Shown: positions 1 through 64,000 of the stretch, one piece after another | How the letters are laid out: every line of letters starts with the position of its first letter | Numbering within the stretch: the first letter of the stretch is position 1 | From: Falsiroseomonas oleicola | GTDB lineage: Bacteria > Pseudomonadota > Alphaproteobacteria > Acetobacterales > Acetobacteraceae | Direction: 5' to 3' | Assembly: GCF_019029495.1 (NCBI RefSeq) | Contig: NZ_JAERQM010000004.1 | Coordinates: forward strand, 248,294 to 312,293 | DNA length: 64,000 nucleotides | Notes under the pieces: generated by a model | The model's database searches: none | What the model was told of the DNA's origin: nothing | The model's input: only the letters and a program-made list of their open reading frames with translations | Translations under genes and position numbers: made by a program

Positions 1-9
1 CGCCATTTC
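1..9 (+). repeat. attL: probable last bases of intact tRNA-Glu
   Basis: CGCCATTTC at the window start is identical to 13776-13784, the end of the tRNA-Glu 3' fragment (ending ACGCCA) plus TTTC. After it the two sequences diverge (AAATC versus CGAAC). Bases 1-5 would be the 3' terminus of the intact tRNA-Glu, whose body lies upstream of the window. Nine matching bases alone would be weak, but they sit exactly where an element integrated in this tRNA should begin. Confidence 0.6.
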
Positions 10-50
10 AAATCAAGCACTTAGCTGCTGGTTTGGACGGATTGTCCGGG

Positions 51-73
51 TTTCTGTCTAACTCAGACAGCAA
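51..73. promoter_or_regulatory. Candidate integrase arm-type sites, left end
   Basis: Two inverted copies of a T(T/C)AGACAG-N-A motif face each other: TTAGACAGAAA on the minus strand (51-61) and TCAGACAGCAA on the plus strand (63-73). They lie in a larger imperfect inverted repeat (about 44-80, arms GTCCGG...CCGGAC). The same motif recurs three times by the integrase start and attR at the other end. Placement at both ends suits recombinase arm sites; an autoregulatory operator or a terminator-like hairpin is an alternative. Confidence 0.4.
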
Positions 74-428
74 ACCGGACAGATAGAGGTAGGCAGTAGC
101 GGTGCGCGTCGCCGGGCTGCACGGGCGCTCTGCCATGCCGGGGCGGTGCCATACAGCCTGCGCCGATCCCCTACGATTTGTCGCGGTTCCGCCACTCGGG
201 ACGCGCCGGCCCTGTCTGCACAATTTGTCACGGCAAGCACTGGTGGCCGGGAAGGCGGGATCACCGGGGGGCCAGTCTGCGAACTTGGCACGATGCGCGA
301 CCTTGAGGCGGGCGGCACCGCGTTGCCATCTGGCCGCGACGTGCCGCTTGCACCGCAGATTCCGATATGATTCCTTGTGGATTCGCCGCGAAGTTCACCC
401 CCGCAACCGTCAGTCCGGAAGGCGCCTC

Positions 429-662
429 ATGACCAGCGAACGGCAGCCGATGAATTGGGAACACCGGCTCTACCAGCCGGTGGTTATCGGCGGGTGGTCC
501 GTGGAAGTGTGGAACCCGATGACGAAGGCGTGGCAGCGGAGCGCCTTCGATCCGCACTGGCCCGAAGACTACGGGGACGCGGCGCGCGATTGGGTGCGCG
601 TCGCCAATGAGGAACAGCGCGAGCGCAACGGTTCGGCCGCCCTCGCGCTGGCGGGCGTCTGA
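429..662 (+). CDS. Hypothetical protein, 77 aa
   Basis: Unrecognised small acidic, tryptophan-rich protein that starts MTSERQPMNWEH. The ATG at 429 follows a purine stretch (GGAAGG) about eight bases upstream; the reading frame stays open further upstream but without a better start. It is followed after one base by the next small gene, then vsr, the methyltransferase and the restriction enzyme on the same strand, so it probably belongs to the same transcription unit. No signal peptide or membrane segment. Its place at the front of a defence operon might suggest a controller or accessory factor, but no helix-turn-helix is visible and I assign no function. Confidence 0.55.
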   Translation: MTSERQPMNWEHRLYQPVVIGGWSVEVWNPMTKAWQRSAFDPHWPEDYGDAARDWVRVANEEQRERNGSAALALAGV

Positions 663-663
663 C

Positions 664-957
664 GTGGAACGCGCCGCCCTCGAAACCCGATGGATCGTGC
701 TCGGGACGGACGGCCGCCACGTGACCATGGGCCGGCACACGGACCCGTCGCCGGAGGAAGTGAGCGAGGCGGAGCGCGCCCTTGCCGCGCAGGGCTTGTC
801 GGGATGGCTGGCCGTGATGAAGGGCGGCTACTACGTCCGCCGGAAGCCGTCCCTCATGATGGTCAGGCCGCTGGCGAACCCTGCCCGGCCGTTCGAGGAA
901 GCCGTCGCTGAGTTCGAGGCGAAGCGCAAGGCGGCACTCGCCAGCGTCGCCAGCTAG
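664..957 (+). CDS. Hypothetical protein, 97 aa
   Basis: Unrecognised protein starting VERAALETRW from a GTG one base after the previous stop, a spacing that suggests translational coupling. An in-frame ATG at 607 would overlap the upstream gene by 56 bases and is less likely. The protein is a mix of short strand-like segments (TRWIVLGTDGRHVTMG, GWLAVMKGGYYVRR) and an alanine/glutamate/lysine-rich helical tail. It lies 18 bp before vsr in the same direction. Function unknown; both small genes are real mainly by their position and coding-like composition. Confidence 0.55.
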   Translation: MERAALETRWIVLGTDGRHVTMGRHTDPSPEEVSEAERALAAQGLSGWLAVMKGGYYVRRKPSLMMVRPLANPARPFEEAVAEFEAKRKAALASVAS

Positions 958-975
958 GCGCGTCGCCGCACCGGA

Positions 976-1386
976 ATGGTTGACCGCCTCACGCCCGAAG
1001 CGCGCAGCCGGCTCATGGCCGCTGTCGGCGGCAAGGACACCGCGCCCGAGCTTGTCGTTCGGCGCATGCTGCACGCGATGGGCTACCGCTTCCGCCTGCA
1101 TCGCCGCGACCTGCCCGGCACTCCCGATATCGTGCTCCCTCGCCACGGCAAGGCGATCTTCGTTCACGGCTGCTTCTGGCACGGTCACGAAGGGTGCCGG
1201 CTCGGCCGCCCTTCGAAGAGCCGTATCGAGTATTGGGGGCCGAAGATCGCCGCGAACCGCGCCCGCGACGCGCGCAAGGCCGCCGCCCTTCGCAGGGCCG
1301 GATGGTCCGTCGCGACCGTATGGGAATGCGAGACGCGCCAGATGAACAAGCTAGCCGCCCGGCTGCGGCGCTTCCTCGCGGCCTGA
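976..1386 (+). CDS. vsr: Very short patch repair endonuclease Vsr
   Basis: Vsr nicks next to the thymine of T:G mismatches left by deamination of 5-methylcytosine, so a cytosine methyltransferase does not become mutagenic. The 136 aa equal the usual family length. The catalytic residues fall at the same numbers as in the E. coli enzyme: Asp51 (TPDIVLP), His64 (FVHGCFWH) and His69, with Cys66, His71 and a late Cys in WECETRQ as zinc ligands. It lies 41 bp ahead of the C5 methyltransferase in the same direction, the classical partnership. The substrate context should match the methyltransferase site, which the sequence does not reveal. Confidence 0.93.
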   Translation: MVDRLTPEARSRLMAAVGGKDTAPELVVRRMLHAMGYRFRLHRRDLPGTPDIVLPRHGKAIFVHGCFWHGHEGCRLGRPSKSRIEYWGPKIAANRARDARKAAALRRAGWSVATVWECETRQMNKLAARLRRFLAA

Positions 1387-1427
1387 AACGCCCTGTAAAT
1401 CCCGCCGCTAGAGGGTAGTCTCCGAAC

Positions 1428-2792
1428 ATGACGAATCGGAGCGAATCGGCGCGCGTCCGCGCACGGCCAATCGGTATCGACCTGTTCTCGGGCGCGGGCG
1501 GCATGAGCTTGGGCTTCGAACAGGCCGGTTTCGACGTAGTGGCGGCCGTGGAGAAAGACCCCATCCACGCGGCGACGCACGCCTTCAACTTTCCGCACTG
1601 CGCTGTCTTTGCACGCGACATTTCGCGCGTGACGGGAGCCGAGCTTCGCCTTGCCGCTGGCATCGGCAATAGGACGGTGGATGTCGTCTTCGGCGGTGCG
1701 CCGTGTCAGGGTTTCAGTCTTATAGGGCATCGCGTCCTTGACGATCCGCGCAACGGCTTGGTCCGCGAGTTCGTCCGTATCGTGCGCGAACTTGAACCAC
1801 GTGCGTTCGTCTTCGAAAATGTGAAGGGGCTGACGGTCGGGGAGCACCGCCGCTTCCTAGACGAACTCGTATCGGCGTTCGCCGCCGCCGGCTACGAAGT
1901 CCGCCAGCCTTGGAAGGTGCTGAACGCGGCCGAGCACGGCGTCCCGCAGAATCGGCACCGCCTCTTCCTCATGGGTGTGCGGCGCGGTGAGCGGTGCCCG
2001 TCCTACCCGACGCCGAGCACGCGGCGCGCCGGCAAGGGCGCTTCGCTGCACGCGCCGCCGGGACCGTCGTGCGCGGATGCGCTCGGCGACCTCCCCGACG
2101 CCGAGCGGTTCGCCGAATTGTCGGATACCGATGCGCTTCGCCTGGACGCCGCCGCGTGGGGCGAACCGAGTGCATATGCCCGCCTCGCCCGCTGCCTTGC
2201 CAACGATGCGTGGTTCTTCGGGCATCCGCGCGAATGGGATGCGGCCGTGCTCACGTCCAGCATGCGGACAGAACACACGGTGATTTCCCGCCGCCGGTTC
2301 GCCGAGACGAGGGGCGGCGACGTGGAACCGATCAGCCGCTTGTTCAAGCTGCCCGCCGATGGCGTGAGCAACACCCTACGCGCCGGCACGGACGCCGAGC
2401 GCGGCGCCTTCACCTCGCCGCGCCCGATACACTATGCGCTGCCTCGCCTTGTCACGGTGCGCGAGATGGCGCGCCTGCACGGCTTCCCCGACTGGTTCCG
2501 CTTCCACGCGACGAAGTGGCACGGCGCCAGACAGATCGGCAACGCGGTGCCGCCGCCGCTGGCGCGCGCCGTCGCGTCCGCCGTCATGGCTGCGCTCGGC
2601 GCGAAGCCCGTGCGGTGCTCGGAAGCCATGGCGCTCGGCGATCCCGCGCTTCTGACGATGGGCATGGAAGGGGCCGCGTCGCACTTCGGCGAAGAGGTGG
2701 TGATCGGGCGTCGCACGATGAAGAGCGGCGCAAGGAAGCGCAAACAGAACGATATCGAGGCCGCGCGGCTGGCGGCGGTTTCGAATGGCTAA
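1428..2792 (+). CDS. DNA (cytosine-5)-methyltransferase
   Basis: A C5 cytosine methyltransferase of 454 aa with the family motifs in order: motif I DLFSGAGG (residues 18-25, S-adenosylmethionine binding), motif IV GAPCQG with catalytic Cys93, motif VI ENV (Glu130), motif VIII QNRHRLFLMG (about 172-181), a target-recognition stretch of roughly 130 residues, then motif X QIGNAVPP (about 369-376). It overlaps the downstream restriction enzyme by 8 bp, as cognate pairs often do, and follows vsr. Role: protects the element's recognition sequence from the partner nuclease. The C-terminal tail after motif X (about 75 aa, lysine/arginine-rich at the end) is longer than usual. The recognition sequence cannot be read from here. 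Confidence 0.95.
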   Translation: MTNRSESARVRARPIGIDLFSGAGGMSLGFEQAGFDVVAAVEKDPIHAATHAFNFPHCAVFARDISRVTGAELRLAAGIGNRTVDVVFGGAPCQGFSLIGHRVLDDPRNGLVREFVRIVRELEPRAFVFENVKGLTVGEHRRFLDELVSAFAAAGYEVRQPWKVLNAAEHGVPQNRHRLFLMGVRRGERCPSYPTPSTRRAGKGASLHAPPGPSCADALGDLPDAERFAELSDTDALRLDAAAWGEPSAYARLARCLANDAWFFGHPREWDAAVLTSSMRTEHTVISRRRFAETRGGDVEPISRLFKLPADGVSNTLRAGTDAERGAFTSPRPIHYALPRLVTVREMARLHGFPDWFRFHATKWHGARQIGNAVPPPLARAVASAVMAALGAKPVRCSEAMALGDPALLTMGMEGAASHFGEEVVIGRRTMKSGARKRKQNDIEAARLAAVSNG

Positions 2793-3612
2793 GAAGGTCA
2801 CGAGTGCGGAGAAGCGGCGCTATCAGCGGCTCCTGAAACACATTTTCTTTGATAGCAACTACGGCGCGTTCAAGCCCGGCATGGTCGAGATACCCTTCGA
2901 ACTCGACAGCATTCGACGCGCTGTCGCCGAACTCGGCATCGACCCTCCGAAGAACTTCGCCGATCCTGTTTACGACGCGCGCTACCGCAGCGGGCTTTCA
3001 CAAGCGATCTTGGATACACAACCGGCGGGGCAGACATGGGTGATCCAAGGCGCGGGAAAGGGCCGATATAAGTTCCAGCTTGTGACGCTCAACGTCATCG
3101 CGCCGAACCCGAACTTGGTCGCGGTAAAGATCCCCGATGCAACGCCGGAAATCATCGCCGCATACGCGCTGTCTGACGAACAGGCCCTACTCGCCAAGGT
3201 GCGCTATAACCGCCTTATCGACGTGTTCATGGGCGTGGTCGCCTACTCGCTACAGAACCACCTGCGCACTTCCGTCAAGGGCGTCGGGCAAATCGAGATC
3301 GACGAAATCTACGTTGCCTTGGACCGCAAGGGGCAACAGTTCGTGGTTCCCGTCCAGGCGAAGGGCGGCAACGATAAGCTGTCAGTAGTCCAGACGAAGC
3401 AGGACATCGCGTGCTGCGACGAAAAATTTCCCGACCTGACATGCCGTCCTGTGTCGGCGCAGTTCATCGGCAACGACCTTATCGCAATGTTCGAACTGAC
3501 GCTTGAAGACGGCATGGTGAAGGTCGCAGAAGAACGGCACTACCGCTTGGTGCCCGCGAGCGAAATCACGCCCGAAGACCTGGCTTCCTACCGCACTCGC
3601 GGCGGCGATTGA
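2785..3612 (+). CDS. Probable type II restriction endonuclease
   Basis: A 275-aa protein starting MAKKVTSAEK, with the ATG inside the methyltransferase gene (8-bp overlap). I do not recognise the exact family. A PD-(D/E)XK-like core is visible: QIEIDEIYVAL (Glu171, Asp173) followed by VVPVQAKGG with Gln191 and Lys193, the spacing expected for the acidic residue and the (D/E/Q)-X-K element. A conserved-looking hydrophobic helix precedes it (RLIDVFMGVVAY). Next to a C5 methyltransferase and Vsr, a restriction nuclease is by far the likeliest role. Alternative: a non-cleaving accessory protein. The Gln in place of Asp/Glu in the final motif occurs in some restriction enzymes. Confidence 0.75.
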   Translation: MAKKVTSAEKRRYQRLLKHIFFDSNYGAFKPGMVEIPFELDSIRRAVAELGIDPPKNFADPVYDARYRSGLSQAILDTQPAGQTWVIQGAGKGRYKFQLVTLNVIAPNPNLVAVKIPDATPEIIAAYALSDEQALLAKVRYNRLIDVFMGVVAYSLQNHLRTSVKGVGQIEIDEIYVALDRKGQQFVVPVQAKGGNDKLSVVQTKQDIACCDEKFPDLTCRPVSAQFIGNDLIAMFELTLEDGMVKVAEERHYRLVPASEITPEDLASYRTRGGD

Positions 3613-3661
3613 CGTGGTGCGCACGGTGGTCGTGTGTCTGTAGCTTGGCGGCCGTGACGGC

Positions 3662-4294
3662 ATGAAGGACGCATTCGACACCGCACTCGGCATCATCGGC
3701 GACGTGCGCGTTCTTCTGTTCATCGCCTTCGCAAGCGCCGCGCTTCTCTACTTCCCTGCGTCTATGACGCCGCCCGGCGCTGCCAGTGTGATCGAACAGA
3801 ATCGGGGTTGGATTTGGGCCGCGTTTATCGTCGGCCTGTCGGGACTGTTTGTGCGCGGGGCGATGGCCGTCATCAGCCTATTCGGTGCCGGCGCGCGGCG
3901 CATCGCAGCCGCGCGGAAGCAGGCGCGCGAAGTCGCCGAGATGGGCGAGGTGTTGCGCGGGCTGACGAAGGAAGAGGCCGCGCTTGTGTCAATGTTCCCT
4001 TCGACAGCCTTCCACCCGATCACAGTGCAGAGCAACCACCCCGTCGTGCGCGGCCTCCGATACAAGAAGGTCATCGCGCACCTTCGCGGCCCAGTGATGA
4101 TACTCCGGCGCGACGGCTATGCGGCGCACGAACTGACGGACACGGCGCAAGCCTATCTCGAACAGCATCCCGATACGCTCGGCCATCTTGACCGCGACGA
4201 AGCACTCTGGATTGCGAACAGCATCATGGAAACGCAGATGGCGCCTTACCGTGGTGTAGAACACACCCCGCGCGATGAACGCTGGCGAATCTAG
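3662..4294 (+). CDS. SieB-like superinfection exclusion membrane protein
   Basis: A 210-aa protein with two N-terminal membrane segments (about residues 17-35 and 50-72), a basic membrane-proximal stretch, and a cytoplasmic domain containing LRGLTKEEAALVSMF. This layout, two helices and then a short cytosolic domain with an L-x-K-E-E motif, is that of the SieB family, which aborts infection by certain phages. It lies 49 bp after the restriction enzyme in the same direction, so the arm groups two different phage barriers. It overlaps the convergent gene by 4 bp. Family assignment is from pattern memory; a generic two-helix membrane protein is the alternative. Confidence 0.55.
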   Translation: MKDAFDTALGIIGDVRVLLFIAFASAALLYFPASMTPPGAASVIEQNRGWIWAAFIVGLSGLFVRGAMAVISLFGAGARRIAAARKQAREVAEMGEVLRGLTKEEAALVSMFPSTAFHPITVQSNHPVVRGLRYKKVIAHLRGPVMILRRDGYAAHELTDTAQAYLEQHPDTLGHLDRDEALWIANSIMETQMAPYRGVEHTPRDERWRI

Positions 4295-4953
4295 CTCCGG
4301 GCCGATTTCCGCCAGAACGCCAGCCTAGCTGCAACCCGGCGCCAGCCTCCCGCGATGGGCAGCAAGGCGGCATCGGCGCGCAGGTGCGGCGCGAGGATCG
4401 CTTCAAGGTCGCGCTGAGCGGCATCCACCTTGTCTGCCACGTCATCGGGCTGCCCATAGCCTTCCCATATGGCCGCCTCCCACTTCATCTCACGGCGCAA
4501 AGATACAAGATTCTCCGGCTCATCTCGGGCCGTTGCTGCGGCCATGTTCGCTGCGAGTGCGACGTGATGAACCTGCGCATGAAGTTTGTCGAAGGGGCGG
4601 GCGGCGTCGTCGCCGAAGTGGTAGCGACACAGAAGTTGCAGCTTGCGCAGCGCGTTGAACTTCTCGCGATTCTCGCCGATGCGCCACAGCGTCACACGAT
4701 ACACCTCGCCCGGCACCTTCTGATCTACCGCGTTGCCGGCTTCCTTCCGCACCGCTTCTTGCTCATGCGACCACGTGGCAGGGCTGCGAATGGCCTTCAC
4801 TGCATCCACCGCCTGCGCGACGGCGAGAAGGGCTTCTTCGGCGAGTTCGGTGCGGCGCTTGCCAATCAACTGAATGCGCCAGCCGACGAGGCCGATAAAC
4901 AGCGTCACCAGGGCGCCAGCGAAGGACAGAAGCGTAGTAAGCCAAGTCGGCAT
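4291..4953 (-). CDS. Hypothetical single-pass membrane protein
   Basis: A 220-aa protein starting MPTWLTTLLSFAGALV from the ATG at 4953; the open frame extends upstream but that part has no good start or protein-like character. One N-terminal membrane helix (about residues 5-24) is followed by a soluble, charged, mainly helical domain (RRTELAEEALLAVAQAVDAV and two further long amphipathic segments). It converges on the SieB-like gene with a 4-bp overlap, so the two are read towards each other with no terminator between. No family recognised. A membrane-anchored helical protein beside a SieB-like protein could be another exclusion factor; that is only inference. Confidence 0.55.
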   Translation of the reverse strand: MPTWLTTLLSFAGALVTLFIGLVGWRIQLIGKRRTELAEEALLAVAQAVDAVKAIRSPATWSHEQEAVRKEAGNAVDQKVPGEVYRVTLWRIGENREKFNALRKLQLLCRYHFGDDAARPFDKLHAQVHHVALAANMAAATARDEPENLVSLRREMKWEAAIWEGYGQPDDVADKVDAAQRDLEAILAPHLRADAALLPIAGGWRRVAARLAFWRKSARS

Positions 4954-5514
4954 GTCCACTCCGATACGTGTGCGGAAAGTGTAGCACGTGCGAGGGGTGC
5001 CAGTCAGACACGATGGCCGCCCCCCGTATCGAGGTAACACCTCGTGCGGCTCGGCGACGTGGCAACGCCCCGAGGTGTCAGGCGGGATAGGATAGTGCCT
5101 TCGGACATTGCGCAATTTTTGCAGCAAGGGCGTGGTGGGGCTGGCGTGCGGGATGGGCGCGCCGAGTATCCGGGCCAGAATACACGCCACATGCACCGCG
5201 CCATTTTGTCCAACCAGGCTTGGCGATGGCGGGTGGCGGGCCGGGCGCTTCGTGCATTTCGTCCACTGTGGACGTGGTGGGGCAGGGAATGCCCTGCACA
5301 CGGCATCAAGACTTGCGAGTGCTGTCTGTGCAGAAAGGCGGGCGGGTGGTCGCCGGCCCCCAGGGGTGGGGTCGCGGCAGATCGAGGGGGAGGGTGGTCG
5401 GGCGCCGCGCGCGGGCAGCACGGCCGGGCCGGTGCCGGGCCGGGCGAGGCGCAGCAAGCGGCACGGCACGCGGAGCGGATGCGCGCCGCAGCGCCCCCGC
5501 GAAGCGAGAGGCAG
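4954..5514. other. Non-coding stretch with nested inverted repeats
   Basis: About 560 bp with no convincing gene. Three short segments can pair in two exclusive ways: CGAGGT (5030-5035), ACCTCG (5039-5044) and CGAGGTGT (5071-5078). Segments 1 and 2 form a tight hairpin with loop AAC (5031-5043); segments 2 and 3 form an 8-bp stem with a longer loop. Short frames on both strands are low-complexity and not convincing. It probably holds the promoter of the 4953 gene and the end of the 8454-5515 transcript. Confidence 0.4.
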
Positions 5515-6198
5515 CTACCGTGCGCGTCGCCGCGCCGCCGCGAACACCGCTTGGACGAAGGCCGGATCGTTCGATAGGCCGGTGCTGGTCACGTGGTCGC
5601 GGATGGCCGGGCTGCGAGCGTAGAGCGCCTTCATGAACGCCTGTGCCGTGGCGAGGTTTGCCGCGTAGTCCTTCCCCCAGGTTGCCTTGAGCGCCGCCTC
5701 GCCGGCTTCCCGCGTCGGCGGCTGGTAGCTGGGATGGGCGGCGCGCTGCCCCCACGCCCATGCCGCCGATGCTTCGGCGCTCGATAGCTGCGCCTCTGCC
5801 ATTGCACCGGCAGCTTCGCGACGTTCTGCCTTGGCAGCATCGTCCACACGAAACCCCATGGCGTCCGCCTCGGCCTCATTGGACGGAACGTCCATGATCC
5901 GCTGCGCATCCTCGGCGCGGATCGGCGCCGCGTAGAGCCGGGCAGCCCCCTCGATTGCCGGAGGCTCCGGCGGCACGCCCTTGGGCTGCGCCGGCAGCGC
6001 GTCGGGGCGCTCGCTTCCCCACCGGCTCCAAGGTTCGCCCGGCGCCGCCGGCTTCGCAGCGCCGGGCGCGTGGCCGGCGGCAGGATCGGCGACGGACTGG
6101 CGCGGCTCGGCTGCCGCCGCTGCGGACGCGGAAGGCGCGGGAGCCGAGCCGTGCGTCGGGTAGAGCCGCGCGGCGAGGCTCGGAAGATCATCGGACAT
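5515..6198 (-). CDS. Phage-like protein with scaffold-type C-terminus
   Basis: A 227-aa protein starting MSDDLPSLAARLYP at 6198, with GGAGGGG about seven bases upstream. The middle is proline/alanine-rich and disordered-looking. The last 65 residues read WGKDYAANLATAQAFMKA ... TGLSNDPAFVQAVFAAA, a pattern I associate with C-terminal segments of phage head-scaffold/assembly proteins (W-G-x-x-Y-x-x-N-L, then G-L-x-N-D-P-x-x-V). It is last in a five-gene minus-strand cassette and overlaps the preceding gene by 11 bp. No capsid gene is present, so it might act on a helper phage's capsid; that is speculation. Confidence 0.5.
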   Translation of the reverse strand: MSDDLPSLAARLYPTHGSAPAPSASAAAAAEPRQSVADPAAGHAPGAAKPAAPGEPWSRWGSERPDALPAQPKGVPPEPPAIEGAARLYAAPIRAEDAQRIMDVPSNEAEADAMGFRVDDAAKAERREAAGAMAEAQLSSAEASAAWAWGQRAAHPSYQPPTREAGEAALKATWGKDYAANLATAQAFMKALYARSPAIRDHVTSTGLSNDPAFVQAVFAAARRRAR

Positions 6199-6484
6199 CG
6201 GGTTGCCCCTCCATGATGCAGGACTTGGGCGGCCGTCCACGCGGCCGACCGGTGCGCGCATTCCCGCGCGGAAGTTCTGGCGCGATGCCGGCCGCGATGG
6301 CGCGTTGCAGCGCGGCTGCCGTCTTTGCGCCGGCCGGTGGGAGGCGCATCGCTTCGTGAAGTCCGAAGCAAATGAGCCAATGCCGCGTTCGCCAACCCAC
6401 TGTGCCGGTGGCGCCGCGCGGGCGCCCGCGCGGCTGTCCCGTGGCGCGGTGCGGGCGGCGCGTGCCGTGCGTGGTGCCGTTCAC
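6188..6484 (-). CDS. Small AT-hook-like protein
   Basis: A 98-aa basic protein. The GTG at 6484 overlaps the upstream stop as GTGA (6481-6484), which fixes the start. Two AT-hook-like cores are visible, PRGRPRG near the N-terminus and GRPRGRPPK near the C-terminus, both of the G-R-P type that binds the minor groove of A/T-rich DNA. Its end overlaps the next gene by 11 bp. It could be a DNA-binding or small-terminase-like packaging protein, since G-R-P motifs are common at the N-terminus of those; the sequence does not decide. Low-complexity composition is the main reason for caution. Confidence 0.45.
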   Translation of the reverse strand: MNGTTHGTRRPHRATGQPRGRPRGATGTVGWRTRHWLICFGLHEAMRLPPAGAKTAAALQRAIAAGIAPELPRGNARTGRPRGRPPKSCIMEGQPDVR

Positions 6485-6990
6485 CGAAGCATATCCGCCA
6501 GGGACCGCATATCGCCCTGACCAGATGCCGCCGGAGCGTGCTGGCGGGCCGGTGGGGCGAGCCTGTCCAGTATGTTCGGCGGGCCGGGCGGCAGGCTCGG
6601 GATGCCGGCGACGCGCGCGCAACGCGCCTGCGCTTCGATGATGTGATGATGCGCTTCGCGGAGCCGATCACCAGCCCACCTGATCCAGTCGGCAGGAAGG
6701 CCGGGAGTGCGCTGGTAGTCCGCTGCCCGCTGGCACATCGCGTTGTAGTCGCGCGCTGCGGCGTTGATGGCAACGTAGGCTTCGCGCACTGCCGATGCTG
6801 CGCCGATGTCGGACAGGCGCGCATGAGGCATGGCGTCCATCTTCATGCGCATCACCGAAACCGCCTCGAATAGCTGCATGATGCCGTCAAGCAGGAAGTG
6901 CCGGGCGGCATCCTGACTGCGCGGCTGCATCCGTTCGAACATCTGCGCCAAGTCATCCTGCGGCACACGCTGGCGATGGAAGTAGGACAT
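6481..6990 (-). CDS. Hypothetical helical protein of the phage-like cassette
   Basis: A 169-aa protein starting MSYFHRQRVPQDDLAQ, with GGAGGG eight bases ahead of the ATG. Residues 1-130 look entirely alpha-helical, with methionine-rich amphipathic stretches (IMQLFEAVSVMRMKMDAM); the tail is proline-rich. The stop is coupled to the next gene by GTGA. No family recognised. It is the third gene of a cassette reading from 8454 to 5515. Confidence 0.6.
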   Translation of the reverse strand: MSYFHRQRVPQDDLAQMFERMQPRSQDAARHFLLDGIMQLFEAVSVMRMKMDAMPHARLSDIGAASAVREAYVAINAAARDYNAMCQRAADYQRTPGLPADWIRWAGDRLREAHHHIIEAQARCARVAGIPSLPPGPPNILDRLAPPARQHAPAASGQGDMRSLADMLR

Positions 6991-7098
6991 TGGCTTGACC
7001 CTCCGGAGAATGGATTGCGCCGCACGCAGCCCCGCCCGGTTCCGGACGGGCGGGGCCTCCGCGACAGCGCGCCGGACGGCACGGCGCGCCGCGCAGCT

Positions 7099-7875
7099 TC
7101 ATCGTGCCGAACGGAACTCGACAGGCGGCGGCGCCGGCAGCTTGGGCAGGGGCTTCCGCAGTTCGTCCGCCTCCCGCTGGCGCCGCGCTTCCCGCTCCGC
7201 CATGGCGTTGGCGTGCTGCATGGGCGAGCGCGGCGCATGCGCCTTCACCGCGAGTGCGAGGGTTTGCACCGCGTCGCCCATGTCCGTTGCAAGAAGCTGT
7301 TCCGTGGTGCGCGCCTCGGTCCTGCCGATGCCGGGGACGTATTCGCCAGCCTGTGCCTGTAGGTGCCATGGAAGATCAACTTCCAGCACGCCCGCATGCA
7401 CTAAGCGCCCGACGATGTGTTCGGCGAACCGCTGGGCACCCGGCAAGATCATCTCGTGCGGCAAGTTCGCGACATGGGCGACGCGCTCGATATTCGCGGC
7501 GGTGGTCGCAATGGCGCCGGCCAGCCATTGCGCCACTTCCCCGATGCGCTGCGCCTGCGCCGCGATGGCTTCCACGTCGCGGAGTGCGGCTTCATGGACA
7601 TCGCGGGCGCGCTGATAGGCTGCCTCGGCGCGTTCCGCGTCCAGGCGAGGCCGGAGCGCGGCGCGGGCTTCCTCGCCATCCTCAATCGCGGCCTCGGCCT
7701 CGGCGATATCGGCGCGCAGCTTCCGGCGCCCGAGTGCATTGATCGGCTCGGCGGTGAGCCTGTCGCGAAGTTCTGCCGCCCGCTCGCGGTGCTTGGCGAT
7801 GAAGGCGACGATTTCCGCATCTTCCTCCGCTGCCGTGGTGGCGGCCGTCGCGATGGTCGGAACAGTGTCGGTCAT
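7099..7875 (-). CDS. Hypothetical coiled-coil protein
   Basis: A 258-aa protein. Two ATGs are available (7881 and 7875); GGAGG ends two bases before the first but about eight before the second, so MTDTVPTIAT at 7875 is preferred. Long alanine/glutamate/arginine stretches (about residues 18-110) predict a coiled coil, followed by a more ordered region (NLPHEMILPGAQRFAEHIV) and a proline-rich C-terminus. No catalytic motif or membrane segment. In the same cassette as the AT-hook-like and scaffold-like genes; structural or scaffold roles are possible but not shown. Confidence 0.6.
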   Translation of the reverse strand: MTDTVPTIATAATTAAEEDAEIVAFIAKHRERAAELRDRLTAEPINALGRRKLRADIAEAEAAIEDGEEARAALRPRLDAERAEAAYQRARDVHEAALRDVEAIAAQAQRIGEVAQWLAGAIATTAANIERVAHVANLPHEMILPGAQRFAEHIVGRLVHAGVLEVDLPWHLQAQAGEYVPGIGRTEARTTEQLLATDMGDAVQTLALAVKAHAPRSPMQHANAMAEREARRQREADELRKPLPKLPAPPPVEFRSAR

Positions 7876-7998
7876 GGGCATACCTCCGTATCAGGGCGAT
7901 AACGCGGTTTCGAAAAATCTATATTGTTCGATGGTTTGGTGCGCTGGCGGCATCGAATGGCCAAGACAGACAGTTTGCAGGACAGATACAGGCGCGGA

Positions 7999-8454
7999 TC
8001 ACGACAAAAGCTCCCGCAGCCATGCCCGATCCGCAGCCGCCTTCGCGTCTTCAACGATGGGTGCTTCGGCTTCATCGGGGTCGGCAGGCGCAGCCTGCGC
8101 CCGGCCGGTGCGTGCCCAGGCTTCGTCAAGGCGACGCGCCAAGTCCGCCAAGTGCTTCGGAGGCGCGGGCGTCGTGGCCGGCTTGGGGCTTTCCAGCGGT
8201 GCCGCCAGCGCAGCCGCCCGCATGCGCACTTCGATAGGAAGGCGTGCGTCTCGATACAGCGTTTGCAGCAGCGTCAGGGCGGTTGCGCTGGCCGGGCCGC
8301 CATCGGGCGTGATGCCATCCAAGGCGGCACGCGCAGCCGCCTCCGCGATCTTGGTGGCCACGTTCTTCGCGCCCGGCGGGCGCCCGCGCTTCCGAGGCGC
8401 CGCAGGGATCGGCGCAGCGTCCGGCATCGGCACCGGAGGGGGCGGATAGGTCAC
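7999..8454 (-). CDS. Phage-like protein with N-terminal AT-hook-type motif
   Basis: A 151-aa protein starting from GTG at 8454 (VTYPPPPVPMPDA), with GGGAGGT spaced about six bases upstream; an in-frame ATG at 8625 lacks support. KRGRPPGAKN at about residues 20-29 is followed by a helical segment ending LPIEVRMRAAALAAPLESP. This combination (R-G-R-P-x-G-x-K-N, then a regular E-V-R-x-R-A-A helix) recurs in small proteins of alphaproteobacterial phages, some annotated as terminase small subunits. I treat it as phage-related DNA-binding, function open. First gene of the 8454-5515 cassette. Confidence 0.55.
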   Translation of the reverse strand: MTYPPPPVPMPDAAPIPAAPRKRGRPPGAKNVATKIAEAAARAALDGITPDGGPASATALTLLQTLYRDARLPIEVRMRAAALAAPLESPKPATTPAPPKHLADLARRLDEAWARTGRAQAAPADPDEAEAPIVEDAKAAADRAWLRELLS

Positions 8455-8905
8455 GGCGCTACCTCCCGCCGGGCGCTGCGCCCCGGCTGTTGGCCCATCA
8501 CGGCGGGGCGCGCCGGCAGTCCCGAATGCCGAGAGGGCACGGGAGCCGCCGGGGGCGAAGGCCGTGAATGGTGGTCGAATGCGATCATGAAGCCGATGAA
8601 ATACGAATAAATAAGAGCGCGTCAAGAAGAACTAGCGCCTTAGCAGGCGGCATAATCGAGCAATTTCGAGGTCTGTGCGCGTCTTATTGTCTATCTGCAC
8701 GCACTGATGTCCATTGATACAGAAATATTTATTTTCCCTAAGCCGCCTCATAGGACATTGAGCAGCGAATTATACATTATGTCGGGGCTCTGTTATGGCG
8801 GACTTGTGTGGGCATTGCGTCCACCTATGCTTTGCGACGTTATGTCCAATCTCCGATCTCAGTCCGATCCCACTGTGATCCCAAGGGATCGCCAACCCGA
8901 TCTCT

Positions 8906-8938
8906 CTCATCCCCGAAAACCCTGGTTTCGGGGGTGAG
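8906..8938. repeat. Hairpin: 13-bp stem, 7-nt loop
   Basis: CTCATCCCCGAAA (8906-8918) pairs with TTTCGGGGGTGAG (8926-8938): twelve Watson-Crick pairs and one G-T, loop ACCCTGG. No T-run follows on either strand, so a classical terminator is unlikely. It lies about 70 bp past the end of the primase-polymerase gene and merges into the G-rich run. Confidence 0.7.
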
Positions 8939-8967
8939 GGGGATTGGGGATCGGGGAGTGAGAGGGG
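8930..8967 (+). other. G-quadruplex-type motif
   Basis: Five G tracts of four or five bases lie at 8930-8934, 8938-8942, 8946-8949, 8953-8956 and 8964-8967, with loops TGA, ATT, ATC and AGTGAGA. The first four need loops of only three bases, a very stable intramolecular quadruplex pattern. It shares bases with the hairpin at 8906-8938, so the two folds compete. Confidence 0.7.
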
Positions 8968-9006
8968 TATTCGGACAAAACGTGCAGCTACGCCCTGCCA
9001 TGGATT

Positions 9007-11061
9007 TCAGGACAGCATCTCAGCCATAGAAGGCACGTGCGCGGGCGGGGGCAGCACGACACCGGGCAGGAACAGGTTGGCCGGCGGCTCCCACGGCTTC
9101 GGCTTGTCGCCCATGCGCTCGTATCCATGGCCCATGTATCTGACGGTTTCGACGCCGCCCGCCTTGCCGATCCAGATGCGCTTTTTGTCGTGAAGCCGCT
9201 TGATGACTTCCTTCACGCGAAGCTTTCGGTTCGCGTCGTCCTTGGTCTTGTTGATGGCGCTGAACTCGCATGCGCGCAGCATCAATTCGTCCATAGGCAC
9301 TTCGCGTTCCTGCCCGCCCATCTCGACAATGATCGCCTCGGCGGCGGCTTCCTGCTTCGTCAGGTTCGCCTTCCTGTCGGCGCGCGCTTCTTCTTCGGTC
9401 CTGGGAGTGCATACGGGCGCGGAGATCAGGTCGCCATCTTCGTCGCGCCCGAGGGGCGCGCCTTCGATGCGGAACGCGATAGTGCTGCTGTCGCACGGCG
9501 CGAGGCGGTTCTTCTGCATGTGCCCAACAACGAGGCCGTCCGCGCTGTCGTCCTTCACGACGCGAACCGAGAAGTCCAGATCGCCATTCAACACGCTATG
9601 CCCGCGCGGGGTGTCTCCGGTTTTCGAGGAATGATGCACCGTGACGACTGCCGCCCCGTGGCGTGTGAGAGATCGCAGGGCGGCAACGGCGCCGCCCATG
9701 GCGGCAGGTTCGTTCTCTTGTAGGCCAGGGAAGACGGCCGCCAGCGTGTCCACCACGATCAAGACAGGGCGGTGTTCCTCGACAATATGTTGCAGGGCCG
9801 CCAAGCCCCCGCTGGCGGGGTCGAGAAGGGACGGCAAGCCCACCACCAGCCGGAAGTTCGGCGCGTCTCCGTGACGCTCGCGCAGTGCCGTGATGCGGCG
9901 TTGCATTCCGGTTTCGTCTTCGCCGCAGACGTAGAGCACAGGCCCGGCCTTCGTCCGCTGCCCGAACACGGGCCGCCCTTGCGCCACAGCGTAGGCCAGA
10001 TGCGGCGCCAGGACCGACTTGCCCGCGCCGGGCAGTCCGAAGATGCAGCAATGCTGCCGGGGTGCGATCATGTGCTTGACGACATAGCCGGCGGGCGGCA
10101 CGTCCGCGCAATCCGCAGGCGACAGCAGGCGGACACCACGGGCAACAAAGGCGCCCCGTTCGGCCGCGACAGCTTCGGGCGGCACCAGATCGGGCGCGGG
10201 CGGCACAGTGATCCCGCTGAACAATACGTCCGGGTGCTTCGCCCCACTGGCGTTCTGCGCGTAGGCATAGGCGTTCCCGATCCGCCTATGAAGATCATCG
10301 CCGACGACATTGGAGGCGGCGCCCCATGCAGCCATGAGGCTGCGGCACATGACTTCCGAGATACCAAAGTCGCGGACCTTGCACGCCAGCTTATAGGCTG
10401 CTTCGCTGCGCTCCCCTTCGATGGCCGGAGGCGTCGCCGCGATGGCCTGAACCGCGAGTGCCACGGCGCGCGCGTCATCCTCATCAACCAACATCTCTTG
10501 CGCGTTCGCCGCGCGCTCGCCCGGCGGCTTGCAGCACGACACGACTTCGCGCGGCGCATGCGCCAACGGCTGGTCAATCTCGACACGATAGGGCACGCCA
10601 TCAATCGTGCTGCCGGGCGCGAGCACGTAGCCATGATGGCTTCGGATATCGAGGCCGGCGCCAAGCGCGCCTTGGTTCAACGCGACATTCGCGCCCATGT
10701 AGTAGAGATGCAGCCCGCCGGAGGGCGTGCGCACCGTCAGGGTATCGAAGCCGCCATACAGTGCGAACCACGACGCCATGCCGTCGCGGTCGCGCTTCAT
10801 GTCGATATCGACAACCACGAGATCGGTTGTCAGGACACCGATGTTGAACTCGTTCGCACCCCACCAAGAGCGGATCGTCGCTTCATCCGAAGATGCCCAG
10901 GAAGTCCATCCCTCCCACATCGGCTTCTTCGCACGGCGCGCATTGCCCTCCCTGCCAACTTCGTCCGGATGCACAGGAAAGACCCGGTAGCCCCGCCGCG
11001 CCCAGGCAACGGCTGCTTCAACTTTCGACACGGCCGCAGCCCTCACAGTTCGGGCCAGCAC
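9007..11061 (-). CDS. Primase-polymerase / RepA-type helicase fusion
   Basis: A 684-aa replication protein. The N-terminus is a prim-pol (AEP superfamily) domain: VVVDIDM with Asp85/Asp87 as metal ligands and TPSGGLHLY (112-120) as the nucleotide-binding motif. The middle is a RecA-fold ATPase with Walker A GLPGAGKS (343-350), Walker B VLIVVDT (Asp439) and VTVHHSSK. The C-terminus is helical and basic. Such fusions prime and unwind DNA in phages, plasmids and satellites, so the element probably replicates after excision. The start at 11061 is GTG; a second GTG at 11031 (VSKVEAAVAW) has GAGGG in good register and may be the real start. Confidence 0.85.
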   Translation of the reverse strand: MLARTVRAAAVSKVEAAVAWARRGYRVFPVHPDEVGREGNARRAKKPMWEGWTSWASSDEATIRSWWGANEFNIGVLTTDLVVVDIDMKRDRDGMASWFALYGGFDTLTVRTPSGGLHLYYMGANVALNQGALGAGLDIRSHHGYVLAPGSTIDGVPYRVEIDQPLAHAPREVVSCCKPPGERAANAQEMLVDEDDARAVALAVQAIAATPPAIEGERSEAAYKLACKVRDFGISEVMCRSLMAAWGAASNVVGDDLHRRIGNAYAYAQNASGAKHPDVLFSGITVPPAPDLVPPEAVAAERGAFVARGVRLLSPADCADVPPAGYVVKHMIAPRQHCCIFGLPGAGKSVLAPHLAYAVAQGRPVFGQRTKAGPVLYVCGEDETGMQRRITALRERHGDAPNFRLVVGLPSLLDPASGGLAALQHIVEEHRPVLIVVDTLAAVFPGLQENEPAAMGGAVAALRSLTRHGAAVVTVHHSSKTGDTPRGHSVLNGDLDFSVRVVKDDSADGLVVGHMQKNRLAPCDSSTIAFRIEGAPLGRDEDGDLISAPVCTPRTEEEARADRKANLTKQEAAAEAIIVEMGGQEREVPMDELMLRACEFSAINKTKDDANRKLRVKEVIKRLHDKKRIWIGKAGGVETVRYMGHGYERMGDKPKPWEPPANLFLPGVVLPPPAHVPSMAEMLS

Positions 11062-11167
11062 TCACCGTCGCGGCGCCAGTGACGCGCGCCTATCGTCTCG
11101 GGTTCCGGGCGAGAGACAGGGAGCGGCGCCGCCGATCCTCGCCACGTGGCGGGAGCCGGCGGTTTCG

Positions 11168-11524
<357 letters not shown>

Positions 11525-11619
11525 TTGCGCATCTCCTATCTTGGCTTGTCGGGGCTTGCCCCCGGCTCCGTGCCGATAGACAGGATGGCGGCGGTGCGCA
11601 TGGCTGTCCGCCCGCAAGC

Positions 11620-12207
11620 TCAGTGATGGCGTTTGCGGGCGGCAATCTCTGCGAAGGGTGCAGGCGGCTTGCCATTGCGGGCATCAAAGGCGCTTTCGAT
11701 GGCGCTGAGGCTGACGTCCTCCCCTACGGCGCACAGGGCCTCTTGGATGAAGCGAACGGCTCGGCCGTTCTTTGACGTGCTGCCCTTCCCTGTGATGCGC
11801 TGGTATTCCAGCAACAGCACGCCCGCCAGATTGTGCCAATCGGTCACGAAGGGCACTTCTGGCCAGCGCACATCTGCCGCATGCACCGCTGCGAGAAGGT
11901 TCGCCACCTTCTTCCCCTCGGCTACGATATCGGCGGGATCGCCGCCCAACAGAGAGCCGGTCTGATGGACGGCCATGAAGTGCGCAAGGACGGTTGGAAG
12001 TTCGCGGCGCAGCGTCGTCACGGCGCGGCGGGCCTCATCGAACGCGAGTTTCGTCTTGGCGTTCATGTCGTCAAGTTCTGAAAGGGCGTCCTGCCCCTTC
12101 TTCCATGCGTTCAGGAGATCAGCCACGGCTTCGCAATCTGCGGTGCCGGCGCCTGTCACGCCGCCGGTCGCAAGCCATCCGCGCGCATCATCGGCGGTGA
12201 AGGTCAT
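11620..12207 (-). CDS. Hypothetical protein coupled to the integrase
   Basis: A 195-aa protein starting MTFTADDARGWLATGG at 12207. The ATG overlaps the integrase stop as ATGA (12204-12207), so the two are co-translated. Helical, with a leucine-rich central part (VTTLRRELPTVLAHFMAVH) and a conserved-looking WHNLAGVLLLEYQRITGKG; residues after about 140 resemble a small folded domain. No family recognised. Coupling to an integrase hints at a role in integration/excision or element maintenance, but nothing in the sequence confirms it. Confidence 0.65.
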   Translation of the reverse strand: MTFTADDARGWLATGGVTGAGTADCEAVADLLNAWKKGQDALSELDDMNAKTKLAFDEARRAVTTLRRELPTVLAHFMAVHQTGSLLGGDPADIVAEGKKVANLLAAVHAADVRWPEVPFVTDWHNLAGVLLLEYQRITGKGSTSKNGRAVRFIQEALCAVGEDVSLSAIESAFDARNGKPPAPFAEIAARKRHH

Positions 12208-13592
12208 GCGCCCGATGCCTTCGCCGGCCGCAGCGGCGTCACGTTGTCCGCCACGGCTGCGCCGATGCCCATGTTGGGCAGCGTGGCGCGCACCCTGTCC
12301 TTCACGTAGCTCGGGCCAAGGTGCGCGTAGTTCCGATGCGTCACCCGCGTATCGGCGTGGCCCAGCTGCTCCGCGATGACGGTGAGTTCCGCACCGCGCT
12401 GCACCATGAGCGAAGCGTGTGTGTGCCGCAGGATGTGGAAGGAAATGAGGCGGCCGAGCCTCGCCGCCTTGCACGCCGCCGCCATGAGGCGGGCCTGTTG
12501 CGACTTGCCCCACGGGGCGCGCTCGAACACGGCGGCGGCGTCGCGCGTCGCCTGCTTGGTCATGACCAAGTGAGTGAACATGTGCGCCTTGCCGGGCTGC
12601 CCTGCCGTCAGCCGTTCGAAGAAGGCAACACCTTCGTCGTTCAGCGCGATATGACGGGCCTTCCCGCTCTTGCTGCGCGGGATGTGGATCATGCTCGCGT
12701 TCGGATCGAAGGCATCCACGCGCATCGCGGCAAGCTCGCCATATCGCGCGCCGGTCAGCAGTGCCCCCGTGACAAGCTGGCGGAAGTCAGCCGGGCATGC
12801 GTTGCAGAAGCGGGTGATTTCGTCAGGGGTGAGGTAGTCGATCTTCGGCGCATCCACCTTCCCGAACGGTTTCACGTGCCGCCACGTGTCTTCCCCCGGA
12901 TAGTCCATCTTCGCCTTGGCGTAGTTGAGCGCGGCCTTGAGGATGGTCAGGACGCGGTTCGCCGATGCGCGGCGGCGTCGCTTCACGTCCTCATCATCCA
13001 TGTCAACTTCGCGCGCCTTGCTCTTTCCCTTCGCACTGCGGACGCGAGGCGGCGCGTCGGCAAGGGCATCGTGCCATGCGGTGATCTTCGCATTGGTCAG
13101 CTTTGCCAGGGGCGTGCTGCCCAGCTTGGGCAGGATGTGTGCCTTCGCCGCCATCATCGCGTGATCCGCGCCCTTTCCACCGCCCCGCGTCCGGCCACGG
13201 GCATAGGCGGCGAAGTAGCTTTCAATGGCATCGGCGACGGTCAGGGGCTTGGCGGCAGCCTTGGCGGCGCTCGCCGCCTCGCCGCTGTCCACCTTCCGCT
13301 GCTGTTCGCCCCAGGCATGGGCGGCGCGGCTGGCCTTGCCGAAGTCCATGACGGTGAGGCCGGGCGTCGCGCATGGTTCGGCATCGTCGGCAGCGCCGAT
13401 GACGGCCTTCCGGTAGTTCCCCTTGTCGTTCTGCAACCGGGCAACCCACACGCCGCCGCCTGTCTCGGGCTTCCGGTAGCCCAGCGCCTCGCCACGGCCG
13501 AGGCTGCGCCAATAGGGATTGCCGGGGCGGGGCGCGAGGCCGGCCCGGTCCTTCCGCGTCGTGATCGCCGCATCTTCGGTCTTGCGTGCCAT
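12204..13592 (-). CDS. int: Tyrosine recombinase (phage/island integrase)
   Basis: A 462-aa integrase of the lambda type. The N-terminus has an arm-binding-like domain (GVWVARLQNDKGNYRKAVIG), then a SAM-like core-binding domain (about 118-235), then the catalytic domain with Arg283 (LTGARYGEL), a Lys in the SKSGKAR hairpin, His386-x-x-Arg389 (HILRHTH), His412 (LGHAD) and nucleophile Tyr422 (THRNYAHL). All catalytic residues are present, so it should be active. It starts about 140 bp from the tRNA-Glu fragment that forms attR and is read away from it. Confidence 0.95.
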   Translation of the reverse strand: MARKTEDAAITTRKDRAGLAPRPGNPYWRSLGRGEALGYRKPETGGGVWVARLQNDKGNYRKAVIGAADDAEPCATPGLTVMDFGKASRAAHAWGEQQRKVDSGEAASAAKAAAKPLTVADAIESYFAAYARGRTRGGGKGADHAMMAAKAHILPKLGSTPLAKLTNAKITAWHDALADAPPRVRSAKGKSKAREVDMDDEDVKRRRRASANRVLTILKAALNYAKAKMDYPGEDTWRHVKPFGKVDAPKIDYLTPDEITRFCNACPADFRQLVTGALLTGARYGELAAMRVDAFDPNASMIHIPRSKSGKARHIALNDEGVAFFERLTAGQPGKAHMFTHLVMTKQATRDAAAVFERAPWGKSQQARLMAAACKAARLGRLISFHILRHTHASLMVQRGAELTVIAEQLGHADTRVTHRNYAHLGPSYVKDRVRATLPNMGIGAAVADNVTPLRPAKASGA

Positions 13593-13607
13593 GCCCGTCT
13601 TGCCCTG

Positions 13608-13727
13608 TCAGACAGATACGCAGACAGTATCTAACCAACATGAAGCCACGTCAACGGCGGAAAACGGGATGAGAAAATGGCGGATTATGGGGGATTTTTG
13701 CCATGTATATACAGTCTTAGACAGTAA
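13608..13727 (+). promoter_or_regulatory. Candidate integrase arm-type sites, right end
   Basis: Three copies of the T/G-T/C-AGACAG-N-A motif seen at the left end: TCAGACAGATA (13608-13618), GCAGACAGTAT (13620-13630) and TTAGACAGTAA (13717-13727). They fill the gap between the integrase start and the tRNA fragment, where an integrase would bind its own attachment region, and also cover its promoter. Function inferred from placement and repetition. Confidence 0.4.
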
Positions 13728-13734
13728 GACATGC

Positions 13735-13784
13735 CCCTCTCACGGCGGTAACAGGGGTTCGAATCCCCTAGGGGACGCCATTTC
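13735..13784 (+). pseudogene. attR: 3' fragment of tRNA-Glu(CTC)
   Basis: The segment holds the anticodon loop CTCTCAC (anticodon CTC), the 3' half of the anticodon stem GGCGG, the variable loop, the T arm GGGGTTCGAATCCCC, the 3' acceptor strand and CCA. The D arm and 5' acceptor strand are missing: upstream sequence cannot complete a cloverleaf, and the base left of CCCTCT breaks the anticodon stem. It is therefore the duplicated 3' end left by integration, not a working tRNA. The last nine bases match the window start. Confidence 0.85.
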
Positions 13785-14060
13785 CGAACACAAGAGCGAA
13801 CCCCGCCCGGGTCGCCCTTATGTTTCTCCGGCCGATCACGCGCTGTATCGATCAGCGCCGTGGTTGGGCTGCATATCTCATCATCCCTGACATTCGGATC
13901 AGCTCGCGCCGCAGTGCCGACTGCGAGCGTATTGGCCACGCGAAGCGCCGGCATCAGCAGAGCGGCTCCATCGTCGCGCGAGGAGCCGCCCGGGCCGTGC
14001 CTCTTCTTTTGCAGCGGGCAGGCCGGGCGCATCCATCGCCCGGCCGCCGATGCTGCGCGT
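13785..14060. other. Chromosomal flank, no gene seen
   Basis: About 275 bp between attR and the end of the cupin gene. Short frames on both strands have no recognisable product and no good ribosome-binding site. This is the first chromosomal sequence to the right of the element. Confidence 0.4.
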
Positions 14061-14606
14061 TCAGCGAAGGGCTGCGTTCGCCTCCTCGAACAGCCGCATG
14101 TTCTTCTCCACGTCGTACCGCCTCTCGGCCAGTGATTCAGGGTCCCACTCACTCCGCTCCATGGCGAAGAAATCGCCGCCGTAGACGTGAAGCGCGCCCG
14201 TCAGGCGTGGGATCGGGTTGGTCACCGAGTGAATGATATCGCGGCCGAGCACCGTGCAGTCGCCAACCCCAAGCGCCTTCGCGCCAGCAGCCTCCACCTT
14301 TCCGCCCTCCAGCCGTCGCCAGAAGATGTTGTCCTCGCGGCCCGTGTAGATGCCGATCACCGCCCACATGCGGTGGTCGTGCGGCATGAGCGTCATCTTC
14401 GGCCCCCAGACCAGGTTCAGGATGGTCAGGTCGGGCGAATGGTAGAGCTTATGCACGCCAGCCCGCTTCGGCTCGCCGAGCGTGGCGAGAACGGCATTGG
14501 GATCGGCCACCGTGCGTGCGACGACTTCGCGCACCGCCCGGTGCCCGCCTCGATCCTCAGCCAGTGCCGCTCGGCAGTCGTCGGCGAACCGGTCCAGGTC
14601 AAGCAT
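14061..14606 (-). CDS. Cysteine-dioxygenase-like cupin protein
   Basis: A 181-aa single-domain cupin. MPHDHRMWAVIGIYTGRED gives the H-x-H ... E-type metal motif on the double-stranded beta-helix, with a later His in VLGRDIIHSV completing a three-histidine iron site as in thiol dioxygenases. It matches the group described as putative metal-dependent enzymes of the double-stranded beta-helix superfamily; the substrate is unknown (cysteine or another thiol by analogy). No signal peptide. It lies alone beyond the element, 334 bp downstream of the glycogen operon end. Confidence 0.7.
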   Translation of the reverse strand: MLDLDRFADDCRAALAEDRGGHRAVREVVARTVADPNAVLATLGEPKRAGVHKLYHSPDLTILNLVWGPKMTLMPHDHRMWAVIGIYTGREDNIFWRRLEGGKVEAAGAKALGVGDCTVLGRDIIHSVTNPIPRLTGALHVYGGDFFAMERSEWDPESLAERRYDVEKNMRLFEEANAALR

Positions 14607-14940
14607 CCCATCGCTCCTCGGCCATGCGCGTTCTGAGTGGCCCGCGCTTCATGGGCGCAGCATAACCATGCTCCGCCTCTTCGTTCGAGGGGAAAAATGC
14701 ACCATCGTCGGCGCCTTCTTGCTGCTGATTTGCCTCGGCGGACCATCGTCCAGCATCCAGACGCGGCGCATCAACCTTCGGCGCCCTTCCCCGGTGGCCC
14801 TCAGGACCTGCACGGCAGCGGCTCTGCTGCCTCGGCAAGTTCGGGAACGACCGCCGGTGCTGCCGGAGCGCCGCCCGCCGAGATACGCCGGGTGATCTCC
14901 ATCGGGGCGTAGCGCGCCCGGCCTGGCGGTCGCGCACCGA
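14607..14940. other. Intergenic, no gene seen
   Basis: About 330 bp between the start of the cupin gene and the end of glgX-malQ, both on the minus strand. I see no coding frame with support and no hairpin followed by a T-run. It should contain the cupin promoter and the end of the glycogen transcript. Confidence 0.4.
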
Positions 14941-17900
14941 TCAGCCGCGCAGGCGGCGCAGTTCTGCCAGGATCGCCTGCGCGCGGGGCAGGGCCGCCAG
15001 CGGACCTGCGGGCAGGGGCAGGCGGCGGCGCCAGTTCGGACGCTCCCGGTCCGTGCCGGGCAGGTTCACCGCCTCCGTCTCCCCGGCCAGATCCTCCGCC
15101 TGCACCAGCAGCAGGGCGGAGGGCGTCATCGCCACCAGGGCATGGATGGCAGCCGCCAGGGCGTCGTCCAGCGGGCCATCGGCCGTCGCATCCTCCGGCA
15201 GGAGCCCATGCGCCGCCAGCGCCTCCAGCAGCGCGGCGCGGTCGGCGGCGCGTTCGGCGCGGGCGGACTCGGGTTCCGCCAGCAGGCCCAGCGATTCGCG
15301 TTCCACCAGGTCGGCGCCCACCCAGAACCCGGCCAGCGTCGCCAGGTCGTGGGTGGAGACGCAGGCGGCGGCGCGGGCCGGCCAGGCCTCGGGCGGGGTG
15401 AAGGCACGGCCCCGCCGTTCGAACCACAGCACGCGATAGGACAGCACATCGGCGGCGCGCAGCGCCTCCCCGATGCCCGGGGGCACGGTGCCGAGATCCT
15501 CGCCCACCACCAGGCAGCCGGCGTGATGGCTTTCCAGCGCCAATTGGCCGAGCAGCGCCTCGAAGGGCTGGGCGAGATAGGTGCCCTCCGACCCCTTGGC
15601 GCCCTCCGGCACCAGGAACAGGCGGCGCATGCCCAGCACATGGTCCACCCGCAGCGCGGCGGCGTGGCGCATATTGGCGCGGATCAGCCGCGCGAAGGGG
15701 GCATGGCCCTCCGCCGTGCCGTGGCACGGATCGGGTGGCGGCAGGCCCCAGACCTGACCCTCGGCGGCGAAGGGGTCGGGTGGCGCGCCCACCGAGAAGC
15801 CGGGCAGGAAGCGGCTGTCGCCGGACCAGATCTCGGCGCCGTCCGGCGCGGCACCCACGGCAAGGTCGCGATACAGCCCGGCCCCGGCCTGCCCGGCCTC
15901 GGAAAGCTGGGCATCGGCCAGCCACTGTTGGAAGGCGGCGAAGCCGATGGCGTCGGCGGCCTCCGCCTGGAAGGCGGTCAGGCCGGAATCATCGCCATGG
16001 CGCAGGCCTTCCGGCCAGCGGCGTGAATCGCTGTGGCCGATCCGCTCGGCCAGGGCGGCGAAGGCGCAGAACTGGTCCAGCGCCAGCCCACCTTCCTGGC
16101 GGAAGGCGGCGAAGGCTGGATGGTCCTTCGGCAGGGCGTCCCAGGCCGCGCGCAGCACGGCGCGCTTGGCCTGCCAGACGGCGTCGTGATCCACGGATGT
16201 CCGCTGCGACAGACGCTGGAACACCGGCTCCGCCGCCGCCAGCGCCGCATGCACCGCCTCATGATCGGCCATCACCGGCAGCGCCATGACATCCACAAAA
16301 ATCGGGTCGAGGAAGCGGCGGTCGGAGGGGTGGTAGGGGCTGGCGCGGCTGCGGTCGGTGGGGAACAGCGCATGCGGCGGGCTGAGGCCGAGGAAGGCGG
16401 CGCCCTGGTCCTGCGCCATCCGGGCATATTCGGCCACCGCCGAGAAATCGCCGATGCCCTGGTCCTGTGCCCCGCGTAGGCCGTAGATCTGCGCCGCCAC
16501 GCCGAAGACCCGGCCGCCACCCGCCAGGATCGGCGGCAGGTGGCAGGTGGTGGGGGCGATGGCCAGGTGGCAGGCGGCTTCCGGCGCGGCCTCGTCGAAG
16601 ATCAGGTGGCGGCCGATCGGCAGGCTGGGCAAAGCGACGAGGCGCCGGGCGGCGGTGCGGCCATCGGGCAGCAGCAGCCGTTCGGTCGTGCCGGCCTCCG
16701 GCGGGATGGCCAGACGCTGGGTGCTGCCATCCTCGCAGGCGATGCGCAGCATCACCGGCCGGTCGGCCAGCGGCATCGGCAGCAGCACGGGCGCCGTGCC
16801 ACGATGGCTGAAGGCGCCGGGCAGCGGCGGGATGGTGGAGAGCGTCGCCAGGCTGTCGCGGATCGCCGCGGCATTGCGGGCCGGCAGGCCCAGCGCATCC
16901 AGCAGGCCGCGCAGCGTGTCGGCCGGCACCTCCGTCCGCTCACCGGAAATGGCGTACCAATGCGTGTCGATTCCGGCGGCGCCGGCCAGGCGGGCGAGCA
17001 GCGCCGCATCACTTTGGGCCAGCGGCGCGGCCCGTTCCTCGGCGAGCAGCAGCACGGCACGCGCGGGCAATTCGGTCGGCAGGTCTTTCCGAGTTGGATC
17101 GGCGCTGTCGGCGAGCAGGGTCCAGCGATGGCCGGGGCGCGGCGCCGGCAGGGCCAGCGGCCGCGCCGGCCCGGCATTCAGCGCCAGCAGGCAGCGATCG
17201 CCATCCTTGTGCAGCAACGCGAGCAGCGCGCGGTTTTCCGCGTCGTGCCAGTCAGCCTCCGCCATCGCCGCGCCATCGGGGCGCAGCCATGCGACGTCGG
17301 GCAGGCCGCCGGAAGCGGTGCCGGTCAGCGGCGCGGCATCATGCAAGGCGGGATGCGCCTTGCGGGCGGCGATCAGCCTGGCGGTGAAATCGACCAGCCC
17401 CTGATCGGCGCTGGCCCAGTCGAACCAGCCAATCGCATTGTCCTGGGCATAGGCGTTGTTGTTGCCGCTTTGGCTGCGCCCGGCCTCGTCGCCCATCGCC
17501 AGCATCGGCGTGCCGCGCGCCAGCAGCAGGGTTGCCAGCAAAGCGCGGATATCGCCCTGGCGGCGGGCGCGGATGGCGGGGTCGTCGCTCGACCCCTCCG
17601 CGCCATTGTTCCACGAGATGTTGTCCGTGGTGCCGTCCCGGTTGTCCTCGCCATTCGCGAGGTTGTGCTTTTCGGAATGGCTGACGAGGTCGGCGAGCGA
17701 AAAACCGTCATGCGCCGTCACGTAGTTCACGCTGTCGGACAGGGCGCGGCCCGGGAAGATATCCGCCGAGCCCGCCAGCCTCGCGGCCAGCGCGCCGACG
17801 CGCCCGGCATCGCCACGCCAGAAGCGCCGCACATCATCCCGGAAGCGGTCGTTCCATTCACCCCAGCCGGGTGGGAAGCGGCCGAGCTGGTAGCCCTCCG

Positions 17901-19023
17901 GCCCGATATCCCAGGGCTCCGCGATGATGAGCAACTCGCGCAGCACCGGGTCCTGGCGCATCGCCTGGATCAGCGGCGCATCGCCGTCGAAGCCGGTATC
18001 GCGCCGGGCCAGGGTGGTGGCGAGGTCGAGCCGGAAGCCGTCCAGCCCCGCCTGTTCCGCCCAATGCCGGAAGGCATCCATCACCAGCCGCAGCGGCCAG
18101 GGCCGGTCCAGCGCCAGGGTATTGCCGGTGCCGGCATCGTTCACATAGCGCCGCGCATCGCCGGGGATCAGCCGGTGGAAGGCGGCATTGCCCAAGCCCT
18201 TCAGCGACAGGGTCGGGCCGAACTCGTCGCATTCGCCGGTATGGTTGAAGACCACATCCTGCACCACGGCGATGCCCGCCTCATGCAGCGCGGCGATGGC
18301 GGCGCGCACCTCCGCCATGCCACCCGGCGCCAGGCGCGGATCGGGCGCGAGCAACGCGACGGGATTGTAGCCCCAGTAATTGCTCAGCCCGAGCGGCGGC
18401 AGATGCCGCTCATCCACCCAGGCGGCCGCCGGCAGCAACTCCACCATCGTCACGCCGAGGCGCTTCAGATGCGCGATGCTGGCCGCATGGCCGAGGCCGG
18501 CAAAGGTGCCGCGCAGCGCCTCGGGCACCGCAGGGTTCAGCCGCGAGAAGCCCCGCACATGCAGTTCGTAGATCACCTGCGGGCCCCTGGGCGCGTGACC
18601 AGGGGAGGCGGGCAGGGAGGCGGTGAGGATCGCCTTGGGCAGGAAGGGCGCGCTGTCCGTCCCCTCCGGCGCATCGCCCGTGTCGAACAGCGCCGGATGC
18701 AGGGCGAAGGGCCGGTCGAGCGCGCGCGCCCAGGGATCGACCAGCAGTTTCTGCGGGTTGAAGCGATGGCCGTGCCAGGGCTCGAACGGCCCTTCGACGC
18801 GCAGCCCATAGCGCTGGCCTTCCGTCAGGCCGGCGACATGGCCGTGATGCACATCCCCGTTGCGGCCGGGCAGGCGAAGGCGCGCCACCTCCCGGTCCTG
18901 CGCATCGAACAGGCACAGGAACACCGCACTGGCCCCCGGTGCCGGGAAGGCGAAGTTCGCCCCCGCCGAATCCAGCCGCGCGCCAAGCGGTTCCGCCCGC
19001 CCGGGCGCCGCCTCAAGCCGCAT
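14941..19023 (-). CDS. glgX: Glycogen debranching enzyme GlgX fused to 4-alpha-glucanotransferase MalQ
   Basis: A 1360-aa two-enzyme fusion. Residues 1 to about 660 are GlgX (GH13): an N-terminal carbohydrate-binding module, GFRLDLATTL with the nucleophile Asp, IIAEPWDIG with the acid Glu, and VTAHDGFSLADL. About residues 680-1360 are MalQ (GH77): VAAQIYGLRGAQDQGIGDF, ALRVDHVLGMRRLF (nucleophile), VVGEDLGTVP (acid) and STHDLATLAGFW. GlgX removes limit-dextrin branches and MalQ disproportionates the released maltooligosaccharides. Both halves keep all catalytic residues. Start taken at the ATG 19023 ([12 protein letters not shown]), overlapping glgA by 11 bp. Confidence 0.93.
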   Translation of the reverse strand: MRLEAAPGRAEPLGARLDSAGANFAFPAPGASAVFLCLFDAQDREVARLRLPGRNGDVHHGHVAGLTEGQRYGLRVEGPFEPWHGHRFNPQKLLVDPWARALDRPFALHPALFDTGDAPEGTDSAPFLPKAILTASLPASPGHAPRGPQVIYELHVRGFSRLNPAVPEALRGTFAGLGHAASIAHLKRLGVTMVELLPAAAWVDERHLPPLGLSNYWGYNPVALLAPDPRLAPGGMAEVRAAIAALHEAGIAVVQDVVFNHTGECDEFGPTLSLKGLGNAAFHRLIPGDARRYVNDAGTGNTLALDRPWPLRLVMDAFRHWAEQAGLDGFRLDLATTLARRDTGFDGDAPLIQAMRQDPVLRELLIIAEPWDIGPEGYQLGRFPPGWGEWNDRFRDDVRRFWRGDAGRVGALAARLAGSADIFPGRALSDSVNYVTAHDGFSLADLVSHSEKHNLANGEDNRDGTTDNISWNNGAEGSSDDPAIRARRQGDIRALLATLLLARGTPMLAMGDEAGRSQSGNNNAYAQDNAIGWFDWASADQGLVDFTARLIAARKAHPALHDAAPLTGTASGGLPDVAWLRPDGAAMAEADWHDAENRALLALLHKDGDRCLLALNAGPARPLALPAPRPGHRWTLLADSADPTRKDLPTELPARAVLLLAEERAAPLAQSDAALLARLAGAAGIDTHWYAISGERTEVPADTLRGLLDALGLPARNAAAIRDSLATLSTIPPLPGAFSHRGTAPVLLPMPLADRPVMLRIACEDGSTQRLAIPPEAGTTERLLLPDGRTAARRLVALPSLPIGRHLIFDEAAPEAACHLAIAPTTCHLPPILAGGGRVFGVAAQIYGLRGAQDQGIGDFSAVAEYARMAQDQGAAFLGLSPPHALFPTDRSRASPYHPSDRRFLDPIFVDVMALPVMADHEAVHAALAAAEPVFQRLSQRTSVDHDAVWQAKRAVLRAAWDALPKDHPAFAAFRQEGGLALDQFCAFAALAERIGHSDSRRWPEGLRHGDDSGLTAFQAEAADAIGFAAFQQWLADAQLSEAGQAGAGLYRDLAVGAAPDGAEIWSGDSRFLPGFSVGAPPDPFAAEGQVWGLPPPDPCHGTAEGHAPFARLIRANMRHAAALRVDHVLGMRRLFLVPEGAKGSEGTYLAQPFEALLGQLALESHHAGCLVVGEDLGTVPPGIGEALRAADVLSYRVLWFERRGRAFTPPEAWPARAAACVSTHDLATLAGFWVGADLVERESLGLLAEPESARAERAADRAALLEALAAHGLLPEDATADGPLDDALAAAIHALVAMTPSALLLVQAEDLAGETEAVNLPGTDRERPNWRRRLPLPAGPLAALPRAQAILAELRRLRG

Positions 19024-20461
19024 GCGAAATCGCGTCGCGGTAGAGCGCGGCGTAGCGGCTGGCGGAGCGACGCCAGGAGACGTCGCAGCGCAGCGCATTG
19101 GCCTGAAGCTTCTGGAACAGCGGTCGGTCGCGCCACAGCGCCGCCATGCGCAGCACCGCGGCCTGGAGCATTTCCTGGCTCACCGGGGAGAAATGCACGC
19201 CGGTGCCCTGGCCCTCGGCCAGCGCCATCTCATTGGCATCAATCACGCTGTCCGACAGCCCGCCGACATGGGCGACCAGCGGCAGCGCGCCGTAGCGGAG
19301 CGCGCAGAGTTGGGCGAGGCCGCAGGGTTCGAAGCGGCTCGGCACCAGCACCACATCGGCGCCGCCATAGATCTGTCGCGCCAGGGCCTCGTCATAGCCG
19401 ATCTCATGCCCGACCCGGCCGGGATTGGCCCAGGCGGCGCCGCGCGCCGCATGTTCCAACTCGGCATCGCCGGTGCCGAGGATGGCAAGCTGCGCGCCCT
19501 GGCCCAGCATGGTGCCGAGCGCACCGAGAATCAGGTCCACGCCCTTCTGCCAGGTCAGCCTTCCGACGAAGCCGAACAGCAGCGCCTCCGGATCCTCCTC
19601 CAGCCCCAGCCGGCGCTGCAGCGCGGCCTTGTTCACCGCCCGCGGCTTCACATCGGTGGCGCTGAAATTGGCGGGCAGCAGCTTGTCCCTGGAAGGGTCC
19701 CAGGCCGCCTCGTCGATGCCGTTCAGGATGCCGGAGACACTCTCCGCCCGGCCGCGCAGCAGCCCATCCAGCCCCATGCCCATCTCCGGCGTGCGGATTT
19801 CCGCGGCATAGGTGGGGGAGACGGTGGTGATGCGGTCGGCATACCAGAGGCCGGCCTTCAGGAAGCCGGTGGTGCCGAAATACTCCACCCCCTCCACCGA
19901 CAGGGCCTGCGGCGGCAGGCCGAGCAGCGGGAACAAGGCGAGCGGGAACTTGCCCTGGAAGGCCAGGTTGTGGACCGTGAAGACCGAAGGCACGCGCTTC
20001 GCCGCGAAGCGCAGATAGGCCGGGGCGAGGCCCGCCTGCCAGTCATGCGCATGCACCAGGTCGAAGTTCAGGTTGCGGATGCCGCCCGTGGCGACCAGCG
20101 CGGCCACCGCGCCCAGCGCCGCGAAGCGCACGCCGTTATCCGCCCATTCCCCGCCTTGCGGCGAGAGATAGGGGTTGCCCGGGCGGGCGAAGAGATGCGG
20201 CGCATCGATGGCGATGATGTCCATCCCCGCCACCTCGCCGCGCTGCAGCCGCGCCGGTCCGCCGAACAGGTCATCGATCCGCCGCAGCGCCCTGCCATTG
20301 CCCATTGCCGCCATCACCGCCGGATAGCCCGGCAGCAGCGTGGTCACGCGAACCCCTTCCGCCGCCAGCGCCGCCGGCAGCGCGCCGACCACATCGGCGA
20401 GCCCGCCGGTCTTCACCAGCGGCACGCATTCGGAGGCGACGGAGAGAACGCGGAGGCTCAT
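19013..20461 (-). CDS. glgA: Glycogen synthase
   Basis: A 482-aa GT5 glycogen synthase that extends alpha-1,4 chains from ADP-glucose. The N-terminal ADP-glucose motif [13 protein letters not shown] (about residues 17-29) and the C-terminal [17 protein letters not shown] (E-x7-E type) are intact. The length is normal. Its ATG overlaps the glgC stop as ATGA (20458-20461), and its own end overlaps glgX-malQ by 11 bp, so the genes are translationally coupled. Confidence 0.96.
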
Positions 20462-21729
20462 GCGGTCAGCTTGTCCAGCATGGCCTGCGTCACCAGGCAG
20501 ATGCCCTTCTCACTGCGGCGGAAGCGCTTGGCGTCCTCGATCGGGTCCTCGCCGATCACCATGCCCTCCGGGATCCGCACACCGCGATCGACCACCACAT
20601 TGGTCAGCCGCGCACCGCGGGCGACATCGACATAGGGCAGCAGCACGCCACCCTCCACCTTGGTGTAGGAATGCAGATGCACGCCGGTGCAGAGCAGGGA
20701 CCGCCGGGCCATGCCGCCGGAGACGATGCAGCCGCCGGAGACGAGGGAGGAAATCGCCTCCCCCCGCCGTCCATCCGCGTCATGCACGAACTTGGCCGGC
20801 GGCACGACCTCCGCATGGGTCCAGATCGGCCAGTCGCGGTCGAACAGGTCGAGCTCCGGCACCACATCCGTCAGGTCGATATTGGCTTCCCAATAGGCAT
20901 CGATGGTGCCGGCATCGCGCCAATAGGGCGTGGCCTCCGCCGAGGAGCGGACGCAGGAGCGTTCGAAGCGATGCGCCACCGCCTTACCGTGCTTGACCAG
21001 GTAGGGGATGATGTTGTGGCCGAAGTCGCGCTGGCTGTCCGGATCGGCCGCGTCACGGCGCAGCTGGTCGAACAGGAATTTGGTTTCGAAGACGTAGATG
21101 CCCATGGAGGCGAGGGCGAGGTCCTCGCGCCCCGGAATGCCCGGCGGGTCCTTCGGCTTTTCCAGGAAGGCGACGATGCGGGCATCCTTGTCGACATGCA
21201 TCACACCGAAGGCCGTCGCCTCCATGCGCGGCACGGCGATGCAGCCCACCGTCACATCGGCGCCGGATTCGACATGCTGCTGCAGCATGAACTCGTAATC
21301 CTGCTTGTAGACATGGTCGCCGGCCAGGATGACCATGTGGCGCGGCGCCAGATCCTCGATGATGTCGATGTTCTGGTAGACCGCGTCGGCGGTGCCGAGA
21401 TACCAGTTCTGGCCATCGCCGCGCTGGCTGGCGGGCAGGATGTCGAAGCTCTCGTTCCGCTCCTGCCGCATGAAATTCCAGCCGCGCTGCAGGTGGCGGA
21501 TCAGGCTGTGCGCCTTGTACTGCGTGGCGACGCCGATGCGGCGGATGCCGGAATTGATGGCATTCGAAAGCGCGAAGTCGATAATGCGCGACTTGCCGCC
21601 AAAGAACACCGCCGGCTTGGCGCGGCGATCCGTCAGCTCCATCAGCCGTGACCCGCGACCGCCAGCGAGCACGAAGGCCATGGCAGTGCGGGCCAGCGGC
21701 GCGGAGGCCTGGCTACGGCTGTTCGGCAT
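20458..21729 (-). CDS. glgC: Glucose-1-phosphate adenylyltransferase
   Basis: A 423-aa enzyme making ADP-glucose from ATP and glucose-1-phosphate, the committed and usually allosterically controlled step. [23 protein letters not shown] is split here as GGRGSRL plus [12 protein letters not shown] (nucleotide site), followed by IIDFALSN, the FLEKP-type Lys site in [11 protein letters not shown] and a C-terminal left-handed beta-helix. Start chosen at 21729 ([10 protein letters not shown]), with GGGGAG about eight bases ahead; an earlier ATG at 21759 is possible. Overlaps glgB by 17 bp and glgA by 4 bp. Confidence 0.96.
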
Positions 21730-23950
21730 GGTCTTCTCCCCTTGATCCATTCTCGTCACGGTCCAGCATCAGATAGATGGTGGCAAGCGGCGGCAGAACC
21801 ACCACGGCGGAGGCCGGAAGCCCGTGCAGCGGCACATCCTCCGCCACGACCTGCCCCAGATTGCCCATGCCGGACCCACCGAAGCCATGGGCATCGGTGT
21901 TCAGTACCTCGCGCCACACACCCGCCTCTGGCAGGCCGAAGCGATGATGTAACCGCGGAACGGGCGTGAGGTTGCACAACACGGCGACGGGCGGACCACC
22001 TTCCCCGTCCATCCGCAGCCAGGAAAACACCGAATTCTCGGCGTCATCCGCGTCGATCCACTGAAAACCCTCATGATTCGAATCGCCCGCATGCAGGGCG
22101 GGAAGGTCACGATGCAGCCTGTTCAGCTCGCGGATCAGCGCCTGCGCGCCCTGGTGCGGCGGGAACTGCAGCAGCCACCAGTCCAGCTCCCGCGCCTCGG
22201 ACCATTCGCGCCATTGCGCGATCTCGCAGCCCATGAACAGCAGCTTCTTGCCGGGATGGCCCCACATGAAACCGTAATAGGCGCGCAGCGTCGCGAAGCG
22301 CTGCCAGTCATCGCCCGGCAGCCGGCCGAGCACGGAGCCCTTGCCGTGGACAACCTCGTCATGGCTGATCGGCAGCACGAAGTTCTCGGAGAACGCATAC
22401 ATCATGCCGAAGGTCACCAGGTTGTGGTGCCAGCGGCGATGCAGCGGATCCATGGCGATGTAGCGCAGCGTGTCGTTCATCCAGCCCATGTTCCACTTGA
22501 ACTGGAAGCCGAGCCCGCCTTCCTCGGCCGGATGGGTGACGCCGGGCCAGGAGGTCGCCTCCTCCGCGAACACCGCCGCACCCGGCGCCTGTTCCGCCAC
22601 CAGGGCGTTCACCTGGCGCAGGAAGGCCACCGCCTCATGGTTCTCGGTGCCGCCTTCGTCGTTGGGCACCCAGTCACCCGGGGCGCGGCCGTGGTCGAGA
22701 TGCACCATGGTGGAGACGGCATCGACGCGCAGCCCATCGGCATGGAATTCCTGCGTCCAGTACAGCGCGTTGGAGGCGAGGAAGCCCGCCACCTCCCGCC
22801 TTCCGAAGTCGAAGGTCGCCGTGCCCCAGCCCTTGTGGAAGCCGCGCTTGGGGTCGGGGTGTTCGTACAGCGCATGGCCGTCGAAGCGGATCAGCCCGTG
22901 CCGGTCCTGCGGGAAATGCGCCGGCACCCAGTCCAGGATCACGCCGAGGTCCTGGTCGTGGCAGGCCTGGATGAAGCGCTTGAGGCCCGCCGGGTCGCCC
23001 ATGCGCGCGGTGGGCGCGTGCAGCCCGATCGGCTGGTAGCCCCAGCTTTCATCCAGCGGATGCTCCATCACCGGCATCAGCTCGATATGGGTGAAGCCCA
23101 TCCAGGCGACATAGGGCACCAAAGCCGTGATCAGCTCGTCCCAGGAATAGAAGCGCCCATCCGGATGCCGCCGCCAGGACGGCGCATGCACCTCATAGAT
23201 CGAGACCGGCGCGCCCGGTGACTGCTTCGCGCCGCGCTGGGCCAGATAGGCCGCATCCTTCCAGTCGAAGGCGTCGTCGCCCAGCACGAGGGAAGCGGTG
23301 GCCGGCCGTAGCTGTGCGGCGCGGCCGAAGGGGTCGGCCTTCAGCGGCTGCACCTGCCCATCGGCGCCCAGAATTTCATACTTGTAGGCCGCGCCGGCAC
23401 CGAGGCCGGGCACGAAGATCTCCCACAGCCCGCTATCGACGCGCTTGCGCATCGGGTGGCGGCGGCCGTCCCAGGCGTTGAAGTCGCCGACGACGGAGAC
23501 CCGCTTGGCATTCGGCGCCCAGACGGCGAAGCGGGTGCCCGGCATGCCCTCATGCCGCACGACATGCGCGCCGAGCCGTTCATGCAGCTTGTGATGCGTG
23601 CCCTCGACCAGCAGATGGTCGTCCAGCGCACCGAGGGTGGGGCCGAAGCGGAAGGGGTCTTCCAGCTCCCACTCGCCGCCCGCATTGGCGGCGCGCAGGC
23701 GATAGGCGAAGGGCAAGGCGCGGCCGGGCAGGAAGCCCTCGAAGATGCCATCCGCGTCGCGCTGTTGCAGCGGCAGGGGGGCGCCGCCGGTGGCGGGCAG
23801 CACCTCCAGCCGCGTTGCATCGGGCACGAAGGCGCGCAGCACCAGCCCGCCCTGCACCGGATGTGGTCCCAGCCAGGCGAAGGGATCGCCCTGCCGGGCA
23901 TTGCGCAGCGCCTCCAGCTCGGCCTGCGGCATGCGCCAGGCTTCCATCAT
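21713..23950 (-). CDS. glgB: 1,4-alpha-glucan branching enzyme
   Basis: A 745-aa GH13 branching enzyme that forms the alpha-1,6 links. It has the two N-terminal beta-sandwich modules (second with [20 protein letters not shown]), then the barrel with [27 protein letters not shown] (nucleophile Asp), [11 protein letters not shown] (acid Glu) and [12 protein letters not shown]. The ATG pair at 23950/23947 follows GAGGTGAAG. It lies 15 bp downstream of glgP and overlaps glgC by 17 bp. Confidence 0.96.
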
Positions 23951-23965
23951 GGGCGCTTCACCTCT

Positions 23966-26431
23966 TCATCGTTTCACGGGCACGTTCCAGATCTCATCCG
24001 CATATTCCGCGATGGTGCGGTCGGAGGAGAACCAGGCCATGTTGGCGGTGTTCAGCACGGCGGATTTCCACCATGCCTTGGGGTCGCGCCAGCGCTCGTC
24101 GACCTTGCGCTGGGCGTCGTAGTAGCTGTCGAAATCCGCACTCACGAGGAAGTAGTCGGACCCGCGGAGGGAGGCGACGAGGTCGCGGTAGCGCGTCGGA
24201 TCGTCCGGGGAGAAGACACCGGCCTCGATCTGCTCCAGCGCCTCCTTCAGCCGCCGCGACCTGGCGATCGCTGCCGCACCCTGGATACCCTCGGCGCGGT
24301 GCTTCGCCACCTCCTCCGTCGTCAGGCCGAAGATGAAGATGTTGTCGTCGCCGACATGTTCCTTGATCTCGACATTGGCGCCGTCCAGCGTGCCGATGGT
24401 CAGCGCGCCGTTCAGCGCCAGCTTCATGTTGCCGGTGCCCGAGGCCTCCATGCCCGCGGTGCTGATCTGCTCCGACAGGTCGGCGGCCGGCACGATCATC
24501 TCCGCCAGCGAGACGTTGTAGTTCGGCAGGAACACCACCTTCAGCAGGTTGCGCACCGTGGGGTCGCTGTTCACCACGCGGGCCACGTCATGCGCCAGCT
24601 TGATGATGAGCTTGGCACGGTGGTAGCTGCTGGCCGCCTTGCCGGCGAAGATCTTGACGCGCGGTGTCCAGCTTTTGGTCGGCTGGCTGCGGATTTCGTC
24701 ATACAGCGCCACGGCTTCCACCACGTTCAGAAGCTGGCGCTTGTATTCGTGGATGCGCTTGATCTGCACGTCGAACAGCGCATCGGGGTCGATCTTCAAC
24801 TGGTACTGGTCGCGCACCAGATTGGCGAGTGCCTGCTTGTTGGCGCGTTTCGCCGCGGCAAATTTCTGCTGGAAGGCCGCATCGGTCGCCAGGGGACGCA
24901 GCTTCTCCAGCGCCCGCGGGTTGTCCAGCACCTCCGCCCCGCAGGCCTCCATCAGCAGCCCGGTCAGGCCCGGATTGCACTGCTGGAGCCAGCGGCGGAA
25001 GGTGATGCCATTGGTCTTGTTGGTCAGCCGCCCGGGGAACAGGTGGTGGAAATCGGCGAAGATGGTCTGCTTCAGCAGGTCCGAATGCAGCGCCGACACG
25101 CCATTGACCTTGTGCGAACCCACCACGGCGAGATGGCCCATGCGCACGCGACGGCCATGGCCTTCCTCGATCAGGGAGACGGAAGACAGCAGCCGGCCAT
25201 CCTCCGGATTCTTGCCGCGCACCTCATCCAGGTGGAAGGCGTTGATGAGGTAGATCAACTGCATGTGGCGGGGCAGCAGACGTTCCATCAGCGGCACGGG
25301 CCAGCTTTCCAGCGCTTCGGGCAGCAGCGTGTGGTTGGTGTAGCTGATCGTGCGGCGCGTGATGTCCCAGGCCTCGTCCCATGCGATGTCATGTAGATCG
25401 ACCAGGATGCGCAAAAGTTCCGCCACCACGATGGCCGGATGCGTATCGTTGAGCTGGATGGCAACGCGGTCGGGCAGGGAACGGATGTCGCCATAGACGC
25501 GCATGTGCCGCCGCACGAGATCCTGCAACGCGGCGGAGGAGAAGAAGTATTCCTGGCGCAGCCGCAGCTCCTGCCCCGCCGGGCTTTCATCCGACGGGTA
25601 GAGCAGCTTGGAGATGCTCTCGGCCTTCACCTTCTCCGACAGCGCGCCGATATGGTCGCCGGAGTTGAACGCCTCCAGCTTCAGCGCATCGGTCGCCCGC
25701 GCGGACCACAGCCGCAGCGTGTTCACATGCGCGCCGCGCCAGCCGACGATGGGCATGTCATAGGCGACGGCCTGCACCGTCTCGCCCGGCTTCCAGACAT
25801 GCTTCACGCTGGCCTCGGAGACGTTCACCGCCTCCACCATGCCGCCGAAGCCGATGGTGTGGGAAATCTCAGGCCGGGCGAATTCCCAGGGATTGCCGAA
25901 GTTCAGCCAGTCCTCGGGGAATTCGTGCTGCCAGCCGTCGCGGATGATCTGGCGGAACAGGCCATGGTCGTAGCGGATGCCGTAGCCGAAGGCCGGAATG
26001 GCGAGGGAGGCCATGCTCTCCATGAAGCAGGCCGCGAGCCGGCCGAGACCGCCATTGCCCAGCGCCGCATCGGGTTCCGCGATGCGCAGCTTCTCGGGGT
26101 CCACGCCCAGCGGTTCCAGCGCGTCGCGGATGGCGCCGATCAGGCCGAGGTTGCTGACATTGTCCCGCAGCAGCCGGCCGATCAGGAACTCCAGGCTCAA
26201 ATAATATACCTGCTTGGCGCCGGACTGGTAGGTGGCGCGGGTCAGGTCGATCCAGCGATCGACGATGCGGTCCCGCACCGCCAGCGAGGTGGCGATGAAC
26301 CAGTCGCGGTCGCGCGCGCCAAGGCGGCTCTTGCCCAGATCGTAGGTCAGCTTGTGCAGGATCGTCTCGCGCAGCGCCGCCGCATCGTCCAGCTTCGCGG
26401 CGGGCGCTGTGGCGGTGGTGGGGGTATCCAT
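23966..26431 (-). CDS. glgP: Glycogen phosphorylase
   Basis: An 821-aa GT35 enzyme releasing glucose-1-phosphate from glycogen with pyridoxal phosphate. The cofactor lysine lies in EASGTGNMKLALNGALTIG, and GNGGLGRLAACFMES and RIHEYKRQLLNV are the expected family motifs. Start at 26431 (MDTPTTATAP), with AAGGAG about eleven bases upstream; an upstream ATG at 26491 gives an atypical N-terminus. First of the tightly packed glg genes, 126 bp after glk. Confidence 0.96.
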   Translation of the reverse strand: MDTPTTATAPAAKLDDAAALRETILHKLTYDLGKSRLGARDRDWFIATSLAVRDRIVDRWIDLTRATYQSGAKQVYYLSLEFLIGRLLRDNVSNLGLIGAIRDALEPLGVDPEKLRIAEPDAALGNGGLGRLAACFMESMASLAIPAFGYGIRYDHGLFRQIIRDGWQHEFPEDWLNFGNPWEFARPEISHTIGFGGMVEAVNVSEASVKHVWKPGETVQAVAYDMPIVGWRGAHVNTLRLWSARATDALKLEAFNSGDHIGALSEKVKAESISKLLYPSDESPAGQELRLRQEYFFSSAALQDLVRRHMRVYGDIRSLPDRVAIQLNDTHPAIVVAELLRILVDLHDIAWDEAWDITRRTISYTNHTLLPEALESWPVPLMERLLPRHMQLIYLINAFHLDEVRGKNPEDGRLLSSVSLIEEGHGRRVRMGHLAVVGSHKVNGVSALHSDLLKQTIFADFHHLFPGRLTNKTNGITFRRWLQQCNPGLTGLLMEACGAEVLDNPRALEKLRPLATDAAFQQKFAAAKRANKQALANLVRDQYQLKIDPDALFDVQIKRIHEYKRQLLNVVEAVALYDEIRSQPTKSWTPRVKIFAGKAASSYHRAKLIIKLAHDVARVVNSDPTVRNLLKVVFLPNYNVSLAEMIVPAADLSEQISTAGMEASGTGNMKLALNGALTIGTLDGANVEIKEHVGDDNIFIFGLTTEEVAKHRAEGIQGAAAIARSRRLKEALEQIEAGVFSPDDPTRYRDLVASLRGSDYFLVSADFDSYYDAQRKVDERWRDPKAWWKSAVLNTANMAWFSSDRTIAEYADEIWNVPVKR

Positions 26432-26557
26432 CGGCTTCTCGGCTCCTTGTCGGCGGGCGCGCGGCATCGCCACCTCGCTGCTTTGCAGCAATTTGATGGG
26501 GGCGCCAAATGAAAAACAAGCGGCGGTTATCGCCCCGAGGTTGTGCGGGGCGGCCGG

Positions 26558-27502
26558 TCAATCCGCCGTTAAGCGCGCCAGCGCCTCGAGGCCCGCGAAG
26601 GCCGGGGCGGGATGCGTCACCACCGCCAGCGGCACATCCGCCATCCAATGCCGCATCGGCGGCTTGGATTCGAACTGCGCGCGGAAGCGCGGCGAATCCA
26701 TCAGGTGGAGCATGCGCGGCAGGATGCCGCCGGCGATGAACACGCCGCCGCGGGCGCCCCAGGCCAGCGCCATGTCGCCGGCGAAGCCGGCCAGGAAGGC
26801 CAGGAAATGCGTCACCGTCTCCGCCGCCACCGGGCAGGTGCCGGCCGCGTCGAGGATCGCGGCCGGGTCGCGTTCCGGCACCTCGGCGCCCTGCAGCGCC
26901 GCCACGATGGCGTGCAGGTTCACCAGCCCCCGGCCGGACAGCGCCTGTTCCGCCCCGGCACGGCCGCAGCGCGCCCGCAGCCCGGCGATCACCGCATCCT
27001 CCCGCGCCGTCTCCGCCGCCAGGCCGATATGCCCGCCCTCGGTCGGCACCGCGATGGGCCCGGTGGGGGAGGGTACCAGCCCGGCCGCGCCGAGCCCGGT
27101 GCCCGGCCCGAGCACCAGCATGGGTGCAGTCGCCACCGCCTGGCCGCCGCCGATGCGATGCAGGTCGGCGGGCGCCAGATGCGGCAGCGCATGGGCCAGC
27201 GCCAGGAAGTCGTTCACCAGCCGCACCCGCGACAGGCCGAAGCGTTCGGCGATGGCGGTGCTGGAGAGTGACCAGTCCGCATTGGTCATACGCACCGGTT
27301 CCTCCAGCACCGGCCCGGCGAGGGCCAGCACGGCGCGGTCGATGCGGCCGGCGGGCTTCAGGCGCCGCAGCGCCTCCGCCATCGCATCCTCGGCGGTCGG
27401 GTAGCCCGCCACCGGCAGGATGCAGGGCGCGCTGACCGCCCCCGCCTCCAGCAGGGCGAAGCGGGCATTGGTGCCCCCGATATCCGCCAGAAGCGCCCTC
27501 AT
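26558..27502 (-). CDS. glk: Glucokinase
   Basis: A 314-aa bacterial glucokinase of the ROK-independent type (GLK family), phosphorylating glucose to glucose-6-phosphate. The phosphate-1 motif LLADIGGTNARFALL opens the protein; RLVNDFLALAHALP and LGPGTGLGAAGLVP are the glucose and phosphate-2 sites. Upstream of glgP on the same strand, it would recycle the free glucose released by GlgX/MalQ. The multi-hairpin element lies just ahead of its start. Confidence 0.93.
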   Translation of the reverse strand: MRALLADIGGTNARFALLEAGAVSAPCILPVAGYPTAEDAMAEALRRLKPAGRIDRAVLALAGPVLEEPVRMTNADWSLSSTAIAERFGLSRVRLVNDFLALAHALPHLAPADLHRIGGGQAVATAPMLVLGPGTGLGAAGLVPSPTGPIAVPTEGGHIGLAAETAREDAVIAGLRARCGRAGAEQALSGRGLVNLHAIVAALQGAEVPERDPAAILDAAGTCPVAAETVTHFLAFLAGFAGDMALAWGARGGVFIAGGILPRMLHLMDSPRFRAQFESKPPMRHWMADVPLAVVTHPAPAFAGLEALARLTAD

Positions 27503-27513
27503 ATGCTGCCCTC

Positions 27514-27615
27514 AAGTGCCGGGCGCGCGCTCCGCGCGCTTGGCTCGCCGCATAAGCGGCGGCGCCCGTTCGGGCGCTCGGCCAGGCCAAAGCGGCCTGG
27601 CCGCGGGTGGCACTT
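27514..27615 (-). repeat. Multi-hairpin intergenic element, copy 1
   Basis: Read on the minus strand, an outer 7-bp inverted repeat (AAGTGCC 27609-27615 and 27514-27520) encloses four hairpins: D, a 9-bp stem (27580-27602); A, a 6-bp stem with loop GAAC (27562-27577); B, a 6-bp stem CGCCGC/GCGGCG with loop TTAT (27546-27561); then unpaired AGCCAA; and C, a 6-bp stem with loop GGA (27525-27539), followed by GCCCGGC. The same order, loops and linkers occur at 53121-53205 with different but paired stem sequences. It lies between an SDR gene and glk. No T-run follows any hairpin. Family not recognised; structured RNA, REP-like element or composite terminator are the options. Confidence 0.8.
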
Positions 27616-27629
27616 TACCATCAAGCAGG

Positions 27630-28382
27630 TCAGAAGGTTGCCCTCCCGCCGCTGATATCGAAGGCCGCGCCGGTCGAGAAGGAACAGTCCGGCGAGGACA
27701 GCCAGCAGATCAAGGCGGCGATCTCCTCCACCTCCACGAAGCGGCCCATCGGGATCTTGGACAGCATGAAGGCGATATGCGCCTCCGTCATCTGGTTGAA
27801 GATGTCGGTCTTGGCGGCCGCCGGCGTCACGCAGTTCACCAGCACGTTCTTCTGCGCCAGTTCCTTCGCCAGCGACTTGGTCAGGCCGATCAGCCCGGCC
27901 TTGCTGGCGGAGTAATGCGCGGCGTTCGGATTGCCCTCCTTGCCCGCCACGGAGGCGACATTGACCACGCGGCCCCAGCCATTCGCCACCAGATGCGGCA
28001 CCACCGCCTGGCAGACCAGGAAGGGCGCGGTCAGGTTCACCTCCACCACCCGGCGCCATTGCGCGGCGGGGATCTCGGTGACCGGCATGTTGCCGCCGGT
28101 GATGCCGGCATTGTTGACCAGGATGTCGATCTTGCCATGGGCGGCGACGGTCTTGGTCGCCGCCTCCGCCACCGCCAGTTCATCCGTCAGGTCCAGCACC
28201 TGGGCGGAGACGGCGCCATCGGCGGCCAGCGCGGCGCGGCTTTCCTCGGCCTTGGCCGGGTCGGCGTCCCAGATCGAGACGGCGGCGCCCGACTGGATCA
28301 TGCGCCGCGCCACGGCAAGCCCGATGCCGCGCGCGCCGCCGGTGACGACGGCGACGCGGCCCTGAAGGTCCAGCTTGTTCAT
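27630..28382 (-). CDS. SDR-family oxidoreductase (3-oxoacyl reductase-like)
   Basis: A 250-aa classical short-chain dehydrogenase/reductase. TGGARGIGLAV is the NAD(P)-binding glycine motif, NNAGITGG the structural motif, and Ser in NVASVAG with Tyr-x-x-x-Lys in HYSASKAG the catalytic set. The closest style is the 3-oxoacyl-ACP reductase/2-deoxy-gluconate dehydrogenase group; substrate unknown. It lies 16 bp after another SDR gene in the same direction, so the two probably share a transcript. Confidence 0.85.
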   Translation of the reverse strand: MNKLDLQGRVAVVTGGARGIGLAVARRMIQSGAAVSIWDADPAKAEESRAALAADGAVSAQVLDLTDELAVAEAATKTVAAHGKIDILVNNAGITGGNMPVTEIPAAQWRRVVEVNLTAPFLVCQAVVPHLVANGWGRVVNVASVAGKEGNPNAAHYSASKAGLIGLTKSLAKELAQKNVLVNCVTPAAAKTDIFNQMTEAHIAFMLSKIPMGRFVEVEEIAALICWLSSPDCSFSTGAAFDISGGRATF

Positions 28383-28398
28383 TGCAGACGCCTCCTCC

Positions 28399-29145
28399 CT
28401 AGCCCCGCCCGACGAAGGGCATCTTGCTGGCCATGATGGTCATGGTCAGCACATTGGTCTCCAACGGCCAGGCGGCCATCTGCGCCACGGCGCGGCCGAC
28501 ATGGTCCACCTTCATCAGTGGCTCCGCCTTGATGGTCCAATCCGCCTGCGGCACGCCCTTGGCCATGCGCTCGGCCATCGGGGTCGCGGCATTGCCGATG
28601 TCGATCTGGCCGACCGCGATGTCGAAGCGGCGGCCATCCAGGTTCATCGACTTGGTCAGCCCGGTCACCGCATGCTTGGTGGCGGTATAGGGTGCGCTGC
28701 CCGGCCGCGGCGCATGGGCGCTGATCGAGCCGTTGTTGATGATGCGCCCGCCCATCGGCGACTGCTTCGCCATCATGCGGAAGGCCGCATGGGCGCAGAG
28801 GAACACGCCGTTGAGATTGACATTCACCACCTTGAACCACTGTTCGGCCGTCAGCTCCTCGAACGGCGTACCGGGCACGTTGTTCCCGGCATTGTTGAAC
28901 AGCAGGTCCAGCCGCCCGAACTCTTTCTCGAGTGTGGCGAAGGCGGCGTCGATCTGGGCCGGTTCGGTCACGTCGGCGGGAACCACCAGGGTCTTGCCCC
29001 CCTCGCACAGCCCGGCCGTCTCCTCCAGCGCATCGCGGCGCCGGCCGAGCAGGGCCACGGTCCAGCCATCGGCGGCCAGCGCGAGGGAGGCCGCGCGGCC
29101 CACCCCGGAGCCTGCGCCCGTCACCAATGCGTATTTCTGTGTCAT
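28399..29145 (-). CDS. SDR-family oxidoreductase
   Basis: A 248-aa short-chain dehydrogenase with [13 protein letters not shown] (cofactor motif), NNAGNNVPG, Ser in [10 protein letters not shown] and Tyr-x-x-x-Lys in PYTATKHAV. First of a two-SDR pair. It diverges from the transglutaminase cassette across 157 bp; that gap contains a 7-bp inverted repeat (GGGTGGA 29177-29183, TCCACCC 29202-29208), possibly an operator. Substrate not predictable. Confidence 0.85.
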
Positions 29146-29302
29146 TCGCGTTCCCCCTCAGCCAATCGGATGGGCAGGGTGGAGCGGCCGGGCGGGTTCT
29201 GTCCACCCGTGAGGCACCGGAGAACCATGTGCGGCCTTGCGGCACCGACCGTTCCGATGGGATAGCGGAGGGTGAATCTCCCGGCCGGACACCCCACGCC
29301 CC

Positions 29303-32300
29303 ATGAGCATCCACGCCGCGCTCACGCACCGCACCAGCTACAGCTATGACCGCCTGGTCGGCATGTCGCCGCAGCTCATCCGCCTGCGGCCGGCGCCGCA
29401 TTGCCGCACGCCCATCCTGTCCTATTCCCTGGACATCTCGCCCAAGCCGCATTTCCTGAACTGGGTGCAGGACCCGCAGGGCAATTTCATCGCCCGGGTG
29501 GTGTTTCCGGAGCGGGTGCGGGAATTCGTCGTCACGGTGGATCTGCTGGCCGACATGGCCACGATCAACCCCTTCGACTTCTTCGTGGAGCCGGAGGCCG
29601 AGAGCTTCCCCTTCACCTATGACCCGGTGCTGGCGCAGGAACTCGCCCCCTTCCGCCGCGTCACCGCGCCCGGCCCGCTGCTGGACGCCTATCTGAAGGG
29701 CATTCCGCGCGAAGCGCCGAGCACCGTGAACTACCTGGTGGACCTCAACCAGAAGCTGTCCACCGAGATCGCCTATATCGTCCGCATGGAGCCCGGCGTC
29801 TGGACGCCGGAGGAAGTGCTGGCGAACCGCAAGGGGTCCTGCCGCGACTCGGGCTGGCTGCTGGTGCAGATCCTGCGCCATCTCGGCTTCGCCGCGCGCT
29901 TCGTCTCCGGCTACCTGATCCAGCTCGTGCCGGATGTGAAATCCGTGACCGGCCCCGTCGGCACCTCGGTCGATTTCACCGACCTGCATGCCTGGTGCGA
30001 GGTCTATGTCCCCGGCGCCGGCTGGATCGGCCTCGATGCCACCTCCGGCCTATTGGCCGGGGAGGGCCATATCCCCCTGGCCGCGACGCCGGAGCCCGCC
30101 TCGGCCGCCGCCATCACCGGCGGGGTGGATGAGGCCGAGACCGAATTCGGCTTCCACATGGAAGTCCGCCGCGTCGCCCAGTCGCCGCGCGTGACCAAGC
30201 CCTACACGGAGGAGGACTGGGCGCGGATCATGGCGCTCGGCAGCCGGGTCGATGAGGCGCTGACCGCCGGCGATGTCCGCCTGACCGTGGGCGGGGAGCC
30301 GACCTTCGTGGCCGATGGCGATCGCGAGGCGGCGGAGTGGAACACCGACGCGCTGGGTCCCACCAAGCGCAAGCTCTCCGGCCAGTTGATCCGCCGCCTG
30401 CAACCCCTCTGGGCGCCGGGCGCCGCGCTGACCTATGCCCAGGGCAAGTGGTATCCGGGGGAGCCGCTGCCGCGCTGGGGCCTGCACTGCCATTGGCGCG
30501 CGGATGGGGAGCCGGTCTGGACCGACCCGGCCCTGCTCGCCAGCGACGAGGACAGCGACACCGCCACCCCCGAGGACGCCGCCGCCTTCGCCGCGACCCT
30601 GGCCAGCCGCCTCGGCCTCGACCCCGCGCTGCGCATTCCGGCGCGGGAGGATGTTCTCTACTACCTGTGGAAGGAGAAGATGCTCCCGGCCAATGTCGTG
30701 GCCGAGGATGCCAAGCTGAAGGACCCGCTGGAACGCGCCCGCCTCGCCCGGCTGTTCAGCCAGGGCCTGGCGGCCGAGGTCGGCTCCGTCCTGCCGCTGC
30801 GCCGCGCGGGCGTAGGGGAGGATCGCGCCTGGGAATCCGGCAAATGGTCCTTCCGCGATGGCGAGCTGCTGCTGGTGCCCGGCGACAGCCCCATGGGCTA
30901 CCGCCTGCCGCTGGACAGCCTGCCCTGGGCTTCCGAGGAGTCCATCGAGGCCGAGCCGGAGCCTGATCCCTTTGCCCGGCGCGAGCCGCTGCGCCCCCGC
31001 CAGGAAGGCCCGGCGCGTGCCCGCATCGTCGAACAGCCGGTGCCGGAGCCGGGGAAGGAGGAGCCGGGCGTGGTCCGTACCGCGCTCTGCGTGGAGCCGC
31101 GAGGCGGCATGATCCATATCTTCCTGCCGCCGCTGGCCGTGGTGCAGGACTGGCTCGACCTGGTCGCCGCCATCGAGGCGACGGCGCGGGAGACCGGGCG
31201 CAAGATCTTCCTGGAAGGCTACCTGCCGCCGCATGATCCGCGCCTGCTGAACTTCTCCGTCACCCCCGACCCGGGCGTGATCGAGGTGAACATCCACCCC
31301 TCCGCCAGCTGGGCCGAGACCAGCGCGCGCACCGAGACGCTGTATGAGGAAGCCCGCCAGATCGGGCTGGCGGCCGAGAAGTTCATGCTGGATGGCCGCC
31401 ATGTCGGCACCGGCGGCGGCAACCACATGGTGATGGGCGCCGCGACCCCGACCGACAGCCCCTTCCTGCGCCGGCCGGACCTGCTGAAGTCGCTGGTCGG
31501 CTTCTGGCACAACCACCCGTCGCTCTCTTACCTGTTCAGCGGCATGTTCATCGGCCCGACCAGCCAGCATCCCCGCGTGGATGAGGCGCGCGGCGATGCG
31601 GTGCATGAGCTGGAGACGGCGCTGGCCCAGGTGCCACCGATGGGCACGGATGTGCCGCCCTGGCTCACCGACCGCATCTTTCGGAATCTGCTGGTCGATA
31701 TGACCGGCAACACCCACCGGACCGAGTTCTGCATCGACAAGATGTATGATCCGGGCCGCGCCGGTGGCCGCCTCGGCCTGGTGGAGTTCCGCGGCTTCGA
31801 GATGCAGCCGCATTGGCGCATGTCGCTCGCCCAGCAATTGCTGCTGCGGTCCCTGGTCGCCGGCTTCTGGCAGCGGCCCTATGAGCGGAAGCTCATCAAA
31901 TGGGGCACCCGCCTGCATGACGACTTCATGCTGCACCACCACGCCCGCCAGGACTTTTCGGAAGTCATCGAGGAGGTGAAGGCGCTCGGCTATCCGGTCG
32001 AGGCCGAGTGGTTCGAGCCGCATTTCGAATTCCGCTTCCCCAAGGTCGGCCACATCGCCCTGCGTGGGATGGAGCTGGAACTGCGCAATGCGCTGGAGCC
32101 CTGGCATGTGCTGGGCGAGGAAGCCACCGCCGCCGGCACCACCCGCTATGTCGACAGCAGCGTGGAACGCCTGCAGACCCGCGTCACCGGCTGGGTGGAG
32201 GAACGCTTCGTCCTGGCCTGCAACGGCGCCGCCGTGCCGCTGACGCCGACGGGGACGGAGGGTGAATATGTCGCCGGGGTGCGCTTCAAGGCCTGGGCGC

Positions 32301-32578
32301 CACCCAGCGCCCTGCATCCCACGGTGCGCGCCCAGGCGCCGCTGACCTTCGATATCTGGGATAGTTGGACCGGACGCAGCCTGGGCGGCTGCCAGCACCA
32401 TGTCGCGCATCCGGGCGGCCGCAACTACCAGACCTTCCCGGTCAATGCGAATGAGGCGGAGGCGCGCCGGCGCACCCTGTTCCAGCCCTTCGGCCACACC
32501 CCCGGCCCGATGCCGGCGCCGCGCAGCCTGCCTTCCCGCGCCACGCCGCGCACCCTTGACCTGAGGCGTACCCCCTGA
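29303..32578 (+). CDS. Transglutaminase-like / DUF2126 protein
   Basis: A 1091-aa protein. The N-terminal bacterial transglutaminase-like domain has an intact triad: Cys180 (GSCRDSGW), His229 (DLHAWCEVY) and Asp245 (GLDATSG). The rest is the large DUF2126 domain with TVGGEPTFVAD, GGGNHMVMGAATP, HNHPSLSYLFSG and EFRGFEMQPH. DUF2126 is always seen beside alpha-E/ATP-grasp proteins and has been proposed to take part in peptide-bond or amide chemistry; no reaction has been shown that I know of. No signal peptide. First of a three-gene run with the ATP-grasp/alpha-E protein and a second transglutaminase. Confidence 0.9.
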   Translation: MSIHAALTHRTSYSYDRLVGMSPQLIRLRPAPHCRTPILSYSLDISPKPHFLNWVQDPQGNFIARVVFPERVREFVVTVDLLADMATINPFDFFVEPEAESFPFTYDPVLAQELAPFRRVTAPGPLLDAYLKGIPREAPSTVNYLVDLNQKLSTEIAYIVRMEPGVWTPEEVLANRKGSCRDSGWLLVQILRHLGFAARFVSGYLIQLVPDVKSVTGPVGTSVDFTDLHAWCEVYVPGAGWIGLDATSGLLAGEGHIPLAATPEPASAAAITGGVDEAETEFGFHMEVRRVAQSPRVTKPYTEEDWARIMALGSRVDEALTAGDVRLTVGGEPTFVADGDREAAEWNTDALGPTKRKLSGQLIRRLQPLWAPGAALTYAQGKWYPGEPLPRWGLHCHWRADGEPVWTDPALLASDEDSDTATPEDAAAFAATLASRLGLDPALRIPAREDVLYYLWKEKMLPANVVAEDAKLKDPLERARLARLFSQGLAAEVGSVLPLRRAGVGEDRAWESGKWSFRDGELLLVPGDSPMGYRLPLDSLPWASEESIEAEPEPDPFARREPLRPRQEGPARARIVEQPVPEPGKEEPGVVRTALCVEPRGGMIHIFLPPLAVVQDWLDLVAAIEATARETGRKIFLEGYLPPHDPRLLNFSVTPDPGVIEVNIHPSASWAETSARTETLYEEARQIGLAAEKFMLDGRHVGTGGGNHMVMGAATPTDSPFLRRPDLLKSLVGFWHNHPSLSYLFSGMFIGPTSQHPRVDEARGDAVHELETALAQVPPMGTDVPPWLTDRIFRNLLVDMTGNTHRTEFCIDKMYDPGRAGGRLGLVEFRGFEMQPHWRMSLAQQLLLRSLVAGFWQRPYERKLIKWGTRLHDDFMLHHHARQDFSEVIEEVKALGYPVEAEWFEPHFEFRFPKVGHIALRGMELELRNALEPWHVLGEEATAAGTTRYVDSSVERLQTRVTGWVEERFVLACNGAAVPLTPTGTEGEYVAGVRFKAWAPPSALHPTVRAQAPLTFDIWDSWTGRSLGGCQHHVAHPGGRNYQTFPVNANEAEARRRTLFQPFGHTPGPMPAPRSLPSRATPRTLDLRRTP

Positions 32579-32625
32579 CGGATGCACCGGCGCCGGCGGA
32601 GCATGAGCCCCCGCAGCTTGACGAA

Positions 32626-35052
32626 ATGGTGGATGGCCGCGGCCAGGTCCGCACGCATTGGCGCGGCCTGCTCGGGGCCTTCTCCTCCCTCGGCTATCCG
32701 GCGGTGGTGGAGCGCGGCCGGCGGCTCGACCGCGCCTTCGAGGAGGAGGGGGTGGCGACCGTGCTGGCCGATAGCGCCAGCCGCACCCGCCGGCCCTGGC
32801 GCTGCGATCCGGTGCCCCTCATCCTCTCGGCCCGCGAATTCGCCACGCTGCAATCCGGCCTGGCCCAGCGCGCCCGGCTGCTGGCGGCGATGCTGGACGA
32901 CCTCTATGGCCCGCAGAGCCTGCTGTCGGAAGGCGTGCTGCCGGCGACGCTGGTCTTCGGCAATCCGCATTTCCTGCGCCCCTGCCGCGACCCGGGGCCG
33001 CCCAGCTTCCCCCGCCTGACCTTCTACGGCGCCGACCTGCTGCGTGGCCCCGACGGTGTCTGGCGCGTGCTGGCTGATCGCTGCGGCGGGGCCAATGGCG
33101 TGGGCTTCGCGGCGGAGAACCGCAACCTGCTGGCCCGCGTGCTGCCCGAGGCGTTTCGCGCCGTGCAGGTCCGCTCCCTGCGGCCCTTCTTCGACACCTG
33201 GCTGGACTCGCTGCAAAGCCTGGCGCCCTCCGGCGTGGACAATCCGCGTCTCGCACTGCTGACACCGGGTGCCAAGCAGGAGACCTGGCTGGAGCATCTG
33301 TTCCTGTCGCGCGAACTCGGCCTGGAACTGGTCGAGACCGGCGACCTGACGGTGCGCGACGGCCATGTCTACCTGAAGACCCTGCGCGGGCTGCGCCGCG
33401 TCGATGTCATCCTGCGGCGGGTGAAGGGGGAGAAGTCGGACCCGCTGGAATTCGACGGCGGCGGCGGCGTGCCGGGCCTGATGCAGACCATGCGCGATGG
33501 CGCCGTCCGGGTGGTGAATGTGCTCGGCTCCATGCTGGCCGAGATGCCCGGCGCGGCGCCCTATCTGCCCGCCTGCGCCCGCGCCTTGCTGCACGAGGAG
33601 CTGGAGTTGCAGGGGTTGGAGACCCTCTGGATGGGCGATCCCGCCTCGCGCGCCCGGGTCGAGGCGGCGCCCGAGGCCTGGCGCCTGCGCTCCGCCTTCG
33701 ATCCGGGGGAATCCACCCCGCTCGGGGCGCTGGAGGTGTTTTCCGAGAAGGGCAGCGCCGCGCCCTGGATGTTCGCCGCCACCCGCCCGCTGCCACCTTC
33801 GGGCGCACCGCGCCTGGTGGGGCCGGGGCTGGAACCGGCGCCGGTGGTGCTGCGCATGTTCCTGGCGCGCGACGCCATGGGCAATTGGCAGGCCATGCCC
33901 GGCGGCCTCGCCCATCTGCTGGAGGGCGGCGGTGCCATCGCCGGCCCGCCGCCGCGCCGCGGCACCGCCAAGGATGTCTGGGTGCTGGCGGAGGATGAGG
34001 ACGACATCGTCGGCCCGGCCATGCCCCGTGGCGCACGGCTCGACATCCGCCGTTCCTCCGGCGACCTGCCCAGCCGGGTGGCGGACGACCTGTACTGGCT
34101 CGGCCGCTATGTCGAGAGGCTGGACGCGGCGGCGCGGCTGCTGCGGGCCCTGCTGGCGCGGCTGCTGCGCGGCGCGGCGATGCCGCGGGAGATCGCGGAG
34201 ATCAAGACGCTGGCCCGCTGCCTGCACGCCGCCGGCGTGATCGAGGCGGAAGCCGCCGCCAGCCCGGCCGATGGCAAGGCCCTGCCGCGCGCGCTGCTGG
34301 CCGCCGCCGGACCGGGCGGTGCGTTGCTCGGCCTGCTGGAGGCGGTGGAGCGGCCGCAGGTGGCGGTGCGGGACCGGCTGACCCATGACATGTGGGCCGC
34401 CTTCGCGCATCTGATCCAGGAAGGCCGCGCCCGACTGGTGCTGGGTGTGGAGGGGGTCGATGCGCTGTCCCAGGCGGTGACCGCCATCATCCGCTTCTGC
34501 GCCACCCTGTCCGGCATCGCGGCGGAGAACATGGTGCGCGGCGGCGCCTGGATGTTCCTCGATCTGGGCCGGCGGATCGAGCGGGCGACGGGCACGGCGC
34601 GCAACCTGGCGCATGCGCTGGACCAGCCGCCGCAGCGTCTGGAGGCGGGGCTGCGGCTGGCGCTGGAGATCTGCGACAGCGCGCTGACCTATCGCGCCCG
34701 CTACCTGGCGGCCGTGCAGCCGGCGCCGGTGCTGGACCTGGTGCTGGCCGATCCGGGCAATCCCCGCGCCTTGGCCTTCCAGCTCACCGCCGTGTCGGAG
34801 CGGCTGGCGGAGATCGCCGGGGCCGAGGACACCCTGGCCGCCACCGCGGCCAGCCTCGCCGCCCGGCCGCAGGCGCTGGTCGACCAGGTGCTGGTGGCGC
34901 CGGACATGGATGCGGCGGCGGCGGCGCTGCCGGCGGCGCTGCATGCGCTGGAGGCGGAGACGGCCGCCCTGTCCGACGCCGTGGCGCGGCGCTATGTCAG
35001 CCATGTCCGCACCCATATGCTGGGCGAGAGTGAATCCGGAACCGCCGATTAA
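32626..35052 (+). CDS. Circularly permuted ATP-grasp / alpha-E domain fusion
   Basis: An 808-aa fusion. About residues 1-470 are the circularly permuted ATP-grasp type 2 domain (RPWRCDPVPLILSAREF, DLYGPQSLL, LADRCGGANGVGFAAENR, LRRVDVILRRVKG), and about 480-808 the alpha-E helical domain (DDLYWLGRYVERLDAAARLLRALL). In most species these are two proteins or one fusion beside a transglutaminase; a peptide-modifying ligase role is proposed for the group. The only ATG is 32626, but the residues just before it (QLDE, then MVDGRG) look like part of the conserved N-terminus, so translation may begin upstream at CTG 32575, which overlaps the previous stop. Confidence 0.88.
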   Translation: MVDGRGQVRTHWRGLLGAFSSLGYPAVVERGRRLDRAFEEEGVATVLADSASRTRRPWRCDPVPLILSAREFATLQSGLAQRARLLAAMLDDLYGPQSLLSEGVLPATLVFGNPHFLRPCRDPGPPSFPRLTFYGADLLRGPDGVWRVLADRCGGANGVGFAAENRNLLARVLPEAFRAVQVRSLRPFFDTWLDSLQSLAPSGVDNPRLALLTPGAKQETWLEHLFLSRELGLELVETGDLTVRDGHVYLKTLRGLRRVDVILRRVKGEKSDPLEFDGGGGVPGLMQTMRDGAVRVVNVLGSMLAEMPGAAPYLPACARALLHEELELQGLETLWMGDPASRARVEAAPEAWRLRSAFDPGESTPLGALEVFSEKGSAAPWMFAATRPLPPSGAPRLVGPGLEPAPVVLRMFLARDAMGNWQAMPGGLAHLLEGGGAIAGPPPRRGTAKDVWVLAEDEDDIVGPAMPRGARLDIRRSSGDLPSRVADDLYWLGRYVERLDAAARLLRALLARLLRGAAMPREIAEIKTLARCLHAAGVIEAEAAASPADGKALPRALLAAAGPGGALLGLLEAVERPQVAVRDRLTHDMWAAFAHLIQEGRARLVLGVEGVDALSQAVTAIIRFCATLSGIAAENMVRGGAWMFLDLGRRIERATGTARNLAHALDQPPQRLEAGLRLALEICDSALTYRARYLAAVQPAPVLDLVLADPGNPRALAFQLTAVSERLAEIAGAEDTLAATAASLAARPQALVDQVLVAPDMDAAAAALPAALHALEAETAALSDAVARRYVSHVRTHMLGESESGTAD

Positions 35053-35922
35053 ATGACGCGCTATACGCTGTCGCACCGCACCGCCTATCGCTACGGCCGG
35101 TCGGTCGACCTCGCCTCGCATCTTCTGCACCTGTCGCCGCGCGTGGTGCCGGGGCAGGTGGTGCGGCAGGCGGGCATCACCGTGCTGCCGGCGGAAGGGC
35201 AGCGCCGCGACGGCCAGGATCATTTCGGCAATGGCGTCACCTGGCTGTTCCTCGGCACGCCGCATGACGCCTTCGAGGTGACGCTGGAGGCGCAGGTGGA
35301 GGTCGATTTCCCGCCGCCGCCGCCCGCCGACGAGACCCTGCCCTGGGAGGAGGTGCGCGCCGCCGCTTTGCGGCCGGAGGGCTGGGAGGCGGCGGAATTC
35401 GCATTGCCCAGCGCCATGGCCCCGGCCGAACGCGCCGCCGGCGTCTATGCCGCCGAGAGCTTCCCGCCCGGCCGCCCGATCATGGCCGGGCTGCGGGAAC
35501 TGTGTTCGCGCATCCGGCGGGATTTCGCCTTCAAGGCGGGCGTCACCACCATCTCCACCCCCGTCAGCCAGGTGCTGGCCCAGCGCGCGGGCGTCTGCCA
35601 GGATTTCGCGCATCTGATGATCGCCGGGCTGCGCGCGCTCGGCCTGCCGGCGCGCTACGTCTCCGGCTATGTCCGCACCCGCCCGCCGCCGGGCCAGAAG
35701 CGCCGGCAGGGGGCGGATCAGAGCCATGCCTGGGTGGGCGCCTGGATGGGTCCGCAGCATGGCTGGGTGGACCTCGACCCGACCAATGACCTGGTGGTGT
35801 CCGACGAGCATCTGCTGCTCGGTTGGGGGCGCGACTTCGGCGATGTCAGCCCGGTGACGGGGATTCTGCTGGGGGGCGGGCGGCAGAAGCTGACGGTGGG
35901 GGTGGATCTGATCGCGGAGTGA
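35053..35922 (+). CDS. Transglutaminase-like cysteine protease-fold protein
   Basis: A 289-aa protein whose ATG directly follows the previous TAA. An N-terminal beta domain (YTLSHRTAYRYGRSV) is followed by the transglutaminase core with Cys182 (AGVCQDFAHL), His225 (QSHAWVGAW) and an Asp at 240/242 (WVDLDPTND), all present. It is the standard small partner of the DUF2126 and ATP-grasp/alpha-E proteins. No signal peptide, so it is cytoplasmic. Hydrolase or transferase on peptide amides is likely; the substrate is unknown. Confidence 0.9.
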   Translation: MTRYTLSHRTAYRYGRSVDLASHLLHLSPRVVPGQVVRQAGITVLPAEGQRRDGQDHFGNGVTWLFLGTPHDAFEVTLEAQVEVDFPPPPPADETLPWEEVRAAALRPEGWEAAEFALPSAMAPAERAAGVYAAESFPPGRPIMAGLRELCSRIRRDFAFKAGVTTISTPVSQVLAQRAGVCQDFAHLMIAGLRALGLPARYVSGYVRTRPPPGQKRRQGADQSHAWVGAWMGPQHGWVDLDPTNDLVVSDEHLLLGWGRDFGDVSPVTGILLGGGRQKLTVGVDLIAE

Positions 35923-36000
35923 CGACTGTCATCATTCCGACCCTCGACGCGGCGCGGGCCGCGGCGGCAGTTTCCGCCCCCTGCCGAGAGGGAACCGCCC

Positions 36001-36879
36001 GTGACCATCCGCTTCGCCAGCTACAACATCCAATACGGCAAGGGCCAGGACGGCCTCTATGACCTGGAGCGCATCGCGCGGGAGGTCGAATCCGCCGATG
36101 TCATTGCCATGCAGGAGGTCACCTCCGGCTTCGCGCGCAGCGGTTTCGTCGATCAGGCCGCCTGGTTCGCGGAGCGGCTGGGCCGGCACATGGTCTTCGG
36201 CGCGACCTATGACGTGGATGCGAGCTACCGCGACGAATCCGGCCGGCTGGTCAACCGGCGGCGGCGTTTCGGCAATGCCGTGCTCTCCCGCTTCCCCATC
36301 CGCTCCACCCGCACCTTGCCGCTGCCCTTCCTGCCGCCGGCCGAGGAACAGGATGTGCAGCGCTGCGCGGTGGAGGCGGTGATCGACCTGCCCGGCGGGC
36401 CGCTTCGCGTCTATTCCATCCACCTGTCGCATCTGACGCCCGGCACCCGCATCCCGCAGGTGCAGGCGCTGAAGGCGATGGTGGCCAGCGCCCCGCGCGA
36501 CGGCATGGCCTGGGCCAATGGCCGCGACGACGACTGGACCGAGGGCTGGGCCGAGCCCGCGCCGCCGGAGCCCTGCATCCTGTTCGGCGACTTCAACCTG
36601 CGCCCGGATGGCCCCGAATACCCGATGCTGGTGGGCGACCCGACACGCCGCCGGGGGCGCGTGGCGGTGCGTGGCCAGTTCGCCGATTCCTGGGTGCTGG
36701 CCGGCAACGCCGAGATGTCCGGCTACACGCTGGCCGAATGGAAGGGCGAGGAAGGCGCGCGGATCGACTACGCCTTCTTGCATCCCAGCCTGGTGCCGGC
36801 CTTCCGCAGCGCCGGCATCGACACGGATGCCAAGGGCAGCGACCACCTGCCGATCTTCCTGGAGATGGATCTCGACTGA
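36001..36879 (+). CDS. Endonuclease/exonuclease/phosphatase-family hydrolase
   Basis: A 292-aa EEP-superfamily enzyme: ASYNIQYGKG (Asn), MQEVTSGF (metal Glu), VYSIHLSHL (His), FGDFNLRPDG (Asp/Asn) and GSDHLPIFLEM (catalytic Asp-His) are all intact. Starts at GTG 36001 after GAGAGG. No signal peptide. Members include DNA repair nucleases, sphingomyelinases and phosphodiesterases; DNA-repair-specific features are absent, so a phosphodiesterase of unknown substrate is the safest call. It lies 78 bp after the transglutaminase cassette in the same direction. Confidence 0.85.
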   Translation: MTIRFASYNIQYGKGQDGLYDLERIAREVESADVIAMQEVTSGFARSGFVDQAAWFAERLGRHMVFGATYDVDASYRDESGRLVNRRRRFGNAVLSRFPIRSTRTLPLPFLPPAEEQDVQRCAVEAVIDLPGGPLRVYSIHLSHLTPGTRIPQVQALKAMVASAPRDGMAWANGRDDDWTEGWAEPAPPEPCILFGDFNLRPDGPEYPMLVGDPTRRRGRVAVRGQFADSWVLAGNAEMSGYTLAEWKGEEGARIDYAFLHPSLVPAFRSAGIDTDAKGSDHLPIFLEMDLD

Positions 36880-36888
36880 GCGGCGGTA

Positions 36889-37866
36889 CTACTCCACCCG
36901 GATATTCGCCCGCCGCGGCACGGCGGACCAGCGCTCCACCTCCGCCAGGTACAGCCGGCCCCAATCCTGGCGCCCCAGCGGCGCCGGGATCAGCCCGAGG
37001 CCTTCCAGCCGCGCCCGAACCTCTGGCACCGTCGCCACCTGGGTGAAGGCGGCATGCAGCCGGTCGAGCGCCGCATCCGGCGCGGCGCGGGGGGCGAGGA
37101 AGCCGAACCAGCTATCGGCCTGCAGCTCGGCCACGCCCAACTCGGCGAAGGTTGGCACCTCCGGCAGCATCGGGCTGCGGGTCGGGCTGGTGACGGCCAG
37201 CGCGCGCAGGCGGCCGGCGCGGACATGCTCCGCCACCTCCAGCACATTGCTCACCATGAAATCCAGCCGCCCGGCGATCAGATCCGCCTGGCCCTGGGGG
37301 CCGGACCGGTAGGGCACATGCTCGAAGGTCAGGCTGTAGGCCTCCTTCATGATCTGATGCGCCGGCTGCCAGCCGGCCAGTGCCGCGCTGCCGGTCTGCA
37401 GGGGCTGCCGCGCCGCCCGCGCCCGGGCCACCAGCGCGGCGAGGTCCCGGTCGGGCGATGTGGCGGGCACCACCAGCGCATTGGCGGAATGGCCGGCGAA
37501 GAAGACCGGCGCGAAATCCGCCGCGGTGTCATAGGGCAGGCGCGGATAGAGCCCCGGCGCCACCGCATGGGCATTGGCGATCAGCATGATCGTGTAGCCA
37601 TCGCCCGCCGCCTTGGCGACGCGGTCGGAGGCGATGGTGCCGCCGGCGCCGGGCTGGTTCTGCACCACCATGGGCTGGCCGAGCAGCGGCGCCATACGCT
37701 CGGCGAAGCTGCGGGCGATGATGTCCGTGGCGCCGCCGGCGCCATAGCCCACCACCAGCGTCACCGGGCGTTCGGGAAAGCTGCCCTGGGCCCGTGTTGC
37801 AAAGGGGGCGGCGAAAGGCGCGGCGAGGCCGGCGGCGAGGATCAGGCGACGGGTCGTCATGGTCAT
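36889..37866 (-). CDS. TctC/Bug-family solute receptor
   Basis: A 325-aa periplasmic receptor of the tripartite tricarboxylate (Bug) family. Signal peptide MTMTTRRLILAAGLAAPFA..., then FPERPVTLVVGYGAGGATDIIAR, the family's carboxylate-binding N-terminus, QNQPGAGG and the SADW-type FAELGVAEL region. The ATG at 37866 overlaps the upstream receptor stop as ATGA. No tctA/tctB membrane genes are in the window, which is usual for Bug proteins. Likely binds a carboxylic acid related to the sugar-acid enzymes transcribed divergently. Confidence 0.88.
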   Translation of the reverse strand: MTMTTRRLILAAGLAAPFAAPFATRAQGSFPERPVTLVVGYGAGGATDIIARSFAERMAPLLGQPMVVQNQPGAGGTIASDRVAKAAGDGYTIMLIANAHAVAPGLYPRLPYDTAADFAPVFFAGHSANALVVPATSPDRDLAALVARARAARQPLQTGSAALAGWQPAHQIMKEAYSLTFEHVPYRSGPQGQADLIAGRLDFMVSNVLEVAEHVRAGRLRALAVTSPTRSPMLPEVPTFAELGVAELQADSWFGFLAPRAAPDAALDRLHAAFTQVATVPEVRARLEGLGLIPAPLGRQDWGRLYLAEVERWSAVPRRANIRVE

Positions 37867-38849
37867 TCCACCACGATGTTCTGGGCGCGGGCGAGGTCGC
37901 GAAAAGTGGCGATCTCGCGGGTCATGAAGTCCCGGAAGGCTTCCGGCGTGGTGTGCTGCGGCATGTCCAGGTTGAGCTGGCTGTAGCGCTGCCGGGTGTC
38001 GGGCGCGCGCAGGAAGGCCTGCGTTTCCGCCGCCAGCCGCGCCAGGATCGGCGCCGGCGTGCCGGCCGGTGCGGCCAGGCCATGCCAGGAGGCGAGCTCG
38101 GCGCCCGGATAGGTCTCGTTCAGCGCCGGCAGGTCGGGGTAGATCGCCATGCGGGCCGGGGCGGTGGTGGCCAGCGCCCGGATCTGCCCATCCCGGATCA
38201 GCTGCGTGGTGGTGGCGGCGACGTCGAGCGAGACATCCACCGTGCCCGCCAGCAGCGCCTGCAGCAGCGGCCCGCCACCGTTGAAGGGCACATGGGTCAT
38301 GCGGATGCCGGCTTTGGCCATGAACAGCTCCATGCCGAGATGGAGCGACGATCCGACGCCGGAGGAGCCGAAGTTGATCGCCTCCGGCCGGGCCTTCGCC
38401 GCGGCGACGAGGTCCGCGACGTTGCGCACATCCGGCAGTTTGCGCGGGTTCACCAGCAGTAGGGCAGGTGTCACCGCCAGGTTGGAAATCGGCGCAAAAT
38501 CCTCGATCGGGCGGTAGGGCAAAGGCAGCTTGCGCACCGCCGGCAGGATGGCGTTGGCGGCGATGTTGATCATGCCCACCGCCGTGCCATCCGCCGGCGC
38601 CTTGGCGAGCGCATCCACGCCGATGGCGCTGCCGGCGCCGCCGCGATTCTCCACCACGAAGCCCTGGCCGAGGGCCTGCTGGAAATGCGCCGCCAGCATG
38701 CGGCCGACGAGGTCCGCCGCGCCGCCGGGCGGGAAGGGGATGATGAAGCGCACCGGCCGGCTGGGCCAGGCGGGCTGCGCCTGCCCGAGGGCGGGCGCGG
38801 CGAGGACGGCAAGAGTGGTGGCGGCGAGCTGCCGGCGGCTGAGGCGCAT
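37863..38849 (-). CDS. TctC/Bug-family solute receptor
   Basis: A 328-aa Bug receptor starting MRLSRRQLAATTLAVLAAPA (twin-arginine-like RR followed by a hydrophobic signal), mature part from about AQPAWPSRPVRFIIPFPPGG. AGGAGG lies eight bases before the ATG at 38849. It heads the minus arm of a divergent locus and is translationally coupled to the second receptor. The IclR-type palindrome 38887-38901 lies 38 bp ahead of its start, so it is probably controlled by the fused IclR regulator on the other arm. Confidence 0.88.
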   Translation of the reverse strand: MRLSRRQLAATTLAVLAAPALGQAQPAWPSRPVRFIIPFPPGGAADLVGRMLAAHFQQALGQGFVVENRGGAGSAIGVDALAKAPADGTAVGMINIAANAILPAVRKLPLPYRPIEDFAPISNLAVTPALLLVNPRKLPDVRNVADLVAAAKARPEAINFGSSGVGSSLHLGMELFMAKAGIRMTHVPFNGGGPLLQALLAGTVDVSLDVAATTTQLIRDGQIRALATTAPARMAIYPDLPALNETYPGAELASWHGLAAPAGTPAPILARLAAETQAFLRAPDTRQRYSQLNLDMPQHTTPEAFRDFMTREIATFRDLARAQNIVVE

Positions 38850-38886
38850 GGGCTGATCCTCCTGTTCCTTGGTGTCTTGCGTGACT

Positions 38887-38901
38887 TGGAACTTGGTTCC
38901 A
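38887..38901. promoter_or_regulatory. IclR-type operator
   Basis: TGGAACTTGGTTCCA is a perfect TGGAA-N5-TTCCA palindrome, the shape described for IclR-family operators. It lies in the divergent intergenic region, 38 bp from the receptor start and 41 bp from the preferred start of the IclR-SMP-30 gene, so one site could control both arms. Confidence 0.6.
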
Positions 38902-38941
38902 CGATATGGACACGAACGAAATCGGTCAATCGGGGAGAGGC

Positions 38942-40651
38942 ATGGCGCGCAGCAGGGCGATCGAGGTGGAGGAGGAAGCGGCGGCGGTGCCCGGTACCCA
39001 GGCGCTGACACGCGGCATCGCTTTGCTCGGCCTGGTCGCCGACGCGCCCGCACCGCTGCGCTTCGCCGAGATCGCCGACCGCGCCGGCCTCGCCCGCCCC
39101 ACCGCCCATCGCATCCTGGCCGCCCTGGTGGAGGCGCGCCTGCTGCGCCACGAACCGAGCAGCCAGACCTACGCGCTCGGCTCCCGCTTCCTGGAAATGG
39201 CGCATCGCGTCTGGGACGGTTTCGACCTGCGCGCCACGGCGGCGCCGGAGCTGGAACGGCTGGCGCGGCTGGCCGGCGAAACGGCGCGGCTCGCCGTGCT
39301 GGATGGCGACGGCGTGCTCTATGTCGACCAGCGGGAGGCGGAGCAGGAGGCGGTGCGGCTGGTCAACCGCGTCGGCGCCCGCGCCCTGCCGCATGCCAGC
39401 GCCTGCGGCAAGGCGATGCTGGCGCAGCTTCCGGCCGCCGAACGCCAGGCGCTGCTGGAGGCGCTGTCCCCGCTCGCCGCCCCGGGGCCGCGCACCGTCA
39501 CCGATGTGGCGGCGCTGGAACGCGACCTCTCGCTCTCGGCCGTGCGGGGCTACGCCCTGTCCTTGCAGGAGGCCGCCGCGGGGGTGAATGGCGTGGCGGC
39601 GGCGGTGCTGGATCGGCGGGCACGGCCGCTCGGCGCCATCTGCCTGGTCGGCCCCGCCTTCCGCCTGGACGAGCCACGCCTGCATGCGCTGGGGCGGGAG
39701 GTGATGGAGGCGGCGCGCCGCATCTCCGGCAATGCCGCGCAATCCGCCATGACCCTGACCGTGGCGCCGCGACCCTCCACCGTGTCCGAAGGCGTGCGGC
39801 TGGCGGTGCGGGCGGAGGCGCTGCTGGGGGAGGGGCCGCTCTGGCACCAGGGCCGGCTGCACTGGGTCGATATCCTCGCCCCCGCCGTGCATGTCAGCGA
39901 TCCGGAGTCCGGCACCGACCAGGTAATTCCGGTGGAGGAGCTGGTGGCGTCCCTGGCGCCGCGCCGGGATGGCGGGCTGGTCGCGGCCTCGCGCTCTGGC
40001 CTTCGCCTGCTGGACGGGTCGGGCCTCGGCCGGGTGCTGGCGGCGCCGATCGCGGAGGGTGCGGCGTTGCGCCTGAATGACGGCAAATGCGACCGGGCGG
40101 GGCGCTTCTGGGTGGGCTCGCTGGCGCTGGATTCCACGCCGGATGCGGGCGCGCTGCACCGCATCGGCGCCGATGGCACGGCGCGGGTGATGCAGGCCGG
40201 GCTGCATGTGGCGAATGGCATCGGCTTCAGCCCGGATGATGCGCGGCTGTACCTGGCCGATAGCGGCCGCCGGCGCATCGATGTCTTCGACTTCGACCTC
40301 GCGGCCGGGACTCTCGCCAATCGCCGCCCCTTCGTCAGCTTCGCGGAAGGCGAAGGCGTGCCGGATGGGCTGACGGTGGATGCGGCGGGCGGGGTCTGGG
40401 TCGCGCTCTGGGATGGCTGGCGCGTCGCCCGCTACACGCCGGATGGCCGGCTGGACCGCGTGTTGAACCTGCCGGTGCCACGGCCGACGAGCTGCGCCTT
40501 TGGCGGGCCGGGCCTCGCGACCCTGTTCGTCACCAGCGCCCGGGTGCGCCTTTCCGCGGCGGAGCTGGCGGAGGCGCCCCTCTCCGGCTCCGTCTTCGCC
40601 ATCGAGACCGGCGGCGCCCATGGCCTGCCCGAACCCCCCTTCCACGGCTGA
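38942..40651 (+). CDS. IclR regulator fused to SMP-30/gluconolactonase
   Basis: A 569-aa fusion. About residues 10-250 are an IclR regulator: winged helix (FAEIADRAGLARPTAHRILAAL) and effector domain (HASACGKAMLAQLP, GYALSLQEAAAGVNGVAAAVLD). About residues 265-569 are an SMP-30 beta-propeller lactonase: GEGPLWHQGRLHWVD (metal Glu), LNDGKCDRAGRFWVGS (Asn/Asp), HVANGIGFSPDD and VPDGLTVDAAGGVW. Start at 38942 (MARSRAIEVE) after GGGGAGAGG; ATG 38906 lies only 4 bases past the operator. The protein may sense a lactone-derived effector and hydrolyse the lactone. Likely autoregulated. Confidence 0.88.
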   Translation: MARSRAIEVEEEAAAVPGTQALTRGIALLGLVADAPAPLRFAEIADRAGLARPTAHRILAALVEARLLRHEPSSQTYALGSRFLEMAHRVWDGFDLRATAAPELERLARLAGETARLAVLDGDGVLYVDQREAEQEAVRLVNRVGARALPHASACGKAMLAQLPAAERQALLEALSPLAAPGPRTVTDVAALERDLSLSAVRGYALSLQEAAAGVNGVAAAVLDRRARPLGAICLVGPAFRLDEPRLHALGREVMEAARRISGNAAQSAMTLTVAPRPSTVSEGVRLAVRAEALLGEGPLWHQGRLHWVDILAPAVHVSDPESGTDQVIPVEELVASLAPRRDGGLVAASRSGLRLLDGSGLGRVLAAPIAEGAALRLNDGKCDRAGRFWVGSLALDSTPDAGALHRIGADGTARVMQAGLHVANGIGFSPDDARLYLADSGRRRIDVFDFDLAAGTLANRRPFVSFAEGEGVPDGLTVDAAGGVWVALWDGWRVARYTPDGRLDRVLNLPVPRPTSCAFGGPGLATLFVTSARVRLSAAELAEAPLSGSVFAIETGGAHGLPEPPFHG

Positions 40652-40666
40652 GGATTTTTGTCCGTC

Positions 40667-41578
40667 ATGACCAAGCTGTCCGGCGTGTTTCCGGTGTTGC
40701 CGACGCCCTTCACGGCCGAGAATGCGGTGGATGAGGCTGCGTTTCGGAGGTTGATCGACTTCGCCGTGGAATCCGGCGCCGATGGCGTGGTCTTCCCGGG
40801 CATGGCGAGCGAGGTGGAGACGCTGAGCGCGCCGGAGCGTGGGCAGATGGTGGCGGTGCTGGGCGAACAGCTCGCCGGCCGCCTGACCTTCATCGTCGGC
40901 GCCAGCCATGCCGATCCGGCGGAAAGCGCCGCCCGTGCGCGGGAAGGCATGGCGGCGGGCGCCGTCGCCGCGATGATCATGGCGCCGCCCCAGGCGGGGC
41001 AGGATGTGGCCAGGCACATCGCCTATTACGCAGCGGTGGCGGAAGCGGCGCCGGGCCTCGTCATCATGTTGCAGAACGCCCCGGCGCCGAACGGCGCGGC
41101 ATTGTCGCCGGAGGCCGTGGCCGCTGTGGCCGCCGGCGTGCCGGCGATCCGCTACGTGAAGGAGGAAACGCTGCCCTGCGGCCAGCACGTTTCCCGAATT
41201 CTGGCGGCAGCCTCCGGTGGGCTGGACGGCGTGATGGGCGGGGCGGGGGCGCGCTTCGTGCTGGACGAATTGGCGCGGGATGCGAACGGCACCATGCCGG
41301 CGCTGGAACTCGCCGATGCCCATGCGGCGCTGTGGAAGGCCTGGCAGTCCGGCGACAAGGCGAAGGCGCGGCGCATCTATACCGAGACGCTGCCGCTTCT
41401 GCTGTTCCAGATGACCTTCCGGGTGCGCGCGACCAAGGAAGTGCTGAAGCGGCGCGGCCTTCTGGACCATACCGGCGCGCGCGCGGCCGGGCCGAAGCTC
41501 GATGCGGGCGACTTGGCGGAGATCGGGGAGCTGATCGCCACTGCCGCCACCTGCATGACGATGCACAAGCCGCGATGA
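40667..41578 (+). CDS. Dihydrodipicolinate synthase (DapA)-family aldolase
   Basis: A 303-aa class I lyase of the DapA/N-acetylneuraminate lyase family. SGVFPVLPTPFTAENAVDE and the Schiff-base lysine Lys165 (IRYVKEET) are present. Next to a sugar-acid dehydratase and a lactonase it more likely cleaves or dehydrates a 2-keto-3-deoxy sugar acid than makes dihydrodipicolinate. Start ATG 40667 with GAGGA upstream; a TTG at 40658 is possible. The stop overlaps the next start as ATGA. Confidence 0.85.
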   Translation: MTKLSGVFPVLPTPFTAENAVDEAAFRRLIDFAVESGADGVVFPGMASEVETLSAPERGQMVAVLGEQLAGRLTFIVGASHADPAESAARAREGMAAGAVAAMIMAPPQAGQDVARHIAYYAAVAEAAPGLVIMLQNAPAPNGAALSPEAVAAVAAGVPAIRYVKEETLPCGQHVSRILAAASGGLDGVMGGAGARFVLDELARDANGTMPALELADAHAALWKAWQSGDKAKARRIYTETLPLLLFQMTFRVRATKEVLKRRGLLDHTGARAAGPKLDAGDLAEIGELIATAATCMTMHKPR

Positions 41579-42759
41579 TGCGTGCTGACCGTATCACGCG
41601 CGTCACCGCGTATGTCATCGAAATCCCGCGCGACGTGCCCTATCTTGGACCGTTGCGGGACGGAGAATTCGTCAATCGCGCGGGCTATATTGTCCGCCTC
41701 GGCAACCGCACGCTCTACCCGACCCAGGACCGCAGCATCGTGCTGCGCATCGACACGGAACAGGGCCTGACCGGCTGGGGCGAGACCTATGGCATCGTGG
41801 CACCGGAGGCGGTGCGGGCCATTGTCGACGACGTGCTGGCGCCGGTGCTGGAAGGGCGCGATCCCTCGGCGCCGGCGGTGATCCATGAGGATCTCTATGA
41901 CCTCATGCACGTGCGGGGCTTCTTCGGCGGCTTTTACCTGGATGCGCTGGCGGCGGTGGATATCGCGCTCTGGGACCTGCTGGGGCGGCGGCTTGGCGTG
42001 CCGGTTTCCACCCTGCTTGGCGGCAGGCGGCATGACCGCATTCCCGCCTATGTCTCCGGCCTGCCGCGCGCCACGCTGCCCGAGCGGGTGGATTTTGCCC
42101 GGGAATGGCAGGCGCGCGGCTTCGCGGGTTTCAAATTCGCCGCCGTCGTCGCCGATGATGGGGCGGAGGCGGAGATCTCCGCGCTGCGCGAGGGTCTTGG
42201 CCCCAAGGCCAGCATCATGGCCGACCTGCATTGGAAGAACAGCGCGGCGGAGGCGATCCGCCTGATCCGCCGCCTGGAACCCCACGGCCTGGCCTTCGCC
42301 GAGGCACCCTGCGCGCCGGAGGACATATTGGGCGTTGCGGAGGTCGCGCGCGGCGTCGGCGTGCCGGTGGCGCTTGGGGAGGAGCTGCGCACCGTCTTCG
42401 AATGGCTGCCGCGCCTGCAGCATCGCTGCATGGCCATCGGCCAGCCGGAGATGGGCCATACCGGCATCACCGAATTTTTGCGAATTGGCGCGCTGTGCCA
42501 CGCGCATCATGTGGCGATCATGCCGCATGCGGCGATCGGCATCGGGCTGTTCATGGCGGCCAGCCTGCAGGCCGCCAGCGCGTTGCAAAAACTGCCCTGG
42601 CACGAATACCAGCACAGCATCTTCGACCCGAACCTGCGCCTGACCCAGCCGACCGGCAGCCGCCACATGCACTGCGAGGCGGGCTTCTACACCCTGCCGG
42701 ACGGGCCGGGCCTCGGCGTGGAGCCTTCGCCGGCACTATTGGCACAGATGGGGCCGTAA
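41575..42759 (+). CDS. Mandelate racemase/muconate lactonizing-family sugar-acid dehydratase
   Basis: A 394-aa enolase-superfamily enzyme starting MMRADRITRV (ATGATG at 41575/41578; the first overlaps the previous stop). An N-terminal capping domain is followed by the barrel with FKFAAVVADDG (Lys), MADLHWKN (Asp ligand), FAEAPCAPED (Glu ligand), ALGEELRT (Glu) and a C-terminal His in AIMPHAAIG. This pattern is that of acid-sugar dehydratases. With lactonase and DapA-like lyase it completes a lactone-acid-ketodeoxyacid route; the sugar is not known. Confidence 0.87.
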   Translation: MMRADRITRVTAYVIEIPRDVPYLGPLRDGEFVNRAGYIVRLGNRTLYPTQDRSIVLRIDTEQGLTGWGETYGIVAPEAVRAIVDDVLAPVLEGRDPSAPAVIHEDLYDLMHVRGFFGGFYLDALAAVDIALWDLLGRRLGVPVSTLLGGRRHDRIPAYVSGLPRATLPERVDFAREWQARGFAGFKFAAVVADDGAEAEISALREGLGPKASIMADLHWKNSAAEAIRLIRRLEPHGLAFAEAPCAPEDILGVAEVARGVGVPVALGEELRTVFEWLPRLQHRCMAIGQPEMGHTGITEFLRIGALCHAHHVAIMPHAAIGIGLFMAASLQAASALQKLPWHEYQHSIFDPNLRLTQPTGSRHMHCEAGFYTLPDGPGLGVEPSPALLAQMGP

Positions 42760-42813
42760 CCAAGGGGCGGGCGGTTTCGAAGCTGGCGGTATCCTTCCTC
42801 GGAGCCGCCCGCC

Positions 42814-43263
42814 ATGACGACCGACCGCCTGTTGAAACTGCTGGCCTGGCCGGCGGCGATCTGGATCGCCTATGAGCTGACCTGGTACCAGCAGTTCAAG
42901 CTGACCGGCAACGAAGGCTCGGTCATGCTCTTCACCATCCTGTCCGACTGGCTCGGCACCCCGGGGGGCGAGAAGCCGTTCCGGCTGTTCGTCGCCATCC
43001 TTGAAATCTTCTGCGCTGTCCTGGTGCTGATCCCGCGCACGCGGATGGTCGGCGCGGCGTTGTCACTCAGCACCATGTCGGGCGCCATCTTCTTCCATGT
43101 CGTCAGCCCGCTCGGCATCGATCCCTATGGCGATGGCGGCACGCTGTTCAAGGAAGCGGTCTTCACCTGGTTCATGGCGGCCTTGGTGTTGTTCGCGCAT
43201 CGCGAGGAAGCTTTCGCAGCCGTCGCCTGGATGCGCGCCCGCCTTCTGCCGCAGGCGGCCTGA
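42814..43263 (+). CDS. DoxX-like membrane protein
   Basis: A 149-aa protein with four predicted membrane helices (about residues 7-22, 60-78, 84-100 and 112-130). The GNEGSVMLFTILSDWLG and FVAILEIFCAVLVLIPRTR segments fit the DoxX/SURF4-like family. Function in this family is mostly unclear. It lies 55 bp after the dehydratase and 6 bp before the OpgC-like gene in the same direction, so it may share their transcript. Confidence 0.7.
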   Translation: MTTDRLLKLLAWPAAIWIAYELTWYQQFKLTGNEGSVMLFTILSDWLGTPGGEKPFRLFVAILEIFCAVLVLIPRTRMVGAALSLSTMSGAIFFHVVSPLGIDPYGDGGTLFKEAVFTWFMAALVLFAHREEAFAAVAWMRARLLPQAA

Positions 43264-43268
43264 GCGTC

Positions 43269-44378
43269 ATGGCGCCCGTCACCCTGAAGCGCCCGCCGCG
43301 CGACCTGCGGCTGGATGTGCTGCGCGGCTGGCTGCAGGTCTCCATCTTTATCGCCCATGCCTTCGGCGCGGTGTTCTTCTGGGGCATCCATGCGAGCTGG
43401 GGAGTCTCGGACAGTTCGGAGCAGTTCGTGCTGCTCTCGGGCCTGGCGCTGGGTTCCGTTTTCACGCTGAAGCGGGCGCGGGACGGGTTTGGCGCGGCGC
43501 TGCGCGACCTGATGGGGCGGGTGCGGAAGCTGTACCTGACGCATCTGGTGGTCTTCGTGCTGTTCGCCGCCATGGTCTTCTGGGCGCGCATGACCTCCCC
43601 GGTGCCGCCGGAGGCGGTGGGCTGGGGCTGGCTGGCGGAGGACCCGCTGCGCGCCATCGCCGGCACGCTGGTGCTTCTGTATCAGCCGGCCTTCATGGAT
43701 ATCCTGCCGCTGTTCGTTTTCTGCATGCTGATGCTGGCGCCCTTCCTGTGGTTGCTGGAACGGATCGGCGACTGGGCCTTGCTGGCGCCCTTCGGCCTGT
43801 ATGCGGCGACGCAGATTTTTGGGCTGACCCCGCCGGGCCTCGGCGGCACCGAGATCGGCTTCGATCCCTTCGCCTGGCAGGTGCTGTTCCTGCTCGGCGC
43901 CTGGTGTGGCCGGCGGGCGCTGCTGGGGGCTGCCCCCTTGCCGCGGCATCCGGCGCTGTTCTTGCTGGCGGCGGGGGTGGTGGCCGCGGGCCTGTGGGTG
44001 AAGCTCGGCCATTATGGCTGGACGATCCCGGCGCCCGCGCTGCTGGAGAATGCGGCGCACAAGCCGATCCTCGGCCCGCTGCGGCTGGCCCATGCCCTGG
44101 CGCTGGCCTGGCTCGTGGCGGTGCTGGTGCCGCGGGAGGCGCCCTGGATGCACGGCGCGGTGCCGCGCGTGCTGGCGCTGATCGGGCAGCACAGCCTGCA
44201 TGTCTTCTGCCTGGGCCTGTTCCTGTCCTGGGGCGTGGCCACCGCGCTGGCGGTGCACCCGGCCGGCGCCCTGGGGCTGGAACTGGTGCTGATTCCCGCC
44301 GGCATCGCGGCGCTGGCCGGCTTCGCCGCCATGCTGGACCGGCGGCGGCAGCCGGCACGGCGCACCGCCTCAGCGTGA
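43269..44378 (+). CDS. OpgC-domain acyltransferase-like membrane protein
   Basis: A 369-aa protein with about ten membrane segments. RDLRLDVLRGWLQVSIFIAH at the N-terminus (Arg-x-D-x-x-R-G) and SSEQFVLLSGLALGSVF are typical of the OpgC family, related to succinyl transfer onto periplasmic glucans. No opgG/opgH genes are nearby, so the acceptor is not known. It overlaps the convergent LysE-type gene by 9 bp. Confidence 0.78.
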   Translation: MAPVTLKRPPRDLRLDVLRGWLQVSIFIAHAFGAVFFWGIHASWGVSDSSEQFVLLSGLALGSVFTLKRARDGFGAALRDLMGRVRKLYLTHLVVFVLFAAMVFWARMTSPVPPEAVGWGWLAEDPLRAIAGTLVLLYQPAFMDILPLFVFCMLMLAPFLWLLERIGDWALLAPFGLYAATQIFGLTPPGLGGTEIGFDPFAWQVLFLLGAWCGRRALLGAAPLPRHPALFLLAAGVVAAGLWVKLGHYGWTIPAPALLENAAHKPILGPLRLAHALALAWLVAVLVPREAPWMHGAVPRVLALIGQHSLHVFCLGLFLSWGVATALAVHPAGALGLELVLIPAGIAALAGFAAMLDRRRQPARRTASA

Positions 44379-44990
44379 GGCGGCGAGGCGGAGTCCGAGA
44401 CCGATCAGGATCGCGCCCACGACGGTGTCGATCCCGGCCTTGGCCCGCCGGTAGGCGGCCTGGATGGGGGCGAGGGAGAACACCAGGGCCAGGCCGCAAT
44501 GCCAGCCGGCGGACAGGATCGCGAGCAGCAGCACCGCCGCCGCATGCACCCAGCCGGGCGCGTCGCCGGGCAGCATGACGACGAAGATGCTGCCGAAGAA
44601 GGCCGCCGCCTTCGGGTTGGTGATGCTGGACAGATAGCCGCGCCGCAGCGCCGCCCAGCCCCCGTGCGTCGCGCCGGACAGCGAACCGGGCGCCGGTGCC
44701 GGGCGACGTGCCCCGGCGATCATCTGCACCCCGATCCAGACGAGATAGGCCGCACCCGCAAGCTTGATGGCGATGGTCAGCCAGGCGAGCTGGGTGAGCA
44801 GGCCGAGCCCCAGCATCGCCACCGTCGCCCAGGTCATCGTGGCGGCGGCGACGCCGAGGCCGGTCAGGACACCCGCCTTGCGCGACACGGCGATCGAGGT
44901 GGAGGTGATGACCACCCAGACCGGCCCTGGGCTCAGGCAGGCCAGCAGGAACACGCCCGCGATCCCGCCCAGGACGATGAGATGCTCCAT
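44370..44990 (-). CDS. LysE-family exporter
   Basis: A 206-aa LysE/RhtB-type amino-acid or metabolite exporter: six membrane segments, LACLSPGPVWVVITSTSI in helix 1 (the S-P-G-P motif) and SITNPKAAAFFGSIF (N-P-K). Start at 44990 (MEHLIVLGG). It follows adenine deaminase by 4 bp on the same strand, so it is probably last in that operon; purine-related export is possible but only inferred from position. Confidence 0.85.
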   Translation of the reverse strand: MEHLIVLGGIAGVFLLACLSPGPVWVVITSTSIAVSRKAGVLTGLGVAAATMTWATVAMLGLGLLTQLAWLTIAIKLAGAAYLVWIGVQMIAGARRPAPAPGSLSGATHGGWAALRRGYLSSITNPKAAAFFGSIFVVMLPGDAPGWVHAAAVLLLAILSAGWHCGLALVFSLAPIQAAYRRAKAGIDTVVGAILIGLGLRLAASR

Positions 44991-44994
44991 GTCG

Positions 44995-46770
44995 TCAGCC
45001 TTCTTCCAGTAGCGGCTCGGCCGGATCGAACACCTCCCCGGTGCCGCCATCGGTCAGGCCGATGTCGGTCAGATGCGGCCCGGCATTGCAGGCGAGCGAA
45101 ATGCCGGTGATGCCGCGGAAGATGCGATAGGGCGGCTGCCAGTCGCAGACGCGGTCCGCCGCGGCGCGCAGGGCGGAAAAATTGCGGGCGGTGAGGGCGG
45201 GGGGCGTCTCGGCCAGCAGGCCGGCGATGGGCAGCGGCAGCAGCGCCGTCACCGCGCCGTCCTGCGCCACCGCCATGCCGCCGCCCGCCGCGATCACGGC
45301 ATTGGCGGCGGCGGTCATGTTCTCCGCCGTGTCGCCCAGCACCAGCAGGTTATGGCTGTCATGGGCAATGGTGGTGGCGATGGCGCCCCGCATCGCGCCC
45401 CAGCCATCCGTCAGGCAGGTTTTTGGGAGTGCCGGCGCGCGGCCATGGCGGTGGATGATGGTCAGCACGGCATGGCCGGGCGGCATTTCGGCCACGCCAT
45501 CCGTCACCTTGACCGCCGCCTCGCCCCATTCGGTGAAGCGGGACCCGATGATGCGGCGCAGCCTCGCCTGGCCATTCCGGACGCCTTTCACATGCAGCCG
45601 AAAGGCATCCGGCGTCTGCGGCGCAAGCTTCATCGTATGCGTGGGCGCATCCACGCGACGCGCTGGCGCCGTCACCAGCGCGCCGCTGCGCGCGACAACC
45701 ACGCCATCGACCAGCACGCGATCCACCGCGACCGTGGCGAGGTCCGACAGCACCACGATGTCCGCGCGCCGCCCTGGCGCCACCAGCCCGAGATCGTCGC
45801 GCTTCAACCGCATCGCCGCATGCAACGTCGCCAGCCGGATCGCCGAGATGGGCGACAACCCGCGTGCGATGACCCGGGCAATCGTGTCGCGCAGCCCGCC
45901 CTTGGCGACCAGTTCGTCCGGAAAAATGTCGTCCGTCGCCAGCACGAGGTTCACCGGCAGCAGCGGCAGGGTGGCCAGTGCGGCGACGGCGCCGGGCAGC
46001 ACCTGGTCGTGGCTGCCGCGCAGCTCCACCGTCAGCCCCGCGCGCAGTTTCTGGAGAAAATCCTCGGCGGCGGTGATCTCGTGGTCGGAGGTGACGCCGG
46101 CCGTGACATAGGCCTGCAGGTCCGCATGCAGCAGCCCGCGCGCATGGCCGTTGACGTTCTTGCCCGCTGCCATGCCGGCGCCGACGATGCCCGTCATATG
46201 CGCCGTGCCGCGCAGTACGCCGGGCATGTCCATCACCTCCGCCACCCCGACCACCTCCGGCCAGGACAGCATTTCGGCCATTTCCGCCGCGCCGATATCC
46301 GCGCCGGCCAGTTCCAGCCCGGGGGCGGAGGGTACGCAGGACGGCGCCGCGACCAGCGTCCGCAGCGGCAGGTCGCGGGAGGCCTCGACGGCCCAGCGCA
46401 CGCCCGCCACGCCCAGAACATTGGCCAGTTCATGCGGGTCCCAGACGCAGGTGGTGGTGCCGGCGGGGACCACGACGGCGGCGTAATCCGCCGGCGCCAT
46501 GCAACTGCTCTCATAATGCAGATGGCTGTCGATGAAGCCCGGCGCCAGGAAGCGCCCCGCCACATCCTCCACTCGGGCGGAATCGGCCCGCTCGCCGGGC
46601 GGATGGACGGAGGCGATCAGCGGCCCGACGATGCCCACATCCGCCGCGCGCAATTCGCCCGTCGCGACATCCACCAGGATGCCGCCCACCAGCAGCAGGT
46701 CGAAGGGCGCCGAGCCGCGCGCGGCCTGGACGGCGCGGGCGCGGATGGCGGGATCGACGGCCTCGCTCAT
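44995..46770 (-). CDS. ade: Adenine deaminase
   Basis: A 591-aa amidohydrolase converting adenine to hypoxanthine. APGFIDSHLHYESS holds the H-x-H metal motif; WDPHELANVLG, NGHARGLLHADLQAYV, TSDHEI and LVLATDDIFPDELV complete the binuclear site; the C-terminal domain (AHDSHNLLVLGDT, NMTAAANAV) is specific for Ade. Its ATG overlaps the upstream receptor stop as ATGA (46767-46770), and 4 bp separate it from the exporter. Confidence 0.95.
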   Translation of the reverse strand: MSEAVDPAIRARAVQAARGSAPFDLLLVGGILVDVATGELRAADVGIVGPLIASVHPPGERADSARVEDVAGRFLAPGFIDSHLHYESSCMAPADYAAVVVPAGTTTCVWDPHELANVLGVAGVRWAVEASRDLPLRTLVAAPSCVPSAPGLELAGADIGAAEMAEMLSWPEVVGVAEVMDMPGVLRGTAHMTGIVGAGMAAGKNVNGHARGLLHADLQAYVTAGVTSDHEITAAEDFLQKLRAGLTVELRGSHDQVLPGAVAALATLPLLPVNLVLATDDIFPDELVAKGGLRDTIARVIARGLSPISAIRLATLHAAMRLKRDDLGLVAPGRRADIVVLSDLATVAVDRVLVDGVVVARSGALVTAPARRVDAPTHTMKLAPQTPDAFRLHVKGVRNGQARLRRIIGSRFTEWGEAAVKVTDGVAEMPPGHAVLTIIHRHGRAPALPKTCLTDGWGAMRGAIATTIAHDSHNLLVLGDTAENMTAAANAVIAAGGGMAVAQDGAVTALLPLPIAGLLAETPPALTARNFSALRAAADRVCDWQPPYRIFRGITGISLACNAGPHLTDIGLTDGGTGEVFDPAEPLLEEG

Positions 46771-48338
46771 CGCGCGGCGCGCCCGGCGCTGAAGGCCAGC
46801 GTCATCTCATCGGTCCGCGCCTCATAGGTGAAGCCGCGGCGCAGCGCCCAGGTGTTCACCGGGAAGTACAGCGGGATCAGCGCCGTCTGGTCGACCAGCG
46901 CCATCCGCGTCGCCTGCTGCGTCAGCGCGCGGCGCTGGTCGTCATGGATGGTGGTGCGGGCGCGCTGGATGATGGCGTCGATCTCGGGGTTGCTGAACCG
47001 CCCGCGATTGGCGGTGCCGAGGCCGAGCGTCGTGTTCCAGCTATGGATCTGCGTCTCCAGCATCCCCAGCAGTTCCGGATTGGGCGAGAAGCCGGCGAGG
47101 TTCACCGAATAGCGCAACTGCGCCGCCTCGCTCAGCCACATGGATCGCGTCTTGGTCTCCACCGTGGTCGCCAGGCCGAGGCGGGTCCACATCTGGGCGA
47201 TGGCCTGCACCACCTGCTCGTCATTCGGGTAGCGGTCATTCGGGCCGTTGATCTGCACGGCAAAGCCGTTGGGATAGCCTGCCTCGGTCAGCAGGCGCCG
47301 CGCTTCCGCCAGGTCGAAGGGCGGCGGCGTCATATCGGGGGAAGTGCCGAAATAGCCGGGCGGGCCGAGGTCGCCGGCCGCCAGCGCCTGACCCTGCATG
47401 GTGCGGCTGACGATGGCATCCCGGTTGATGGCCAGCGACAGGGCGCGGCGGACACGCGGGTCGCGCAGCGGATTGTCGATGCGCGCGCCGTCGCGGCCGC
47501 GGATGAAGGGGCTGTCCACACGGTCGCTGTCCAGCGTCAGGAAGATCAGGCGGTTGGAGGGGCTTTCGGCGGTGGCGAAGCGCGCCGTATCGGCCTTGAA
47601 GCGGGTGAAGGCGTCGGAGGGCACGATCTCGATCATGTCCACATCGCCGGCCTGAAGCGCGGCGGTGCGGGCGCCGGCATTGGGGATGGGGCGGAATTCC
47701 ACGCGCTGGAAGGCGGGGGCGGCGCCGGCGAAGGCGGGGTTGCGCTCCATCACCACCGGGCTGCCCGGCTGCCAGGAGACATGGCGGAACGGCCCGGTGC
47801 CGACCATGGCGCGGCCGGCATTGTAGTCCGCCGTGCTCGCACCCTCCCCATGCCGCTTGGAGACGATCATCACCAGCGCCAGGAAGTTCGGCAGCAGCGG
47901 TGTCGGCTGGCTGGTGCGGATGTGGATGGTGGTCGCATCCACCGCCTCCACCGCCGTGATCGGCCGCGTGGCGTAGCGGAAGGAGGAGGGGGAGTTCGGC
48001 ACGTCCCCGGCGCGGCTGATGGTGAAGGCGATATCCTCCGCCGTCACCGGCGCGCCGTCATGGAAGCGGGCGGCGGGGTTGAGCTTCACCTCCCAGGTCA
48101 GCTCGTCGATCGGGCGCAGGGATTCGGCGATGGCCGGACGCAGGTCCTGCTTCGCGTCCTGTTCCATCAGCGGTTGGAAGACGTGGCGCGCGAAGGCGAT
48201 GTTGGTGATGAGGCTGGCGAAATGCGGATCGAGGCTGGTCGGCCCGGCCTCCACGCCGATGCGGATATTGTCCTGCGCCAAGGCCGGGGTGGCGATCAGG
48301 GCGGTGCCGAGCAAAGCGGCGCGAAGCTGGCGGATCAT
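46767..48338 (-). CDS. ABC transporter substrate-binding protein, family 5
   Basis: A 523-aa peptide/nickel-type (family 5) receptor. Signal peptide to about residue 22 (ALIATPALAQ), then IGVEAGPTSLDPHFAS, EVKLNPAARFHDGAPVTAEDI and the ALSLAINRDAIV region. Coupled by ATGA to both neighbours (46767-46770 and 48335-48338), but no permease or ATPase genes lie beside it, so it borrows others or they are elsewhere. Sitting between adenine deaminase and a phosphoribosyltransferase, it may bind a nucleobase or nucleoside-related compound. Confidence 0.9.
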   Translation of the reverse strand: MIRQLRAALLGTALIATPALAQDNIRIGVEAGPTSLDPHFASLITNIAFARHVFQPLMEQDAKQDLRPAIAESLRPIDELTWEVKLNPAARFHDGAPVTAEDIAFTISRAGDVPNSPSSFRYATRPITAVEAVDATTIHIRTSQPTPLLPNFLALVMIVSKRHGEGASTADYNAGRAMVGTGPFRHVSWQPGSPVVMERNPAFAGAAPAFQRVEFRPIPNAGARTAALQAGDVDMIEIVPSDAFTRFKADTARFATAESPSNRLIFLTLDSDRVDSPFIRGRDGARIDNPLRDPRVRRALSLAINRDAIVSRTMQGQALAAGDLGPPGYFGTSPDMTPPPFDLAEARRLLTEAGYPNGFAVQINGPNDRYPNDEQVVQAIAQMWTRLGLATTVETKTRSMWLSEAAQLRYSVNLAGFSPNPELLGMLETQIHSWNTTLGLGTANRGRFSNPEIDAIIQRARTTIHDDQRRALTQQATRMALVDQTALIPLYFPVNTWALRRGFTYEARTDEMTLAFSAGRAAR

Positions 48339-49030
48339 GCGGCGTGGTCCTCGGCGGGAAGGGGCAGGCAAAGGTGATGCGGCACCGTCCCGGCCTCCGG
48401 CAGCCAGCCGGCGGGGGAGGGGCGGAAGATGGGGGTGGCGAAGGCGGCGCGGGTCGGGATGGTGACCGGCCAGGTGGCCTGCCAGCGATGGCCCTGTGCC
48501 ATGGCGACCAGCAGCCCCACGGGCGTGACGCCGGCCGCGGCCAGCAGATCGAGTCCCGCCAAGGCGGAGGTCCCGGTGGAGATCACATCATCCACCAGCA
48601 GCACGCGCCGCCCCGCCAGCCGGTCCAGGATGCGGGGATCGAGCCAGAGCCGGCGCGGGGTGGGGGAGGTGATGGAATGGACCGGCACGGAGAGCCGTTC
48701 CTCATACCAGCGTTTCCGCGACCAGCCGGGCGCCACCCAGTTCGCATGGCCCAACGCTTCCGCCACCAGGGGCGCGAAGACCTGGCCGAGGCTGGGCAGG
48801 CCGACCACCACCTCGGGCTGCAAGGGCCGGGCGGCCTCCGTCATGAAAGCGGCGAGGCGGCGGATGACCGGAAAACTGGCCTGGTTGGCGATCAGCCCGG
48901 CCACGGCGAAATCCGAGAAATCGCGCAGCGGCAGGTCCAGCACCGCGCCATCCGGCATCGGTGCCGGGTAGCTCTCGCGATAGGGCGCGCGCGAGGCCGG
49001 CGGCGCGCCAAAATGCTGCCAATACGCCAT
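48335..49030 (-). CDS. Phosphoribosyltransferase
   Basis: A 231-aa type I phosphoribosyltransferase. VLLVDDVISTGTSALAG is the PRPP-binding motif; EVVVGLPSLGQVFAPLVAEAL forms the preceding loop. Start at 49030 (MAYWQHFGAP). The base specificity is not readable, but with adenine deaminase downstream and a nucleoside hydrolase nearby a purine is likely. First gene of a four-gene minus-strand unit ending with the LysE-type exporter. Confidence 0.85.
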   Translation of the reverse strand: MAYWQHFGAPPASRAPYRESYPAPMPDGAVLDLPLRDFSDFAVAGLIANQASFPVIRRLAAFMTEAARPLQPEVVVGLPSLGQVFAPLVAEALGHANWVAPGWSRKRWYEERLSVPVHSITSPTPRRLWLDPRILDRLAGRRVLLVDDVISTGTSALAGLDLLAAAGVTPVGLLVAMAQGHRWQATWPVTIPTRAAFATPIFRPSPAGWLPEAGTVPHHLCLPLPAEDHAA

Positions 49031-49105
49031 CCGGGATCCATTGGGTGTGCGGCGGCAAACTGCCATGCTCGGCGGGTCAACCGCAACCGGCGGAGCGCGT
49101 GCCGC

Positions 49106-49690
49106 ATGCTGCCCAACCTGTTCCACGCCCAGGCCTGCAACAACGCCTGGTCCAACCACCGCCTGCTGAAGGCCTGCGCCGGGTTGGCGCCGGAGGAACT
49201 CGCCGCCCCGCGCAGCGGCTTCTTCCCCAGCCTGATCGCGACGCTGAACCACATCCTCATCGTCGACTGGTTCTATGTAGATGCGCTGGAAGGCGGCTGG
49301 CTCGGCCCGGCCGCCTGGGCCGACCGAGTCCCCCATCCGGACCTTCCCGGGCTGCGCGCGGCGCAGGCGGCGGTGGACCGGCGGCTGGTGGCGCATTGCG
49401 CCGGGCTGGACGACGCAGCGCTGGCCGCCATCGTCCGCGTGAACCGCGACACGCGCGTGCAGGAGGAACGGCGCGACCGGCTGCTGCTGCACCTGTTCCA
49501 GCACCAGATCCATCACCGCGGCCAGGCGCATGCCATGCTGTCCTCCACCCTTGTGAAGCCACCGCAGCTCGATGAATTCTATTCGGTGGCGGAGGCGCCG
49601 CTGCGCGCCGCGGAATTCGCCGCATTGGGGTTTTCCGAGGAGGCGATCTGGGGGCCAGGAAATGCTATGCCGCCTGCCTCCACCGCCTGA
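49106..49690 (+). CDS. DinB-family protein
   Basis: A 194-aa four-helix-bundle protein of the DinB/YfiT family. The three metal-binding histidines are in LNHILIVDW and in FQHQIHHRGQAH (His-x3-His). Many relatives are thiol-dependent S-transferases or hydrolases; the substrate here is unknown. It diverges from the phosphoribosyltransferase across 75 bp and is followed closely by the M20 amidohydrolase. Confidence 0.85.
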   Translation: MLPNLFHAQACNNAWSNHRLLKACAGLAPEELAAPRSGFFPSLIATLNHILIVDWFYVDALEGGWLGPAAWADRVPHPDLPGLRAAQAAVDRRLVAHCAGLDDAALAAIVRVNRDTRVQEERRDRLLLHLFQHQIHHRGQAHAMLSSTLVKPPQLDEFYSVAEAPLRAAEFAALGFSEEAIWGPGNAMPPASTA

Positions 49691-49702
49691 GGCGCGCGCA
49701 CC

Positions 49703-50872
49703 TTGCCCAGCCCCGACGACTTCGCCTCCCGCCTGCCGGAACTGACCGCCTGGCGCCAGGATTTCCACCGCCATCCGGAACTCGGTTTCGAGGAACACCG
49801 CACTGCCGCCCGCGTCGCCGAACGGCTGCGCGGCTGGGGCATCGCGGTGACGGAGGGCATCGCCGGCACGGGCGTGGTCGGCACCCTGCAGGGCCGTCCC
49901 GGTAATCGCGCCATCGGGCTGCGCGCCGATATGGACGCGCTGGCGATGACGGAGGCGACCGGCCTGGACTATGCCAGCGAGACCCCCGGCCGGATGCATG
50001 CCTGCGGCCATGACGGCCATACCACCATGCTGCTGGGCGCCGCCGAATGGCTGGCTTCGAACCGCCACCGCTTTGCCGGCACCGTCCAGCTCATCTTCCA
50101 GCCGGCCGAGGAATCGCTCGGCGGGGCGCGGGTGATGGTGGAGCAGGGGTTGTTCGAGCGCTTTCCGGTCGATGCCGTCTACGGGATTCACAACCTGCCC
50201 GGCCTGCCGCTCGGCACCATCGCCGTGCCGAAGGGGCCGGTGCTGGCGAGTTCCGACACCTGGGAGGTCACCTTCACCGGCGCCGGCACCCATGGCGCCA
50301 AGCCGCATCTCGGCACCGATGCCACCCTGGCCGCCGCGCAGTTCATCACCGCCCTCCAGGCCATCGCGGCGCGGGAGGTGGACCCGCTGGCCACCGCCGT
50401 GGTCAGCGTCGGCCATATGGCGGCCGGCAACCCGGCGGCGCCCAATGTCATCCCCGCCACCGTCTTCCTGAAGGGCACCGCCCGCGCTTTGACCGAGCCG
50501 GTGCGCGGCCAGATCGAGGCCCGCATCGGCGAGATCGCCCAGGCCGTCGCCACCCTGCACCGGCTGCGGGCCGAACCGCGCTACATCCGCCGCCTGTCCC
50601 CCACGGTGAACCACGCAGCGCAGGCGGCGGTGATGGTGCAGGCCGCCACCGGCACGGCGGCGGCGGTGCAGGACGACCATCCGCCGATCACCGCCGGGGA
50701 GGATTTTTCCGAGTTCCTGGCGGCGCGCCCCGGCGCCTATGCCTGGCTCGGCACGGGCGACCCGGCGCATCCCGAGGGCGTCCATCACAATCCGCATTTC
50801 GACTTCGCCGATGCCGCGCTGCCGCATGGCGTCGCCTTCTGGTGCAATCTGGTGGAGCGGGAACTCGCATGA
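49703..50872 (+). CDS. M20-family amidohydrolase (hippurate hydrolase-like)
   Basis: A 389-aa metallopeptidase-fold amidohydrolase. DFHRHPELGFEEHRTA, MHACGHDGHTTMLLG, FQPAEESLGGARVM and the late GEDFSEF give the two-metal site and catalytic Glu. It acts on N-acyl or aromatic amides of amino acids by family. Start TTG 49703 (LPSPDDFASRL) 12 bp after the DinB stop; no ATG lies near the conserved N-terminus. Stop overlaps the nucleoside hydrolase start as ATGA. Confidence 0.88.
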   Translation: MPSPDDFASRLPELTAWRQDFHRHPELGFEEHRTAARVAERLRGWGIAVTEGIAGTGVVGTLQGRPGNRAIGLRADMDALAMTEATGLDYASETPGRMHACGHDGHTTMLLGAAEWLASNRHRFAGTVQLIFQPAEESLGGARVMVEQGLFERFPVDAVYGIHNLPGLPLGTIAVPKGPVLASSDTWEVTFTGAGTHGAKPHLGTDATLAAAQFITALQAIAAREVDPLATAVVSVGHMAAGNPAAPNVIPATVFLKGTARALTEPVRGQIEARIGEIAQAVATLHRLRAEPRYIRRLSPTVNHAAQAAVMVQAATGTAAAVQDDHPPITAGEDFSEFLAARPGAYAWLGTGDPAHPEGVHHNPHFDFADAALPHGVAFWCNLVERELA

Positions 50873-51798
50873 GCGCGCGGCTGACGATCATCGATTGCGA
50901 CCCGGGCACGGATGACGCCATCGCGCTCTGGCTCGCGCTGGCCGCGCCGGAGTTGGATGTGCGGCTGGTGACGGTGGCCGGCGGCAATGTCGGGCTGGCC
51001 TCCACCACGACCAATGCGCGCGCCATCGTCGGGCTGACCGGGCGGGACATCCCCGTGGTGGCCGGCGCCGAACGCTCCCTGATGGCGCCGTTCCGCTTCG
51101 AGACGGCGGTGCATGGGCAGGATGGGCTCGGCGGCGTGACCTTGCCGGTGGGCCCGCCGCTGGCGCCCGGCATCGCGGCGGATGCGATCCGCGACCTGCT
51201 GCGCGCTGCCGCACCGGCCTCCGTCACCGTCATCGGCCTCGGCCCTGTCACCAACCTGGCGCTGGCCTTCGCGACGGAGCCGGCGCTGGCGGGTCGGGTG
51301 GCGGAGATCGTGCTGATGTCCGGCGCCTGGTCCGAGGGCAACATCACCCCCGCCGCCGAATTCAACGCCTGGAACGACCCGGAGGCGCTGGCCATCCTGC
51401 TCGGCCTGGGCTGCCAACTCACCATGGCGACGCTCGACCTGACCGCCCAGGCTTTTGTCACGCCCGAGGTGGTGGCGGCGCTGGAGGCGCGGCCCGGCGG
51501 CGCCTGCTGGCGCGCGGCCACCGCCATCCTGCGCGCCCTGCCACCCTCCCGCCGCATGGGTTTCCGGGGGTTTCCGCTGCACGATCCCTGCGCGGTCGCC
51601 TGGCTGCTGGCGCCTGGGCTGTTCGGCGCGAAGGAGGCGCAGGCGGAGGTGGATTGCGGAACCGGCCCGGGGCGTGGGCGCACGGTGATCGACCGCTGGC
51701 AGCGGCTCGGCCGGCCGCCGAACCTGCGGCTGCTGGAAACGCTGGATGCGGCGGGCTTCTTCGACCTGTTGGCGGAGCGCATCGCGACGCTGCCCTGA
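50869..51798 (+). CDS. Inosine-uridine-preferring nucleoside hydrolase
   Basis: A 309-aa nucleoside hydrolase. The calcium/ribose motif DCDPGTDDAIALWLA opens the protein, with NAWNDPEALAILL and a late LHDPCAVAW completing the site. It splits ribonucleosides into ribose and base, feeding the deaminase and phosphoribosyltransferase on the opposite strand. Translationally coupled to the amidohydrolase by ATGA (50869-50872). Confidence 0.92.
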   Translation: MSARLTIIDCDPGTDDAIALWLALAAPELDVRLVTVAGGNVGLASTTTNARAIVGLTGRDIPVVAGAERSLMAPFRFETAVHGQDGLGGVTLPVGPPLAPGIAADAIRDLLRAAAPASVTVIGLGPVTNLALAFATEPALAGRVAEIVLMSGAWSEGNITPAAEFNAWNDPEALAILLGLGCQLTMATLDLTAQAFVTPEVVAALEARPGGACWRAATAILRALPPSRRMGFRGFPLHDPCAVAWLLAPGLFGAKEAQAEVDCGTGPGRGRTVIDRWQRLGRPPNLRLLETLDAAGFFDLLAERIATLP

Positions 51799-51867
51799 TC
51801 CTCTTCAGGATGCGTCAATGCCGGCGGGGCCACTCTACGCGGCTCAGGATCAAGGGGCGACAGCGTG

Positions 51868-53112
51868 ATGAACCGGCCAAGGCCCCTTTTGCGGCTGCTG
51901 ATGCTCGCCCTGTTGCCGGTGCTCGGTGCCTGCGCCGGCATCACCCGCAATGCCGTGCCGACCGAACTGGCCAATGAGGCGCAGCCGCTGGGCATCCCCG
52001 GCCTGCGGGTCTGGGGCGATGTGCTGGAACCCAATGCGCTGGATGCGCTGGTGGCGCGCCAGGCCGGCATCCTGCGGACGCGCTACGGCGCGCAGGCGGC
52101 GGCGGGGCAGATGCCGGTGCTGCACTACCTGGCCTTGTCAGGCGGCGGGCCGGACGGGGCCTTCGGCGCGGGCGTGCTGAAGGCCTGGTCGCAATCCGGC
52201 ACGAGGCCGCAATTCGCCGCCGTCGCCGGCGTCAGCACCGGGGCCATCATCGCCCCCTTCGCCTTCCTGGGATCGGACTACGATCCGGTGATCGAGGAAA
52301 TCTACACCACGCTGCGCACCAGCCAGGTCGCCCGCAGCACCGTGCTCAGCGGCCTGGTCTCCGGCGTGGCGCTGACGGATACGACAGGGCTGGCCAACCG
52401 CATCGCCCATTACGTCGATGCCGCGCTGCTGGCGAAGGTCGCGGCGGAATACCGGCGCGGCCGGCTGCTCTTCGTCGGCACCACCAATCTCGACTACGGC
52501 CGCCCGATGATCTGGAACATGGGCGCCATCGCCGCCTCCGGCCATGCGGGCGCGGTGCAGCTGTTCCGCGATGTCATCCGCGCCTCCGCCGCTGTGCCCA
52601 TCGCCTTCCCGCCGGTCTTCATCCCGGTGCAGACCGCCGATGGGCGGCGGTTCGACGAAATGCATGTGGATGGCGGCGCCACCTCCCAGGTCGTGCTGAT
52701 CTCGCCGCAGGTGCCGATTGCGGCGCTGACCCGGCAGCAGATCGGCCGCAACATCGACCGGCGGATGTGGGTGATCGTCAACAACCGGGTGCTGACCGAC
52801 CACGCGCCGGTGCGGCCGCGCATCTTCTCGGTCGGCGGCGCCTCGATCAGCGCGCTGATCCGCGGCAGCGCCATCGGCGACCTGTACAAGCTTTTCCTGA
52901 TCGCCGAGCGGGACGAGGTGGAATTCCGCGCCGCCTGGATCCCGCGCCAGGTGCCCTGCACGGCGACCGAGGAATTCGACCCGGTCTATATGCGCTGCCT
53001 GTTCGACTTCGGCGCGGCGGAACAGCGGCGTGGCGCCTTGTGGAGCGACCTGCCGCCCTATTTCGTCCGTCCGCCGCTATCGCCCATGCGCGTGGGCAAC
53101 GCGACCAACTGA
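51868..53112 (+). CDS. Patatin-like phospholipase lipoprotein
   Basis: A 414-aa protein with a lipoprotein signal (MNRPRPLLRLLMLALLPVLGAC, lipobox LGAC, Cys about residue 22; the peptide is split here at Cys). The patatin domain has the oxyanion motif GGGPDGAFGAG, the nucleophile Ser in GVSTGA and the dyad Asp in HVDGGA. Predicted lipid acyl hydrolase at the cell envelope. ATG 51868 is preferred to the GTG three bases before it. Its stop codon touches the first base of the multi-hairpin element. Confidence 0.88.
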   Translation: MNRPRPLLRLLMLALLPVLGACAGITRNAVPTELANEAQPLGIPGLRVWGDVLEPNALDALVARQAGILRTRYGAQAAAGQMPVLHYLALSGGGPDGAFGAGVLKAWSQSGTRPQFAAVAGVSTGAIIAPFAFLGSDYDPVIEEIYTTLRTSQVARSTVLSGLVSGVALTDTTGLANRIAHYVDAALLAKVAAEYRRGRLLFVGTTNLDYGRPMIWNMGAIAASGHAGAVQLFRDVIRASAAVPIAFPPVFIPVQTADGRRFDEMHVDGGATSQVVLISPQVPIAALTRQQIGRNIDRRMWVIVNNRVLTDHAPVRPRIFSVGGASISALIRGSAIGDLYKLFLIAERDEVEFRAAWIPRQVPCTATEEFDPVYMRCLFDFGAAEQRRGALWSDLPPYFVRPPLSPMRVGNATN

Positions 53113-53249
53113 TAACAGCGGACCGGTCTCTTGGCCGGTCCGAGCGGCCGAACGGCCGCCGCCGCTGATGCGGCGAAGCCAAGGAAACCGGAGGTTTCCG
53201 CCCGGCGATTGAGGGGACCGGAGCGGTCACGCGGAAGGGCCGCTGTTAT
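53112..53249 (+). repeat. Multi-hairpin intergenic element, copy 2
   Basis: A perfect 10-bp outer inverted repeat (ATAACAGCGG 53112-53121, CCGCTGTTAT 53240-53249) encloses hairpins in the same order as copy 1: D (GACCGG/CCGGTC, 53121-53140), CGA, A (GCGGCC, loop GAAC, 53144-53159), B (CGCCGC, loop TGAT, 53160-53175), AAGCCAAG, C (GAAACC, loop GGA, 53184-53198), then CGCCCGGC. A fifth hairpin (GACCG, loop GAG, CGGTC, 53216-53228) is extra. It fills the gap between convergent genes. Stems A, C and D differ from copy 1 yet remain paired. Confidence 0.8.
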
Positions 53250-53259
53250 GACCCCGGCC

Positions 53260-56184
53260 TCAGTCGCCGACGCCCTGCAGGCGCCGTCCGCGGGGCAGGT
53301 TGCCGGCGTCGTTGTGCGGGGTGCGCTCCAGCGGCGCCTCGATCAGCGGCAGGGTGGCGGCGGCGGTTTCCAGCACCAGGCGCAGCGACTCCGCCGGGTC
53401 CTGCTCGGCATGCAGGTCCTTCTGCAGGGTCTCCGTCAGCGTGCCCAGGCGGCGGGCACCCAGCGTGCGGGCAGCGCCCAGCATGCGATGCGCGGCATGG
53501 CGCAGGCGGGGAATGTCGCTGGCGATGCCCGGCACGGAAAGGACCTCGTAGCCGAAGCGCACCTCGGCGACGAATTCGGCGATCACAACCTCCGCCGTCG
53601 GGCCGAGATCGGCGGCGAGGTTGCGCAGCGCCGAGGGGTCCAGCAGGGGTTGCTGTGCATCGGAGGAGGGGGTGGTGCTGCTGCCCGGCATCGAATCGCC
53701 CGCCGCAAGGCGGGCGACGGCGGCCAGAAGGGATTCGCGGTCGATCGGCTTGGCCAAGTGCCCGTCCATCCCGGCGGCGTGGCAGGCCGCCACCTGTTCC
53801 GGCAGGGCGGAGGCGGTAACGGCCAGCACCGGCACGCGGCGCCGGGCGGTGTCCAGGCCGCGGATGCGGCGCGTCGCCTCCAGCCCGTCCATCACCGGCA
53901 TCTGCACATCCATCAGCACCACGTCATAGGCTTCCCGCTGCACCGCCGCGAGCGCCTCCGCGCCATCCGCGGCGCTGTCGACACGATGGCCGGCGCCGAC
54001 CAGCATGGCGCGCGCGACCATCCTGTTGGCGGCGACGTCGTCCGCCACCAGGATCCGCAGGCTGCGCCCCTGCAAGGCCATGGCCGAATCCGCCAGCGTG
54101 GTGGTGGAGGGCAGGGCCGCCGCCTCGGGCAGGGGCACTTCCCTGAGCGGCAGTTCCACCCAGAAGCGGGCGCCCTGGCCGGATTCACTGTCGCAGCCGA
54201 TGCGCCCCCCCATCGCCGCGGCGAGGCGGGCGGAAATCGCCAGGCCGAGCCCGGTGCCCGCGCCATCCTGGCCCGCGACGGGGAAGAGCTGGGAGAAATC
54301 CTCGAACAGCAGGTGCCGCTTCTCCGGCGGCACGCCGGGGCCATTGTCCGCAACCTCCATCCGCAGGCCCTGGCGACCATCCGGCATCGGCCCGGCGCGG
54401 AATTCCACACGGCCGCCGGGGGGCGTGAATTTCACCGCATTGGAGAGCAGGTTCAGCAGCATCTGCCGCACGCGGGTGGCATCCGCCTCCACTGCCGCCG
54501 GCGTGCCGGGGGCGATGTGGAGGTCCAGCGTCATGCCCTTGCGGTCCACCTCCGGCGCCAGCAGCCCGGCGCAGGCCTCCAGCAGCGGCCGCACCGCGAC
54601 ATGGCGCAGATGCAGGTCGAGCTTGCCGGCCTCGATCTTGGACAGGTCGAGCAGGCTGTTCACCAATTCCAACAGGTGCCGCCCGGCCTCATGCAGGGTC
54701 ACCACCTGGTCGCGCTGTTCCTCGGACAGGTTCGGGTCGCGCAGCAACACCTGGGCAAAGCCGAGCACGCCGTTCAGCGGCGTGCGCAATTCATGCGACA
54801 TGCGGGCCAGGAACTGGCTTTTCGCCTCGCCGGCGGCGCGGGCGGAATCGCGCGCCTGAGCCAGGTCGTCCATGGCGCGCTTCAGCGGGGTGATGTCGGT
54901 GCGGATGCCCACCGTGCCGCCATCCGGCGTGCTGCGCTCGGTGATGAGCACCCAGCGGCCATCCGGCAGCAGCCGCTCGATCGGCGGGTTGTTGGCGTGG
55001 CGCAGATTGTCCATCTCGTCCACGAAGGCCTCGATGTCGCCCACCGCCTGCGGATACTGCCCGCGCTTGGCACCTTCCCGCATGATGTCGCGGAAGGCCG
55101 CGCCGGCTTTGATGAAGGGTGCCGAGATCGCGTAGAATTCCTTGTAGCGCTGGTTGCAGGCCAGCAGCCGGTCGTCCGGGCCGAACATGACGAAGCCGTC
55201 CGACATGCTTTCCAGCGCATTCTCCAGCGTCGAGCGCCAGCGGGAGCGTTCGGCCTCCACCTTCTCCCGCTGCCGCAGGCCCAGCAGCAGGGCCGCGGCC
55301 AGCGCCAGCACCAGGGCGGCGAAGGCGGCCGAGACGATCAGCGCCCTTTCGCGGTCGGTGCGCCAGCCTTCCAGCGCCGCCGCCAGCTCGATCGTGGTGA
55401 CGATGGAGAGCGAGGGGTAGAGGGTGGGGCGCACCGCCACCAGCACCGGCTCCTCATTGAAGCGGCTGCGCGCCTGCGCCAGCCCGGCGAGGGTGGAGGC
55501 GGGTTGCGCCAGGCGGCGGCCGATGCGGGTCTCGTCATGCGGCAGGGCGGCCAGCAAGGTGCCGTCCTCCCGCTCCAGCGTGATGCGCAGGCCGGGGGCA
55601 TTGCCGCCCACTGCCAGCAGGCTGCCCACCATCGGCACCGGCACTTCCGCCACCGCGGTGATCTGGCCGAGCACCGGCATGGTTACCGGCCGGGCGAAGA
55701 ACAGCGCCCATTCGCCGGTCGCCGGGTTCTGCACCGGCCCGCCGATCATCACGCTGCCGGCATTCGGCGTGGCATCGGTGAAGGCGGCGCCGAGCGGCAG
55801 CGGCAGCGGCCGGCGGCGTGAGACGGAGAGGGAGGTGGTGATGGGCATCCCATCCTCCCGCACCAGAAGCACGTCGCGGAAGGTGAAGTTCTGGTTGTTC
55901 AACTCCCGCATCACGCGGCCGGCGGCATTGGCGTCGAAGCGCCCGTCGCGGGCATAGGGGGCGAGGATGGCGGGCAGGCCCGCCAGCATCGCATCCACCT
56001 GCACGAAGCTGCGGTTGATGGAGGATTCGACCGCGCGGCTGACCCGGTCCGCCGTATCGGTCGCCGCCGTCAGCGCCGCACCGCGCGAGCGGTCGAGCAG
56101 CATGGCCGTGGCGACCACCTGCGCCAGAAGCAGCAGGATCGCGGCGGCCAGGACGGCGAAGCGGAGGCGGCGGGCGGTGGACAT
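53260..56184 (-). CDS. Hybrid sensor histidine kinase with receiver and Hpt domains
   Basis: A 974-aa phosphorelay protein. Membrane helix about 8-30, a periplasmic dCACHE-like sensor to about 285, second helix about 285-305, PAS domain about 320-440, HisKA with phosphorylated His464 (SHELRTPLNG), HATPase with NLLSNAVKFTPPGG, DNGPGVP and GTGLGLAI, a receiver with Asp759 (MDVQMPVMDG) and a C-terminal Hpt with His899 (HAAHRMLGAARTLG). All relay residues are present. It starts on the base after the TRAP-type receptor stop, so the two form one operon, suggesting the receptor supplies the ligand signal. No response regulator with an output domain is adjacent. Confidence 0.93.
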   Translation of the reverse strand: MSTARRLRFAVLAAAILLLLAQVVATAMLLDRSRGAALTAATDTADRVSRAVESSINRSFVQVDAMLAGLPAILAPYARDGRFDANAAGRVMRELNNQNFTFRDVLLVREDGMPITTSLSVSRRRPLPLPLGAAFTDATPNAGSVMIGGPVQNPATGEWALFFARPVTMPVLGQITAVAEVPVPMVGSLLAVGGNAPGLRITLEREDGTLLAALPHDETRIGRRLAQPASTLAGLAQARSRFNEEPVLVAVRPTLYPSLSIVTTIELAAALEGWRTDRERALIVSAAFAALVLALAAALLLGLRQREKVEAERSRWRSTLENALESMSDGFVMFGPDDRLLACNQRYKEFYAISAPFIKAGAAFRDIMREGAKRGQYPQAVGDIEAFVDEMDNLRHANNPPIERLLPDGRWVLITERSTPDGGTVGIRTDITPLKRAMDDLAQARDSARAAGEAKSQFLARMSHELRTPLNGVLGFAQVLLRDPNLSEEQRDQVVTLHEAGRHLLELVNSLLDLSKIEAGKLDLHLRHVAVRPLLEACAGLLAPEVDRKGMTLDLHIAPGTPAAVEADATRVRQMLLNLLSNAVKFTPPGGRVEFRAGPMPDGRQGLRMEVADNGPGVPPEKRHLLFEDFSQLFPVAGQDGAGTGLGLAISARLAAAMGGRIGCDSESGQGARFWVELPLREVPLPEAAALPSTTTLADSAMALQGRSLRILVADDVAANRMVARAMLVGAGHRVDSAADGAEALAAVQREAYDVVLMDVQMPVMDGLEATRRIRGLDTARRRVPVLAVTASALPEQVAACHAAGMDGHLAKPIDRESLLAAVARLAAGDSMPGSSTTPSSDAQQPLLDPSALRNLAADLGPTAEVVIAEFVAEVRFGYEVLSVPGIASDIPRLRHAAHRMLGAARTLGARRLGTLTETLQKDLHAEQDPAESLRLVLETAAATLPLIEAPLERTPHNDAGNLPRGRRLQGVGD

Positions 56185-57264
56185 CTACTCGGGCCGCGCC
56201 TGGATACCCAGGGCCGGCGCGAGATACGCATTCCAGGCGTCGACGCAATCCAGGCCGCAGCGATTGACCCAGCGCGGCAGCACCACCTCGGTCAGCAACC
56301 GGCGCCGACGCTCGTCATCGGCGGCGCTCACCGGCACCACCGTCATATTGCCGGGCCGGCCGGCAGTGCAACCGGGCCGGCCCGCATTGCAGGCCAGGCC
56401 CTCGCCGGTCTCCCGGTCCGCCGCCGCCCAGATCTGGTGTTCGAGGTCGCGGATCCCGCCGCTGATGATCTGCCGGATATCGCCCGGCAGAGCCGCCCAG
56501 GCGGTGGCATTGGCGCCGAAGATGGAAATGCCCCAGGCCAGCGCCATGGCATGCACATGGGTGGTGATCTCATGCAGTCCGATCGCATTGCCGGACAGGG
56601 TGCCGGTGATGGCGCATTCGACCACGCCGCCGCGCAGCGCCTGCGCCACCTCGGCGAAGGGAATCACCACAGGCGTCGCGCCCAGCGCCTGGAGCATTTC
56701 CGACTGCCCGACCGAAGATGAACGGATGCGCCGTCCCGCCAGATCCGCCAGGCCCGCGAAGGCGCGGGTACAGAAGACCACCTGTGCCGGATAGGTGTAG
56801 ATGCCCAGCAACTCGATCTGGTAGCGCTCCCGCAACACCTGCTCGATATGCGGGCGGAAGGCGGCGACCGTCTGTCGCAGGCTGGCCATGTCGGGGGCCA
56901 GCGCCGGCAGGTCCACCGCGTTGAATTCCGGTTCCTCGGTCGAGACGATGGCAAGCAGCGCGGTGCCGAATGGCACCACGCCGAGCCGCATCAATTGCAG
57001 CATTTCCTGCCCGCGGATGCCGCTGCGGTCGAAGGGGGCGATTTCCGCCTGCACGCGTCCATTCGTCATCTCGGTGATGCGGCGGCGCCAGAAAGGCTCC
57101 TCGTAGCGCACATACTGGCTGACATCGGCCAGGCCGCCGACGATCTTCAGGCGAATGCCCGGCGCCTCCGCCTCCGCCGGTGTCTGGGCCATGGCCGGGG
57201 GCAGACTCAGCGCCACCCAGGCGAGCAATGCGGCGGCGAGGCGGCGGGGCGATATCGTCCGCAT
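56185..57264 (-). CDS. TRAP-type (DctP-like) solute receptor
   Basis: A 359-aa periplasmic receptor with signal peptide (MRTISPRRLAAALLAWVALSL..., cut near AMAQ). YEEPFWRRRITEMTNGRV and IRSSSVGQSEMLQALGATPVVIPFAEVAQAL fit DctP-family proteins, the latter including the substrate Arg region. No dctQ/dctM membrane genes are present. Its stop is immediately followed by the kinase start (56185/56184), so a sensory rather than a transport role is likely. Cysteines near the C-terminus (LACNAGRPGC, NRCGLDC) are unusual. Confidence 0.82.
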   Translation of the reverse strand: MRTISPRRLAAALLAWVALSLPPAMAQTPAEAEAPGIRLKIVGGLADVSQYVRYEEPFWRRRITEMTNGRVQAEIAPFDRSGIRGQEMLQLMRLGVVPFGTALLAIVSTEEPEFNAVDLPALAPDMASLRQTVAAFRPHIEQVLRERYQIELLGIYTYPAQVVFCTRAFAGLADLAGRRIRSSSVGQSEMLQALGATPVVIPFAEVAQALRGGVVECAITGTLSGNAIGLHEITTHVHAMALAWGISIFGANATAWAALPGDIRQIISGGIRDLEHQIWAAADRETGEGLACNAGRPGCTAGRPGNMTVVPVSAADDERRRRLLTEVVLPRWVNRCGLDCVDAWNAYLAPALGIQARPE

Positions 57265-57383
57265 GCAGGGCTCCAGAAGCTGCGAAGGTCCGGCTGAAGC
57301 GGACGGACCATGGCGGCCAGATGCACCGCCACCCGGGACCTTATAGCAGGATCATTAACTGATGCGGCAACCAGAACGCGAGT

Positions 57384-57399
57384 GATTCCTTCAGGAATC
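57384..57399. repeat. Inverted repeat GATTCC-TTCA-GGAATC
   Basis: A 6-bp perfect inverted repeat with a 4-base loop, followed on the plus strand by a short T-run (TATTTTT), 120 bp upstream of the TRAP-type receptor start. No plus-strand gene ends just before it, so an operator or promoter element of the receptor/kinase operon is as likely as a terminator. Confidence 0.4.
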
Positions 57400-57537
57400 G
57401 CGTATTTTTCCCTTGCGGGCGGTTTTGTGGTGCCTGTCTCATCGCCAGGGCAGCCGGATGCGGCAGCCCCCGTCGCGCGCCGGATCGTCGCAGTCCGCGA
57501 CGCGGCCTTCCATTGCCCGCGGCGCATGGATGCCCGT

Positions 57538-57846
57538 TCAGGCAAGCACGTCGCGCAGCCAACCCTCGGCCTCGACCGGCAGTTCCGACCAGGCTGCTCT
57601 TGGGCCGACCCCGGTCACCAGCAGCAATCCTGTCCGGTCGAAGCCGCGTCGCGCCAGGGCGCGGCGGAAGTGGCTCAGCATATAGTCGGGCGACAGGTCG
57701 GTGGAGACCAGGATCGCGTCCTCCCCCAGCGTCCAATGGGCGTCGGCGATTTCCCACACCGCGTCACGCACCGCGGCACGCATCGTGGAGGCCTCATCGG
57801 CGTCCGGCCCGGCATCCGGGCGGTGAATGACGATGGACAGGGTCAT
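57538..57846 (-). CDS. Hypothetical protein, 102 aa
   Basis: An acidic small protein starting MTLSIVIHRPDAGPDADEAS. It looks like an alpha/beta single domain (ILVSTDLSPDYMLSHFRRAL, TGLLLVTGVGPRAAW). No signal peptide, membrane helix or recognised family. It stands alone: 273 bp to the receptor start on one side and 160 bp to the divergent glycerophosphodiesterase on the other. Confidence 0.65.
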   Translation of the reverse strand: MTLSIVIHRPDAGPDADEASTMRAAVRDAVWEIADAHWTLGEDAILVSTDLSPDYMLSHFRRALARRGFDRTGLLLVTGVGPRAAWSELPVEAEGWLRDVLA

Positions 57847-58006
57847 CAGGCCCTCCGCGCCGGCAAAGGCGGATCAATGACAATGCCACCTTGTATGCGC
57901 CCGGCGCCTTGCCCGTGCAATCGGGCACGGTCCTGGCCGGATGGGCGGAAGACGGCGCCCCCCGGGGGCTGGATTCCATCCGGTGACGCGGCGATGCTGT
58001 CTCGCC

Positions 58007-58747
58007 ATGTCCCATACCCTGATCGCCAGCCACCGCGGCGGCCTGTTTCTCTGGCCCGAGAACAGCGCCACCGCCTTCCGCCACACGGCCCGACTGGCCG
58101 TGGAGCAGGCGGAATGCGACATTCACATGACGGCCGATGGCCAGCTTCTGGTCATGCATGACGCGACGCTGAACCGCACCACCGATCGCACCGGTCCCGT
58201 GGCGGCGCTGACGGCAGCGGAGGCAGCCTGCGTGCGGGTGCGCGGCACGGCGGGGGAGGCGCCGCCGACCCTGGCGGACTACCTCGGCATCCTTGCCGGC
58301 AGCCCGGTGGCGCCGCGGATCGAGATCAAGGCGGATGCCGCGGGACGGCCCTATCCCGGTATCGTCCCCGCGACGCTGGCCGCGCTCGACTCGGCTGGCG
58401 AAAGACGGCGGAGCTGGATCATCGGCTTCCACGCGGACACCATGGCGCAGGCGCAGCGCGCCGGCGGGCTGGCAGGGGTGGCCTGGCTGCTGGAACTGGC
58501 GACCCTGCGCGACATCGGGCTGGAGGGCCTTATTGCCGTCGCCCGCGCCCATGGCTTCCCCGAGATCGGCCTGCATGAAAGCGCCATCGACGCGGAACTG
58601 GTGGCGGCGCTGCGCCAGGCCGGACTCGGTATCGGCACCTGGGGCGCCAACCACGCGCCCAGCATCCGCCGCATGCTGGGCCTGGGCATCGACATCTTCG
58701 CCACCGACGACCCCCCGCTGGCGATCCGGCTGCGCGCGGAGGGCTGA
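58007..58747 (+). CDS. Glycerophosphodiester phosphodiesterase
   Basis: A 246-aa cytoplasmic GDPD enzyme hydrolysing glycerophosphodiesters to glycerol-3-phosphate and an alcohol. IASHRGGLFLWPENS (catalytic His, Glu), CDIHMTADGQLLVMHD (Asp, His) and IEIKAD (Glu) form the site, followed by GTWGANH and DIFATDDP. DIHMTADG has I where V is common, a minor variation. Start at 58007 (MSHTLIASH). Single gene ahead of the liv-type operon. Confidence 0.92.
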   Translation: MSHTLIASHRGGLFLWPENSATAFRHTARLAVEQAECDIHMTADGQLLVMHDATLNRTTDRTGPVAALTAAEAACVRVRGTAGEAPPTLADYLGILAGSPVAPRIEIKADAAGRPYPGIVPATLAALDSAGERRRSWIIGFHADTMAQAQRAGGLAGVAWLLELATLRDIGLEGLIAVARAHGFPEIGLHESAIDAELVAALRQAGLGIGTWGANHAPSIRRMLGLGIDIFATDDPPLAIRLRAEG

Positions 58748-58834
58748 GCTTCACGGAAACGCGTCGTTGCGGCGCGCGGCGAAGCGGCCCTAAGCTCCCT
58801 GCAACGAGAATGGCGTTCAGGGGAGCGCGTCCAG

Positions 58835-59644
58835 GTGCAAGTGGAGACGCCGATTCTGGCGGTGGATGGCGTCAGCCTGCGCTTCGGCGGGGTGCGGGCG
58901 CTGACGGATGTGTCCTTCGTCGTCAGGCCGGGGGAGATCTTCTCCATCATCGGGCCGAACGGCGCCGGCAAGACCTCCATGGTCAATTGCATTTCCGGCC
59001 GCTACCGCCCGACCGAGGGGCGGATCAGCTTCGACGGCGCCGATATCACGCGGTTGGGTCCCAATCGCCGCGCCGGCCTCGGCATCGGCCGCACCTTCCA
59101 GAACCTGGCGCTGTTCGGGCACATGACGGTGCTCGACAACATCATGGTCGGCCGCCACCACCTGCTGAAATCCGGGGTGCTGCGCGGCATGCTCTACTGG
59201 CTCGGCGGCGCGCAGCGGGAGGAGCTGGCGCATCGGCGCGAGGTCGAGGAGATCATCGACTTCCTGGAGATCCAGCCCGTTCGCAAGGCCATCGCCGGCA
59301 CGCTGCCCTACGGGCTGCGCAAGCGGGTGGAACTGGCCCGCGCGGTGGCGCTGAAGCCCAAGCTGATCCTGCTGGATGAACCCATGGCGGGCATGAACCT
59401 CGAGGAGAAGGAGGACATGGCCCGCTTCATCACCGACCTGAACGCCGAATGGGGCATGACCGTGCTGATGATCGAGCACGACATGGGCGTGGTGATGGAC
59501 ATCTCCCACCGCGTCATGGTGCTCGATTTCGGGCGCCGCATCGCGGAGGGCACGCCGGAGGCGGTGCTGGCGCATCCGGAGGTCCGGCGCGCCTATCTCG
59601 GCGAGCCACTGGACGCGCCGGAAGCGGAGCCGGTGGTCGCATGA
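58835..59644 (+). CDS. livG: Branched-chain-type ABC transporter ATP-binding protein (LivG-like)
   Basis: A 269-aa ATPase: Walker A GPNGAGKTS, Q-loop in GRTFQNLALF, signature LPYGLRKRVELARA (L-P-Y-G-L in place of L-S-G-G-Q, usual in this group), Walker B LILLDEP and H-loop IEHDM. Start GTG 58835 after GGGGAG. First gene of an operon with the acyl-CoA ligase, two permeases and a receptor. Substrates of the wider family are branched-chain amino acids, amides, aromatic and other carboxylic acids. Stop overlaps the ligase start as ATGA. Confidence 0.92.
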   Translation: MQVETPILAVDGVSLRFGGVRALTDVSFVVRPGEIFSIIGPNGAGKTSMVNCISGRYRPTEGRISFDGADITRLGPNRRAGLGIGRTFQNLALFGHMTVLDNIMVGRHHLLKSGVLRGMLYWLGGAQREELAHRREVEEIIDFLEIQPVRKAIAGTLPYGLRKRVELARAVALKPKLILLDEPMAGMNLEEKEDMARFITDLNAEWGMTVLMIEHDMGVVMDISHRVMVLDFGRRIAEGTPEAVLAHPEVRRAYLGEPLDAPEAEPVVA

Positions 59645-61512
59645 GGGCGCCCGCGCTCGACACCCTGCCCAAGCTGCTCGCACGCAATGCCGCCGAGCAT
59701 GGGGCGGATGTGGCGATGCGGGAGAAGCAGTTCGGCATCTGGCGTTCCTTCACCTGGGCCGAGGTCCAGGCACGCACCGAGGCCATGGCGCTCGGCCTGC
59801 GCAGCCTCGGGATCGAGGAGGGCGATGTGGTCGGGCTGATCGGCGACAACCGGCCCGACTGGGTGATGGGGGAGATCGCCGCCCATGCGGTCGGCGCGCG
59901 CAGCCTCGGCCTGTATCGCGACGCGCTGGATGAGGAGGTGGCCTATCTGCTGGCCCATGCCGGCGCGCGGCTGGTGCTGGCCGAGGATGAGGAGCAGGTG
60001 GACAAGCTGCTCAACATCTTTGCGGAAGTGCCGACGCTCCAGCATGTTATCTATGCCGATCCGCGCGGCATGCGGAAGCATGACGATCCACGGCTGATGT
60101 CGCTGGAGGCGCTGCTGGAACGCGGCCGCGCGGCGGCGGAGCCGGGGCTGTATGAGGCGCTGGTGGCCGGCACGGATGGCGAGAATGTCGCCATTCTATG
60201 CACCACCTCCGGCACCACGGCGCGGCCGAAGCTCGCGATGCTGACGGCGGGCGCGCTGATCCGCCATTGCCGCGCCTATCTGAAGGCGGACCCCAAGGGG
60301 CCGATGGACGAATACGTCTCCGTCCTGCCGCTGCCCTGGATCATGGAACAGATCTACGTGCTCGGCTGGGGCCTGATCGCCCGGATGAAGGTGAACTTCG
60401 TCGAGGAGCCGGAGACGATGATGGCCGATTTCCGCGAGATCGGGCCAAGCTTCGTGCTGTTCGCGCCGCGCATCTGGGAACAATTGGCGGCCGAGGTCCG
60501 GGCGCGGGTGATGGATGCCTCGCCGTTGAAGCGGCGGATGTTCGACCTCGGGCTGAAGCTCGCCGCCGGCGGGCCTTCGCCGCTGGCCGACCTGCTGCTG
60601 TTCCGCGCGCTGCGGGACCGGCTCGGCTTCTCCAACCTCACCTCCGCCGCGACCGGCGGGGCGGCGCTGGGGCCGGAGACCTTCCGCTTCTTCCAGGCGA
60701 TGGGCGTGCCGATGCGGCAGCTCTACGGCCAGACGGAATTGCTGGGCGCCTATACGCTGCACCGTGCCGGGCAGGTGGATTTCGACACGGTCGGCATGGG
60801 CTTCGACGAGAGCATCGAAATCCGAATCGACGGGCCGGATGCGAATGGCGTGGGGGAGATCGTCACCCGCCACCCGAACATGTTCTCCGGCTATCTGGGT
60901 GCCGAGACGCCGGCGGATATGCGCGATGGCTGGATGCATACCGGCGATGCCGGCTATTTCGACAAGGCCGGCCAGCTTGTCGTCATCGACCGCATCAAGG
61001 ACATCGCGGAGACCGCCGGCGGTGATCGCTTCAGCCCGCAATATATCGAGAACAAGCTGAAATTCTCGCCCTTCGTGGCGGAGGCGGTGGTGCTGGGGGC
61101 GGGGCAGGCGCATCTGGCGGCAATGATCTGCATCCGCTTTCCCATCGTCAGCAAATGGGCGGAGCGCAGCCGCATCGCCTTCACCACCTATTCCGACCTG
61201 GCGGCGCGGCCGCAGGTGCTGGACCTGCTGCGGGCGGAGGTGGCCAAGGTGAACGAACGCCTGCCACCCGCGCAACGGCTGCGCGCCTTCATCCTGCTGT
61301 ACAAGGAGCTGGATGCCGATGACGGGGAGCTGACGCGCACCCGCAAGGTGCGGCGTGGCGTGATCGCGGAGAAATACGGCGACATCATCGACGCGATCTA
61401 TGCCGGCGCGGCGACGATCCCGGTGGATACCACCATCGCCTTCCAGGACGGCACCACGCAGCGCATCCGCACCACGCTGCCCGTCATCCGCCCCGAAATG
61501 GCCGAGGCCTGA
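59641..61512 (+). CDS. AMP-dependent acyl-CoA ligase within the ABC operon
   Basis: A 623-aa adenylate-forming ligase activating a carboxylic acid with ATP and CoA. The P-loop reads TTSGTTARPKLAML instead of the common TSGTTGxPKG, a variant I associate with ligases of this operon type. YGQTELLG, HTGDAGYFD, IKDIAETAGGDRFSPQYIE and the C-terminal Lys region (RTRKVRRG) are present. Coupled by ATGA to livG, it probably activates the imported acid, making uptake effectively one-way. Substrate not readable. Confidence 0.88.
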   Translation: MRAPALDTLPKLLARNAAEHGADVAMREKQFGIWRSFTWAEVQARTEAMALGLRSLGIEEGDVVGLIGDNRPDWVMGEIAAHAVGARSLGLYRDALDEEVAYLLAHAGARLVLAEDEEQVDKLLNIFAEVPTLQHVIYADPRGMRKHDDPRLMSLEALLERGRAAAEPGLYEALVAGTDGENVAILCTTSGTTARPKLAMLTAGALIRHCRAYLKADPKGPMDEYVSVLPLPWIMEQIYVLGWGLIARMKVNFVEEPETMMADFREIGPSFVLFAPRIWEQLAAEVRARVMDASPLKRRMFDLGLKLAAGGPSPLADLLLFRALRDRLGFSNLTSAATGGAALGPETFRFFQAMGVPMRQLYGQTELLGAYTLHRAGQVDFDTVGMGFDESIEIRIDGPDANGVGEIVTRHPNMFSGYLGAETPADMRDGWMHTGDAGYFDKAGQLVVIDRIKDIAETAGGDRFSPQYIENKLKFSPFVAEAVVLGAGQAHLAAMICIRFPIVSKWAERSRIAFTTYSDLAARPQVLDLLRAEVAKVNERLPPAQRLRAFILLYKELDADDGELTRTRKVRRGVIAEKYGDIIDAIYAGAATIPVDTTIAFQDGTTQRIRTTLPVIRPEMAEA

Positions 61513-61522
61513 GGAGGACGCC

Positions 61523-62416
61523 ATGGACACCGCGCTGCTGCTGCAACTGACGCTGAACGGGCTGATCGTCGGCGCGCTGTATGGCGTGGTCGCGATGAGC
61601 TTCGTGCTGATCTACAAGGCCTCCCAGGTGGTGAATTTCGCGCAGGGCGAATTTCTGCTGGTGGGCGCCTGGGTCTGCTGGTGGTTCCTGACGGAATGGC
61701 AATTGCCCTTCTACGCCGGCTTCCTGTTCACCCTGGTCTTCATGATGCTGTTCGGCCTGGTGCTTCAGGTCGTCGTGTTGCGGCCGCTGATCGGGGAGCC
61801 GGTGATCAGCGTCATCATGGCGACCATCGGCCTCGGCATCTTCTTCCAGGCGCTGATGAAGTGGATCTTTGGCGTCTTCGCCAAACCCTTCCCGCCGATC
61901 TTCGCGATGGAACAGGTGCGGGTGCTGGGGCTGGAGGTGCAGACGGTCTACCTGGCGAGCCTCGGCGTTTCGCTGCTCATCATGGCGGGGTTCGGCTGGT
62001 TCTTCAAAGCCTCGAAACACGGGCTGGCGATGCGGGCCACGGCCTTCGACCAGCAGGTGGCGCAGTCGCTCGGCGTTTCCGTGCCGAAGGTGTTTGCGAT
62101 GTCCTGGGCGATTTCGGCGGTGGTGTCGGCCGTTGCGGGTGTCGTGGTGGGCGTGGTGAATGGCGTGTCCTCCGCGCTGTCCTTCTATGGCATCAAGGTC
62201 TTCCCGGCGGTGATCCTGGGCGGGCTGGATTCCATCCTGGGTGCGGTGCTCGGCGGCGTCATCGTCGGGCTGCTGGAGAACTGGGCGCATTACATCGACA
62301 GCCAATGGCTCAACTGGGGCAACATGTTCCAGATCGCGCCCTTCTACGCGCTGGTGCTGATCCTGCTGATCAAGCCCTACGGCCTGTTCGGCACCAAGAA
62401 TATCGAGCGCGTCTAG
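61523..62416 (+). CDS. livH: Branched-chain-type ABC permease (LivH-like)
   Basis: A 297-aa permease with about eight membrane helices. LNGLIVGALYGVVAMSFVLIYKAS and VVNFAQGEFLLVGA at the N-terminus and the EAA-like loop with PAVILGGLDSILGAVLGG are characteristic of LivH. GAGGAGG lies six bases before the ATG. 10 bp after the ligase and 1 bp before livM. Confidence 0.93.
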   Translation: MDTALLLQLTLNGLIVGALYGVVAMSFVLIYKASQVVNFAQGEFLLVGAWVCWWFLTEWQLPFYAGFLFTLVFMMLFGLVLQVVVLRPLIGEPVISVIMATIGLGIFFQALMKWIFGVFAKPFPPIFAMEQVRVLGLEVQTVYLASLGVSLLIMAGFGWFFKASKHGLAMRATAFDQQVAQSLGVSVPKVFAMSWAISAVVSAVAGVVVGVVNGVSSALSFYGIKVFPAVILGGLDSILGAVLGGVIVGLLENWAHYIDSQWLNWGNMFQIAPFYALVLILLIKPYGLFGTKNIERV

Positions 62417-62417
62417 C

Positions 62418-63485
62418 ATGACCGCACTCACCCCCTGCGGCGATTGGCGCGCCAGCTACGCCGCCGACACCACCATTTTCCCGACGCGCAACAGCCGCAT
62501 CGCGCTGCTGGTCGGGCTGGCATTGCTGTGCTGCGCGCCGCTGGTCTTCGGCCGCTACGAATTGTCGCTGCTCATCAATATCGGCTTCCTCGGCATCGCC
62601 GCGCTGGGGCTGAACATCCTGGTCGGCTTCACCGGGCAGATCAGCATCGGCCATGCCGCCTTCTTCGGCCTTGGCGCCTTCGTCTCGGCCTATCTGCATG
62701 AGCGCTACCATGTGCCCGTACTGCTCTGCATCCCGATCGCGGGCCTGGTCACCGCGGTCATCGGCCTGGTCTTCGGCGCGCCGGCGGCGCGGTTGAAGGG
62801 GCTGTACCTGGCCATCGCCACGCTGGCGGCGCAATTCATCCTGGAGGACTTCTTCGCCCGCGCGCAGTGGTTCACCGGCGGCGTGGCGGGGCGGATGACG
62901 GAAAGCCCGGTGCTGTTCGGCCTCGCCTTCGATCGCGACGAAAGCTATTTCTATCTGACGCTGGCCTATGTGGTGGTGATGTTCCTCGGCGCCGCGAACC
63001 TGATGCGGTCACGCGACGGGCGCGCCCTGGTCGCGGTGCGGGACCACTACCTTTCCGCGGAGATGATGGGCATCAACCTCGCCTATTACCGCACACTGAG
63101 CTTCGGCATCGCCAGCCTCTATGCCGGCATCGGCGGCGCGCTCTATGCGCACTACCTGCTGTTCGTCAGCGTGGAGGCCTTCAACATCCTCTTCTCCATC
63201 CAGTTCCTCGGCATGGTCATCATCGGCGGGCTGGGCAGCGTGATGGGCAGCCTGATGGGCGCGGCCTTCATGGTGATGCTGCCGGAGGTCACCCAATGGG
63301 GCGCGGACCTCCTGGCCGGCAGCGCCATCGACCGCGCGCTGAAACTCGGCGCCAGCATCTCCTTCCTGCGGGAGATGGTGGTGGGCGCGGCGATCATCCT
63401 GTTCCTGATCTTCGAGCCCGATGGGCTCGCAAGGCGTTGGCGCCTCATCAAGGCGTATTGGAAACTCTACCCGTATTCGCACTGA
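62418..63485 (+). CDS. livM: Branched-chain-type ABC permease (LivM-like)
   Basis: A 355-aa permease: about ten membrane helices, LNILVGFTGQISIGHAAFFGLGA as the LivM N-terminal motif, GRALVAVRDHYLSAEMMGIN in the cytoplasmic loop and FLGMVIIGGLGSVMGSLMGA near the C-terminus. A soluble N-terminal extension (about 30 residues) precedes helix 1. Starts 1 bp after livH. Confidence 0.93.
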   Translation: MTALTPCGDWRASYAADTTIFPTRNSRIALLVGLALLCCAPLVFGRYELSLLINIGFLGIAALGLNILVGFTGQISIGHAAFFGLGAFVSAYLHERYHVPVLLCIPIAGLVTAVIGLVFGAPAARLKGLYLAIATLAAQFILEDFFARAQWFTGGVAGRMTESPVLFGLAFDRDESYFYLTLAYVVVMFLGAANLMRSRDGRALVAVRDHYLSAEMMGINLAYYRTLSFGIASLYAGIGGALYAHYLLFVSVEAFNILFSIQFLGMVIIGGLGSVMGSLMGAAFMVMLPEVTQWGADLLAGSAIDRALKLGASISFLREMVVGAAIILFLIFEPDGLARRWRLIKAYWKLYPYSH

Positions 63486-63506
63486 ACCAAGGGGAGGAAC
63501 GAGACA

Positions 63507-64000
63507 ATGAAATTGCAGATCCTGGCCGGCGTTGCGACCATCGCCCTGACGCTGCCACTCGCCGCGCAGCCCATTCCGGTGGGCCATCTGATGGACAATT
63601 CCGGCGCCACCAGCGATGTCGGACAGCCCTATGGCCAGGGCGTCGCCGATGCGCTGGCCTGGGTGAACAGCCGGCGCAACGGCGTCAACGGACGCACGCT
63701 CAACGTCTCCGGCTTCGACTACGGCTATGCCGCGCCGCGCGCGGTCAGCCAGTACCAGGCCTGGACCGGCCGCACGCGGGTCGTCGCCATCCAGGGCTGG
63801 GGCACGGCGGATACCGAGGCGCTGGTGCGCTTCGTCACGCGCGACCGCATCCCCTATATCAGCGCCTCCTACTCCGCCGCGCTGACCGATGCGGCCGGCC
63901 AGTCCGGGCGGCAGGGCGTGGAGGCCGCGCCCTACAACTTCTTCTACGGCCCGTCCTATTCCGATGGCCTGCGCGCGATGCTGCAATGGGCGGCGCAGGA
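63507..64000 (+). CDS. livK: Branched-chain-type ABC substrate-binding protein (LivK-like), partial
   Basis: The first 164 codons of a periplasmic receptor, cut by the window end. Signal peptide MKLQILAGVATIALTLPLAA, then PIPVGHLMDNSGATSDVG and GVADALAWVNSRRNGVNG, the LivK-type lobe-1 sequence. GGGGAGG lies about eight bases before the ATG. Completes the livG-ligase-livH-livM operon; livF is not in the window and probably follows. Confidence 0.9.
   Translation, partial: MKLQILAGVATIALTLPLAAQPIPVGHLMDNSGATSDVGQPYGQGVADALAWVNSRRNGVNGRTLNVSGFDYGYAAPRAVSQYQAWTGRTRVVAIQGWGTADTEALVRFVTRDRIPYISASYSAALTDAAGQSGRQGVEAAPYNFFYGPSYSDGLRAMLQWAAQ

Follow-up and report, generated by a model that had tools for sequence, protein, structure and literature searches.

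What is the array of hairpins that occurs twice in a 64,000-nucleotide stretch of the Falsiroseomonas oleicola genome (the window), on opposite strands and with different stem sequences? A first-pass annotation had read the two copies as a structured RNA, a REP/RAYT-type repeat or a transcript-end structure. The features on which it relied, namely the hairpin order D-A-B-C, the loops GAAC, TNAT and GGA, the linkers GA and (A)AGCCAA and the word GCCCGGC, are all present in both copies, and chance is excluded as the source of this likeness. The stems differ and still pair, as had been noted, although in copy 2 stem C extends to GGAAACC/GGTTTCC and stem D to GGACCGG/CCGGTCC. Outer inverted repeats had been claimed for both copies; those of copy 2 are its terminal inverted repeats, whereas in copy 1 the pair AAGTGCC/GGCACTT is probably incidental. 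As argued below, both copies are very probably non-autonomous miniature inverted-repeat elements (MITEs), mobilised by an ISAli3-like IS630 transposase and inserted at TNA.

Copy 2
53113..53248, plus strand: complete element of 136 bp with the ends TAACAGCGG / CCGCTGTTA; RNA fold z -3.9
53110..53112, plus strand: TGA, read from the sequence as left target-site duplication; stop codon of the gene ending at 53112
53249..53251, plus strand: TGA, likewise read as right target-site duplication, identical to the left one
53113..53141, plus strand: left terminal inverted repeat, itself folding as hairpin D
53120-53126 / 53135-53141, plus strand: arms of hairpin D, GGACCGG / CCGGTCC
53144..53159, plus strand: hairpin A, GCGGCC GAAC GGCCGC
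53160..53175, plus strand: hairpin B, CGCCGC TGAT GCGGCG
53176..53182, plus strand: conserved linker AAGCCAA
53183..53199, plus strand: hairpin C, GGAAACC GGA GGTTTCC
53200..53216, plus strand: conserved tail GCCCGGCGATTGAGGGG
53220..53248, plus strand: right terminal inverted repeat (region E), with TGACC at position 20 reading inwards

Copy 1
27502..27629, minus strand: inserted segment with worn ends, missing at the same gene junction in the congeners G001, G002 and G007
27630..27632, minus strand: left TGA, stop codon of the SDR-like gene 27630-28382
27499..27501, minus strand: right TGA, whose TG forms the ATG of the next gene together with the last A of the element
27580..27602, minus strand: hairpin D, GGCCAGGCC GCTTT GGCCTGGCC
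27562..27577, minus strand: hairpin A, GCGCCC GAAC GGGCGC
27546..27561, minus strand: hairpin B, CGCCGC TTAT GCGGCG
27540..27545, minus strand: linker AGCCAA
27525..27539, minus strand: hairpin C, GCGCGC GGA GCGCGC
27508..27524, minus strand: tail GCCCGGCACTTGAGGGC

Family size and distribution

Further copies, searched for in related genomes, proved abundant. A structure-aware model, the seed of which contained copy 1 but not copy 2, gave 125 matches in the window's genome at E<=0.01 and 40-92 matches in each of 14 congeners; the two window matches scored 97.7 and 81.8 bits (E 1e-23 and 1.7e-19). A third match in the window (57469-57547) was weak (E 0.09), and no recognisable element was found there. 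With a strict consensus pattern, nine places were hit in the window's genome, both window copies included, compared to none for the reversed pattern. Of 289 genomes drawn from the class as a whole, 25 contained the family, which also occurs in Azospirillum, Magnetospirillum, Niveispirillum, Erythrobacter and others. In one genome (G033), near-identical copies occupied 16 places, six of them at contig ends.

The family fills intergenic space of Roseomonas-type genomes and is unlabelled in the sources that we searched. At the gathering threshold, no Rfam 15 family matched in the window, a sensitive Rfam scan of both copies stayed far short of the family thresholds (best E values 0.94 and 0.97), and tRNA was the sole Rfam match on 20 relative loci. 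Plasmids and phages, searched by blastn with a piece of copy 2 (104 bases), gave no match. In the open-licence literature, searched by sequence words and topic and mostly at title level, we found no paper on the family, and none on ISAli3 by name.

Insertion signatures and the candidate transposase

Copy 2 has terminal inverted repeats, as expected of a MITE. Of 42 end-bearing copies in the family, 35 are 134-169 bp long; the ends of such copies are TACCA...TGGTA. Of 82 ends, 37 have the motif TGACY at offset 20, compared to at most four for any other offset. Identical triplets flank 22 of the 42 end-bearing copies (7.0 in shuffles, with a maximum of 15 in 2000), and all 22 are TNA; the other 20 copies are without equal flanking triplets. 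Only 8 of 97 copies in the window's genome have kept both short end motifs. A 10-base end pattern occurred there at 53 places, compared to 12 for the reversed pattern, and gave no pair at the length of an insertion sequence because the right end of the latter differs by one base. The same ends are also carried by small palindromes without the core.

Comparison with congeners points to insertion as well. At the site of copy 1, three congeners (G001, G002 and G007) have a clean empty junction in which stop and start codons overlap, and copy 2 is missing from G001. Among 12 copies of the window's genome with both flanks in 884 kb of G001, five were shared, five sites lacked the element and two were unclear. 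The tail of copy 1 includes GAGGG (27513-27509) six bases ahead of the ATG (27502-27500) of the downstream glucokinase-like gene and may provide its ribosome site.

The assignment of the MITE to an IS630-type transposase, which we consider probable, is drawn from likeness of ends and targets. The ends of the family, with TACC and with TGACY at position 20, resemble those of ISAli3-type IS630 elements, and TNA is the triplet that these elements duplicate as well. One IS630-family element, 1170 bp long and flanked by TGA/TGA, lies in the window's genome, its transposase frame broken into pieces; ISAli3 is present in three copies, each with TTA/TTA, and an element from Skermanella has TGA/TGA. 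In all of these, TGACY stands at offset 20 of both ends. Among 30 IS630 loci (L482-L511), such ends together with equal triplets were found only in the element of the window's genome, which accounts for two overlapping loci; in another scan, of 20 loci, six had TACC ends and equal TNA triplets, one had TACGG ends with TAA/TAA, and 13 had neither. In the element of G015, AGACT/TAACC replace TGACY. At locus L249, an IS630-family gene adjoins a core element, and the flanking triplets of the element are unequal (TAA and TTA).

In 16 of 31 element-bearing genomes, no match to the IS630 model was found at E<=1e-10; G033, G066 and G103, which have many alike copies, are among these 16. Genes that were lost, have diverged or are broken in frame could account for this absence. 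The TNA target had suggested IS5/IS1031 as mover, and this candidate was dropped once the ends and duplications of the family had been met in IS630 elements.

Covariation and possible role of the core

New is the covarying three-hairpin core that recurs across the class. In 96 distinct copies, 98.5% of the paired cells were standard pairs (75.7 after shuffling) and 317 double changes were counted (98.7 after shuffling), so that the covariation called for earlier is abundant. Across 388 copies, stem C takes 160 different sequences, around a loop that is GGA in 358 copies. Within the genome, the A loop GAA is constant to 93-98%, the linker AGCCAA to 94-99%, the C loop GGA to 92-98% and GCCCGGC to 88-98%, compared to 38% where the stems vary most; in the B loop, three of four positions reach 43-61%, and the last position of the A loop reaches 71%. 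Copy number and covariation together strongly support the first-pass annotation in that this is a dispersed, structured repeat whose stems change but stay paired and whose loops are nearly fixed. Its further conclusion that paired stem changes reflect selection on structure is plausible and stays unproven, because template switching or exchange between copies also keeps palindromes paired.

That the paired changes are mutational and unselected, resulting from hairpin-templated correction or between-copy exchange with the core as passive cargo, is an explanation to which we give real weight, if somewhat less than an even chance. At two orthologous loci (L143 and L169), several pairs of stem C have changed together, the outcome expected of exchange or templated repair, and the existence of palindromes that share the ends and lack the core is in line with passive cargo. 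However, GAA, AGCCAA, GGA and GCCCGGC vary far less than the stems do at their most variable positions, and the same loop and linker words reappear in other families of the class. We suggest, tentatively and with clearly limited confidence, that the core may be a functional RNA or extruded single-stranded DNA long kept across Alphaproteobacteria, whose loops (GAAC/GACC, NNAT and GGA) and linkers would be read by a host or transposon factor and which rides on miniature elements with ends that track the local IS630-type transposons. Recognition of a single-stranded form of the core, RNA or DNA, is likewise a claim of lower confidence. If true, the core would be a mobile structured-RNA or single-stranded DNA cassette, and in any case the copies represent a large natural data set for separating selection on structure from palindrome-preserving mutation.

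We consider it unlikely that the core is instead a conserved structured regulatory RNA (a leader, small RNA or 3' stabiliser) that is repeated by happenstance. The strong covariation and near-fixed loops would suit such an RNA, as would predicted RNA folds far better than those of shuffled sequences and a slight excess of G-T over A-C mismatches in stem C (33 vs 19, p 0.07). Yet both strands of both copies are predicted to fold well as RNA, the orientation relative to same-strand gene pairs shows no preference (28 sense, 22 antisense, p 0.48), and the insertion signatures, the presence or absence among congeners and the lack of an Rfam match at threshold all argue against it.

Gene context and a model for insertion

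In the window's genome, 94 of 97 copies are intergenic; 40 lie between convergent and four between divergent genes, compared to 19 convergent and 43 divergent among the other gene pairs of the same stretches. The number of copies between convergent genes could be taken to indicate bidirectional transcription terminators, but this is very improbable: no terminator-like site (G+C hairpin followed by a T run) occurs within 52900-53500 around copy 2, and the genes on either side of copy 1 share a strand and, in three congeners, overlap each other. The lack of strand bias relative to same-strand gene pairs likewise lends the transcript-end reading no support. Least credible is the reading as a REP/BIME repeat with a Y1 (RAYT) transposase as its mover. 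It would match the high-copy, intergenic, palindromic repeats enriched at gene ends and the Y1 genes of element-bearing genomes from outside the genus (6 of 24, compared to 1 of 15 among genomes that have one weak match or no element). Within the genus it is refuted, unless a Y1 gene escapes the PF01797 model, by the absence of matches to this model from the window's genome and 14 congeners (0/15), and it is further opposed by target duplications and inverted terminal repeats, which REPs are not known to have.

Under the preferred reading as IS630-mobilised MITEs, the transposase of the ISAli3-like group would recognise the bipartite ends, TACCA followed by TGACY at position 20, mobilise the element and insert it at a TNA triplet, which would become duplicated. 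On one strand or the other, TNA always reads as a stop codon, TGA or TAA, so that insertion at the stop of a gene leaves the protein intact, which fits insertion at gene ends; in 17 of 68 cases, the upstream stop codon lies at one or the other of two distances that recur. This suggests how a TNA-targeting transposon can hit stop codons with little harm. Selection would purge copies from genes and promoters, and intergenic ones would remain, above all between converging genes. Both the moving by the transposase and the shaping of copy location by selection are steps that we infer.

Comparison with known systems

Intergenic palindromic repeats of Alphaproteobacteria include Br-REP1 and Br-REP2 of Bradyrhizobium, the consensus sequences of which, as printed (PMC5082802), are unlike our family when compared by eye. 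The CIR repeats of Caulobacter and Brucella (PMC2229807) are likewise intergenic, about 110 bp long and built from hairpin arms and a linker, but contain a conserved GANTC, which is found in 1 of 97 cores of our family. BOX of Streptococcus pneumoniae is similarly a modular, tandem-expanding, structured non-coding repeat whose ends have been likened to an insertion sequence; it has a different sequence, occurs in another host group and is proposed to be moved by another element, ISSpn2 (PMC3049150). ISAli3-type IS630 elements (Azospirillum lipoferum 4B) share the bipartite ends and the TNA duplication with the family, but are about 1.17 kb long and have a transposase gene; no match to the core was found inside six IS630 elements with mapped ends. 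The Repeat Unit of Pneumococcus (RUP) is described in two reports as a 107-bp intergenic repeat with 108 copies, whose ends resemble an IS630-family element (IS630-Spn1) that is thought to move it in trans (PMC2229807, PMC3049150). Our family is likewise short, high in copy number and intergenic, with IS630-like ends. It duplicates TNA beside ends that start with TA, whereas the reported IS630 target of RUP is TA, and it has a conserved three-hairpin core, whereas no internal functional motif has been reported for RUP. By analogy, the family appears comparable to the pneumococcal RUP.

Pairing in the core

Hairpin order, loops, linkers and changed but paired stems, as described for both window copies in the first-pass annotation, were borne out by direct reading and by alignment.

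27502-27629, minus strand: copy 1
53113-53248, plus strand: copy 2
57469-57547, minus strand: a third, weak hit of the covariance model described below (E 0.09 at 15.5 bits), with no recognisable element when read

A consensus pattern made from the two copies occurs at nine places in their own genome and, read backwards, at none. Seven of these places served as seed for a covariance model of hairpins A, B and C and the tail, and L003 and L008 (copy 2) were excluded on account of the one additional pair in their stem C. The model recovered both window copies and gave 125 matches at E ≤ 0.01 (150 candidates scored) in the 5.6 Mb of the genome. The model alignment comprised 99 own-genome matches with E ≤ 1e-5, located in 87 stretches, and its 96 distinct rows contained standard pairs in 98.5% of paired cells (75.7 when shuffled), 317 double changes (98.7 when shuffled) and a covariation score of 0.471 (0.100 when shuffled). 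When partner columns were shifted by one to three, pairing reached at most 62%. Since alignment to a model leans towards that model, hairpin C was retested by anchoring on its flanking words only. This gave 388 distinct copies, among which the hairpin takes 160 sequences; their cells comprised 2295 Watson-Crick pairs, 33 G-T, 19 A-C and 81 others; exchange of arms among different sequences of equal length lowered pairing to 51%. The loop was GGA, GGAT, GGAC, GGAG or GGAA in 358 of the 388.

Near-constant in the own genome are the A loop GAA (93-98%), the linker AGCCAA (94-99%), the C loop GGA (92-98%) and GCCCGGC (88-98%). Conservation drops to 38% at the least constant stem positions. Variation is also seen in the B loop, at three of its four positions (43-61%), at the final position of the A loop (71%) and in some of the tail (55-65%). 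The core may function as an RNA or as extruded DNA, or may have no function. G-T mismatches slightly exceed A-C in hairpin C (p 0.07), the counts for A-B-C are 19 and 12 (p 0.28), with eight of the 12 A-C in one column pair, and good folding is predicted for both strands of each window copy.

In nine loci (L146, L170, L173, L178, L179, L185, L186, L192, L023) a similar extra hairpin (TCACGCC...GGCACGA) breaks the tail after GCCCG, and in L176, L183, L188, L190 and L192 an additional hairpin lies within B; judged by their sequence, these are nested modules. Tandem copies spaced at 99-105 bp (L010, L013, L144, L153 and, in a congener, G006:C4:705738-706016) look as if slippage expands an inner unit.

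Element ends and insertion sites

Around this core, the copies have the ends and the target duplication of a miniature element. Near-identical copies at 16 places in genome G033 (17 rows, L054 repeating L093; six at contig ends) define the whole as terminal inverted repeat (TIR), A, B, linker, C, tail and TIR. Of the 82 ends examined, belonging to 41 elements once duplicates were removed, 37 have the inner motif TGACY precisely at offset 20, and no other offset has it more than four times. Among core-anchored copies in the retrieved DNA, counting only those for which each side offered a single candidate end (n = 42), 22 had identical flanking triplets against 7.0 expected and a maximum of 15 in 2000 shuffles, and all 22 were TNA. 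Both window copies have TGA at both flanks, the ends of copy 1 being worn. Palindromes with the same TACCAACGG ends and no core were seen in L028 and L180, at about 33 bp, and in L249:1775-1877, where the length is about 103 bp.

The junction of copy 1 was resolved in four of 14 congeners. G009 has unrelated sequence there. The insert is missing from G001, G002 and G007, in which the stop codon of the SDR gene overlaps a TTG, by its sequence the start codon of the glucokinase-like gene. In the window, at 27499-27632, insertion turned this overlapping stop-start junction into separated genes and kept the SDR stop. As read from the sequence, the new ATG consists of the insert's last A and the duplicated TG, and copy 1 brings GAGGG six bases ahead of it, which would serve as ribosome site. 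The place of copy 2 holds unrelated sequence in G001 and, by eye, a worn element-like sequence in G007. Of 12 own copies with two flanks located in 884 kb of G001, five are shared, five have no element in G001 and two have incomplete flanks, a ratio that is only rough because three of the sites (L011, L012, L034) were fetched through an element or flank match. Between shared copies (L012, L143 and L169, compared by eye, with L169 counted without its long B), eight pairs changed on both sides and three on one. Exchange between copies or templated repair may be the source of the changes in hairpin C, since several of its pairs differ at once.

Candidate mover

We infer that the mover is an IS630-type transposase. 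In L249, from an alphaproteobacterial MAG, an IS630-family gene (Pfam DDE_3; two pieces against NCBIfam NF033545, each under the model cut-off) lies between ends of the element type, with flanking triplets TAA and TTA, and adjoins both a core element and a palindrome that has these ends. A 1170 bp IS630-family copy in the own genome (C2:4433-5602) has the ends TACCAACGG...TTGACT and TACCGACGG...TTGACC and TGA on either flank, with its transposase frame in pieces; in the NF033545 search, which gave 30 IS630 loci, it is the sole element with ends of this kind. Annotated ISAli3 on three Azospirillum lipoferum plasmids has ends TACCAGCGGC...TGACT/TGACC with TTA on both flanks, a Skermanella rosea IS630-type element has TGA at both flanks, and a relative in G015 has TAA on both flanks and AGACT/TAACC in place of TGACY. 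In the scan of 20 loci that covered these elements, six combined TACC ends with TNA triplets that agree on the two sides, a single one, from Roseomonas mucosa, had TACGG ends with TAA on both flanks, and 13 had neither. That the copies are miniature inverted-repeat elements moved by an IS630-type transposase is, as a whole explanation, very probable; our confidence is slightly lowered because NF033545 at E ≤ 1e-10 gave no match in 16 of 31 element-bearing genomes, some of them with many alike copies.

Position relative to genes

By gene calls from a simple codon-usage method, for which the window was the training sequence, and with neighbouring tandem copies counted separately, 94 of 97 own copies lie between genes, two overlap a call and one is undecided. 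The intergenic copies comprise 40 convergent, 28 sense tandem, 22 antisense tandem and four divergent cases, against 19 convergent, 43 divergent and 185 tandem for other adjoining gene pairs of the same partly overlapping stretches, a local rather than genome-wide baseline. The copies' strand showed no bias relative to genes. An upstream stop faces the element in 68 copies, and in 17 of these its distance from the core is one of two that recur: 29 bases in 10 copies and 48 bases in seven, while no further distance occurs in more than three. At 29, a recognisable element end directly follows the stop in eight of the 10; the copies at 48 have worn ends, so that their border is a putative one. 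Every TNA (4/4 cases) is TGA or TAA on one or the other strand, and a location at gene ends therefore agrees with the target rule as such. TAG, which is not TNA, accounts for two of the 17 stops. A tRNA gene (L078:1587-1660) directly adjoins one element copy, and the own-genome copy L006 adjoins what resembles a tRNA 3' end.

Distribution and known repeats

At E ≤ 0.001 the model matched 19 of 39 genomes in the relatives' set, own genome counted: all 14 congeners (40-92 matches each, from no more than 127 scored candidates in any genome), a single weak match in one of eight from other genera of the family, and three of 16 from other families. In a class-wide sample at E ≤ 1e-5 with stricter filters, 25 of 289 genomes, own genome included, and 19 of 224 genera had matches. 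A pattern scan of named genomes matched at least 117 stretches, and the 80 matches listed include Roseomonas, Falsiroseomonas, Neoroseomonas, Roseococcus, Azospirillum, Niveispirillum, Nitrospirillum, Magnetospirillum, Paramagnetospirillum, Telmatospirillum, Terasakiella, Erythrobacter, Qipengyuania and others. A related core, apparently lacking A and D, is repeated in tandem in L086 and L088, which belong to a different family of the class. In a viral collection 62 stretches matched; the phage-like contig IMG/VR 2708742415_000004 (47.9 kb) carries 21 exact core matches in three stretches (L312, L351, L353), many in tandem at a spacing of mostly 90-116 bp.

The consulted portion of a paper on REP finding names no such element. 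Among known bacterial repeats, the element was compared with RUP, BOX, CIR and Br-REP on the basis of excerpts from their published descriptions.

Follow-up and report, generated by a model that had tools for sequence, protein, structure and literature searches.

A dispersed family of probable MITE-type elements with a covarying multi-hairpin core in Falsiroseomonas oleicola and other Alphaproteobacteria

The two multi-hairpin elements found in a 64,000-nucleotide stretch of the Falsiroseomonas oleicola genome (the window) are copies of one dispersed repeat family. The family is new within an already known class of mobile DNA and very probably consists of non-autonomous DNA transposons of the MITE type, with a conserved multi-hairpin core, D-A-B-C, followed by the tail GCCCGGCGNYTGAGGG. 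A sequence-only reading of this DNA had described the hairpin order, the loops GAAC, TNAT and GGA, the linkers and a trailing GCCCGGC, all of which lie at the places and on the strands that it gave; the GGC of the trailing motif pairs with the GCC of the linker AGCCAA. The mobile units are longer than the spans of that reading, each lying between two TGA triplets (Table 1), and the different outer inverted repeats that it saw around the copies belong to the end regions of such a unit.

Table 1. Features of elements 1 and 2, in window positions
Feature	Position	Strand	Remark
Element 1 (type II), complete insert of 128 bp	27502..27629	-	empty site in congeners G142, G143, G148
Element 1 left target duplication TGA	27630..27632	-	stop codon of short-chain dehydrogenase gene 27630-28382
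Element 1 right target duplication TGA	27499..27501	-	with preceding A (27502) gives ATG of glucokinase gene 26558-27502
Element 1 left arm, 24 nt	27606..27629	-	terminal region, no recognisable TIR
Element 1 hairpin D, GGCCAGGCC-GCTTT-GGCCTGGCC	27580..27602	-	
Element 1 hairpin A, GCGCCC-GAAC-GGGCGC	27562..27577	-	
Element 1 hairpin B, CGCCGC-TTAT-GCGGCG	27546..27561	-	
Element 1 GCC-AA-(hairpin C GCGCGC-GGA-GCGCGC)-GCCC-GGC and tail ACTTGAGG	27510..27544	-	
Element 2 (type I), complete unit of 136 bp	53113..53248	+	TIR TAACAGCGG / CCGCTGTTA
Element 2 left target duplication TGA	53110..53112	+	stop codon of patatin-like gene 51889-53112
Element 2 right target duplication TGA	53249..53251	+	
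Element 2 hairpin D, GGACCGG...CCGGTCC	53120..53141	+	overlaps left TIR
Element 2 hairpin A, GCGGCC-GAAC-GGCCGC	53144..53159	+	
Element 2 hairpin B, CGCCGC-TGAT-GCGGCG	53160..53175	+	
Element 2 GCC-AA-(hairpin C GGAAACC-GGA-GGTTTCC)-GCCC-GGC and tail GATTGAGG	53178..53214	+	
Element 2 right terminal region	53215..53248	+	hairpin E and right TIR

Relative to the empty site in the three congeners, the locus of element 1 has gained 131 bp with the TGA duplicated. The insertion took place at an overlapping operon junction and rebuilt a stop codon on the left and a start codon on the right; the GAGG of the element, 7 nt upstream of the new ATG, may act as a ribosome-binding site. Element 2 reads TGA-(136 bp)-TGA with a perfect terminal inverted repeat (TIR) of 9 bp, and its locus is without a copy in G142 and harbors a different copy in G148. 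The labels type I and type II are those of this analysis and were assigned by a text motif in hairpin D. The TIR of type I is TACCA/TGGTA, while most type II copies have none recognisable by eye, the exceptions being two copies (L160 and L212).

Evidence for the target duplication comes from copies that were selected for their TIR, without regard to target repeats. In genomes G043 and G011, whose fetched family copies are near-identical, such units are 143-172 bp long with the ends TACCA.../...TGGTA, and 17 of 19 are flanked by identical 3-bp TNA sequences (18 of 20 with G044). Identical flanking triplets were present in 11/11 copies of G043, 6/8 of G011, 1/1 of G044, 2/5 of the F. oleicola genome and 1/3 at other loci, against 5.8, 2.3, 0, 0.5 and 0.5 expected from random re-pairing. 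Only five F. oleicola copies pass the TIR filter, with identical triplets in only two, and element 2 is absent from these five because its ends read TAACA. Family units are short, multi-copy and without coding capacity. Insertion would be carried out by a transposase supplied in trans and working on the TACCA.../...TGGTA ends; insertion into TNA duplicates those 3 bp. Shortened derivatives with the same ends exist, as do units that have the family ends and no core, so that the conservation of the core partly reflects how copies were found.

An autonomous partner was not found among six PF01609 and five PF13340 hits in four genomes, nor were such ends present in the DNA fetched, several stretches of which are cut by contig ends. 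A scripted reading of 80 further stretches of G043 yielded no parent transposon, only an IS110 element inside a copy; the single long unit with family ends in that genome contains an inserted IS110-family transposase. A MITE can outlive its parent transposon. The IS1031 subgroup of the IS5 family, as described in excerpts of PMC12016507, inserts at 5'-TNA-3' with 3-bp repeats, a target duplication that it has in common with the element, but its ends, given there as GAACCTGTCTAGTATCT, do not resemble TACCA..., and no IS1031-like transposase with the ends of the element was present in the DNA fetched from the four genomes, part of which is truncated at contig ends. Like the prokaryotic MITEs characterized in excerpts of PMC10969869, the element is short, non-coding, TIR-bounded, intergenic and hairpin-forming, with target duplications. 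According to the same excerpts MITEs are typically AT-rich, whereas the element is GC-rich (0.71 and 0.79 in the window cores) and has a covarying multi-hairpin core that is conserved across bacterial orders.

Relatives were found by a pattern built from features common to elements 1 and 2. The F. oleicola genome has at least 102 family matches at E<=0.001, and at least 104 stretches with the element were found, mainly in Rhodospirillales and Sphingomonadales. In a sample of the class, with up to 34 candidates scored per genome, 9 of 142 genomes (F. oleicola included) match at E<=1e-6, and three others besides F. oleicola have 14, 22 and 32 family matches. The further copies in related genomes on which the sequence-only reading had made its case depend are thus present, and its picture of a conserved, covarying, dispersed repeat is supported. 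No plasmid record contains element 2, eight partially match a Croceicoccus copy, and plasmid queries with the TIR, the whole unit or the interior gave no usable match; phages gave no match to the single Croceicoccus copy used as query. No description of the family was found in the literature searched, a scope that takes in few subscription journals.

The search with a covariance model that had been proposed for the core was made with a model of 50 copies, both window copies included; these score 87.8 and 80.6 bits, and no other place in the window exceeds 16.6 bits. Covariation was tested with shuffles and slid structures in place of R-scape. Over 94 distinct F. oleicola rows, 96.0% of pair cells are standard, compared with 76.6% after shuffling. 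The covariation score of 0.413, compared with 0.096 in the shuffles, was attained by none of 500; for one of the five measures compared, further pair types, 6 of 500 shuffles attained the observed value. The predicted covariation is therefore strong. Alignments A2 (89 of the 90 loci L135-L224, L198 omitted) and A3 (99 of the 104 loci L005-L108) were fitted to the covariance model, and in alignment A1 the search pattern itself sets hairpin B and, in part, the linker and tail, so that their conservation is not judged from it.

The reading of the element as a conserved structured RNA holds for the conservation and covariation; an RNA role finds no support in orientation or in wobble asymmetry. 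Stems A, B and C are 99, 98 and 98% Watson-Crick in 34 type II copies of F. oleicola although the anchor required no pairing, and across 30 type II copies agreement reaches 32% of positions in the outer 20 nt of the left arm (26% when shuffled) and 77% in A and B; the stem, D-hairpin and left-arm counts are based on 48 of the 60 copies matched by the anchor, selected for a GA where the loop of A is expected. These contrasts, the unpaired AGCCAAG and GCCCGGCG..TGAGG kept between orders (partly set by the search pattern) and a B-stem variant with tandem G.A pairs that recurs in Croceicoccus are what would be expected if the core were a selected structured RNA, regulatory or for 3'-end processing, that host genes retain after insertion and that mobility only spreads. 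This is unlikely, as copies between tandem genes show no orientation preference (21 sense, 17 antisense), G-U cells do not significantly exceed A-C cells over distinct stems (14 versus 8, p 0.29, with 11 stems of more than two non-pairs, 1 A, 5 B and 5 C, set aside) and are rare beside 553 Watson-Crick cells, and core-less units with the same ends exist.

The hairpins are most likely kept nearly perfectly Watson-Crick at the DNA level. One cause may be that the mobilisation machinery requires a folded or palindromic form; alternatively, imperfect palindromes may be corrected from their own other arm. Such templated correction, by strand switching at replication and without selection for folding, concerns the origin of the covariation and not mobility, and is a possible though doubtful account: the near-complete Watson-Crick pairing with very few wobble pairs, and the flipped hairpin segments and extra palindromes within some copies, are consistent with it, but it leaves unexplained the unpaired core letters and the loops (GAAY/GACY, TNAT, GGA) that are kept. 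The ends alone likewise do not explain the conservation of unpaired core letters across orders. It is quite improbable that the core functions as an RNA module, perhaps derived from a small ribozyme or similar to one, which stop-codon-seeking transposons spread between alphaproteobacterial operons and which is kept working in place after the ends decay; if true, this would be a mobile RNA element that renders its own insertion tolerable.

Comparison with known RNA families yielded no Rfam family at gathering score in the window, a match that would have counted against the sequence-only reading. At loose thresholds the two elements drew 7 and 5 weak matches; M23 is among those of both (E 0.9-1.5), in each case on the opposite strand. 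The twister-sister ribozyme, RF02681, scores higher than any other Rfam family on four copies from Croceicoccus (L022, L057, L058 and L068), with a maximum of 27.7 bits (E 0.0004) over a 311-bp stretch, and the three best places for it in 21 genomes (28.1, 26.4 and 25.2 bits) are element copies; GCAAG, AAGCC, GGCG and U-N-A line up, and both the GCAAG strand and the anchored cleavage-site A align in these sub-threshold, full-length Croceicoccus alignments. That the element is a degenerate or divergent relative of this ribozyme is nevertheless very improbable. The gathering score of 34 was attained in none of the 21 genomes, and the identity was not accepted; 6 of 14 unrelated control genomes also match at the loose threshold, and only 5 of 30 places fetched as loci are the element, all in Croceicoccus or Erythrobacter. 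In F. oleicola 46 of 48 copies have GA, not GCAAG, as the linker between D and A, and the helix B that covaries in the element differs from the twister-sister fold, which has no such hairpin.

The REP/BIME repeats moved by RAYT tyrosine transposases were also considered, as the first description had proposed a REP/RAYT-type repeat. High copy number, intergenic position and palindromic units favor this identity, as do inverted pairs arranged back to back, seen in Croceicoccus and some others. It is very improbable, and the proposal was not upheld: PF01797 (Y1_Tnp) has no match in the F. oleicola genome, which was searched together with 14 control genomes (5 of which match), the element has TIRs and 3-bp TNA target duplications, and no GTAG tag was seen by eye beside the stem in the alignments. 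Alphaproteobacterial REPs, as summarized in excerpts of PMC3733652, are single palindromes of 20-40 bp with a GTAG or CGTC tag. The element resembles REP, BIME, REPIN and CGTC-tagged REPs described there in copy number, gene-end palindromes and alphaproteobacterial hosts, but differs in being a unit of ~130-170 bp that holds four to five hairpins and has TIRs and TNA duplications. The CGTC-tagged REP, with a single 8-9 bp stem and a CCA tail in the same excerpts, does not agree with the structure of the element; some element tails read GGCGTC, at a position that varies. REPs also serve as targets of IS elements (excerpts of PMC1525189).

The genomic position of the MITE-type units can be accounted for by their target. 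Among 61 copies that match a text anchor in L135-L224, a subset of the 102, none lies inside a gene and two lie between divergent genes, with genes called by a home-made codon-usage caller and not by annotation. In 12 of 20 type I copies, as judged by eye, one end directly adjoins a stop codon; L135, with a stop codon at its left end, has the non-identical flanking triplets TAA/TGA, an observation against the MITE reading. TNA covers TAA, TGA and their reverse complements, and insertion into a stop codon therefore rebuilds it. Of the 12 start codons located within 32 nt downstream of sense tandem type II copies, 10 have an A as the next letter (ATGA/GTGA), compared with 25 of 50 starts in the window. 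Of the suggested transcript-end structure, the location at gene ends stands, but the TNA target can account for it; in place, the elements may act as hairpins at gene ends or between cistrons.

The family offers a system in which two causes of covariation, RNA-level selection and palindrome correction at the DNA level, can be told apart, a distinction relevant to every covariation-based RNA search. About 100 intergenic hairpin clusters of one genome that had no explanation, and many more across Alphaproteobacteria, gain a testable identity. A target that includes stop codons, restores the stop and can restore the next start would be a simple route to transposon tolerance in compact genomes.

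The sequence-only reading had described two multi-hairpin structures in the window, and direct inspection of the sequence found both in place. A set of bacterial and archaeal genomes was then searched for relatives with a pattern joining hairpin B to the linker GCCAA and to GCCCGG, and at least 104 stretches matched. An alignment of 50 copies, including both window elements, formed the basis of a covariance model. Its consensus has a GAAY/GACY loop in hairpin A, a TNAT loop in hairpin B, then AGCC-AA-hairpin C-GCCC-GGC, in which GCC pairs with GGC, and a core tail, GNYTGAGG. In the window, the model scores the two elements at 87.8 and 80.6 bits and the next best place at 16.6.

The repeat is abundant in Falsiroseomonas oleicola, with at least 102 matches at E<=0.001 (150 of 20317 candidates scored). 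The named hosts among the pattern matches listed are alphaproteobacteria, mainly Rhodospirillales and Sphingomonadales; some other hosts are MAGs named only 'Proteobacteria'. Among 142 genomes sampled evenly across the class, at least nine (F. oleicola included) harbor a match at E<=1e-6, with stricter filtering and no more than 34 candidates scored in each; three of them besides F. oleicola hold at least 14, 22, and 32 matches. Eight plasmid records partially match a Croceicoccus copy and none matches element 2; no phage matched the same Croceicoccus copy as query. No description of the family was found in the literature searched.

The full unit is visible in G043, G011, and G044, three genomes rich in similar copies, and reads TACCA..., hairpins D, A, B, and C, the tail, hairpin E, ...TGGTA, with TAA, TTA, TCA, or TGA flanking both sides. 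Among 28 copies chosen by similarity of the terminal inverted repeat (TIR) alone, 21 have identical flanking triplets, compared with ∼9 expected if flanks were re-paired at random (G043, 11/11; G011, 6/8; G044, 1/1; F. oleicola, 2/5; other loci, 1/3). The TIR pattern with up to three mismatches has 88 matches in F. oleicola versus 4 for a control pattern. Element 2 ends as TGA-TAACAGCGG...CCGCTGTTA-TGA; clear ends were not seen on inspection of element 1. Three congeners have an empty site at the element 1 locus, in which TGA, the stop of the dehydrogenase gene, overlaps the start of the glucokinase gene; relative to these, F. oleicola has gained 131 bp with TGA on either side. At the element 2 locus, one congener (G142) has no copy and a different family member occupies the gap in another (G148). 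From the target duplications, the empty site, and the differences at the element 2 locus it follows that the family is mobile and both window copies are insertions; the mobile nature of the family is well supported.

Features of the repeat family and associated sequences
Feature	Locus	Positions	Strand
Element 1 (type II, 128 bp)	window	27502-27629	minus
Element 2 (type I, 136 bp)	window	53113-53248	plus
IS110-family insertion in repeat	L447 (G043:C71); also L407, L409, L389	1-1650	
462-bp unit	L093	4510-4971	
Hairpin in loop of hairpin A, upstream of core	L105 (Falsiroseomonas stagni)	core at 4754-4823	minus
Hairpin B variant, in partner copy of inverted pairs	L057 (Croceicoccus)	1702-1775	minus
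Hairpin B variant, in partner copy of inverted pairs	L031, L068, L081 (Croceicoccus); L052 (Sphingomonadaceae)		
Nested palindrome in 3' arm of hairpin B	L279, L200, L201, L212, L214, L216 (F. oleicola)		
Flipped and repeated hairpin B segment	L285, L287, L288, L372, L383, L385, L387 (G043)		
TPP riboswitch match	L031	140-279	

Other architectures include back-to-back inverted core pairs with tails outward, found in Croceicoccus, in a Sphingomonadaceae, and in an alphaproteobacterial MAG, as well as a tandem arrangement of some F. oleicola copies and partial units (hairpin C plus tail, or tail alone). One G043 copy carries an IS110-family transposon (PF01548, PF02371) in its hairpin A loop, flanked by GGTTAG and GAGCAAGG. 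Its left junction occurs in three copies with different surroundings, two exact and one variant; the right junction was found once, with locus L244 sharing just its last 11 bases. It is as if the repeat were a chosen target, and the insertion can be likened to the IS110-type elements targeting REPs in the available text of PMC1525189 and PMC11208160. A perfect ∼43-nt hairpin is inserted in the same loop in F. stagni. The 462-bp unit, with TAA on both sides, has a TIR that starts TACCAAAGGTCCTTGA and is perfect over 16 or more bases; it may likewise derive from the parent transposon of the repeat. Hairpin B also varies: a ∼27-nt nested palindrome (CGCGCCGAAGGCGCGCCTTCGGCGCG or close variants) extends some cores to ∼100 nt, the variant CCGAGC-TTAT-GCGAGG has tandem G.A/A.G for two Watson-Crick pairs, and the flipped, repeated segments (GCGCGCCATCAGGCACGACGCC) look like template switching at a palindrome. 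One Croceicoccus locus has a TPP riboswitch match narrowly below the gathering score (50.8 versus 54.3 bits).

The TNA target set includes TAA and TGA with their complements TTA and TCA. According to gene calls from a home-made caller, no copy among 61 examined in F. oleicola is located within a predicted gene; the neighboring genes are convergent for 21, tandem for 38, and divergent for 2, against 3, 28, and 5 intergenic gaps, respectively, in the window. Judged by eye, 12 of 20 type I copies have a stop codon directly at one of their ends. Of the sense-oriented type II copies between tandem genes, 12 have a start codon no more than 32 nt downstream, and 10 of these starts are ATGA or GTGA, an excess that alone is weak since 25 of 50 window starts also carry A at +4. 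In element 1, GAGG lies 7 nt before the rebuilt ATG as a putative ribosome-binding site.

In a comparison with known families, no match to PF01797, the RAYT signature, was found in F. oleicola. The CGTC REPs of alphaproteobacteria, as described in the available text of PMC3733652, each consist of a single stem of 8-9 bp that bears a CGTC tag, and have no known transposase. The IS1031 group, in the portion of PMC12016507 consulted, shares the TNA target and 3-bp repeats, but its quoted ends are unlike those of the repeat; no element of this group was found in this analysis. Twister-sister is the best-scoring Rfam family, below threshold, on four Croceicoccus copies. Across 21 genomes, its gathering score of 34 was reached nowhere; the three best places (28.1, 26.4, and 25.2 bits) are copies of the repeat, but only 5 of the 30 fetched places are, and 6 of 14 control genomes also match at the same loose threshold. 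In the four-way ribozyme, C62 is replaceable and A63 and G5 are important, according to the available text of PMC5660989. Croceicoccus copies retain GCAAG and U-N-A, whereas F. oleicola copies carry GA in place of GCAAG (46/48), and the likeness is a lead of low probability.

The core may be maintained as RNA or at the DNA level. Covariation of its stems counts in favor of RNA. In alignments fitted to the model, 94 distinct F. oleicola rows show both-side changes in 15 of 21 pairs, 96.0% of pair cells paired versus 76.6% in shuffles, and a covariation score of 0.413 versus 0.096 (reached by 0/500 shuffles; slid structures <=0.068); 6/500 shuffles reached the observed count of additional pair types. 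In other genomes, 130 distinct rows are 92.5% paired, with a score of 0.400 versus 0.085. With an anchor that does not require stem pairing, Watson-Crick cells make up 283/288 (A), 283/288 (B), and 300/306 (C) in the 48 of 60 anchored F. oleicola copies that carry GA in the loop of A; hairpin D has 7/7 pairs in 32 of these and 6 pairs in 11 more, versus 1/960 and 23/960 in shuffled controls. Agreement across 30 type II copies is 32% for the outermost 20 nt of the left arm (shuffled 26%) but 77% for A+B, and stems remain paired. This pattern suggests maintenance of the core once the ends have decayed, though the copies were found by the core. Against RNA, tandem gene pairs display no clear orientation bias (21 sense versus 17 antisense), and distinct stems, with 11 badly paired ones set aside, comprise 553 Watson-Crick, 14 G-U, 8 A-C, and 21 other cells (G-U versus A-C, p 0.29). 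Such near-perfect pairing with little wobble fits DNA-level palindromes or templated correction. The family itself is real and widespread and belongs to the MITE type; the conservation of its multi-hairpin core is unusual.
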